From IMG/VR virus record IMGVR_UViG_3300044823_000292, positions 1-31,538 of that record: a stretch of 31,538 nt of DNA, one strand, 5' to 3'. Positions 1 to 31,538 of this stretch are shown here, in pieces. The DNA comes from a virus. The notes under the pieces were generated by a model. The model worked only from the letters and a program-made list of their open reading frames with translations. It did no database searches and was not told the DNA's origin. The first letter of the stretch is position 1. Every line of letters starts with the position of its first letter. Both the position numbers and the translations under genes were made by a program.

Positions 1-960
1 CGGAGTGATGAAGCTGCCCACCGCCTCAGAATAAAGATTTATCCAGTTGTAGCCATCGGCAGAGGTGTCAATGTAAATCGTCGTGCCGTCGTCCCTGAAT
101 CTTTCATACTGAAGCAACACAACATATTCGATCTGAGCATAATCGCCGGTATAGATTTGCGAGACGGCAGTTATGTGTGTCACCTGGCTCGCAATGACCG
201 CAAGAGCCTTGGTTCCATCGTAGATAATAAACAGCGGGTTTGATCCACCGCCGATATACTCCGCGATGCTGAAAGGCGCGGCGGGCGCGGCGATCAGAGC
301 CAGCACTGGCACCGACGGCGACGACGCTGCCGTCACGGATATTACTCCGCCATTGTCACTGATCGCAGCCGAACCCTGGTTCTGAATCGTGAATGCAGAC
401 AACGCCGGCGGCAGCGGCAGCGCCGACGGGCTGTAGAACCCAGTCCCACCACCTCCTCCGCCCGTTCCGCTGCCACTGCACGATCCGCAGTTGACCTCAA
501 CAACGCCCGGCGTGGCCACGGGCACATAGTTGTCCAGATTGCAGGTGGTCCCGCTAGTGGTAGCGCACCATGATGTCTGGCCGGTGCTGGCCGGCTGCAG
601 GCATGGCCACAAGTTGGCCACCTTCGGCGTTGCGCCCGAGGTCAGAAGTTGGGTGTTGAGACAGACGTTGGCGGGGCTGGTGAGCGCGGTATCCGGCACC
701 TGGACGCCCGACGCGAGCACGCCGGCCGTGACGGCAAAGCACGTCTGGTTCTGCGCGCCCTGCCCGCCGCCGCCAAACTGGAAGCCGATGGGTGCGCCAG
801 AGTTGTTGCTGGGCGTGATGCAGAGCCGCCCGGTGACCGGCTGCCCGGCTACGTTGTCCAGATGCGAAGCGGTGAGGGTGACCGTCTCGACCTGGCTGAA
901 TGCGGGAATGCAGAAGAGTAGCGCGGTGGCCCAGAGGGCGATGGAGCTGCGGAGTCTCAT
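1..960 (-). CDS. Tail-fibre-like protein with signal peptide, C-terminus cut by window edge
   Basis: The frame is open from an ATG at 960 to the first base of the window, giving 320 visible residues with no stop. The first ~22 residues look like a Sec signal peptide: basic MRLR start, hydrophobic core (ALWATALLFCIPAF), then SQ. The next ~110 residues are rich in T, G and N and include a GGGGQ segment and a VPDT...SPANVC stretch, which recalls the beta-rich N-terminal domains of phage tail fibres. A Gly/Ser linker follows near residue 165, then a domain with a lectin-like feel (around residues 220-320, with YIDTSADGYNW). It lies 38 bases downstream of the gpJ-like gene, where tail fibres are normally encoded. 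The ribosome site is poor: GGAG is only one base from the ATG. An in-frame GTG 36 bases upstream would bury the signal peptide. Role inferred: receptor binding or an exported surface protein. Confidence 0.75.
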   Translation of the reverse strand, partial: MRLRSSIALWATALLFCIPAFSQVETVTLTASHLDNVAGQPVTGRLCITPSNNSGAPIGFQFGGGGQGAQNQTCFAVTAGVLASGVQVPDTALTSPANVCLNTQLLTSGATPKVANLWPCLQPASTGQTSWCATTSGTTCNLDNYVPVATPGVVEVNCGSCSGSGTGGGGGGTGFYSPSALPLPPALSAFTIQNQGSAAISDNGGVISVTAASSPSVPVLALIAAPAAPFSIAEYIGGGSNPLFIIYDGTKALAVIASQVTHITAVSQIYTGDYAQIEYVVLLQYERFRDDGTTIYIDTSADGYNWINLYSEAVGSFITP

Positions 961-998
961 ACTCCAGTTATGCGGCAAGCCGCGCCATTCCCGCACCT

Positions 999-3900
999 TT
1001 AGTAGCCGCTGAGCGCCGGTTGCCCAGACCATTCGAATGAAGAATCGTAGCCGGTAACAGAGGTGATAATTCCGGTGGTCGCATGAATGGTCACGTTCTG
1101 ACTACTGGCGACCATGCCATCGTAACTGCCAAGCGCCTGTCCGACGCCAGAGAGCGTTCCCGTAGAAGTGTCGGGGTATCCCGTGCCTCCATCGATTACA
1201 TCGATCGAGGTTACATTCCAAAAGAAATCGCCGCCGCCGTCGTATCCAATCTCACAGTTGACCTGGAGGGTTGCCTGCGTGTTTCCGGGAGCGGCGGAGG
1301 TTGCTGTTGTCAGCGTGGTATTGAGCGCGAGATAGTTGCCGCCTGCCGAGCACAGCGCAAGGTCGCCGGGATTGGCGGAGGTGTCTGGGCTGGACGGCTC
1401 ACTCGTCGAGCAGCCCAGCATGAAGGTTCCCGGATCGAGAAACAGATAGAGGTAATAGAGTGTGTCGGGTGGCAGCGTGGTCCAGGTGATGCTGGATGCC
1501 GTGGTCTGAATCCAGGTGCCATCCGCAAGCTGCAGGCCCTGCGAGGGCGCCTCGTAGATCACCGTGACAGTCTCGGTGCCGGAGCTGTAGGTGTTCGACT
1601 TCAGATTGACGACGATAGTCTGGCCGGGCATGAGTCCGATGCTGTTGACCCGGAGCGATCCCTGCATATAGTCCCAGGCCGCCTGATTCACGCTCTCCAC
1701 CTGCGCGGAGCTGATCGCCTTGATCATATAGACGCCATTGCGCTGGCGCGTATCAGACCATGTGAGCCCGGTTCCGCTCCACATAACCGGCGCGTTGGTC
1801 CAGTTGTCGTTCGCCATGTTGGCGTTGTAGCGGATCTCGTAGCTGACAGCGTCGGTGGCGTCCAGCCACGTCAGCACCGTCTTGCCGCCGGCAAAGGCCC
1901 CGCTCAGCGCGGACACATCGCCCGGAGCGTTGGTGGAAGCCTGCACCGTGATGCTGGCCGTGGCCGGCGTCGGCCCCAGAATACCCTGCGCATCCATCCC
2001 GTACACGCTGACCAGATACGTCACGCCGATGGTTCCCGTGAAGGTGTAGCTGTTGCCGTTGGGGATGGTTGCCATCACCTGTAGCGGGCCGCCATTCGCG
2101 CTGATGGAGACTTGCGCGCCGACGGATGTGTTGACCAACTGCCATGCGGCATCGATCTGGCTGGAGTTGGGCGAGCCGGTGACCGTACCATTGGCGTAGA
2201 GTTCGGTGAGCGTGAGGTTGGCGATGGTGGCGTAGAAGTTCGGCGTCTCTACAATCTCGCCATAGACCGGCGTGGGGATGGTGTAGATGTCGGGCACATA
2301 CTCGACGGCACCGATCTGGAAGTTGAAGTCGCCCTGGCGCTTTATGGTTGTGACGCGGAAGAGTTTGGCGGGCTGCGAGCCGGCTGACTGCCCATAGGCC
2401 CAGGCGCTGTCCGGCGTGGGCGCGGCGCTGAAGCTGCCCGTGACGCCGAGCACTGCGCCATTGGTTGCCCCGAAGACGGTAGGCGTGAAGCTGCTGACCG
2501 CAAGCACGTCAATCACGTTCTGGTCGTAGAGTGATATCGTCTGCCCGGCGGCAAGCGTCGACGGCGCGGTGGAGAGCGTGAGCATCGAGCCCGAGACGCC
2601 CTCGACGATATACTCGGTGCCATCCGGCCCAATGGCCTTCAGGATGCGCGCGGAGCCCAACGCGGCGGAGCAGGTGACATACTGCCCGCTGACGCCGCCC
2701 GTGGCTATGGTGGCCGTGCCGCGCGAGACCACCGGATGCTGCACGCTGACAGTCCAGCCCGCGGCGGTGGCGAAGGTGAGGTCGTTGCGGTCGATGTTGA
2801 GCGCGGTGGTGGTGGACCCGGCAAGGATGCGGCCGCCCACGGCCCACTTCACCACGTCGGACTGGAAGGCAATCACCGACCCGCGCGCGCAGCAGCACGC
2901 CTCGATGGCCGCGGAGAACTGGATGGTGCGCAGGCACAGCTTGGTGCTGAGCAGATGGAAGTAGGCCCAGCGCCAAGCCTGGTCGCGGCTGGTGCATCCA
3001 ATCAGCCGGGTGCGGGTGATCTTTGGCTGAAGGCCGCTGTTGATGTCCGACGCGGTCATCACGGACACCGGAAGATCCATGCGGTAGTTGCGCGCGGCGT
3101 CGGCAAAGTCGCACTCAATCATAGTGCAGCGGTCGTCGAGTGAGAGCCATCCTTCGCTGAAGCTGTCTTTGATCACGTTGCCGACGGTGAAGAGCTGCAC
3201 TGGGTCCGCCGGCGCATCCAGAACAACGGTGTAGCGCGATCCGATCTGAATCACCTGCGCGCGGCTCATATTGCCGATGGTGGCCAACACCTGCCATGCA
3301 TCGCTGGATTGATCGAAGACGCCGGCAAAGATGAACTGGCGCACCGTGCTGCTGTCCTGGTTGGTCACCGTTTGATCGCAGAACCGCGCCCACGCCACAA
3401 ATGCCGGGACATCTATCTGGGCCGCCGGAACGGCCATGCCATAGAGCGGATTGGCAAGCACGTCGTAGGCGACAATGGCTGGATTGTCGTGCTCGAAGCC
3501 CACGAGCGCCGTGGGTAGCACAGTGTCCGCGCCAATGTCGTGCGTGATGGTGGCCTGGACCGTCAGGTTGGCTCCCGAGAGCTGCGAGGTGGCCAGCGCG
3601 GAGACGCCGATCAGAACCATGTTGGGATAGGCCAGATCGCTCAGGAAGACTTCGTTGATGTTCCAGAGCCAGATGTCGCTGGCGAAGTGGAAGTCGGCGG
3701 AATCGCCCCATACCCAGTCATGGGCGCCGTCCTGCCGGTAACCCATCTTTGTGACGCGCACATCGTACTGTCCCGGAGCGAGGCCGTAGATTTGCACTGT
3801 ATCGAAGAGCGCCGAGGTCTGGTCGATGGCTTGCAGTATCCGGTAGCCCTGATACCAACCCGTGACCAGCGACGGCGATAGGTCAGGATCGGTGCGCTGC

Positions 3901-5165
3901 CATTCGCCCGTGAAGGTAGTGGATACGGTTGATTCATTGCCGGCAACGTCGTATACATCGACGTTTTGTGTGCCAGTCCAGGGATCGCCGGGCGTGTGCG
4001 TGCCGCTCCAATCCACCGCATAGACGATACCGCTGCCTGCAAAGCGGTCCGTGGGCTGCACAACCCATCCGGGCCAAGTGATGTTGCCATGCGAGTCGGT
4101 GTTGCTGGCTGGGCCGATGTTGCGCGGGAAAAGCGGCGTCTTCCAGACGCCCGTGTTATGCAGCGCGTACTCAATCTTGTAGCTGATCCAGATGGGCACA
4201 TAGTTGCCATCGTGCGTGATGACATACGCGCCGCCGGGCAGCTTGCAGCAAATCTCCAGGCCGGTGACGTTTGTGCCCGTGCCGCTGACCACCACCGGGC
4301 CGTTGGCCACCAGCAACTGCGTCTCCTGCGGGAATCCGTTCACCGTCTTATTGAAGCCGTCGATGGGTCCCTGGCTGTTGCTTCCCAGCCGCGTGAAGTA
4401 GTTGATGCCCGTGTAGTTGGAGATGGGTTTGCCGTTCAGTAGAATGTCCGTGATGGAAGAGGCAGCCCCGAAGCCATAGCAGGCCAGCGCATAGATGTAT
4501 GCGTCGATACCCGCGTAGGTCACATAGCTTGAGACGATATTGCCACACCAGCCCATCTTGCCATAGGCCTTTGGCACGGGCACCCCGGGCTGCGCAAGAC
4601 CCTTTGGCCCAGTGGGATCGTAGGTGGCAGACCAGTTCGGCTGCCCCGGCTGATTCATGCTTGCCGCCCAGGACATCAGCAGGCTGCCACCGAGGCCAAT
4701 GGCGACGCCCATCATCGCAATCTGCGACGCCGAAAATGCGCCCAGCACACCCCACATTGCACCCCCGGCCAGCGCGCTCGCGCCCATCGTCATCACCGCC
4801 GAGGCCGCCATCAACAATATGCCGAAGCCTTCAATGGCACCCTTGGCCCCGCCGGGGACCGGGTAGAGCAGTACATCGTCGCCGGGATGGACGGGTGTGC
4901 GGTCGAGATCGGCGGCGACGATGGTTCCGCCATTCACACTCACCGCATACTGCGCGGCGTCGACGCCGGCGCGGGCGAGGATGGCCGCGACCGATTCATT
5001 CTCCAGCGGGTCGATGGTGGTCTCGGTACGCCCTTCCGGCCGGAAGGGGTTGCGAACCTCCAGAATGCGCACCGGGAGCAGCGCGAGGTCGTAGCTGGCC
5101 GGCGCGGCGGCCGCGGGCAGCTCGATCACGCTGCATCTGTCAATAACGCTCAGCCCTTTTTCCAA
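999..5165 (-). CDS. Tail tip / host specificity protein, gpJ-like, with gpI-like N-terminus
   Basis: This 1388-residue protein fits the central tail tip protein of lambda-like siphophages (gpJ), which closes the tail tube and contacts the receptor. Residues ~30-105 resemble a beta-grasp (MoaD/ThiS-like) fold: NPFRPEGRTE, ESVAAILARAG, SVNGG and HPGDDVLLYPVPGG. Two or three long hydrophobic Gly/Ala-rich segments follow (~110-170), as in lambda gpI, so gpI and gpJ functions seem fused. From ~180 the protein is gpJ-like, with PVPKAYGKMG and several fibronectin/Ig-like segments around 950-1130. The Gly/Ser-rich C-terminus is probably the receptor-contacting tip. The likely start is TTG at 5165, preceded by GAGGGG at about 8 bases; a GTG 12 codons on is the alternative. 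It overlaps the end of the NlpC/P60 gene by 16 bases, indicating coupled translation. No separate gpI gene is present. Confidence 0.88.
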   Translation of the reverse strand: MEKGLSVIDRCSVIELPAAAAPASYDLALLPVRILEVRNPFRPEGRTETTIDPLENESVAAILARAGVDAAQYAVSVNGGTIVAADLDRTPVHPGDDVLLYPVPGGAKGAIEGFGILLMAASAVMTMGASALAGGAMWGVLGAFSASQIAMMGVAIGLGGSLLMSWAASMNQPGQPNWSATYDPTGPKGLAQPGVPVPKAYGKMGWCGNIVSSYVTYAGIDAYIYALACYGFGAASSITDILLNGKPISNYTGINYFTRLGSNSQGPIDGFNKTVNGFPQETQLLVANGPVVVSGTGTNVTGLEICCKLPGGAYVITHDGNYVPIWISYKIEYALHNTGVWKTPLFPRNIGPASNTDSHGNITWPGWVVQPTDRFAGSGIVYAVDWSGTHTPGDPWTGTQNVDVYDVAGNESTVSTTFTGEWQRTDPDLSPSLVTGWYQGYRILQAIDQTSALFDTVQIYGLAPGQYDVRVTKMGYRQDGAHDWVWGDSADFHFASDIWLWNINEVFLSDLAYPNMVLIGVSALATSQLSGANLTVQATITHDIGADTVLPTALVGFEHDNPAIVAYDVLANPLYGMAVPAAQIDVPAFVAWARFCDQTVTNQDSSTVRQFIFAGVFDQSSDAWQVLATIGNMSRAQVIQIGSRYTVVLDAPADPVQLFTVGNVIKDSFSEGWLSLDDRCTMIECDFADAARNYRMDLPVSVMTASDINSGLQPKITRTRLIGCTSRDQAWRWAYFHLLSTKLCLRTIQFSAAIEACCCARGSVIAFQSDVVKWAVGGRILAGSTTTALNIDRNDLTFATAAGWTVSVQHPVVSRGTATIATGGVSGQYVTCSAALGSARILKAIGPDGTEYIVEGVSGSMLTLSTAPSTLAAGQTISLYDQNVIDVLAVSSFTPTVFGATNGAVLGVTGSFSAAPTPDSAWAYGQSAGSQPAKLFRVTTIKRQGDFNFQIGAVEYVPDIYTIPTPVYGEIVETPNFYATIANLTLTELYANGTVTGSPNSSQIDAAWQLVNTSVGAQVSISANGGPLQVMATIPNGNSYTFTGTIGVTYLVSVYGMDAQGILGPTPATASITVQASTNAPGDVSALSGAFAGGKTVLTWLDATDAVSYEIRYNANMANDNWTNAPVMWSGTGLTWSDTRQRNGVYMIKAISSAQVESVNQAAWDYMQGSLRVNSIGLMPGQTIVVNLKSNTYSSGTETVTVIYEAPSQGLQLADGTWIQTTASSITWTTLPPDTLYYLYLFLDPGTFMLGCSTSEPSSPDTSANPGDLALCSAGGNYLALNTTLTTATSAAPGNTQATLQVNCEIGYDGGGDFFWNVTSIDVIDGGTGYPDTSTGTLSGVGQALGSYDGMVASSQNVTIHATTGIITSVTGYDSSFEWSGQPALSGY

Positions 5166-5542
5166 CGGTAGAACCCCTCAACCCGCTTATGCCAGCGCGC
5201 GTCGTCGTATCGCTCGCGCACCACTCCGGCGACGCTCTCTGCATGAATCATCCATCCAGCGCCGCAGACCACGCCAACATGCCACAGCGGATCAGTGGAA
5301 CGCAGCAGAATGGCATCACCGGGCTGTGCATCGGCCTCCGCCACCGGCTCCCAGTTCAGCTTTGCGATGGATACCTGCGCGGCGTCGCTGTGGTGGTCCG
5401 GGACGGCGCGGCCCAGGCGGAACTGGATGGTCAGCAATAGACCCTCGCAGTCGTAGGCGTCCGGCCCGCGCGCGCCGGCGCGAAAGGGCTTGCCCAACAG
5501 ATCCAGCCACAGCGCGGAGGGGAGCGTTGACGTCGTTGGCAT
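5150..5542 (-). CDS. NlpC/P60 family tail tip peptidase, gpK-like
   Basis: This 130-residue protein matches NlpC/P60 cysteine peptidases of phage tail tips (C-terminal half of lambda gpK), which cut peptidoglycan peptide bridges during entry. The candidate catalytic Cys is C32 in YDCEGLL, with H88 in WHVGVV and H100 in MIHAES completing the usual Cys-His-His set. The family motif is normally DCSGLV, so a Glu follows the nucleophile here. The lambda protein also has an N-terminal JAMM metalloprotease domain, which is absent, so this is the short form. The start is the ATG at 5542, which overlaps the TAA of the upstream gpL-like gene by one base (TAATG). A longer open frame exists upstream but is Arg-rich and not protein-like. 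It lies between gpL-like and gpJ-like genes, the classical order. Confidence 0.88.
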   Translation of the reverse strand: MPTTSTLPSALWLDLLGKPFRAGARGPDAYDCEGLLLTIQFRLGRAVPDHHSDAAQVSIAKLNWEPVAEADAQPGDAILLRSTDPLWHVGVVCGAGWMIHAESVAGVVRERYDDARWHKRVEGFYRWKKG

Positions 5543-6207
5543 TAGTTTTGCGCCGCCACCGCGATGCCGTTGCTGCCGATACCCGGGAACGCTCCAAAGC
5601 GCATTGCATTGTCGTGCGCGATGCATCCGTCGGGGCCGTCGTAGGTTCCGTCGCAGTTGGTCAGAACGCCGGCGTATCCGCATTGCGCGCCCTTATAGTT
5701 GCTCACCCACATGCAGAACGTCGCGCGATATAGAAAGCGCGGAAACAGCATCCGCATGGGCGACGGAGCGGAGCAGGTGAATGTGACCTTGCTGGCCGTG
5801 GAGCTGCTGCGCATTACCGTGGTACTGAGCGCAAGGTCCGGCTCGCCCGCCGGGTGCGCCGTATTGTAGACGTATAGGTTGGCCGTGGCGCCCGCGAAGC
5901 CCGCATACTGCTCGATGACGCCCTGCAACAGCCGCAGCGTATTGGAGGCTGTCAGCGTGAGCGAGGGAAGCTGGCCGCCGCCCGGCTGCTCCACTGTCAG
6001 CTCAAAGTTGAATGGCTCATAGCTCTGGATGCCGTTGCCGTCGCCCGCGTCGAAGTTGACGGCGTCGATGTTGCGCGCCAGGCGGATGTGCTCGCCGTTC
6101 CATACGAGGTCCAGCAGCAAAATCCACGCATCGCCCGAGGCCAGCTTGGACTTGTCCTGCTGCGCGGCAAGCGATAGCACTGCAAGCGGGCTGAGCGCGG
6201 CGGGCAC
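5542..6207 (-). CDS. Minor tail protein L-like, probable Fe-S protein
   Basis: The 221-residue product resembles lambda minor tail protein gpL, a tail tip component. Its C-terminal part has four spaced cysteines (C165, C176, C185, C195) in the pattern RATFCMW...YKGAQCGYAG...NCDGT...GCIAHDN, followed by MRFGAFPGI, which is the hallmark ending. In lambda the equivalent cysteines bind a 4Fe-4S cluster. The N-terminal ~130 residues form the beta-rich DUF2163-like part. The start is GTG at 6207, preceded by GGAGG at six bases. The stop of the gpM-like gene ends two bases upstream. Metal binding here is inferred from the conserved cysteines. Confidence 0.88.
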   Translation of the reverse strand: MPAALSPLAVLSLAAQQDKSKLASGDAWILLLDLVWNGEHIRLARNIDAVNFDAGDGNGIQSYEPFNFELTVEQPGGGQLPSLTLTASNTLRLLQGVIEQYAGFAGATANLYVYNTAHPAGEPDLALSTTVMRSSSTASKVTFTCSAPSPMRMLFPRFLYRATFCMWVSNYKGAQCGYAGVLTNCDGTYDGPDGCIAHDNAMRFGAFPGIGSNGIAVAAQN

Positions 6208-6208
6208 G

Positions 6209-7141
6209 TTAGACCTCCGTCAGTTCAAAGTGCGCGCCGTAGAGCTTGACGCCGTTGCCAAAGCCGATGTCGGAGTACTCCGGCAGATTGCCAAAGCGCA
6301 CCGGCACGCCCAGTGCCAGCGATCCTGCCATGCGTCCGTAGGCGCTCAGCGGCGTCACCAGCGCGCAGGCCGCGCAGTCCCACACTGTTGTCTGGGTGCC
6401 ATCGAACGCAATGGCGCTCCCGGTGGAGTTCGCCAGTGTCATCACCAGTGCGACGGTGAAGGTCACGGCGTTGGCGGGCACGGTGAACTGCAGCCCATAG
6501 GCCTTCCAGCCGCCGCCAATGGCCGCCGCGGTGCCCAGCGTGGTGCTCAGGGTGTTGCCATTGATGTCCTGATAGGCCACCGACACCGCGTCGGTGCGCG
6601 TCATGCCGGATATTGCCGTGCCGGCCACCGTGCTGGCGCTGGCCGTGAAGCAATAGACCTCGCCGGGGTTGCAGGGGATTGGGATGTCACAGGCTAGCGT
6701 CGCAGTGGCGGAGCTGTGGGCCGCCAGATGCGAGGCGGAGATGGTGGCAAAACCGATGGCCTGCGCGCCGTCGAGCACGGTGGCGCCGGTGGTTGCAACG
6801 GCGATCGCAGGGGTCGGCGTAGCGTTCCATCCGGCCACCAGGTCAGCAGCGCTCAGCGGCGGCAGCTCGAAGCTGCCATTGGGCAGCAGGTTGGGATACA
6901 GGAAGCTGTTGCCGCCGCGCGCCGCAGTCACCATGGCGAACTGGTCCAGCGCGCGAATGTCTTCAGCGGCCAGGTTGCGGATGTTCTGTTTCCATGTCCG
7001 GCGGCCGCGGGTGAAGCGCGGACGCGTGGCCACATAGCCGCTCTCCGCCGGGTCGCGGATGGTGTCGTCTTCCAGCGACTGCGAAGAGTCCATCGACGGC
7101 TGGCGGGTAAGGCTGGGAAAGATGATCGGGAATGCGCCCAT
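6209..7141 (-). CDS. Minor tail protein, gpM-like N-terminus plus carbohydrate-binding-like domain
   Basis: The first ~80 residues (FPIIFPSLTRQPSMDSS ... RGRRTWKQNIRNL ... LDQFAMVTAARGG) match the small gpM-type minor tail proteins that bridge tail tube and tip. The protein is 310 residues, about three times the length of lambda gpM (109). From about residue 82 a second domain starts with NLLPNGSFELPP...AGWNAT, a typical opening of CBM4/9-like beta-sandwich carbohydrate-binding modules, running to about 230. The tail end (ALVTPLSAYGRMAGSLALGVPVRFGNLPEYSDIG) is probably again tail-specific, so the sugar-binding domain may be inserted into the tail protein. A sugar-binding role at the tail tip is an inference. 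The ATG at 7141 has only a G-rich stretch (GGGGGT) upstream, a weak site. It sits divergent to the plus-strand gpZ-like gene, 65 bases away. Confidence 0.75.
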   Translation of the reverse strand: MGAFPIIFPSLTRQPSMDSSQSLEDDTIRDPAESGYVATRPRFTRGRRTWKQNIRNLAAEDIRALDQFAMVTAARGGNSFLYPNLLPNGSFELPPLSAADLVAGWNATPTPAIAVATTGATVLDGAQAIGFATISASHLAAHSSATATLACDIPIPCNPGEVYCFTASASTVAGTAISGMTRTDAVSVAYQDINGNTLSTTLGTAAAIGGGWKAYGLQFTVPANAVTFTVALVMTLANSTGSAIAFDGTQTTVWDCAACALVTPLSAYGRMAGSLALGVPVRFGNLPEYSDIGFGNGVKLYGAHFELTEV

Positions 7142-7206
7142 TACCCCCAGAGTGCGGCAACCCCGGAAAACCGCGCCATTTACGGGCTTTGTGGGAGAAT
7201 GGGTGC

Positions 7207-7938
7207 ATGGGAACGATGCGCGTGACGGTGGATGTGTCGGCGGCCGTGGCTGGGCTCAACGAACTGCAAAAGAGTCAGATCCCGTTCGCGCTCGCCAAGA
7301 CGCTCACCAACTGTGCCAAGGCGGGGCAGACGAAGGTGCAGGAAGGGTTGGGCGGCAAGTTTGTCCTGCGCAACAGCTTCACGCGCCAGGGCATCCGCAT
7401 CAAGCCGGCGGATAAGCGCGGCCAGACGATCGAGGCCGACGTGCATACCGACACCGCCAACCGCAGCACCGGCGCGCCAGACTACCTGCTACCGCAAGAC
7501 ACCGGTGCGGAGAAGGTGCCGCACAATGGCCACCGGTACATTGCCGTGCCCACGCGCTACTTCCGCGGCAAGTTTGGCAATGGCCCCATCCGGGCGGAGC
7601 TTCGCCCGCGCAATCTGCTGGGCGCCATCGCTGGCCGGTATGACGTGATGCGCCGGATGAAGGGGTCGAAGATGAAGCAGCTCGCGCTGGTGAATCAGCG
7701 CGTGGTGCGGGGATACGTCTTCTTTGTGCAGGACCTCAAGGACGGCCATAAGGCCATCATGGGCCGCGATGCGCATGGCCACGATGCAGAGCCGTTCTAC
7801 TTCCTCATCAACGAGGCACGCATCAAGCCCCGCCTGGGCATGGAGAAGACGGTGCGGCAGGCAGTCGAAGAGGACTTCCCGCGGCTGTGGGAGCAGACCT
7901 GGAAGGACATCATGGCCAAAGGCTTGATTATCAAATAA
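7207..7938 (+). CDS. Putative tail completion protein, gpZ/HK97 gp10-like, on the opposite strand
   Basis: The 243-residue protein opens with MRVTVDVSAAVAGLNELQKS, then FALAKTLTNCAKAGQTKVQEGL, and ends with an amphipathic KTVRQAVEEDFPRLWEQTW helix. This layout (short strand, long helix with N-terminal Ala, basic middle, C-terminal helix) is that of lambda gpZ and HK97 gp10-type tail completion proteins, although it is longer than lambda gpZ (192). It is one of only two convincing plus-strand genes in the window and lies between the tape measure and gpM-like genes rather than beside the tail terminator. The ATG at 7207 has GGGAG 12 bases upstream; ATG at 7216 is an alternative. Assignment is by overall pattern, not by catalytic residues, so confidence is moderate. 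Confidence 0.6.
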   Translation: MGTMRVTVDVSAAVAGLNELQKSQIPFALAKTLTNCAKAGQTKVQEGLGGKFVLRNSFTRQGIRIKPADKRGQTIEADVHTDTANRSTGAPDYLLPQDTGAEKVPHNGHRYIAVPTRYFRGKFGNGPIRAELRPRNLLGAIAGRYDVMRRMKGSKMKQLALVNQRVVRGYVFFVQDLKDGHKAIMGRDAHGHDAEPFYFLINEARIKPRLGMEKTVRQAVEEDFPRLWEQTWKDIMAKGLIIK

Positions 7939-7961
7939 TTATTGCAAGACAAAAATAGTGC

Positions 7962-7989
7962 TTGACATCCTCCACCGCAGCGGTACACT
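7962..7989 (+). promoter_or_regulatory. Near-consensus sigma70 promoter for the moron
   Basis: A perfect -35 TTGACA (7962-7967) is followed after 16 bases by TACACT (7984-7989), four of six matches to TATAAT including the key second A and final T. The start of transcription would be near 7996, giving a leader of only ~15 bases with GGAGG (8001-8005) and a GTG start at 8011. It is the best promoter I can see in the window. Confidence 0.75.
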
Positions 7990-8010
7990 GGTCGCACCCT
8001 GGAGGTTGCC

Positions 8011-8478
8011 GTGCCCAGCAATACTCGGAAAGTTGGAAGGTTCTGCGGTCGAAACTGGCCCTGGATAGTTGTGTTTTCCGTGTTTTGGATCGTGCTGATT
8101 GTCATAGCAAACCAAAACGTGAGCACTCCCGCTCAAGCCACTGCGGCGGCATCTACTCCTGCAGCCGCCGCAACAGTCGCACCGCAATCCACAGCCGAAC
8201 AGCATGGCGTAGCCATGAGTTGCCGGTCTGACCTCAGCAAACTGCGCGACGCCTACTCGGAGATGGGTATCGACGACCATTCACTCTTTGTGACTGTCAC
8301 TCCCGCATTTATGGATACTTCTTTCAAAAATCGGGAGATATTCAACTGGCTCGCCCGGTGCTACTACACGGACGGTCGCATGGATGGCAGCATCGAAACC
8401 GTGATTTATCAAGACCCAAACACAAACCAGACGGTCGGTACCTGGTCTTCCTACTCCGGGTTATCTTTCGACCGTTAG
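8011..8478 (+). CDS. Single-pass membrane protein of unknown function (candidate moron)
   Basis: This 155-residue protein has a short basic N-terminus and one strong transmembrane helix at residues ~17-33 (WPWIVVFSVFWIVLIVI). An Ala/Pro/Thr-rich linker follows (~38-68), then a small domain of ~85 residues with two cysteines (CRSDLSKLRDAY, ARCYYTDG). The topology suggests N-in with a periplasmic C-terminal domain. GTG at 8011 has GGAGG at five bases, and the gene has its own promoter while the tail operon around it runs the other way. Its TAG overlaps the stop of the tape measure gene tail-to-tail. Those are the marks of a moron, a gene expressed from the prophage for the host's or phage's benefit, for example superinfection exclusion. 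I do not recognise the family. Confidence 0.8.
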   Translation: MPSNTRKVGRFCGRNWPWIVVFSVFWIVLIVIANQNVSTPAQATAAASTPAAAATVAPQSTAEQHGVAMSCRSDLSKLRDAYSEMGIDDHSLFVTVTPAFMDTSFKNREIFNWLARCYYTDGRMDGSIETVIYQDPNTNQTVGTWSSYSGLSFDR

Positions 8479-10580
8479 GGAATTAGCCCTTTGAATGCCT
8501 GCGCCACGGAGCCGCCCGTGTCGCACTGCTTCAGCATGATGTTGATCACGCTGTCCTCCAGGCTTCCGCCGCCGCTGAGCGATGTGGAACCCACCGTCAT
8601 CGGCGCGCCCTGATTGTTGAGAATCACCTGGATTCCAGCACCTCCCGGTGCGCCTTTGCCGGTCTGCATCAGGCTGGCCGCCGCCGTGGCCACCGTGCCA
8701 GCGCCCGCGCCCACGCCTCCGTTGGAGGTCGGGGCTGCCGGCTTCTTCTTGAAGAAACCGAGCGCATCGCCCAGCAGTCCGCCGACGCCCATCACGCCGG
8801 TGCGGCTGCCTTTTCCGCCGCCGGACTTTGAACCATCGCCGAAGAGTTGGCCCATCACGCCCTGCTCCGCCAGCCGCCCGGCCTCGCGCTCCAGGTTCTT
8901 GCCGATGGATTTCCAGACGTTGTCCCACTTCTCGCTCATGCTGAAGAGCGGGTCGAAGACGGCGTGCGCAATGCCCTGCGCGGCCTGGCTCACCTCTTTG
9001 CTCTGCTTCTGCATGGCCTCCATGGTGCGCGTGATCTCGGTCTCGATCCCGGCGTAGGCATCGCGGCCCGCCGCGCCATAGCTGGCGTACTGCGCTGCCA
9101 GCGCTTGCAGCTCCTTCAACTCCTCGGCGCGGGCGTCCTGCAATTGCTTGGCGGCGTCGCGCTGGCTCAATGTGCCTGCCAGCTCGCGCTGTTGGATGTT
9201 GTCGGTGACGATCCCCGCGTTGCTCTCGATGGCATCGCCCTTTAGGTCCAGTGCCTGCAGCGCCTCGGTCTGCTGGCGCAGCTTCTCCTGCGCGGCCATC
9301 TTCGCGCCCATCTGCGGGTCGATGATTCCACCGGGAGCGGCCTCGGGATGTTCCAGGGCGTGCAGCTCCTCCAGCGCCGAGTGCTGCCGCGCGCGCATCT
9401 CTGCCGCCACTCCCGCATCGATCGGGATTCCCGGTTCAGCCGCGGCCTTTGCTGTGCGCCCACCCTTGCCGCCCCCCCCTCCAGGGGGCGGTTTGATTCC
9501 GGAACCCGAGGGGGGTGCTATCGGCACATTGGCGCCGGGCGCCGGAGTGCGGCCATAGGCAATATCCGCCAGCGCATTGGCCTTTGCCTGATATAAGTCC
9601 GAGTCTGCTTTGTTTTGATCGCCGGTTGCTAAATCGCGTTTACGCGCCGCCCCGAACTCGGTCTCGCCGAGTCCCTTATTTACAACATACTTCATCGCCT
9701 CGTAGCTGGCCATGGCTCCATAGATAGACGAGGCCATAAAAGCGAAGGTTTTGCCGATGTGCTGACCCGCCTCATTGAAGCCATTCATTGCGGGCATTCC
9801 ACCGCTCATCACGCCAAACATCTGCGTCAGGGATGGCGTCAGGCCATCGGTCAGCGCAACCTCCGCGCCCTGAATATGCTCCGTCACATCCTTCAGCTTT
9901 GCATTTAGCTCGGCAAGGTGCTTGGCGTGTAACTCGTCAATGTAGACGCCCGCATCCTGCGCCTTCTGCTTCAGTTCGTCGAAGTGCTGCGCCAGATCCA
10001 TGATCACTGGGATAGAGTCGGAGCCGCCGCGGCCCATCAGCGCCATGGCAATCTGCAGTCGACGGGCCGGTGCGTCTGTGGCGTTCATGGCTGCGCTGAG
10101 CTTATGGAAGACGATGTCCAGCGCATCGGTGCGGCCCACAACATCCTTGGCGTTGATGCCAATGGACTGGAAGGCGGCCGAGAGTTTTTTGTTGCCATCG
10201 GCAGCATCGGCCAGGTTCTTGCCCATGCGGCTGACGCCCAGATTCATGCGGTCGAAGTCGGTATTTGTTACATCGGCGGCATAATGAAGAACAGAGAGCG
10301 TGCCCACTGCGATGCCGGTGCGCTGACTTGCCTTGGTGAGCTGCTCACCAAACTCGGCAGCGCTGGTGACGGCGTTCTTGAGTGTGCTGATGATCTGTTG
10401 CAGCCCGATGGTGATACCGGCGGCGGCGAGGCCCTGCGTCAGCGTCTTGCCGATGCTGCCCAGTGAGGCGGATGTCTCGTTGGCGGCCGTCTTGGTCTGC
10501 GCCATGTGTTTCTGAATGGCCGCGAAGACCGCGCCGGTATCGTCCTTGCCGCTGACCACTACCACTACGCCGTTAGCCAT
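8475..10580 (-). CDS. Tail tape measure protein
   Basis: The 701-residue product is helix-rich with a hydrophobic stretch near residues 45-75, a conserved-looking core (FGEQLTKASQRTGIAVGTLSVLHYAAD), a Gly/Pro-rich linker near 350-385, and long Ala/Gln/Glu-rich coiled-coil segments (~395-545). The C-terminal part has FDPLFSMSEKWDNVWKSIGKNLEREAGRLAEQ, a motif common in siphophage tape measures. Using the usual ~1.5 angstrom per residue rule, the tail would be about 100 nm, at the short end for siphophages. The ATG at 10580 has AAGGAG upstream and lies inside the last codons of the chaperone frame, indicating coupling. Its 3' end overlaps the converging plus-strand moron by four bases. Confidence 0.92.
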   Translation of the reverse strand: MANGVVVVVSGKDDTGAVFAAIQKHMAQTKTAANETSASLGSIGKTLTQGLAAAGITIGLQQIISTLKNAVTSAAEFGEQLTKASQRTGIAVGTLSVLHYAADVTNTDFDRMNLGVSRMGKNLADAADGNKKLSAAFQSIGINAKDVVGRTDALDIVFHKLSAAMNATDAPARRLQIAMALMGRGGSDSIPVIMDLAQHFDELKQKAQDAGVYIDELHAKHLAELNAKLKDVTEHIQGAEVALTDGLTPSLTQMFGVMSGGMPAMNGFNEAGQHIGKTFAFMASSIYGAMASYEAMKYVVNKGLGETEFGAARKRDLATGDQNKADSDLYQAKANALADIAYGRTPAPGANVPIAPPSGSGIKPPPGGGGGKGGRTAKAAAEPGIPIDAGVAAEMRARQHSALEELHALEHPEAAPGGIIDPQMGAKMAAQEKLRQQTEALQALDLKGDAIESNAGIVTDNIQQRELAGTLSQRDAAKQLQDARAEELKELQALAAQYASYGAAGRDAYAGIETEITRTMEAMQKQSKEVSQAAQGIAHAVFDPLFSMSEKWDNVWKSIGKNLEREAGRLAEQGVMGQLFGDGSKSGGGKGSRTGVMGVGGLLGDALGFFKKKPAAPTSNGGVGAGAGTVATAAASLMQTGKGAPGGAGIQVILNNQGAPMTVGSTSLSGGGSLEDSVINIMLKQCDTGGSVAQAFKGLIP

Positions 10581-10967
10581 CGTTGCGCTCCTTCTTCAAT
10601 CTTGCCTTGCGCGCGGCAAAGAACGCACTTGCGGCCTCGTGCGCGCTGCCAAACTCTACCGGCGCCCCCCGCTGCTTGCGCGGCTTTAGCCCCAGCAGAT
10701 CTCCGGGAGTCAGCACTGGATGGTCCTTTGGAGTATATGGCAGCAGAAAGAGGTGGCCGAGCCACGCGGCCTCGCGGTGCAGGTTCTCGCGCTCGCGCGC
10801 CACGCGCTCATGGTATCCGGTGAGCATCAACACCAGCTCGCTGTATTGCAGCCGGTAGAACTCTGTTGGCGCGATGGCCATCTCTCCGCAGACGATGCGG
10901 AAGGCGTCCTCCCAGGTGAATGGCTTGGCCTTGCGTTTGCGCCCCGCGCCGCGCCGGCGGGGGCTTA
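10573..10967 (-). CDS. Tail assembly chaperone, frameshift extension (gpT-like)
   Basis: This segment is read in the -1 frame relative to the gpG-like gene. It carries KPFTWEDAFRIVCGEMAIAPTEFYRLQYSEL, a pattern of the second tail assembly chaperone domain. The frame contains an ATG at 10881, but the conserved-looking TWEDAFRIVCGE segment lies upstream of it with no start codon, and the frame stays open back into the end of the gpG-like gene. It is therefore most probably made only as a gpG-T fusion by -1 ribosomal frameshifting, as in lambda. The fusion would be about 251 residues. It ends eight bases inside the start of the tape measure gene, its expected client. Confidence 0.8.
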
Positions 10968-11327
10968 GGCTTCCCCCTTGGGGTCGTCTCCGTAGTACTG
11001 ATTGAGCGCGTCACCCATCTGCAGCACGGCCTGGGTGATCCACTTGCGCCGCGCCAGCAGCTTGCCCACGTCGTCGACGGTCAACGTCTCGCCGTGCGCG
11101 CGGGCGTCATCCTGCAGGGCGGCCCACAGATACACGCGCAGGTTTTCCAGGTTGACATCGAGCGACCGGCTGACTTCGCCCGTCTTCTCGTCCTTATGCT
11201 CGCCAACCGTCTCCCACAGCGCGCAGTCGCGGCCACCCGCCCCGCGAATCAGGATCTCAGTATTGAGGTTGAAGACAAGCTGGCGCCGGCGGTCGAAGTC
11301 AACATAGATGGGCGTCTTCTGGATCAT
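10965..11327 (-). CDS. Tail assembly chaperone (gpG-like)
   Basis: A 120-residue protein starting MIQKTPIYVDFDRRRQLVFNLNTEI, with LWAALQDDAR and TVDDVGKLL segments, in the slot between major tail protein and tape measure. Proteins here coat the tape measure during tail assembly. The pattern VDFDRRRQLVFNLNTE resembles first-frame chaperones of many siphophages. The ATG at 11327 has AAAGGT upstream. Larger open frames extend upstream in this frame but run through the antisense of the hairpin and major tail gene and are not credible. The last codons, GAC CCC AAG GGG GAA GCC TAA, contain the slippery G run. Confidence 0.8.
   Translation of the reverse strand: MIQKTPIYVDFDRRRQLVFNLNTEILIRGAGGRDCALWETVGEHKDEKTGEVSRSLDVNLENLRVYLWAALQDDARAHGETLTVDDVGKLLARRKWITQAVLQMGDALNQYYGDDPKGEA
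10973..10977 (-). promoter_or_regulatory. Candidate -1 frameshift slip site
   Basis: On the minus strand the codons AAG GGG GAA contain a run of five G just four codons before the gpG-like stop. A tRNA-Gly on GGG can re-pair perfectly with GGG one base back, after which reading continues through the conserved gpT-like frame. It is not a canonical XXXYYYZ heptamer, so P-site slippage is the likelier mechanism. A stem may form in the GC-rich stretch just downstream. Confidence 0.6.
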
Positions 11328-11359
11328 GGCGGGCACCTTTCGGCACGTTCGGCGTGGAA

Positions 11360-11394
11360 GAGGGGTGGCGCCCATGCCCGTAGCGCCACCCCTC
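11360..11394 (-). terminator. Strong hairpin downstream of the major tail gene
   Basis: Perfect 12-base arms (11360-11371 and 11383-11394, GAGGGGTGGCGC and complement) enclose an 11-base loop. It lies in the 143-base gap between the major tail gene and the chaperone gene. There is no U-tract on the minus strand, so it is not a classical intrinsic terminator; it could be a partial attenuator or an mRNA 3'-end stabiliser that favours major tail protein over the tape measure and tip genes. Confidence 0.65.
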
Positions 11395-11450
11395 CGTTTG
11401 CTGCGATTCGCTGTCTGGTCCAGAAGCCGCTCTTGAGCAGCCGACCAAGT

Positions 11451-11486
11451 CGCTACTGCGCGGCATCTCGTTACTGCGCGGCGACC
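11451..11486 (-). repeat. 18-bp imperfect tandem duplication across the major tail stop codon
   Basis: Two adjacent 18-base units share 13 of the first 14 bases. On the minus strand each contains GCCGCGCAG followed by a stop (TAA, then TAG), so the end of the major tail gene and its stop were duplicated. Confidence 0.6.
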
Positions 11487-12202
11487 GAGAACGCGCCCGC
11501 GCCCTTCAGTGTGATCGACACGCCCTGCAGGTCGGTGTTCTTGCCGTCCCACTTGAAGTCGCCGAGCACCACCGGGCCAATGTACGAATCGACGCCGGAG
11601 CCGCTGGACTGTGTCGGGAACATCGTGATGGTGAGAGGCGTCTTGTTGAGGATGGCCGCGAGCAACGCCTCCTGCGATGCATCGCCGGCGATGTAGTCGA
11701 GCTTGGCGGTCCCGCTGAAGTCGAGCAGCCCATACATCCGCTGCTTCCATCCGCCGCTGCCGTGGTCCGTGGAGTCGAGCTCCTCTGCCGTGAATCCGCC
11801 GTCCACTTCCTTGAGCCCGGCCACGATCACCAGCGCCCCGCCGGCCGGCGGCACATAGCCAAGCTGCGCCTTGTATCCCTGCAGCTTGCAGGGCACCAGC
11901 GAGACGGCCGTGACCGTGACGGTGCCCGTTCCGGTGGCGGTATTGAAGGCGGCCTCACCGGCCACGTCGGGGGTATAGGTCACGGTGAGTGTGTCGGTGC
12001 CCACCACAAGCGAGGACCCAGGCACGACAATGGTCGCCGAGCCGGACGCCAGCACAGCCGCGGACGACGCATACGTTCCACTGGTGATCTTCACCGAGCC
12101 GGTAGGCGTCCCCGTGCTGGTCAGTACAATGGCCACGGAGGTTGCCTGGTTGGCGGCAATGGTGGAGGGTGTGGCTGTGACAGCAATGGTCGGGGTATAC
12201 AT
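11471..12202 (-). CDS. Major tail (tube) protein with N-terminal Ig-like domain
   Basis: The 243-residue protein has two parts. Residues ~1-100 (TPTIAVTATPSTIAANQATSV ... TPTGSVKITSG ... LVVGTDTLTVTYTPD) form a bacterial Ig-like (Big-type) domain. Residues ~100-243 contain KLQGYKAQLGYVPPAGG, DGGFTAEELDSTDHGSGGWKQ and ILNKTPLTITMFP...LGDFKWDGKNTDLQGVSITLKGAG, matching tube proteins of the lambda gpV type (TIDVTDHDS-like segment and C-terminal LKGSG ending). The Ig domain is at the N-terminus, whereas lambda gpV carries its Ig domain at the C-terminus. Such domains decorate the tail surface and may bind carbohydrates. ATG at 12202 is preceded by AAGGGAGA at about eight bases, a strong site fitting high expression. 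A hairpin follows the gene. Confidence 0.85.
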   Translation of the reverse strand: MYTPTIAVTATPSTIAANQATSVAIVLTSTGTPTGSVKITSGTYASSAAVLASGSATIVVPGSSLVVGTDTLTVTYTPDVAGEAAFNTATGTGTVTVTAVSLVPCKLQGYKAQLGYVPPAGGALVIVAGLKEVDGGFTAEELDSTDHGSGGWKQRMYGLLDFSGTAKLDYIAGDASQEALLAAILNKTPLTITMFPTQSSGSGVDSYIGPVVLGDFKWDGKNTDLQGVSITLKGAGAFSVAAQ

Positions 12203-12225
12203 GGTCGAATTCTCCCTTACGGCGG

Positions 12226-12678
12226 TTAGCTCGGGTACGTTTTGTTGATGCTGGGATCGTCCCTGCCTACTTCCACATTCACGCAAACGGTAATATCCAC
12301 GCAAACTTGGTCACTTGCGCTCTTGTCGAGGTAGCCCATCTCGACCTCTTCCACCCGCGCATCGCTGACAATTTCGCCCAGCGTGGGGTCGCGGCGGATG
12401 CACTGCCAGGCCCACAACACCAGCGGGTCCACGGCAACATCGACCTCGCTGGTGGCGGCGGTGTATGCGCGGACGATGATCTTGGCCTCGGTGGAGGCGC
12501 TGTCGTTGGCGCAGGCGTAGGTGATGCTGATTCGGGTGGGGAAGAGGTTCAGCGCGGACTCGGCGACGCCCACCGCCTCGAAGCGCGCGCGCCAGGTGAC
12601 GGCGGGCGAGCCGGTGGCGTTGAGCGCGGCCAGCAGATTGCTGACCGCTTGCGTCCAGATTGTCATGCGTCCCGCCAC
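12226..12678 (-). CDS. Tail terminator protein, gpU-like
   Basis: This ~150-residue alpha/beta protein sits directly before the major tail gene, the standard place for the tail terminator that stops tube polymerisation and joins tail to head. It starts with an amphipathic IWTQAVSNLLAALNAT helix and ends with a strand and VEVGRDDPSINKTYPS, a plausible terminator-like C-terminus. The frame opens at GTG (12678), directly after the stop of the SSB gene, with GGAG six bases before it; ATG at 12666 is a credible alternative. Assignment depends on size, layout and position. Confidence 0.7.
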   Translation of the reverse strand: MAGRMTIWTQAVSNLLAALNATGSPAVTWRARFEAVGVAESALNLFPTRISITYACANDSASTEAKIIVRAYTAATSEVDVAVDPLVLWAWQCIRRDPTLGEIVSDARVEEVEMGYLDKSASDQVCVDITVCVNVEVGRDDPSINKTYPS

Positions 12679-13044
12679 TTACGTCTCCGTCGGCACCGGC
12701 GTCGGGCCCGTGCCATTTCCATTCAACAACACCAGCTCCTCGGCCACGATATTGGTGCGCCAGCGCTTGGTCTGAGATTCGTCCTCATACGTCGTTGTGC
12801 GCAAGCGTCCGGAGATGTAGACCTGCGAGCCTTTGCGCAGAAACTTTTCAGAGATCTCCGCCAGCCGGCCGAAGAGAACAACGAGGTGCCACTCCGTGTG
12901 ATCGACCCACTTTTCGCCCTGCTTCTTCTTCTCGTTGGTCGCCAGCGTCAGGTTCGCCACCAGCGTTCCGCTCGCCAGCTTCCTCATCTCCGGCGACTTT
13001 CCCACGTTGCCGAGCAACGCTACATGGTTGACTCCCCTGCTCAT
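12679..13044 (-). CDS. ssb: Single-stranded DNA-binding protein
   Basis: A 121-residue SSB of the bacterial OB-fold type: NHVALLGNVGKSPEMRKLASGTLVANLTLATN, then WHLVVLFGRLAEISEKFLRKGSQVYISGRLRT and a closing RTNIVAEELVLL strand. These are the characteristic family blocks. The C-terminal tail is very short (NGNGTGPTPVPTET) and lacks the acidic DDDIPF-like tip that recruits host repair and replication proteins, as in some phage SSBs. It would coat ssDNA during phage replication or recombination. ATG at 13044 has GAGGGGG upstream. It is embedded among head-tail genes, between the neck protein and the tail terminator, not with the replication genes 12-18 kb away. Confidence 0.95.
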   Translation of the reverse strand: MSRGVNHVALLGNVGKSPEMRKLASGTLVANLTLATNEKKKQGEKWVDHTEWHLVVLFGRLAEISEKFLRKGSQVYISGRLRTTTYEDESQTKRWRTNIVAEELVLLNGNGTGPTPVPTET

Positions 13045-13106
13045 ACGTCACCCCCTCGGCCCTTGGCAGCATTCGGTTGGTCAATCGGACCGCATCGCTC
13101 ATTCGG

Positions 13107-13406
13107 CTAACTCGCTGGTTTCAGATACATCTCGGTGATTTGCATATCGCGCTGCTCTGGCAGTTCTTTTACTGTGTAGGCAACCCCGCCGACCGTAATG
13201 GCATCCATTGGTTTTGGAACCGAACTGAATGCATTGTATGGAACGCGCAGGATAACTGTGCTGCGCTCGAATCCACCGGGCCCCTCGCCATGCATGAACA
13301 TGTCGGTGGTGGTGTCTAGGATTCCGTTGGCAGTCTGACCTTCATAGACAACGGCGACGCCGAAGTCGGCGGTAAACACTCCGAGATCGGCGTCGCCGAA
13401 GGCCAT
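13107..13406 (-). CDS. Head-tail connector / neck protein, gpFII-like
   Basis: A 99-residue, beta-rich protein (MAFGDADLGVFTADFG...DAITVGGVAYTVKELPEQ...EMYLKPA) located between capsid and tail terminator genes. Small proteins in this slot with a D.l...g..y.V strand near the C-terminus are neck proteins like lambda gpFII that receive the tail. ATG at 13406 has AAGGGAG nine bases upstream, overlapping the stop of the preceding 58-aa gene. Assignment is by size, layout and position. Confidence 0.65.
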   Translation of the reverse strand: MAFGDADLGVFTADFGVAVVYEGQTANGILDTTTDMFMHGEGPGGFERSTVILRVPYNAFSSVPKPMDAITVGGVAYTVKELPEQRDMQITEMYLKPAS

Positions 13407-13420
13407 GGCAGGCGGCTCCC

Positions 13421-13597
13421 TTACTTCTTTGCGCCGGGCGCGATGTATTCCACAACGCGGTTGAGGTGTTTGTTGTACTTGAAATCGTGCGGAGAGAGTT
13501 CAACGATGTCGCCGGCGGCGTGCTCTTCACCGTCAAACATCATGCTGATCAGCAGCTTCGCCCTGATGGGTGCAGTCTTGGTATTCAGTCCAAGCAT
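13421..13597 (-). CDS. Small 58-aa protein of the head module
   Basis: A short gene starting MLGLNTKTAPIRAKLLISMM and ending VVEYIAPGAKK. The centre reads DGEEHAAGDIVELSPHDFKYN, a pattern (charged strand, H.aGDiveL, helix, C-terminal strand) seen in very small phage head-module proteins of unknown role (DUF7210-like). ATG at 13597 has GAGGA upstream at about nine bases and its TAA leads into the ribosome site of the neck gene. It lies between the capsid hairpin and the neck gene. Function unknown; a decoration, head completion or chaperone role is possible. Confidence 0.75.
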   Translation of the reverse strand: MLGLNTKTAPIRAKLLISMMFDGEEHAAGDIVELSPHDFKYNKHLNRVVEYIAPGAKK

Positions 13598-13628
13598 GGA
13601 TTTTTTCCTCGTGATGTGGGATTTGCGT

Positions 13629-13665
13629 GGCGGCCCCGATCTCGGTTGTGAGAATCAGGGCCGCC
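13629..13665 (-). terminator. Hairpin downstream of the major capsid gene
   Basis: Arms GGCGGCCC (13629-13636) and GGGCCGCC (13658-13665) pair perfectly, with a further TCTC/GAGA pairing inside the loop. It lies in the 95-base gap just after the capsid stop codon. There is no U-tract, so it is a candidate attenuator or RNA-stabilising element, not a proven terminator. Confidence 0.6.
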
Positions 13666-13692
13666 CGTTCATCTGTGCGTTTTGTGGTTGGA

Positions 13693-15075
13693 TTAGTTGA
13701 CCGCTGCCTTTAGGGTGGCGGCGAAGGCGGCGATGTGGCGGATTGCGATGTCGTGCAGCGACCGCATGGTGAGCACGATGGCTCCCGATCCGGCCTGAGT
13801 GTACGGATCGTAGACTACCTCGACAGCGCCCCAGTCCGCGAAGACCATCTGGCTGAAGTCGCCGAAGATTGCCGCATGCAGGCAAGAGCTGGCGCCACCG
13901 GAAGACAGGTTCTGCGGGAGTTGGTTGGTGACGCCGGCCTTATAGCCCAGCGGCCCCTCTTCCAGCCCGCTCGGATCGTGCGAGCCTTCCTTCCAGATGG
14001 GCTCGGAGATGAGCGTTCCGGTGCTGTTGGTGAACTTCGGCGTGCCCTTCAGCAAGCCGCGAACGCCCGGGGTGAACATCCATCCCGAGGTGGCGGCATC
14101 CGCATCTGCGGCGGCGACCGTGGTCTCGAAGCTGATGAGGTCCAGGTACGTCAGCGGGTTGCCGGTGGAGGTCAACGCCGTGCCGGTGGGGGTGATGGTG
14201 GCCAGGCTGCCGGTATGCAGAATGCCGGTGGGCGATCCACTGCCGTTTCCGTTGATGGAGGCGTAGTCGAGCGCGAGGTTGCGGATCTTGTTGAAGTCCG
14301 CCCGCATCAGCGCTTCCACATCGGGCGAGGTGCTTGCCAGCAACTCGATGTCGATGGCCGACTGCGTGGTTCCGCGGTGCGGCGTCACAGACACGAAGTC
14401 CATGGTGAGATCGGAGGCCGTGACCGACTGGCCTTCTGTCGTCCACTGCCAGGTGCCCGCTCCGCTCTGCCGCGGCAGGCGAACGACGCCCTGCAGCGCT
14501 CCCAGCGTGCGTGCGCCCAGCGCAATGGCGCGCGGACGGTGCCGGAGCAGCTCGATGACTTCGGGATGCGTGATCGTCTCCACCGCTGCCGACTCGGAGG
14601 TGATTGCGAGCTGGCCGCTGCCGGAGTTGATTGCCTGCGTGCCCAGCGCGCGGGTCAGGGCGTTCAGCGGGACGAAGACGCCCGGCGTGGCCAGCCCGAG
14701 CCGCTTGGCGATCGCGGTGGACATCTCGCGCTCGTATCCGGCCTCGTGCTTGCCGTCGAACGTGCCCGGCTTCGCCTGGTTGACGACGGAACGCAGCAGG
14801 TTGATCAGCGAATAGCCCTTCTGCTCGCGCCGCGAGCCTTCGGAGAAGGTTGCGTCGCCGGCGGTGCCGACCTTGCTGACATCGTTGGCCGCAATGATCT
14901 TGCGGGTCACGACATCCTTGAAGGCGTCTGCCGTGGTGTTTTCGGCGATGGCCTTCTGGGCCTCGTCGATGTTGACGTACTTGCGGAAGTCCTTGTCGGT
15001 CGCAACGGCCATAATCTCTGTCCGTCGCGCGAGTTCAAGCTCGTTCGCGTTGGGTGTTACAGCCGTTTCGGCCAT
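13693..15075 (-). CDS. Major capsid protein from internal start (nested, same frame)
   Basis: Within the protease-capsid frame, ATG at 15075 (MAETAVTPNANEL) is preceded by AAAGGAG with seven bases spacing, one of the best ribosome sites in the window. Starting here gives a 460-residue protein with a delta-domain-like helical N-terminus and the whole HK97 fold, the normal size for an HK97-type capsid precursor. The likely outcome is abundant free capsid protein plus a minority of protease-capsid fusion. The sequence shows the site; use of both starts is an inference. Confidence 0.75.
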   Translation of the reverse strand: MAETAVTPNANELELARRTEIMAVATDKDFRKYVNIDEAQKAIAENTTADAFKDVVTRKIIAANDVSKVGTAGDATFSEGSRREQKGYSLINLLRSVVNQAKPGTFDGKHEAGYEREMSTAIAKRLGLATPGVFVPLNALTRALGTQAINSGSGQLAITSESAAVETITHPEVIELLRHRPRAIALGARTLGALQGVVRLPRQSGAGTWQWTTEGQSVTASDLTMDFVSVTPHRGTTQSAIDIELLASTSPDVEALMRADFNKIRNLALDYASINGNGSGSPTGILHTGSLATITPTGTALTSTGNPLTYLDLISFETTVAAADADAATSGWMFTPGVRGLLKGTPKFTNSTGTLISEPIWKEGSHDPSGLEEGPLGYKAGVTNQLPQNLSSGGASSCLHAAIFGDFSQMVFADWGAVEVVYDPYTQAGSGAIVLTMRSLHDIAIRHIAAFAATLKAAVN

Positions 15076-15720
15076 GGTTCGCTCCTTTAGTTGTGCTGCG
15101 GTTGGCTCGCTGATAACCTCAGCGACCGGTGCGGGGCTTGCGCTCCGCGTGGCTACGGTCTCAATCTCGACCGGAAACTCTGTGTCGGCATTGCGCCCCA
15201 CACCCACTGTGGGATCGGCCGGAACGGTGACCAGGGACGCATCGAACGGCTCCCAGTCGCGGACCTCGCAGCGCGCATCGTCCTGTTCGTCGCCGTCTTC
15301 GTCGGTGGTGGCTGTGCGCACCATCTTGTGGACCCGATAGCCGCCAGATGCGGCGTTCAGAATGCCCGCGTCATAGTCCGCGCGCTTCTCCTGCGCCAGC
15401 GGCGACGGCCCAAACGGCCCCTCAACGCGCAGCACGCCGTCCTTCAGCCTGAAGCTGTCCACCTTGCCGATGTGTTTGTCCGGATCGTGATTGAAGAGCA
15501 GCGGCACCATGCCATCGGCCAGGCGCTGGGTGCGCACGTTTTCTTTGCCGTGCATCAGCACCTCGTCGCCAAACCAGCGCTTCACCGGCTCCTCGCTGGT
15601 GAGCGCAAAGCTGAAGCGGCCGGGATCGTCGCCGCTGAGGCGCTTTCCCTCTTCCGGCTTGTCCACCTTGGCCGCGCGGTACTGGATCGGCAGCTTATTG
15701 GGAATCGCAATCTTGCTCAT
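13693..15720 (-). CDS. Fused prohead protease and HK97-type major capsid protein
   Basis: One 675-residue frame carries two proteins that are usually separate. Residues ~10-175 are an HK97-type (U35) prohead protease: LLFNHDP with candidate His78, LNAASGGYRV with candidate Ser125, and EPFDASLVTVPADP at 157-170. After an Ala/Pro/Glu linker (180-215) comes an HK97-fold major capsid protein: a charged delta-like helical region, then SESAAVETITHPEV, PRQSGAGTWQWTTEGQSVTASDLT, TPHRGTTQSAIDIELLASTSPD and the C-terminal DFSQMVFADWGAVEVVYDPYTQAGSGAIVLTMRSLHDIAIRH. The protease start at ATG 15720 has a poor ribosome site (ACAGAAG). A much stronger internal site precedes an in-frame ATG at 15075. Protease cleavage during maturation would release the capsid shell protein. 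Confidence 0.9.
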   Translation of the reverse strand: MSKIAIPNKLPIQYRAAKVDKPEEGKRLSGDDPGRFSFALTSEEPVKRWFGDEVLMHGKENVRTQRLADGMVPLLFNHDPDKHIGKVDSFRLKDGVLRVEGPFGPSPLAQEKRADYDAGILNAASGGYRVHKMVRTATTDEDGDEQDDARCEVRDWEPFDASLVTVPADPTVGVGRNADTEFPVEIETVATRSASPAPVAEVISEPTAAQLKERTMAETAVTPNANELELARRTEIMAVATDKDFRKYVNIDEAQKAIAENTTADAFKDVVTRKIIAANDVSKVGTAGDATFSEGSRREQKGYSLINLLRSVVNQAKPGTFDGKHEAGYEREMSTAIAKRLGLATPGVFVPLNALTRALGTQAINSGSGQLAITSESAAVETITHPEVIELLRHRPRAIALGARTLGALQGVVRLPRQSGAGTWQWTTEGQSVTASDLTMDFVSVTPHRGTTQSAIDIELLASTSPDVEALMRADFNKIRNLALDYASINGNGSGSPTGILHTGSLATITPTGTALTSTGNPLTYLDLISFETTVAAADADAATSGWMFTPGVRGLLKGTPKFTNSTGTLISEPIWKEGSHDPSGLEEGPLGYKAGVTNQLPQNLSSGGASSCLHAAIFGDFSQMVFADWGAVEVVYDPYTQAGSGAIVLTMRSLHDIAIRHIAAFAATLKAAVN

Positions 15721-15738
15721 ACTTCTGTTGTGCGCCGC

Positions 15739-15771
15739 AAAAAGAAAACCCCGCAAATTTCGCGGGGTTTT
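15739..15771 (-). terminator. Intrinsic terminator between decoration-like and protease-capsid genes
   Basis: Perfect 10-base arms (AAAACCCCGC at 15745-15754, GCGGGGTTTT at 15762-15771) with a 7-base loop. On the minus strand it is followed by CTTTTT, so it has the full form of a rho-independent terminator for the late transcript. It would stop transcription between portal-endolysin-decoration genes and the capsid gene unless there is antitermination or read-through. Confidence 0.8.
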
Positions 15772-15795
15772 CAGTTGGCAAACAGCAGCAGCGAG

Positions 15796-16377
15796 TTAGA
15801 ACGTCCAGCCGCAGTGTGATCCGGGCTGCACCACCAGGGAGTCCAGTGCGTTACTGGTCAAGCCCTCCCATGTCAGCACAACCGGAGATGCCCCGGTGAC
15901 GAGGACAAAGTCGAAGGCGGCATAGTAGTTGGTGGCGGCCGCTCCCGGCGTTGCCGCGGCGCCCACAATCGTTCCTGTCGTCGCTGTCGTGGTGGTATAG
16001 GCCACCGTGTTTGAGCCCGCCGCAGCGGTGTTGATCTTGGAGAGGATGTAGAGGCCGGTCGGAGCGTTCGACATCGCAGTGCCGAAGCTGACGGTGGCCG
16101 CGGCCGTGGCCTGCTGCCAGATCAGGTCGCAGGTGCCGTGGATGGTCTGACCGGCGGGGATGGAAGGCATCACCAGTCCGGTGCTGGCAAAGCCGGTGGA
16201 GGCAGTGCTGAACTGCGTGGTGAGCGCCTGCGTCACCCCGAAGGCCGGGGTGGCCGCGAAAAAAACCGGGAGGCCCGTGCTGGTGTAGCCGATGGGTGAA
16301 CCTGCTTGAGCGTTGAGGGCCGGTGCGGCGGTGAGTGCCGCGAATGCCAGCGCCAGAAAAGCAATCATTTTTCGCAT
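15796..16377 (-). CDS. Secreted decoration-like protein of unknown function
   Basis: The 193-residue product starts with a clear Sec signal peptide (MRKMIAFLALAFAALTAAPALNAQA, predicted cut after ALNA). The mature part is Ala/Thr/Gly-rich and probably all-beta: GLPVFFAATPAFGVTQALTTQF, GLVMPSIPAGQTIHGTCDLIWQQ, and an ending with DSLVVQPGSHCGWTF. Two cysteines could form a disulfide outside the cytoplasm. It is in the slot before the capsid gene where head decoration or scaffold proteins may lie, yet a signal peptide would send it out of the cytoplasm where heads form. ATG at 16377 has AAGGAAAAACGCA before it. The terminator at 15739 follows. Family not recognised. Confidence 0.75.
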   Translation of the reverse strand: MRKMIAFLALAFAALTAAPALNAQAGSPIGYTSTGLPVFFAATPAFGVTQALTTQFSTASTGFASTGLVMPSIPAGQTIHGTCDLIWQQATAAATVSFGTAMSNAPTGLYILSKINTAAAGSNTVAYTTTTATTGTIVGAAATPGAAATNYYAAFDFVLVTGASPVVLTWEGLTSNALDSLVVQPGSHCGWTF

Positions 16378-16455
16378 TGCGTTTTTCCTTTCGTGTTGGC
16401 CGGCGTTGGCCGGGTCTAGGTTGAAGTGGCGGCGCAATGCCGTCCTTTATTCGTG

Positions 16456-16980
16456 TTATAGCGTTTTGAACTTCGCCAGCAATTCCAGCATTGTCTTGCC
16501 GCCCTGCAGGTAAGTGTTGCCGGGCAGCGACGCCCAGATTCCCGCGCAGAGCATGATGGTCTGCCCAATGTCGCCCGCCGACAGGTGGGCGATCGCGCTG
16601 ACGTGGTTGCCGTCGCGCCGCTCACGGATCTGCTGCACCGCGATCAGGTCCTGCGATAATGGCGAGAAATCCGGCAGGCTTAGCTCCGCTTTGTAGGCCT
16701 CGAAATATCGCAATAGCACCTGATACCGGCCCGCCGCGGTGGAGAAGAGGCCATTGGGATGGAGCGGAGACGGCTTCAGCACCATCTTGGGCGGTCGCGC
16801 GGCGAATGGGTGCGCGCTGTAATCGGTGAACACCTCGGGGCCGTCGACGCCGCTGACAATCACGTCATAGCCCGCGTTTTTTGTCGCCGCGCTGGTGCTT
16901 GTTCCCTCGGACCACGCGAGAAGATCGAGGAAGCGCGCCACATTCGCCCCTCCAGCCTGTTGTGCTGTGATGGTTGCCAT
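16456..16980 (-). CDS. Endolysin, lambda gpR-type lytic transglycosylase
   Basis: The 174-residue protein closely parallels lambda gpR: FLDLLAWSEGT with the catalytic-type Glu25, NAGYDVIV, EVFTDYSAHP, STAAGRYQVLLRYFEAYK, LPDFSPLSQDLIAVQQIRER and a C-terminal AGIWASLPG. This family cleaves the MurNAc-GlcNAc bond of Gram-negative peptidoglycan to form the 1,6-anhydro product. It has no signal sequence, so a holin would be required; neither a holin nor Rz/Rz1 spanins are visible in the window. The ATG directly follows the portal stop (TAGATG) with only a weak ribosome site, so translation is probably coupled. Its place between portal and capsid is unusual. Confidence 0.95.
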   Translation of the reverse strand: MATITAQQAGGANVARFLDLLAWSEGTSTSAATKNAGYDVIVSGVDGPEVFTDYSAHPFAARPPKMVLKPSPLHPNGLFSTAAGRYQVLLRYFEAYKAELSLPDFSPLSQDLIAVQQIRERRDGNHVSAIAHLSAGDIGQTIMLCAGIWASLPGNTYLQGGKTMLELLAKFKTL

Positions 16981-18681
16981 CTATTTCACCGCCGCTTTCG
17001 CCTTTGCCGGGGCCGGAGTTGGCCGCACCTTCGGTTTGGCTGGCTTCGCTGGTGTGCCGTCCTTCGGGTCTCCGTTTTCGTCCACTGCCTCCTCGGCCAC
17101 GGGATCGCCGGCGTTGATCTCGCTGGTGGCCTGGCCGCGAATGTCGGTTCCGAGCTGGATGCCGAGTTCGTCGGCGAGTTCCTGCTCCAGGGCGAGCTGC
17201 TTGAATGTCTCGACGTAGTCTTTGCCCTGGGCCATCGCAATCGATTCGTGATTTTCAAAGCCGTTCTGCACCTGCAGCGTGGCCGCCTGCACATCCTTCA
17301 GCGGGTCGAACCATCCCCAGCGCCGCGGTTCCCACTTCAACGCAGTACCGGCGTAGCGCTTGCGATCCGCGATGGAAAGGTCAATCGCTCCGTTGAGCAG
17401 CGCGGACGGCAACCACGCATCGTAGATTGGCTCCAGCACATCGTCGATCAGGTGCGACTGCAACTCCATCCAGAAGTCGCGCTCTTCCATCTCCCCGATG
17501 CGCGCCGATGACATATTGACGCCGGAAAGATTACTGCACAGCTTGTGATAGGCCACGCCCATGCCGGAGGCAATGATGCGGCCGCTCTGCTGAACGAACT
17601 CTGAAAAGGCCGTGGTTGGATGGGTTGGCGTGTTGTTCTTGAGCGACTGGCCGGGGCCAAGCTCCAACAGCTTCCCGTAGCCGACGTCATAGGCCTGCGA
17701 GCCGTCTTTATTCACTCCATCGCCCTGGAACTCTGGGTTGTTCTCGCTCTCAATCGAGGCCAGCAGCGAACTACTGATGCGCGCGCCGGTCAGCTCGGCG
17801 AAGAAGTATCCGTCCAGCATGTTGAGTTGGTTCATCGTCGCCGCGAACCACGGGTATCCGCGCGTCTGCCCCGTGCGATGCGAGATAAAGAAATGGATAA
17901 TTTGGTCCGCCGGCACGCGCACCCGCGCTCCACTGCTGAAGGTGACCTCGTAGGGATTGCCCTTGAAGAGGTGATAGGCCATGGGCCGCTGCTGCGCGTT
18001 CACTTCCACGCCCATACGGATCTGTGTGCCGTCGGCGCGGCCCAGTAGGTTGTAGTTGTCGTCGAGCTGGTCTGCGTCGATAAGCTGCAACTGGAAGCCG
18101 AAGGGGTTGACCGACTTCGGCACATTCACTTTTCCCAGTAGGCACTCGCCGTCGCGCGCCGCATTCTCCACAATCACGCGCTGCAACTCGCGCCAACTGT
18201 ACCGGCCGCAGACCGTGCAACTGCCGCGCTTGCCCCATTCCTTCCAGGCCGCGTGCAGTTTGTCGTTGATGGTGTCGTCCAGGTCGCCGCCCTTGCCCTT
18301 GCGCAGCTTCTGCACTTTGAAGGCCAACTTGACGCCGTGCTGGCCCACTACATTGCTGCGAACCATGCCGAGGAACTTGGCGGCAATCGGTGAGTTCATC
18401 GCCTGGTTGCGCGCGCGGGCGCGCAGACGGCGCAGGTCTACCATCAGGTCCTGATCGGCGCTGCGCGAGCTCGAAGGCCAATCGTTGACCAGGCGGCCCA
18501 TCTTCGCGGCCTGGAATCCACCCCAGCCGCTGGCCCCGCCAAGCTGCGCCAGGGTCGATTCGCTGGTCAGCGTGCGAAAGCCCGTGACCGCGCCGCGCAC
18601 AGCATCGATGGTGCGACGCACCAGGCCACGCGCGTCCGGCTTTGCATTCCCACGAAGGTTGAGCGGTTCTATCCTGGCCAC
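16981..18681 (-). CDS. Portal protein, lambda gpB family
   Basis: A 566-residue portal (lambda gpB is 533). Recognisable blocks are RARARNQAMNSPIAAKFLGMVRSNVVG, QLIDADQL, NPYEVTFSSGARVRVPADQIIHFFISHRTGQTRGYPWFAATMNQLNMLDGYFFAELTGARI, and SGMGVAYHKLCSNLSGVNMSSARIGEMEERDFW. It forms the dodecameric ring through which DNA is packaged and ejected. The C-terminal ~60 residues are Glu/Lys/Pro/Ala-rich and probably disordered. No ClpP-like (gpC) protease gene follows; instead a U35 protease lies downstream. The start is GTG at 18681 with AAGGAG five bases upstream. Confidence 0.95.
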   Translation of the reverse strand: MARIEPLNLRGNAKPDARGLVRRTIDAVRGAVTGFRTLTSESTLAQLGGASGWGGFQAAKMGRLVNDWPSSSRSADQDLMVDLRRLRARARNQAMNSPIAAKFLGMVRSNVVGQHGVKLAFKVQKLRKGKGGDLDDTINDKLHAAWKEWGKRGSCTVCGRYSWRELQRVIVENAARDGECLLGKVNVPKSVNPFGFQLQLIDADQLDDNYNLLGRADGTQIRMGVEVNAQQRPMAYHLFKGNPYEVTFSSGARVRVPADQIIHFFISHRTGQTRGYPWFAATMNQLNMLDGYFFAELTGARISSSLLASIESENNPEFQGDGVNKDGSQAYDVGYGKLLELGPGQSLKNNTPTHPTTAFSEFVQQSGRIIASGMGVAYHKLCSNLSGVNMSSARIGEMEERDFWMELQSHLIDDVLEPIYDAWLPSALLNGAIDLSIADRKRYAGTALKWEPRRWGWFDPLKDVQAATLQVQNGFENHESIAMAQGKDYVETFKQLALEQELADELGIQLGTDIRGQATSEINAGDPVAEEAVDENGDPKDGTPAKPAKPKVRPTPAPAKAKAAVK

Positions 18682-18690
18682 TGCGTCTCC

Positions 18691-19323
18691 TTAGCTGCTC
18701 GATGCGGTGAAGCGGAACCCTGGGCTGCGGCTAGTCACATACTCGCCCCGGGCGCGGCGCTCCGCGGCGTACTTGTACTCATACAGCGCGTTCAGTTTTT
18801 CCAGTTGCATCTTGTCGAGCTTGCGAAGCTGGCGGCCGTTGATCATGTACTCCTGCACGTCGGGCCGCGTATCGCCGCTGATGGCCGCCTTGATTGTGTC
18901 CAGCGTCTTCTTTACAAAGCTGCGGGTATCCACCGCTCCACTGGCCGTGGCCAGGTTGGGATCGACCACCACGGATTGCAGCACCAGCGTCTCCTGACAG
19001 CCGGCTGTGGGCGTAGCGGCGATGCCGCTGATCACAGCCACAAAATCGTATATGTCGGGCGCGCATGCGGCGGTCTGCGTGGTGGTGAGGTTCACGTCAA
19101 AACTGAGGCCATCGCTATCGGCGGTGATGCCGCCGGATGGAAACACGAAGCGGTTGGTCGGGCTGTTGAGCAGAAACTTGAGTGTGTAGTCGGCGCTGGG
19201 ATAGTCAGTAAACGAGCAGACCCACTGCCACGAATCTCCCTGGCGCAGCCGGGTCGGCAGCAACGGCACGTCGGAGTCAAAGAATTGAGGGTTTGGCGAA
19301 GATGGGTTGAGCGGCGCGGCCAT
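18691..19323 (-). CDS. Head-tail joining protein, beta domain plus gpW-like C-terminus
   Basis: This 210-residue protein lies directly before the portal, the place of gpW in lambda. Residues ~140-190 (ISGDTRPDVQEYMINGRQLRKLDKMQLEKLNALYEYKYAAERRA) resemble gpW: short beta hairpin followed by helices starting with a ...lkkidl.eL...y... pattern. The first ~130 residues (DVPLLPTRLRQGDSWQWVCSFTDYPSADYTLKFLLNSP) form an additional beta-sandwich-like domain absent from lambda gpW (68 residues). ATG at 19323 lacks an obvious ribosome site. The role in stabilising packaged DNA and joining the tail is inferred from the C-terminal part and position. Confidence 0.65.
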   Translation of the reverse strand: MAAPLNPSSPNPQFFDSDVPLLPTRLRQGDSWQWVCSFTDYPSADYTLKFLLNSPTNRFVFPSGGITADSDGLSFDVNLTTTQTAACAPDIYDFVAVISGIAATPTAGCQETLVLQSVVVDPNLATASGAVDTRSFVKKTLDTIKAAISGDTRPDVQEYMINGRQLRKLDKMQLEKLNALYEYKYAAERRARGEYVTSRSPGFRFTASSS

Positions 19324-19391
19324 GATTTATTTATGCCGCGCAAGCGCAATTTAGCGCGAATTAGGGACGCCACTGGCGTCTTTTGATCGCG

Positions 19392-19622
19392 CTAGCGCGC
19401 AAAAACCACAACTATCGATGGAAACGGTGCGGAATTCTTTGCACCACCGAACTTGAGTCGGCCCCCCCAGTTCATAAACATCGATGTGCCGTCGACTGTA
19501 CCGCCCAGTGGGCAAAGATCGAGGGTAAAATGAAACTCCGCATCAAGCCCGGCATAAACCTCGTGCGGCGTCGCCCATTCGTCGGATGCTGCACTGAAAT
19601 GAACCGATCGACCCTTCACCAT
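19392..19622 (-). pseudogene. Phage DNA N-6-adenine methyltransferase remnant, internally deleted
   Basis: The 76-residue frame begins like phage Dam-type methylases (SDEWATPHEVYAGLDAEFHFTLDLCPLGG...DGTSMFMNW) and ends like their C-terminus (GRLKFGGAKNSAPFPSIVVVF). The typical family protein is about twice as long, with a central catalytic NPPY motif and ~80-100 residues between these two ends. Here NWGGR is joined straight to LKFGGAKN around 19455-19465, so the catalytic core is missing while the reading frame is kept. Methylase activity is not expected. It overlaps the terminase stop by seven bases (ATGGTGA), so it is still likely to be translated. Either a decaying gene or a retained mini-protein. 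Confidence 0.75.
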
Positions 19623-21589
19623 TGACGCCCCACGTTGAAGTTATTGCGGAGTTGGTCGGCGACGCTGGGCGTCTTGGTGCTGCGCAGTGGCGCTGGCTTG
19701 ATGGGTTTGGGTGTGGGCGCGGCGGGCATGGCCTCATCCTTCGGCCCTTCGCCCTTGGCGCGCAACTCCTCCGACTGCCGGAAGAGGTTTTTTGCGATCT
19801 TGCGGAAGTTGGGCCGCAACACGGCCACCGCCGCGCGAGCGTATACAAAGCAGTCCAGCGCCTCGTTGCGCTCGCCCGTCTTTACCCAGCGCAGCGTGGT
19901 CACGAAGTCTTTCTTGTATGTAACCAGCTTCTCCGCGGTCACCTGGCGGAAGTACTCCGGCCCGAGGCCCGTGCTGAAGTGGCAGTATCCCGCGCCCGAT
20001 TCCTTGGCGCGGAAGCTGGTGAATATGTCTTCTTTCGCCGTGTCAGTGCCCACGGTGTACAGCTTCGTTTTGAACGGTCCCACGGCCGTGCCGGAGCTGG
20101 CCAGCGGTTTGCCGATGCCGCTGCGTCCCACAATCGGGAACCAGCGCAGCAGTTCGTACTTCCGGCAGAACTCATAGACCCGCTCCGTGTGGTGGCCACC
20201 GGAGTCGATGAGCGCGCAGGCCACCCCCATCGTCACGCCCAGCGCGTGGTCCCATGGCTCGCGCAGGTAGATGCGCAGGGCGGCCCACGGGCTGTTCGCG
20301 TCGGTGTCCGGCATGGATGGATCGCCCGAGAAGGTGCGGTGGTCAATCACCCAGCGCTCGTCGTCGATCCCCCATCCAATCACCGAGCACTCCAGCCGGT
20401 TGTCCTGCACATCGACGCCGGCGGTCAGGAAGAGCACGCCCGATGGCAGCTTCTCGCGGAAGTCCTCTTTGCGCGCCTCCAGGTCCGTCATGTTGGCGCC
20501 GGTTCCGCGAATCTCCCAGGTCTCGGCGAGGTTGGTGTTGATGAAAACCTTCATCCGCTCCAGCGATCCCTGCGCCTGTAGCCAGGAATGGATGAGCTTC
20601 GACCACTCCACCACCGGGGAATACAGCGCGTTCAGATGGAAGCCGACTGTCTTGCCATCGTGACTGCTGGAGCTGGCGCGCCACTCCCCGTTGCGGATCA
20701 TCTCGTGTTTACTGCGCTCGCGGATCTCGCAGCCGTTGATGCAGACATACCAGTAATCCGCCACGCGCGGCAGCGAGTTGGGGCCAGCCGGTTGGAGCTT
20801 CCATTGCAGCCGCTTCCACTCCAGCACCTGCATCTCGCGGCAATGTGGGCACGGCACAAAATACTGGCGCTTGTCGCTGCTGTCGTAGGCCCGCTCGATG
20901 CGGCTGAAGTTCTTGATGCCCGGCGTCGACGCCATGATGTGTTTGCGGTTCCAAAAGCTGGTGAGACGCTTGTCGATGAGGTCGAGCTGATCGCCCTCTT
21001 TGCCTGCCGTCTCTTCCCATCGGTCCACCTCGTCGGAAATGGCGACGCGGATCGGCAGCGACGCCAAGCCCGCCGGGGCATTCGCGCCCGCCAGCGTCAG
21101 ATTGCCGCCGGGGAATTCCTTACTGAGCTGAGTGTTGCCGGAGTCGCGGCTGCGCGCTGGCGGAAATAGCTTTTTCAGGACCGGGGTCTCGGCGATGGTA
21201 GGAGTCAGCCGTTTTTTACTGAACTTTTCCGCCTCGCCAAGGCTGGTCTGCACAACCAGGATCGGCGATGGCTCCCAGTGCGCATAATAGCCGATCGCGT
21301 TCAACGTGAGCTGCGTCTTGCCAGACTGCGCGCAGAGCATAAAGACAACCGTCTCCACATCGGGATGTGTAATGGCGTCCTGCATCCCGCGCTGATATTC
21401 GGCGAAGGCCGTGGTGAACTTTCCGGGGTAGGCGCTGGTTGCCTTCGGGATGTAGGCGAAGCGGTCCGCCCACTGCGAGAGCGTGAGATCCGGCGGAGGC
21501 TGATACATCCGGTGGGCGCGGGTAAACACCGAGGCCAGCGCGGTCAAACCTTCGGCAGATGTCACATAGGCCGCGTGCGGGGCGGTCAC
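19616..21589 (-). CDS. terL: Terminase large subunit, lambda gpA family
   Basis: The 657-residue protein matches GpA-type packaging motors. The ATPase part has CAQSGKT at 86-92 (Walker A variant), RVAISDEVD at 181-189 with the Walker B DE, and ASTPG at 220-224 (coupling motif). A CPHC pair (247-250) resembles a zinc-binding site. The nuclease part has LTAGVDVQDNRLE (388-400) carrying the first metal-binding Asp, and CALIDSGGHHTERVYEFCRKY later. GpA family enzymes cut at cos sites, so a cos phage is expected. The start is GTG at 21589, overlapping the TerS stop (GTGA). Confidence 0.97.
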   Translation of the reverse strand: MTAPHAAYVTSAEGLTALASVFTRAHRMYQPPPDLTLSQWADRFAYIPKATSAYPGKFTTAFAEYQRGMQDAITHPDVETVVFMLCAQSGKTQLTLNAIGYYAHWEPSPILVVQTSLGEAEKFSKKRLTPTIAETPVLKKLFPPARSRDSGNTQLSKEFPGGNLTLAGANAPAGLASLPIRVAISDEVDRWEETAGKEGDQLDLIDKRLTSFWNRKHIMASTPGIKNFSRIERAYDSSDKRQYFVPCPHCREMQVLEWKRLQWKLQPAGPNSLPRVADYWYVCINGCEIRERSKHEMIRNGEWRASSSSHDGKTVGFHLNALYSPVVEWSKLIHSWLQAQGSLERMKVFINTNLAETWEIRGTGANMTDLEARKEDFREKLPSGVLFLTAGVDVQDNRLECSVIGWGIDDERWVIDHRTFSGDPSMPDTDANSPWAALRIYLREPWDHALGVTMGVACALIDSGGHHTERVYEFCRKYELLRWFPIVGRSGIGKPLASSGTAVGPFKTKLYTVGTDTAKEDIFTSFRAKESGAGYCHFSTGLGPEYFRQVTAEKLVTYKKDFVTTLRWVKTGERNEALDCFVYARAAVAVLRPNFRKIAKNLFRQSEELRAKGEGPKDEAMPAAPTPKPIKPAPLRSTKTPSVADQLRNNFNVGRQW

Positions 21590-22161
21590 TCTTCCCCCTC
21601 GGCGGCGGCATCAGCCAGTGGCGTCTCGCGCATGGCTTCTATCCGCGCCAGATTACCAAGTAAGCCATTGCATTCGCGCTGGAGGATGGCATAAACCTTC
21701 CCGCGGTCGTCGAGGCCCACCAGTTGGGTCGCCAGGCGCGACGGCAATGCAAGGATGATCGTCTGCGTGGCCTTGGTGGCCGATGCCAATACCCGCCCTA
21801 CGTCCCCAATGGCTGCCACTTCGCCCCGTTCCCGGGCCAGTTGCAGCTCTTTTAGGTCCGCTTCTGCCCGAGTCTTGCGCGCCAGGGCGTCGTCATAGCT
21901 CTCAGGCCACTCGATGGGCTCACCACAGGCTCCAGATGAGGGTCGATTTCCGCTGTTTCCGCTCTCTTCGATTCGATACTGAATAAACCAGGCGAGGGCC
22001 TTCTGCCAATTCAGAACGCGACAATGTCCATCGCTGGTTGCCGGTAAACCTTTATCGTTTATCCAGTTGCGGACAGTGCGCGCATCCACGCCAAAGAGTT
22101 TTGCCGCGTCAGATACGGTAAGGGCCGTAAGGTTCTTCGGAATTGAGTCTTGTTTGGGCAC
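21586..22161 (-). CDS. terS: Terminase small subunit, Nu1-like
   Basis: A 191-residue DNA-binding subunit next to TerL. Residues ~13-60 form a winged-helix/MerR-like HTH (LTVSDAAKLFGVDARTVRNWINDKGLPATSDGHCRVLNWQKALAWFI), as in lambda Nu1. The middle is a Lys/Glu-rich helix (DALARKTRAEADLKELQLARERGE), and the C-terminus (ATKATQTIILALPSRLATQLVGLDD) is typical for the part that binds TerL. The product recognises the packaging site, probably in the intergenic region directly upstream. The start appears to be GTG at 22161, without a clear ribosome site. Confidence 0.88.
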   Translation of the reverse strand: MPKQDSIPKNLTALTVSDAAKLFGVDARTVRNWINDKGLPATSDGHCRVLNWQKALAWFIQYRIEESGNSGNRPSSGACGEPIEWPESYDDALARKTRAEADLKELQLARERGEVAAIGDVGRVLASATKATQTIILALPSRLATQLVGLDDRGKVYAILQRECNGLLGNLARIEAMRETPLADAAAEGEE

Positions 22162-22436
22162 GGAAACGGAAATAATGGCAAAAACTTCTATCGCTAGCGC
22201 GCATCCGGGCTAGCGCGTCACCCCCAGCGGAATGGTTGCCGGGAGGACCCGCGAGCCGAGAGTAGCCGTCGCTGCTCTGTGGGTGTCCTGTTATTGAGTG
22301 TGGAATGAATGGCTTACTTCAAACGTGCCTCCGATGTCTAGATGATGGCTGGCCCTTCCGGGATAGTGCGTATCCGGCCGGGCCAGCAGGCTCGGCCATG
22401 CCGCAGCCATCTCTTGTCTCTGTGGTAGCGCGTGTT
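22162..22436. other. Intergenic region between integrase and terminase, candidate cos/packaging site
   Basis: I see no credible gene in these 275 bases. Lambda-type phages place cos just upstream of the small terminase gene, so this is the best candidate. It contains two direct copies of GCTAGCGCG with a 16-base period (22193-22201 and 22209-22217), comparable in spacing to repeated TerS-binding sites, and a large hairpin (22348-22387). An attP could also lie here because the integrase ends at 22437, but I find no tRNA-like core. Confidence 0.45.
22348..22387. repeat. Long inverted repeat between integrase and terminase
   Basis: Outer arms GCTGGCCC (22348-22355) and GGGCCAGC (22380-22387) pair perfectly; inner GGATA/TATCC extends the stem around a GTGCG loop. 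It follows the integrase stop, with no U-tract. Candidate transcription stop for the early operon, or part of the packaging site. Confidence 0.55.
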
Positions 22437-23558
22437 TTAGCATCCTCGCAATTTATCGAGGTAATCGGCCCACTCTTGCAGCATTTTGAGGCGCTGCGGG
22501 CCGTACTCGGCGCGGTTGTAGATGCCGCGAACGCCGCGTAGCCTGTGGTTCAGAGCCTTCTCGATCACGTCTGGCGCGTTGCCTTGTTCTGCGAGCATGG
22601 TTGAAGCCGTTCGCCGTAGATCATGCACTGTAAAGTGTTGTAATCCATGCGGTATGCGGCCGAGTGCGCGGTTGAGTGTACTGCATCCAGTGGGGGTCTC
22701 GCGGCTGCCGCGTGCTGGCAGAACGTATGTGTTTCCGGCGATCATCGGCTTCAGTAATTGGAGCAGTTCAACCGCCTGGCGGCTCAGGTATACGATCTGG
22801 CCGTTGCCCATCTTGCTGTGTTCTGGCGGGATATTCCATTCGGCTGGGATGCTGTAGAGGTTGAATTCGCTCCATCGCGCCAGCCGCAACTCGCTTTTGC
22901 GTGTCAAGGTCAGCAGAATCAGCAACAATGCAATATCCAGGCGGCGATTGAGATCTATCGCTCGCAGAAATATCCGCAGCTCGTTTTCGTCGAGTGTGCG
23001 TGATCGGGATGTTGTTTTTGCGATGAACTTTATCGGCGTCGCGGTTGCGGGATTGACGGCGGCGACGCCGCAGACAATCGCATAATCCCATAGACGTTTC
23101 AACAGGTTACGGATGGCAATCGCAGCCTGTGGTTTCCCGGCGTCTCGGCGCGTAAAGACGATCTCGCGGACCTCGTCGGCCTCGATGGATGAGATCGGTC
23201 GAGTGCCCAGGCGCGGGAATATGTCGCGGGCGAAATATCGCTCAACGCCGCGGATGTCGCGGCGAGTTTTGGAAACAACATCCCGCAAATACTTCTCTGC
23301 AAAGTGTTTTACAGTAATCTCTCCCTGTTTGAATCCGGCCAATACATCTCGGCGCAGGCGAGCTGTGGCCAAGCCCACCGCCGGCCAGCGGCCCAGGTTG
23401 ATTTTCGCCGGTTTACCTTCACGCTTGAAGCGGAATCGCCAACTTTTGATGCCGGACGGCTGTATTTCAAGCCCCAAGCCGCCTCCATCGGTTGCAGTGT
23501 ACCGTTTGGGCCGTGGTTTCAAGGCTCTAATCCCGTGAGTCGTTAGATGTGTACCCAA
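22437..23558 (-). CDS. int: Tyrosine integrase, P4-type with DUF4102 arm domain
   Basis: The protein (373 residues from TTG 23558) catalyses site-specific recombination. The N-terminal arm-binding domain (IRALKPRPKRYTATDGGGLGLEIQ ... WRFRFKREGKPAKINLGRWPAVGL) is of the DUF4102 type found in P4-like integrases that often target tRNA genes. The catalytic domain has R220 (LTLTRKSELRLARW), K249 (HSKMG), H312 and R315 (HDLRRT), H338 (LNHRL) and the nucleophile Y347 (YNRAEY), so all key residues are present. The frame extends further upstream with an unrelated basic stretch running into the LRR gene; the TTG with GAGG eight bases before fits the family start. The region between arm and core-binding domains is somewhat shorter than usual. 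Confidence 0.93.
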   Translation of the reverse strand: MGTHLTTHGIRALKPRPKRYTATDGGGLGLEIQPSGIKSWRFRFKREGKPAKINLGRWPAVGLATARLRRDVLAGFKQGEITVKHFAEKYLRDVVSKTRRDIRGVERYFARDIFPRLGTRPISSIEADEVREIVFTRRDAGKPQAAIAIRNLLKRLWDYAIVCGVAAVNPATATPIKFIAKTTSRSRTLDENELRIFLRAIDLNRRLDIALLLILLTLTRKSELRLARWSEFNLYSIPAEWNIPPEHSKMGNGQIVYLSRQAVELLQLLKPMIAGNTYVLPARGSRETPTGCSTLNRALGRIPHGLQHFTVHDLRRTASTMLAEQGNAPDVIEKALNHRLRGVRGIYNRAEYGPQRLKMLQEWADYLDKLRGC

Positions 23559-23670
23559 TCGCGTACCCTCGCGCAAATATCTTCTATTTTTTCTAAGCCT
23601 AGATGTTTTCGGGGAGAGAAAATTCCTACTTCGGCGGCTGGATAACGCGCCAGCCTCGCGGTTGATGGGT

Positions 23671-24558
23671 TTAGCCGGCTTTGCGGCGCATAATTCTGCA
23701 ACCCTTCTTCGCCGTGACAACGAGTTTCGGATCGCAGCCACGCAGATCGGCGTACGTTGCGGCGGGGAGGGAGACTTCCTTGAGGCCCGTGCAGCCACTC
23801 AGATCGGCGTACGTTGCGGCGGGGAGGGAGACTTCCTTGAGGCCCGTGCAGCCACTCAGATAGGCGGACGTTGCGGCGGGGAGGGAGACTTCCTTGAGGC
23901 CCGTGCAGCCACTCAGATCGGCGTACGTTGCGGCGGGGAGGGAGACTTCCTTGAGGCCCGTGCAGCCACTCAGATCGGCGTACGTTGCGGCGGGGAGGGA
24001 GACTTCCTTGAGGCCCGTGCAGCCACTCAGATAGGCGTACGTTGCGGCGGGGAGGGAGACTTCCTTGAGGCCCGTGCAGCCACTCAGATCGGCGTACGTT
24101 GCGGCGGGGAGGGAGACTTCCTTGAGGCCCGTGCAGCCACTCAGATCGGCGGACGTTGCGGCGGGGAGGGAGACTTCCTTGAGGCCCGTGCAGCCACTCA
24201 GATAGGCGGACGTTGCGGCGGGGAGGGAGACTTCCTTGAGGCCCGTGCAGCCACGCAGATAGGCGGACGTGAAACCCGCATTATAGCGCCGCTGCAAAGC
24301 CGCTCGGGCGCGCTTCTCGGTTGTCGCGGCATCGTGCCAGTCGGGGAGAATGTCCTGATCGACCATATACTCCCAGGCCTTTAGGCTCGGCCACTTCTTG
24401 ATCTTGTCGGTTGGCGCGATCTCAATCTTGATGATGTTCGCGCCATGCGCACCGTGTTCGTGCAGGTTGAAGTGACTGATGATTGCGCTGTGGGAGTCGT
24501 CGCCATCAAGCCAGAACTCCTCATTCTTCGTCAGTACGAAACTTGCGAATTTGCACAT
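23671..24558 (-). CDS. Leucine-rich repeat protein (BspA-like) with nine near-identical repeats
   Basis: The 295-residue protein begins MCKFASFVLTKNEEFWLDGDDSHSAII and has a ~95-residue N-terminal domain that I associate with phage repeat proteins of unknown role. Residues 97-267 are nine 19-residue units of the form T(S/Y)A(D/Y)L(S/R)GCTGLKEVSLPAA, the signature of BspA-type leucine-rich repeats, followed by a tenth partial unit and a basic end (KKGCRIMRRKAG). LRRs form a curved solenoid for protein binding. Only the S/Y, D/Y and end-unit R/S positions vary, so the surface pattern changes in a combinatorial way. ATG at 24558 has AAAGGAG upstream. Longer starts run through the palindromes and are unlikely. 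Partner unknown. Confidence 0.85.
   Translation of the reverse strand: MCKFASFVLTKNEEFWLDGDDSHSAIISHFNLHEHGAHGANIIKIEIAPTDKIKKWPSLKAWEYMVDQDILPDWHDAATTEKRARAALQRRYNAGFTSAYLRGCTGLKEVSLPAATSAYLSGCTGLKEVSLPAATSADLSGCTGLKEVSLPAATYADLSGCTGLKEVSLPAATYAYLSGCTGLKEVSLPAATYADLSGCTGLKEVSLPAATYADLSGCTGLKEVSLPAATSAYLSGCTGLKEVSLPAATYADLSGCTGLKEVSLPAATYADLRGCDPKLVVTAKKGCRIMRRKAG
23758..24270 (-). repeat. 57-bp tandem repeat array, nine copies
   Basis: Nine head-to-tail 57-base units encode 19-residue LRR units; a partial unit continues to about 23728. Copies differ almost only at two bases (TAC/TCC and GAT/TAT codons on the minus strand), plus AGT/CGT in the end units. Such identity implies recent expansion or ongoing homogenisation, and copy number may vary. 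Because 57 is divisible by three the opposite strand is also open throughout. Confidence 0.95.
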
Positions 24559-24592
24559 ACGATATTGCTCCTTTTGGTCAAAACGATTTCCT

Positions 24593-24610
24593 GGGGAACT
24601 ATGACTCCCC
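24593..24610. repeat. Palindrome copy P3 (GGGGAACTATGACTCCCC)
   Basis: An imperfect inverted repeat upstream of the LRR gene, one of three related copies (see 24617 and 25051). On the plus strand it is followed by six T. Confidence 0.75.
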
Positions 24611-24616
24611 TTTTTT

Positions 24617-24634
24617 AGGGAACTATGAGTCCCT
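24617..24634. repeat. Palindrome copy P2 (AGGGAACTATGAGTCCCT)
   Basis: Inverted repeat that includes the last codons and TAG of the HNH gene; P2 and P3 are separated by six T. Same core as P1 and P3. Confidence 0.75.
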
Positions 24635-25039
24635 TGCTGCGTATTTCTCAAACCAAAACAGCACTGGTTCTGTTACCACAACCACGCGTCCGAACCTCTC
24701 TGCGTGGCGGAAGTTGGCTTCATCTCTCCGCAAGGCAGCGGCGAGATGCGTGTCGATCCATCGCCTCCATCCCTCCAGATCGCACGGGCCTTTACTGATA
24801 TTGCATGGGACACAGGCGGGAAAACAGTTGCCGATGTGGTCGTTCTCCGGCTTTAGCATCTTTCCGGTCGAAGCGTAGTAACCGGGACGTTCAACTGTAC
24901 TGTGAACCCAAACCGAATCCCTAAACACAGCCTCTACATGGTCAACGTGCCACTTACCCGTAAGTTCGACGCCGCAGTAAGCGCAGCGCCCTCCAAACAT
25001 CATGCGTATCTGCTCGCGTTTGGCTTTGCTAAGTGTCAT
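24623..25039 (-). CDS. HNH endonuclease
   Basis: A 138-residue protein with the HNH motif: zinc-type CAYC (C19, C22), HVDH (31-34) with the catalytic His, a central Asn (N71 in GNCFPACVPCN) and a second Cys pair (C76, C79). The lone HNH fold with little else fits homing-type or packaging-associated nucleases. It cuts DNA at unknown sites. ATG at 25039 is preceded by an A/T-rich leader directly after palindrome P1. Palindromes of the same family flank the gene on both sides (25051-25067; 24593-24634), consistent with insertion as a mobile unit or with a shared regulatory element. Confidence 0.88.
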   Translation of the reverse strand: MTLSKAKREQIRMMFGGRCAYCGVELTGKWHVDHVEAVFRDSVWVHSTVERPGYYASTGKMLKPENDHIGNCFPACVPCNISKGPCDLEGWRRWIDTHLAAALRRDEANFRHAERFGRVVVVTEPVLFWFEKYAARDS

Positions 25040-25050
25040 TTTTCATCCAA

Positions 25051-25067
25051 GGGACTTATAAGTCCCC
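25051..25067. repeat. Palindrome copy P1 (GGGACTTATAAGTCCCC)
   Basis: A perfect GGGACT-TATA-AGTCCC inverted repeat between the stop of the preceding gene and the HNH start. On the plus strand it is followed by CTTTTTT, which looks like an intrinsic terminator for plus-strand transcripts, yet no plus-strand gene lies here. Confidence 0.75.
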
Positions 25068-25071
25068 TTTT

Positions 25072-25509
25072 TTACGTTGCAAATAAACATCCCTGGTCCA
25101 GTGCTGGCACCACTCGAAAAGCGTTGAAGTTTACCTCTGGCTCATAGCTGGGCTCGGCCGCGCTGAGCGCTTCCAGCCGCTCCCATGTCTCGTCGGTGTC
25201 AAAGTCGGCAATGCGATCGATGCGTTCGAGTAGATCCGCACGCTCCGCGTCGGGATTGAGGCCAAGTATCCGGCAGCACTCTGGAAAGCTCACATATTCA
25301 TGTGGCGCCAGTGCCGGCGCGGGCTCGCTGCGGGCAATCCAATCGCGGGCCAGCAACGCGGCGTCGGTTGGCTGCCGCTCGCGCATGCTGCAGGCGTCCA
25401 GCCACGCCTGGTAGAGTGTGCGATGGTAGAACCACAGCACCGGAGTATAGTTCCATCCGGGACGCGATGCCTGCCACTTGCTCACATCGAGTTGCGCCCG
25501 CTGCACCAT
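25072..25509 (-). CDS. Unknown early protein
   Basis: A 145-residue soluble protein starting MVQRAQLDVSKWQASRPGW. It has a Trp/Tyr-rich middle (VLWFYHRTLYQAWLDACSM) and a segment SFPECCRILGLNPDAERADLLERID of a kind I associate with HTH-like helices in phage early proteins. I do not recognise a specific family. ATG at 25509 sits two bases after the stop of the preceding gene with AGGGGAA upstream. Its operon place next to replication genes suggests a role in DNA metabolism or regulation, but nothing in the sequence proves it. Confidence 0.7.
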   Translation of the reverse strand: MVQRAQLDVSKWQASRPGWNYTPVLWFYHRTLYQAWLDACSMRERQPTDAALLARDWIARSEPAPALAPHEYVSFPECCRILGLNPDAERADLLERIDRIADFDTDETWERLEALSAAEPSYEPEVNFNAFRVVPALDQGCLFAT

Positions 25510-25510
25510 C

Positions 25511-25981
25511 TCATTCCCCTCGCTGAATCTTCGCCGTGTAGCGCCGTGCGGACTCGGTCCCATAACAGGTCTGCACGCATTCAAAGGTGTCCGGCTGCTC
25601 AACCCGTCCCGTTAGGCGCAATATCTGCCGCGGCGTCAGTGGGACGTATCCCGTGAACGGCGGCGGCAGCCGCGCCTCGATCCGCTCCCGGATCTCCGAC
25701 GGGTTGGGGAAGAACTTCGACGCCAGAATGTGGTCGCTCAGCGCCGCGCGCAGCGCCGCAATGCTGTACTTCGCCGCCAACGCCGCCCACGCCGGTGCCC
25801 ACATCAGCACTGTCTCCAGTGGAATCTCCTGCGCCGGATATGCGTCCTTCATCTGGCCCATCAGCGATTCCACTTCGTCCAGCTCGCAGGGCGTCAAATG
25901 CGCTGTGGATCGCAGCGCCACTTCGGCGGTTTCGTTCGCCTGCAGGATTCGTTCCAGGGATACCTCGCACGCCTGTTGCAT
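25511..25981 (-). CDS. Helicase-loader-like replication accessory protein
   Basis: A 156-residue helical protein. The block LDEVESLMGQMKDAYPAQEIPLETVLMW followed by AALAAKYSIAALRAALSDHILASKFFPNPSEIRERIE matches the general form of phage loader proteins that follow DUF1376-type genes (short helices, then ...s.fFPtp.Ei...). These load or inhibit the replicative helicase. The C-terminal part (TGYVPLTPRQILRLTGRVEQP) is unknown. ATG at 25981 has GGAGGA directly upstream. It is out of frame with the long 3' extension of the DUF1376 gene, whose composition looks like a shadow of this gene. Confidence 0.6.
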   Translation of the reverse strand: MQQACEVSLERILQANETAEVALRSTAHLTPCELDEVESLMGQMKDAYPAQEIPLETVLMWAPAWAALAAKYSIAALRAALSDHILASKFFPNPSEIRERIEARLPPPFTGYVPLTPRQILRLTGRVEQPDTFECVQTCYGTESARRYTAKIQRGE

Positions 25982-26723
25982 TTATCCTCCAGCTTGCCGC
26001 GCGGTTCAGCCATGCCACCGCAAACTTTCGCGCTCCGTTTGCGGTAGGTCTCTTCTGCGGGTTCTCTGTCACATAGACCCGGGCCTTCACCATCTCCGTG
26101 CCCACATCGATTCCGGGATAGGCTGGCTCCCACTCCGCGCACATTGCCAGCGTCACCGCAAAGTCCGATCCGTTCTTCAGGGGCAATCGAGCGACTACCG
26201 GGGTCTCATCGGTTGCTGCTGCGCTCTTACTCTGCTCTGCTCTGCTCTGCTCTGCTCTGCTATATGGCAATTGCTTGCGGCCGTTTTCTGATTGATTCTG
26301 ACCGTTTTCTGATTGACTCTGACCGTTTGGTTGGCTTGGAGCATTTGCTTGAGCTTGCTTGGCGTTTGCTTGCGTTTGCTTGCCGCCGTCGCGCCCGGCA
26401 TCGATCCGGCGGACTCGCGTTCCGTCCAGATGGGTACGGATGCTCTCCATCTTGGCGTTGACCATGCGGCCGTCTTCGCGCGCGGTAAAGTGCGGCGCAA
26501 TCTCCGGCCAGAAGGCCTGCATCGACTCCCTGGCGCATCCGCAGATATCAGCCAGCGCGTCCATCTCGGTTGGGAGCGATCCCTCCACCCATTGCTCATC
26601 CAGCAGCTCACGATATAGCCCGCGCGCCTGCCAGCTCATCCGCTGCACCCGCCGGTTGGCGCGGTAGTCGCGCCACATCCATTTGTAGTAGGGCAGCGGC
26701 TCAAGCCCGGAGTGATGCGTCAT
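25599..26723 (-). CDS. DUF1376 (YdaU-like) replication-type protein, 3' end uncertain
   Basis: From ATG 26723 the protein starts MTHHSGLEPLPYYKWMWRDYRANRRVQRMSWQARGLYRELLDEQW, the classic DUF1376 domain (residues ~8-95) found in phage and prophage replication initiation proteins. A Gln/Asn/Ser-rich linker (KQTQANAKQAQANAPSQPN ... SRAEQSRAEQSKS) leads to a C-terminal ARLPLKNGSDFAVTLAMCAEWEPAYPGIDV...ARKFAVAWLNRA segment typical for the family. The normal end should be near position 25990, but no stop is met and the frame runs another ~127 Gly/Ala/Arg-rich residues over the 25511-25981 gene in another frame. The linker contains a perfect 5-bp repeat. The start overlaps the Fis-HTH gene by 23 bases. 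Confidence 0.8.
   Translation of the reverse strand: MTHHSGLEPLPYYKWMWRDYRANRRVQRMSWQARGLYRELLDEQWVEGSLPTEMDALADICGCARESMQAFWPEIAPHFTAREDGRMVNAKMESIRTHLDGTRVRRIDAGRDGGKQTQANAKQAQANAPSQPNGQSQSENGQNQSENGRKQLPYSRAEQSRAEQSKSAAATDETPVVARLPLKNGSDFAVTLAMCAEWEPAYPGIDVGTEMVKARVYVTENPQKRPTANGARKFAVAWLNRAASWRINATGVRGIPGTNPAGERNRRSGAAIHSAFDALRAGRSGIADGPDEGRISGAGDSTGDSADVGTGVGGVGGEVQHCGAARGAERPHSGVEVLPQPVGDPGADRGAAAAAVHGIRPTDAAADIAPNGTG
26231..26260. repeat. Pentanucleotide microsatellite (TCTGC)6
   Basis: Six perfect copies of TCTGC lie inside the DUF1376 coding frame (RAEQSRAEQS on the minus strand). A change of one unit would shift the frame before the C-terminal domain, so expression of the full-length protein could vary by slippage. 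Confidence 0.95.
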
Positions 26724-27003
26724 GCTGCCTCGCTTCCCGTATTTTGGCGTAAAGGGTTGTCTTGCCGCAGCCAAGCCATTGCGCGGCCAACACGATGCTG
26801 CCCGCATACTTCACCGCAGCGCGAATCAGCTTTATCTCCATCTCGGCCAGTGTGGGAAACGGCCGTGCAGGATCGATTTCGAGCGATGGAACCTGCGCTC
26901 GCTCCGGCGGAAGTATCAGCGCGCGTCCGCAGCGACGGCACTTCTCCCGGGCAAACTGCACCAACTCGCATTGTCGACACTGAACCATCCGCCGCTCAGT
27001 CAC
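26701..27003 (-). CDS. Zinc-ribbon plus Fis-type HTH protein
   Basis: A 100-residue protein with two parts. The N-terminus has two CxxC pairs (C9/C12 and C22/C25), a zinc-ribbon pattern. Residues ~50-90 (FPTLAEMEIKLIRAAVKYAGSIVLAAQWLGCGKTTLYAKIRE) match the Fis/NtrC C-terminal HTH, where a long helix leads into ...AA..LG....TLY.Kl. It probably binds DNA as a regulator of early or late genes. ATG at 27003 overlaps the stop of the DUF5131 gene (ATGA), so it is translated in a coupled fashion. It has no ATPase domain, unlike NtrC activators. Confidence 0.8.
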   Translation of the reverse strand: MTERRMVQCRQCELVQFAREKCRRCGRALILPPERAQVPSLEIDPARPFPTLAEMEIKLIRAAVKYAGSIVLAAQWLGCGKTTLYAKIREARQHDASLRA

Positions 27004-28103
27004 GCGCGCGCCTCCGGGAACTGGCCGCTTTGCAACACGCTTCGAGAGCGAACGGTTGTACCTTCACCACGCTCGGTAGGCGCCCATTCTCCCCATTGCT
27101 TGAAGAAGAATGGCACGCCGGCGGCGACACAAGCATCGCGCAGCCCACGCGCCCAGTCCGGGTGCATCGGGCGCGCTCCAGGCCCACTCTCGCCTCCGCA
27201 GATCACCCAGTCGAGCTTTGAGTGGGCGGGTTCGGGGTTCTCGTTTCCATCCCATCCGTCGAACCATGCTCCAGTCAAAGCGTCGCGCCACGCTCGGCCC
27301 TCTTCCCATTTACATTCAGTTACAGATTGAAGCATCTGCTCAAGGGTTTCCTTGAGTTCTCCCGTAAACTTGACAGCCTTCTCAGCGTAATCGCGCTTCA
27401 TGTGCTCGACCCAGTCGATTCGGCGTAAGTTGATCGCACCCAGGAGCGGCTCGGCGGAGATGAATCGCATGGCCGCGGGCGTTTGCAGCAGCAACGGAAT
27501 GCGCTCATCCGCCTCTGTCTGGTTCTCCACGCTCACCCCCAGCCACACGTTCGGCAAGGTCAAGCCTGGCAAGCCGTCCTCCAGATGTTTGACCTTGCAC
27601 GAACTCTTCTCACAGCCATCCAATATCGCCGCAAAGGTGCGAAGCAGACGACCAGCGGTCTCGTCCGATGCTAGATACGCCAGCATCCGCTCCGGCCGCT
27701 TGGTGAGCACCTGGAAGGTGTGTTGCGGGCAGAGCGCCATCACCGCGAAGATGCGGTCGAGCATCTCGTCCGTCACGCCCGGATGAAACAGGTCGCTCAT
27801 CGAGTTCACGAAGATCCGCTTCGGACGCGTGGAATAGCACCCTGCCATCTCCTCCGCTTCTGTCTGGGTACGCACCGAACGCCACTTCAGCGGGTCCAGC
27901 AGATGCTCTTCGACAAACCTGATCTGCCCGTTCCACTTTGGCTTGCCTGCGCCGAGCGTCACCAATCCCTCAAAAGGCTGGCCCGGCCCGCAGAAGCGGC
28001 CAGCCATCCTCTCCGCATAGCAGTTCCGGCAACCCTCGCTGACCCGCGAGCAGCCCCGGATCGGGTTCCACGTCTCATCCGTCCATTCAATCTTCGTTGG
28101 CAT
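27000..28103 (-). CDS. Phage Gp37/Gp68 (DUF5131) family protein, radical-SAM-like
   Basis: The 367-residue protein opens IEWTDETWNPIRGCSRVSEGCRNCYAERMA, the hallmark of the Gp37/Gp68 family, with a Cys triad C18/C25/C28 suited to an Fe-S cluster. Further family blocks are RIFVNSMSDLFHPGVTDEML, HTFQVLTKRPERM, NVWLGVSVENQTEADERIPLLLQTPAAMRFISAEPLLG, LDWVICGGESGPGARPMHPDW and VPFFFKQWGEW. The cluster arrangement recalls radical SAM enzymes, but the substrate is unknown. ATG at 28103 has GAGG six bases upstream and overlaps the preceding gene by 17 bases; the longer frame upstream is not family-like. Confidence 0.92.
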   Translation of the reverse strand: MPTKIEWTDETWNPIRGCSRVSEGCRNCYAERMAGRFCGPGQPFEGLVTLGAGKPKWNGQIRFVEEHLLDPLKWRSVRTQTEAEEMAGCYSTRPKRIFVNSMSDLFHPGVTDEMLDRIFAVMALCPQHTFQVLTKRPERMLAYLASDETAGRLLRTFAAILDGCEKSSCKVKHLEDGLPGLTLPNVWLGVSVENQTEADERIPLLLQTPAAMRFISAEPLLGAINLRRIDWVEHMKRDYAEKAVKFTGELKETLEQMLQSVTECKWEEGRAWRDALTGAWFDGWDGNENPEPAHSKLDWVICGGESGPGARPMHPDWARGLRDACVAAGVPFFFKQWGEWAPTERGEGTTVRSRSVLQSGQFPEARA

Positions 28104-28710
28104 GTGTTTCCTCATCTCTTTTCTGGTCAAAGTCGTTGTCTGCACAGCCGGCGGGCGCACGGAGCAGCGCGCTGAGCTCTCCCTTGAGCCACATTTGGTC
28201 GCAGCGAGCAAGGCTGATGTCCATCAGGTGCCGGTAAAGAAAGACGCGCACGCAATAGACTGTAATCATTCCCTCACGCCTGCGTAGCCATCCGCGAGCC
28301 AGCCATTGGCGCACCGTCGCCTCGCTGACGCCCAAAAGCCATCCAATATCTACCTGTGTGTAACCTTCGCGCGAGACGCGATAGCTCTCCCGCATCCGCC
28401 GGAGACGGATCTTCACCGAGTCAAGAGAGCGGTGCAGGTTCTTGGCTATTGCCGTGACGGGCATCTCGCGCACTTTTTCACGCAGGTAGAGCATCTCCGC
28501 GTCGGTCCATGCCTTCTTCGTGATCCAGCAGAGGCCGAGATCGATGCAGCGGCGCGCCGTGGAGCTGGGAGAGATGCCCGTCAGCCGCCGGAACTCCGCA
28601 AGCCCCTCCGCCAGCTCTCGCCGCGTGCGCGCCTGGGCGTATGTATCGCGCAGCAGGGCATCGCGCTCGGGCGTGTATTGGTAGCGAGAGTGTACGGGCG
28701 GACGAGCCAT
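28087..28710 (-). CDS. DNA-binding protein with Myb-like and MerR-like HTH domains
   Basis: The 207-residue protein has a basic N-terminus, then a SANT/Myb-like segment at ~68-106 (WTDAEMLYLREKVREMPVTAIAKNLHRSLDSVKIRLRRM), and a second HTH at ~115-145 (EGYTQVDIGWLLGVSEATVRQWLARGWL) of the MerR/excisionase style. The first ~60 residues (YTPERDALLRDTYAQARTRRELAEGLAEF) also look like a Myb-type repeat, so there may be three DNA-binding units. It could control the early operon. ATG at 28710 has GAAGG five bases upstream and lies eight bases below the beta clamp stop. Confidence 0.8.
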   Translation of the reverse strand: MARPPVHSRYQYTPERDALLRDTYAQARTRRELAEGLAEFRRLTGISPSSTARRCIDLGLCWITKKAWTDAEMLYLREKVREMPVTAIAKNLHRSLDSVKIRLRRMRESYRVSREGYTQVDIGWLLGVSEATVRQWLARGWLRRREGMITVYCVRVFLYRHLMDISLARCDQMWLKGELSALLRAPAGCADNDFDQKRDEETHANED

Positions 28711-28718
28711 GGTGGCCT

Positions 28719-29852
28719 TCAGATGTGCAGGCTCAGTGGCATCACAATGTATTTCACGGTCTCGCCGGGGTGCGGCTCGGCCGTGAGAAGCAGGGGGTGT
28801 TCCGGGCTGTTGGGGATTGCCAGCGTCAGCTTGCCCTTCAGCAGCTTGCAGAACTCAATCAGGTATACCGCGTTCACGCCGATGCGCAGTTTCTTCGGGG
28901 CGGAGGCGCCGGAGAAGCGGATGGATTCCCGCGCCTCGCTGGAGCTCTCCTGGTCGTTGGCGTCGATGGTGAGCGTGGGGCCTTCAAAGGTGAGGGCAAT
29001 GGCCGAGGTCTGCCGGCTGCTGAGCAGGATGCACCGCTCCAGCGAGCGGAGAAGCGCCGGCGCTTCCAACTCAACGCCAAAGCGGTCATCTTTCGGAATC
29101 ACCGCGTCGAAGTTGGGGAAGACGCCCGTGAGCTTCTGGCAGCGGAGGAAGATAGGCATCTCGCCTGGCAGCGAGATCAGCATATCGCTCTTATCCGGCT
29201 GCAGAATGACTGAAGCGTCGCCGTCGCCCATAAGGTCGAGCATGGCCTTGACGAGGGGCGCGGGAAGAATCTCGTGCGGGCCTGCGCCGGCACCGCCGGG
29301 AACGGTGTAGGTGGTGAGGCGGTGCCCATCGGACGATACCAGCTGCGTGTCTGTGCCGCAGTCTAGCAGTATCCCGTTCAGTGTGTACCGGCTCTCTTCC
29401 CGGCTGACCGAGATGCGCGCAAACTTCAGCGCGCGGCGCAGGGCGGATTGCGCCATTTCAAAGCGCTGCCCTTCGCTGCTGAACTGAAGCGTGGGGTAAT
29501 ACTTCACATCCATGGTGGGCAGCGTTGAGCGCGTCTCGCCGCAGGTTACGGTGGCGCGCGTTCCGGTGGCGCTCAGGTTCACCGTATCGCCGTCCAGCAG
29601 CGCGGCCCACCTGACAAAGCGCCCCGCGGGTAGCACAACAGGGCGGTCCAGCGTTGTGCTTTCGGCAATCAGTGCGCGAATGCTGAGCGTAAGGTCGGTG
29701 GCGTCGATCGCCAGCCCTTCTTTGATCTGCTCGATGCGGACTGTATTGAGGATAGGAATGGTTGAGCCGGTGCAGATAGCCGGACGAACCGCCTGAAGCG
29801 CGGCCTGTAGGCTGCTCCGCTGGATTGCGGCATTAGTAGTTTTTTCGGGCAT
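28719..29852 (-). CDS. dnaN: DNA polymerase III beta sliding clamp, phage-encoded
   Basis: A 377-residue beta clamp, the normal bacterial size (~366). Landmarks: IQRSSLQAALQAVRPAI at the N-terminus, TIPILNTVRIEQI, LPAGRFVRWAALLDGDTVNLS, SREESRYTLNGILLD, VSSDGHRLTTYTVPG, GVFPNFDAVIPKD, and a C-terminal KYIVMPLSL. All three clamp domains are present. The ring holds the polymerase on DNA; the phage copy probably recruits the host Pol III or a phage replisome to its origin. ATG at 29852 has GGAG seven bases upstream; an in-frame start further up would add a low-complexity extension. Divergence from host DnaN cannot be judged here. Confidence 0.95.
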   Translation of the reverse strand: MPEKTTNAAIQRSSLQAALQAVRPAICTGSTIPILNTVRIEQIKEGLAIDATDLTLSIRALIAESTTLDRPVVLPAGRFVRWAALLDGDTVNLSATGTRATVTCGETRSTLPTMDVKYYPTLQFSSEGQRFEMAQSALRRALKFARISVSREESRYTLNGILLDCGTDTQLVSSDGHRLTTYTVPGGAGAGPHEILPAPLVKAMLDLMGDGDASVILQPDKSDMLISLPGEMPIFLRCQKLTGVFPNFDAVIPKDDRFGVELEAPALLRSLERCILLSSRQTSAIALTFEGPTLTIDANDQESSSEARESIRFSGASAPKKLRIGVNAVYLIEFCKLLKGKLTLAIPNSPEHPLLLTAEPHPGETVKYIVMPLSLHI

Positions 29853-29886
29853 TGGAATCTCCGGTGTTGCGCGTTGCGGTTGTGTT

Positions 29887-30534
29887 TCAGTGGATGGTTT
29901 GGCTGAGTTCGCAGGACTCAAGGGCCAGAATCAGCGCAATGTGCCGGCGCAGGTATTCGGCCTCGACAGCCTTGGCTGGAAGCGGCTGGATGACCACGCC
30001 GAGGAACTCCGGCGCATTCAGCGTCCGTGGGGGGGTCCTGTATGTCTTGTCGCCATTCATCAGGTCGCGCATCTCTGTGTTGCAGACCAGGACGTCGGCG
30101 CGCTTCACCTCGGGCGGCTCAGCGGTGCCCAGCAGGAAGGCCTGGGCAATTACATCCATCAGGCGATGCTCAGTCTCCCGGTAGTACTCGCCCAGTGCTC
30201 CAGCGCGTTTTACGGGATGGACGAGGTCGCAGATGTAGGCCTCCGAGTCGTCATGGTGCAGCCCCCACAGCGCGACGGTGCGTGCGCGGCGCACGCAACC
30301 CCGGCAATGGAACTCCTGCGCGGCAAAGTTCTCCGCCACCATGCTGACCAGCAGAGCGTGCTGGCCCACACTGTACGGGTCGTTGGTGTGGCCGCAGAAG
30401 CGGTTGGTTTGCGATAGCGAGTGGGCGATGTCTTCCAGACGCACATCCTCGATGCGCGGCGCCAGCGGCCAGAACCGGTTGCCGGTGAATGTTGTGATGT
30501 AGTTGCTATCTGTCCGTTCGGCGTCACTGGACAT
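29887..30534 (-). CDS. HD-domain phosphohydrolase (YfbR/5'-nucleotidase-like)
   Basis: A 215-residue protein with the HD signature: H59 (SVGQHALLVS), HHDD at 93-96 (ALWGLHHDDSEAYICDLVHPVK), and a later Asp in KRADVLVCNTEMRDL. The opening ITTFTGNRFWPLAPRIEDVRLEDIAHSLSQTNRFCGHT is typical for phage HD proteins. Relatives hydrolyse deoxynucleoside 5'-monophosphates, so it may adjust nucleotide pools for phage DNA synthesis. ATG at 30534 has AAAGGAG at eight bases, a strong site, and overlaps the preceding gene by 11 bases. Confidence 0.9.
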   Translation of the reverse strand: MSSDAERTDSNYITTFTGNRFWPLAPRIEDVRLEDIAHSLSQTNRFCGHTNDPYSVGQHALLVSMVAENFAAQEFHCRGCVRRARTVALWGLHHDDSEAYICDLVHPVKRAGALGEYYRETEHRLMDVIAQAFLLGTAEPPEVKRADVLVCNTEMRDLMNGDKTYRTPPRTLNAPEFLGVVIQPLPAKAVEAEYLRRHIALILALESCELSQTIH

Positions 30535-30856
30535 TGCTGGGCTCCTTTGTGGCGCGGTAGATATAGAGGCCGCTGGTTGGGTGCTGCCGGACGCGCTGAA
30601 TGGTCCAGCCCAGCGCGCGCATTCCGCGAAGCCGCGCACTGATGGAGGTCTCGGTGTATTTGCTGCCGGGATAGAGCTTGCGCAGCTCGGCGACAATGCC
30701 CGGAAGCGACCGCCAGCCACCGTCGGCCATCAGCGCCAGCACTCGTGCGCGCTGGCCCATCAGCCGCGGCCCATCGGTTGCGGCATCGATGGATGGACCA
30801 AAGAAGACGCCTACCTCGCCGCCCAGGTTCAGTACCGACTGCGCCGATGCGGTCAA
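30524..30856 (-). CDS. Winged-helix DNA-binding protein
   Basis: A 110-residue protein whose core GQRARVLALMADGGWRSLPGIVAELRKLYPGSKYTETSISARLRGMRALGWTIQRVRQ...GLYIYRA has a winged-helix layout: helix, short helix, recognition helix (TETSISARLRGM), then a beta hairpin wing. Small proteins like this regulate phage early genes. The frame starts at TTG (30856), overlapping the stop of the gene before (TTGA), with no clear ribosome site; the first Met is at residue 33 (MGQRARV). Specific target unknown. Confidence 0.65.
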   Translation of the reverse strand: MTASAQSVLNLGGEVGVFFGPSIDAATDGPRLMGQRARVLALMADGGWRSLPGIVAELRKLYPGSKYTETSISARLRGMRALGWTIQRVRQHPTSGLYIYRATKEPSNVQ

Positions 30857-31374
30857 CGGGTGGCCGCCTTGCAGTCTTCGCGGGCATGGAATCGCGCGAT
30901 GGAATCACGCACATGCATTTGTTCGGTGCGGTAGTGGGCCTCGGCGTTGAAGCGCCAGAGCGGACGGCGCCAGCGGCAGATGTATTTCTGGCCGCCGGAC
31001 CAGTTCCAGTTCGCGCGCGAGGCGCCGCACTCGATGCAGCTCTGCGTTCCCTTGAAGGGCAAGGTGACCGTGCTGTGGGGGCAGAGCGGCAATGCGCGGA
31101 TGATCTGCCGCAGCCAGCGCGGGCAACGGGGTTGCCGCGCAATCGCCAGCAGAGCGTTGCGGCTCACGTTGGGCGCGGTGAAGAGTTGGCGAGGCTGGTT
31201 CGGGGGGTGGACTTCAATCGGCGCGCGGAAGTCTGAAGCGGGCTTGCGAACGATATGCCCGCTCTCGATGCACTCATCCGGTGAAAGCGGAATGAGAACG
31301 CCGGGGCGGATGCAGCCTACGCGAGGCGGTTGAACTTCGGCTGGGGCTCTAAGGCGGTTTTGCTCGTCGGGCAT
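30853..31374 (-). CDS. Unknown early protein with zinc-ribbon-like Cys motif
   Basis: A 173-residue protein, first of the early operon in the window. A CIECGASRANWNWSGGQKYIC segment (residues ~112-132) resembles half of a zinc ribbon, with other cysteines around residues 84-97. The N-terminal half is Pro/Arg-rich without a recognisable domain. ATG at 31374 has AAAGGAG seven bases upstream, a strong ribosome site. It lies 38 bases below the tRNA and may share its transcript. Function unknown. Confidence 0.7.
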   Translation of the reverse strand: MPDEQNRLRAPAEVQPPRVGCIRPGVLIPLSPDECIESGHIVRKPASDFRAPIEVHPPNQPRQLFTAPNVSRNALLAIARQPRCPRWLRQIIRALPLCPHSTVTLPFKGTQSCIECGASRANWNWSGGQKYICRWRRPLWRFNAEAHYRTEQMHVRDSIARFHAREDCKAATR

Positions 31375-31412
31375 TGACGATCTCCTTTGCTTTCAGAAGA
31401 TCGCCTGCAATC

Positions 31413-31489
31413 TGGTGGGCGAGGCGGGAATCGAACCCACAACCACCAGCTTAGAAGGCTGGTGCTCTATCCAGTTGAGCTACTCGCCC
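31413..31489 (-). tRNA. tRNA-Arg (anticodon TCT), CCA encoded
   Basis: The minus strand folds into a full cloverleaf: acceptor GGGCGAG/CTCGCCC, D-arm GCTC/GAGC, anticodon stem CCAGC/GCTGG with loop CTTCTAA (anticodon TCT at 31453-31455), T-arm GTGGG-TTCGAAT-CCCGC, discriminator A and an encoded CCA (31413-31415). It reads AGA/AGG, which are usually rare codons in high-GC genomes. Its 3' end points toward the phage genes, the orientation expected if it served as an integration site; it may instead be phage-carried. Confidence 0.97.
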
Positions 31490-31538
31490 GCGTTCGAGAG
31501 GGCCCGCTGCAAGCCCCCCGCGCCCCAGGACGCAACCG

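What the first reader, a model, noticed from the sequence alone, without database searches (positions are those of the whole stretch)
1..16377. Two signal-peptide proteins inside the virion structural operon
Both the tail-fibre-like gene at the left edge (1-960) and the decoration-like gene before the capsid (15796-16377) start with clear Sec signal peptides. Phage structural proteins assemble in the cytoplasm and almost never have them. Either these are exported effectors riding in the late operon, or surface proteins added to virions outside the cytoplasm or at lysis. A late-expressed pair of secreted proteins could form an undescribed phage-coded surface system, for example receptor masking or attachment in soil.
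Basis: partly seen in the sequence, partly recalled or inferred. Interest (0 to 1): 0.75.

Follow-up and report, generated by a model that had tools for sequence, protein, structure and literature searches.

The report
Phage fibre proteins exported by host
Two proteins encoded among this soil phage's particle-building genes carry genuine export signals, and one belongs to a large phage family of fibre-like proteins that appear to be sent out of the cytoplasm and stapled with disulfide bonds, which standard models of phage assembly do not expect.

Summary
Of 29 late-strand genes examined, only 1-960 (SP1) and 15796-16377 (SP2) have convincing Sec signal peptides.

SP1 is not an oddity. Its N-terminal module recurs in 47 other viral contigs and was not found in cultured phages or 84,980 bacterial/archaeal genomes at the sensitivity available. 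All 35 non-redundant copies have a signal-peptide-like start.

The copies occupy fixed slots: after tail-tip gene J, where in relatives a signal-less tail-fibre gene alternates with them, or between portal and capsid, often overlapping the portal stop by 4 nt. Mature parts have an even number of cysteines in 40 of 41 complete proteins; ordinary late proteins of the same phages: 32 even, 63 odd. That parity implies disulfides and real export.

C-terminal parts are variable tail-fibre, collagen-like, esterase and lectin modules. The N-module's best fold match is the baseplate-anchoring end of a cyanophage tail fibre. SP2 has one close relative (51%, with signal peptide and both cysteines) just before the capsid gene; it looks like a jelly-roll knob (low-confidence model).

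Best reading: exported, disulfide-bonded phage fibres that fold in the periplasm and dock on virions at lysis. Export is well supported; virion docking is inferred and unproven.

The parts
1..960 (-). SP1: Sec-exported fibre-like protein, 5' 320 codons only (3' end beyond the record); slot directly after tail-tip gene J
   Evidence: family; a full-length relative at the same slot is 816 aa (L023/L020)
895..960 (-). SP1 signal peptide (residues 1-22, cleavage AFS|Q)
   Evidence: alignment with 17 relatives
511..888 (-). SP1 N-terminal module (residues 25-150), four invariant Cys (100, 120, 132, 140 of SP1)
   Evidence: predicted beta-sandwich, mostly pLDDT 80-96; fold match to A-1(L) tail fibre residues 1-105, Z 10.6
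999..5165 (-). J, tail tip / central tail fibre protein upstream of SP1
   Evidence: phrog_31 5.5e-107
15796..16377 (-). SP2: Sec-exported small beta-rich protein with two Cys; last gene before the capsid gene
   Evidence: homologue with signal peptide and both Cys in L067:11784-12341
16303..16377 (-). SP2 signal peptide (residues 1-25, NAQA|GSP)
15799..16239 (-). SP2 probable jelly-roll knob (residues 47-193)
   Evidence: low-confidence model (pLDDT 53); matches to TNF-like lectins and Sf6 tail-needle knob near Z 8
15744..15772 (-). intrinsic terminator (13-bp stem, T tail) between SP2 and the capsid gene
16456..16980 (-). lysozyme/endolysin, upstream neighbour of SP2 in the portal-capsid gap
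   Evidence: phrog_90 5.1e-41
16981..18681 (-). portal protein, left border of the cargo slot
   Evidence: named from gene order (next to terminase and capsid genes); 62-66% identical homologues at the equivalent place in closer relatives
13693..15756 (-). protease-major capsid fusion gene (probable ATG at 15721), right border of the cargo slot
   Evidence: PF05065 3.2e-30, PF04586 2.8e-4, phrog_617 1.8e-91

Best explanation
SP1 and SP2 are phage fibre-type proteins made late in infection, exported through the host Sec system and folded with disulfide bonds outside the cytoplasm. SP1 belongs to a family built as signal peptide, a ~125-residue module with four invariant cysteines, and a variable binding or enzymatic tail. 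Proposed working: the late operon is translated (relatives couple it to portal); Sec exports the fibre and signal peptidase removes the signal; it folds and oxidises in the periplasm while capsids and tails assemble in the cytoplasm; at lysis the compartments mix and the N-module docks the fibre onto the virion as a side fibre or receptor-binding protein. SP2 would be a small knob of the same kind from the portal-capsid cassette. Shown by sequence: signal peptides, operon position, cysteine pairing, fibre-type modules, slot shared with a signal-less fibre gene. Inferred: periplasmic folding, a diderm host, docking at lysis, receptor binding.
For: Signal peptides in 35/35 family members by reading, 34/35 by the automatic test, against 5/144 controls at a generous threshold. 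Even Cys count in 40/41 complete signal-peptide proteins (27/28 clusters at 60% identity, 18/19 at 40%) against 32 even and 63 odd in ordinary late proteins (Fisher p about 1e-9 and 6e-7). An unbiased ORF scan gives 41 even, 6 odd. Cys density 21.9 against 8.0 per 1000 aa. Post-J slot: exported fibre in the window, L022, L020, L024, L080, L086, but a signal-less tail-fibre gene in L079, L081-L085 (Cys 5, 6, 9, 5, 3 in the five complete ones). Start overlaps the portal stop by 4 nt in 9/12. Fibre modules: tail fiber phrog_5073 1.3e-52 (L051), minor tail phrog_4120 1e-36 (L030), virion structural phrog_23837 7e-18 (L033); GDSL esterase PF13472 1.6e-16 (L067) and LamG PF13385 3.8e-22 in the neighbouring signal-peptide gene of L049. 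N-module fold: Z 10.6, rmsd 2.3 over 97 residues to the N-terminal end of a cyanophage A-1(L) tail fibre, whose N-terminal domains anchor to the baseplate (PMC10966104).
Against: No virion proteomics or EM. The fold match has no sequence support. The portal-capsid position is not a classical fibre slot. Several phages have a signal-less fibre after J and also an exported one between portal and capsid, so the latter is not simply the tail fibre. L003, L004, L005, L008 and L010 have no cargo in the portal-capsid gap, so it is dispensable there. The C-terminal half of SP1 is unmodelled and its gene is cut. SP2 has one relative and a poor model.
Confidence: 0.5

Rival explanations
1. The proteins are exported and disulfide-bonded but never join the virion. 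They act freely in the periplasm or after lysis: lectins or enzymes that loosen polysaccharide round the dying cell, keep progeny from re-binding debris, or block receptors.
For: Export evidence as above. GDSL esterase and LamG lectin modules. Tandem cassettes of up to four genes (L009) and absence in close relatives look like accessory cargo. Some phages keep a separate signal-less fibre.
Against: Alternation with a true tail-fibre gene at the post-J slot. Conserved N-module with variable tail, as in virion fibres; N-module fold like a virion-anchored fibre end. Translational coupling to portal.
Confidence: 0.33
2. The N-terminal hydrophobic stretch is not removed: it keeps the protein in the inner membrane with the fibre in the periplasm, acting as a membrane-held exclusion or lysis factor.
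For: Cleavage was not tested. Sec-exported or membrane phage proteins beside tail genes exist (Lom of lambda, PMC12309495).
Against: A/G/S at -1 in 35/35, nearly always followed by the conserved QTVTV start. Only one lipobox-like site in 35. Predicted N-module is a compact soluble beta-sandwich.
Confidence: 0.08
3. The signals are cryptic: the proteins stay in the cytoplasm and assemble normally as decoration or tail proteins.
For: Genes lie in the structural operon; some hydrophobic N-termini are not exported (general knowledge).
Against: Conserved signal peptides in unrelated C-terminal architectures and even cysteine counts through the whole mature protein; signal-less fibres at the same slot do not show this parity (1 of 5 even).
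Confidence: 0.05

Closest known systems
Phage tail fibres / receptor-binding proteins, e.g. short tail fibre gp33 of Anabaena phage A-1(L)
   Same: Conserved N-terminal module with variable C-terminal binding modules; slot after tail-tip or baseplate genes; N-module fold match Z 10.6 to the A-1(L) tail fibre N-terminus; PHROG tail-fibre hits in relatives
   Different: gp33 has no signal peptide and no cysteine; this family has both. Sequence similarity is undetectable. Presence in virions untested.
Lambda Lom (outer membrane protein encoded between J and the side tail fibre gene)
   Same: Sec signal peptide and position just after J (Lom described in PMC12309495)
   Different: Lom is an outer-membrane beta-barrel expressed in lysogens; the SP1 module is a predicted beta-sandwich with fibre-type tails and four invariant Cys
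Cor / Llp superinfection-exclusion lipoproteins (from general knowledge)
   Same: Small exported phage proteins near tail genes
   Different: Lipoproteins; no lipobox in 34 of 35 family members
Virion-type depolymerases (tailspike esterases and lyases)
   Same: GDSL esterase module in L067
   Different: Tailspikes lack signal peptides as a rule (general knowledge); these carry them

Membership tests
Phage tail fibre / receptor-binding protein | Encoded beside tail tip or baseplate genes | tested here: met
   SP1 38 nt after J; relatives after J or after baseplate wedge and tail fibre genes in L033
Phage tail fibre / receptor-binding protein | C-terminal modules homologous to known tail fibres | tested here: met
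   Met for relatives L051, L030, L033; for SP1 itself only phrog_19068 at E 0.002, unknown function, and its 3' end is missing
Phage tail fibre / receptor-binding protein | N-terminal domain that docks on the virion | tested here: inconclusive
   Fold match to the virion-anchored N-terminus of an A-1(L) tail fibre, Z 10.6; no sequence match; docking not shown
Phage tail fibre / receptor-binding protein | Present in the mature virion | not testable with these tools
   needs proteomics
Phage tail fibre / receptor-binding protein | Usual cytoplasmic synthesis and folding without signal peptide (customary, not strictly defining) | tested here: not met
   signal peptides and even cysteine counts
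Lom-type outer membrane protein | Transmembrane beta-barrel | tested here: not met
   Predicted compact beta-sandwich N-module with fibre-type tails; the C-terminal half of SP1 is unmodelled
Cor/Llp exclusion lipoprotein | Lipobox at the signal peptide end | tested here: not met
   Lipobox-like site in only L037 of 35; none in SP1 (cleavage AFS|Q)
Capsid decoration protein (SP2) | Binds the capsid; gene next to the capsid gene | tested here: inconclusive
   Position met; no family match; binding not testable

The most novel reading that the evidence does not exclude
Two-compartment virion assembly: a whole group of soil phages builds capsid and tail in the cytoplasm but makes its fibres as Sec-exported, disulfide-stabilised proteins in the periplasm, and joins the two only at lysis.
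Probability: 0.45. Interest if true: 0.9.

Novelty: new variant of a known kind. Interest (0 to 1): 0.75.

Why it matters
Tailed-phage fibres are taken to fold in the cytoplasm. A widespread family of exported, disulfide-bonded fibre proteins in uncultivated soil phages would mean either a second assembly compartment for virions or a new class of phage-secreted lectins and enzymes. It would also warn that fibre or receptor-binding prediction that discards proteins with signal peptides misses them, and it offers disulfide-hardened binding proteins.

Tried and rejected
Chance signal peptides: rejected by conservation and controls. Lipoproteins: rejected. Autonomous morons with their own promoter: not supported, since starts overlap the portal stop in 9/12 and the promoter scan finds nothing above chance; SP2 does have a terminator behind it, but relatives show no consistent one at that site. 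Cultured phages: no match for SP1, SP2, the N-module or two C-terminal parts; one C-terminal part shares a ~44-residue motif with T4-like tail fibres. L002 as an SP2 relative: rejected, a 16-residue chance match. A scan with the full 18-sequence alignment failed for lack of conserved stretches. Foldseek gave no significant PDB match for SP1 and one unnamed viral protein at E 6.6e-4. Papers: seven searches of an open-access subset found no description of such proteins. YadA-like repeats in L030 and L033 are a visual resemblance only; Pfam gave nothing for L033 and L030 was not scanned there.

Full report
Setting. The window is a complete IMG/VR virus record of 31,538 bp, linear, with no host assigned. 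The late genes run on the - strand in lambda-like order: small and large terminase, joining protein, portal, lysozyme, SP2, protease-capsid fusion, head-tail attachment protein, SSB, tail genes, tape measure, tail tip J and finally SP1, which the left edge truncates.

Observation. Both signal peptides are real by classical rules: positive n-region, uncharged hydrophobic core, small residue at -1. No other of 29 - strand genes comes close. I had no SignalP, so this is a heuristic.

Family. SP1 and SP2 have no match in cultured phages and no Pfam match; SP1 has only a weak PHROG match. Relatives of this phage, found through its capsid gene, contain SP1-like genes between portal and capsid. An alignment of these found 20 loci; a second one found 43, in all 47 contigs besides the window. 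No relative was found in the genome collection. The shared part is a signal peptide followed by about 125 residues with four invariant cysteines. What follows differs: collagen-like repeats, beta-helix-like repeats, a short tip domain, a GDSL esterase (L067, Pfam 1.6e-16), and tail-fibre modules (L051, phrog_5073 1.3e-52; L030, phrog_4120 1e-36).

Two fixed slots. In this phage group the exported fibre lies either directly after J (window, L022, L020/L023, L024, L080, L086) or between portal and capsid. Six other relatives have after J a tail-fibre gene without signal peptide (L079, L081-L085), and one (G002) has a J extended to 1,786 aa; no contig had both kinds at that slot. In the portal-capsid slot the start codon overlaps the portal stop (ATGA or GTGA) in 9 of 12 cases, so the gene is translated with the portal. 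The cassette may hold further signal-peptide genes: four in L009, and SP2's relative or a third family in L067, L061, L028 and L027. Other phage types carry the module too: after baseplate and tail-fibre genes in L033, after a head-tail adaptor in L068.

Export is real, not just predicted. If these proteins fold outside the cytoplasm, cysteines should be paired. In 41 complete signal-peptide proteins the mature part has an even number of cysteines in 40, from 2 to 22; at 60% identity clustering 27 of 28, at 40% 18 of 19. Ordinary late proteins of the same phages with any cysteine: 32 even, 63 odd. Fisher p is about 1e-9 and 6e-7; controls are not fully independent, so these are indications. 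A scan of all ORFs with a strong signal peptide, chosen without looking at cysteines, gave 41 even and 6 odd; three of the odd ones look like dubious ORFs, two are one small unrelated family, one is L035. The signal-less fibres at the same slot have 5, 6, 9, 5 and 3 cysteines. This is the strongest evidence in the report.

Structure. AlphaFold2 with 23 sequences models residues 25-150 of SP1 mostly at pLDDT 80-96 as a beta-sandwich; the rest is disordered or unmodelled. VIA-align ranks the N-terminal 105 residues of a cyanophage A-1(L) tail fibre first (Z 10.6, rmsd 2.3, 97 aligned, 18% identity), then a Bxb1 tail-tip protein (8.0) and, lower, an XM1 neck protein (6.6) among unrelated folds. 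From the 280-residue chain length I take the chain to be the short tail fibre gp33. Its residues 2-110 form a ring around the baseplate wedges that anchors the fibre; the long fibre's N-terminus is anchored to the wedge too (PMC10966104). gp33 itself has no signal peptide and no cysteine. So the fold suggests a virion-docking role, but only the fold. SP2's model is poor (pLDDT 53); its matches (TNF-like lectins, Sf6 tail-needle knob, near Z 8) fit a jelly-roll knob.

Mechanism. I commit to exported fibres that dock at lysis (0.5). The main rival is export without docking (0.33). Fibres can attach to finished particles outside cells in classical in vitro complementation of T4, which makes late docking physically plausible (general knowledge). 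A diderm host is assumed; a repeat-derived peptide in L006 and L011 (CHPERPERS) and the soil origin suggest Acidobacteriota, which I did not test.

Verdict. The export claim is strong; the virion claim is an open, testable question.

Noticed in passing
7132-7938 and 8011-8478 (+): Two + strand genes inside the - strand tail operon: a gpZ-like minor tail protein (PF06763, E 1.8e-4, below cutoff) and a protein with an N-terminal transmembrane segment. The gpZ-like gene is antisense at the same place, between tape measure and the next tail gene, in most relatives (43-72% identity).
   Followed up: partly
12679-13044 (-): A single-stranded-DNA-binding protein gene sits within the structural operon, between the head-tail attachment and tail terminator genes; kept there in many relatives at 48-63% identity.
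   Followed up: partly
L061:11355-12038, L062, L046: A DNA methyltransferase-like gene is another cargo of the portal-capsid slot in relatives.
   Followed up: no
16456-16980 (-): A lysozyme gene lies between portal and capsid in the window; in relative L019 a lysozyme-like gene is in the lysis region after J.
   Followed up: no
23671-24651 (-): Protein made largely of near-identical tandem repeats (GCTGLKEVSLPAATxAxLS), reminiscent of BspA-type repeats.
   Followed up: no
28719-29921 (-): Looks like a phage-encoded DNA polymerase sliding clamp (by eye only).
   Followed up: no
L061:10908-11339, L028, L027, L066 and 15796-16377: A third small signal-peptide family (143-149 aa, four Cys) shares with SP2 a motif just after the cleavage site (tPIaYdtlGhPiyg / SPIGYTSTGLPVFF).
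   Followed up: partly
L011:9118-9552, L063:19937-20347: Another signal-peptide protein after the tape measure gene, with a single mature cysteine; different family, breaks the even-cysteine rule.
   Followed up: no
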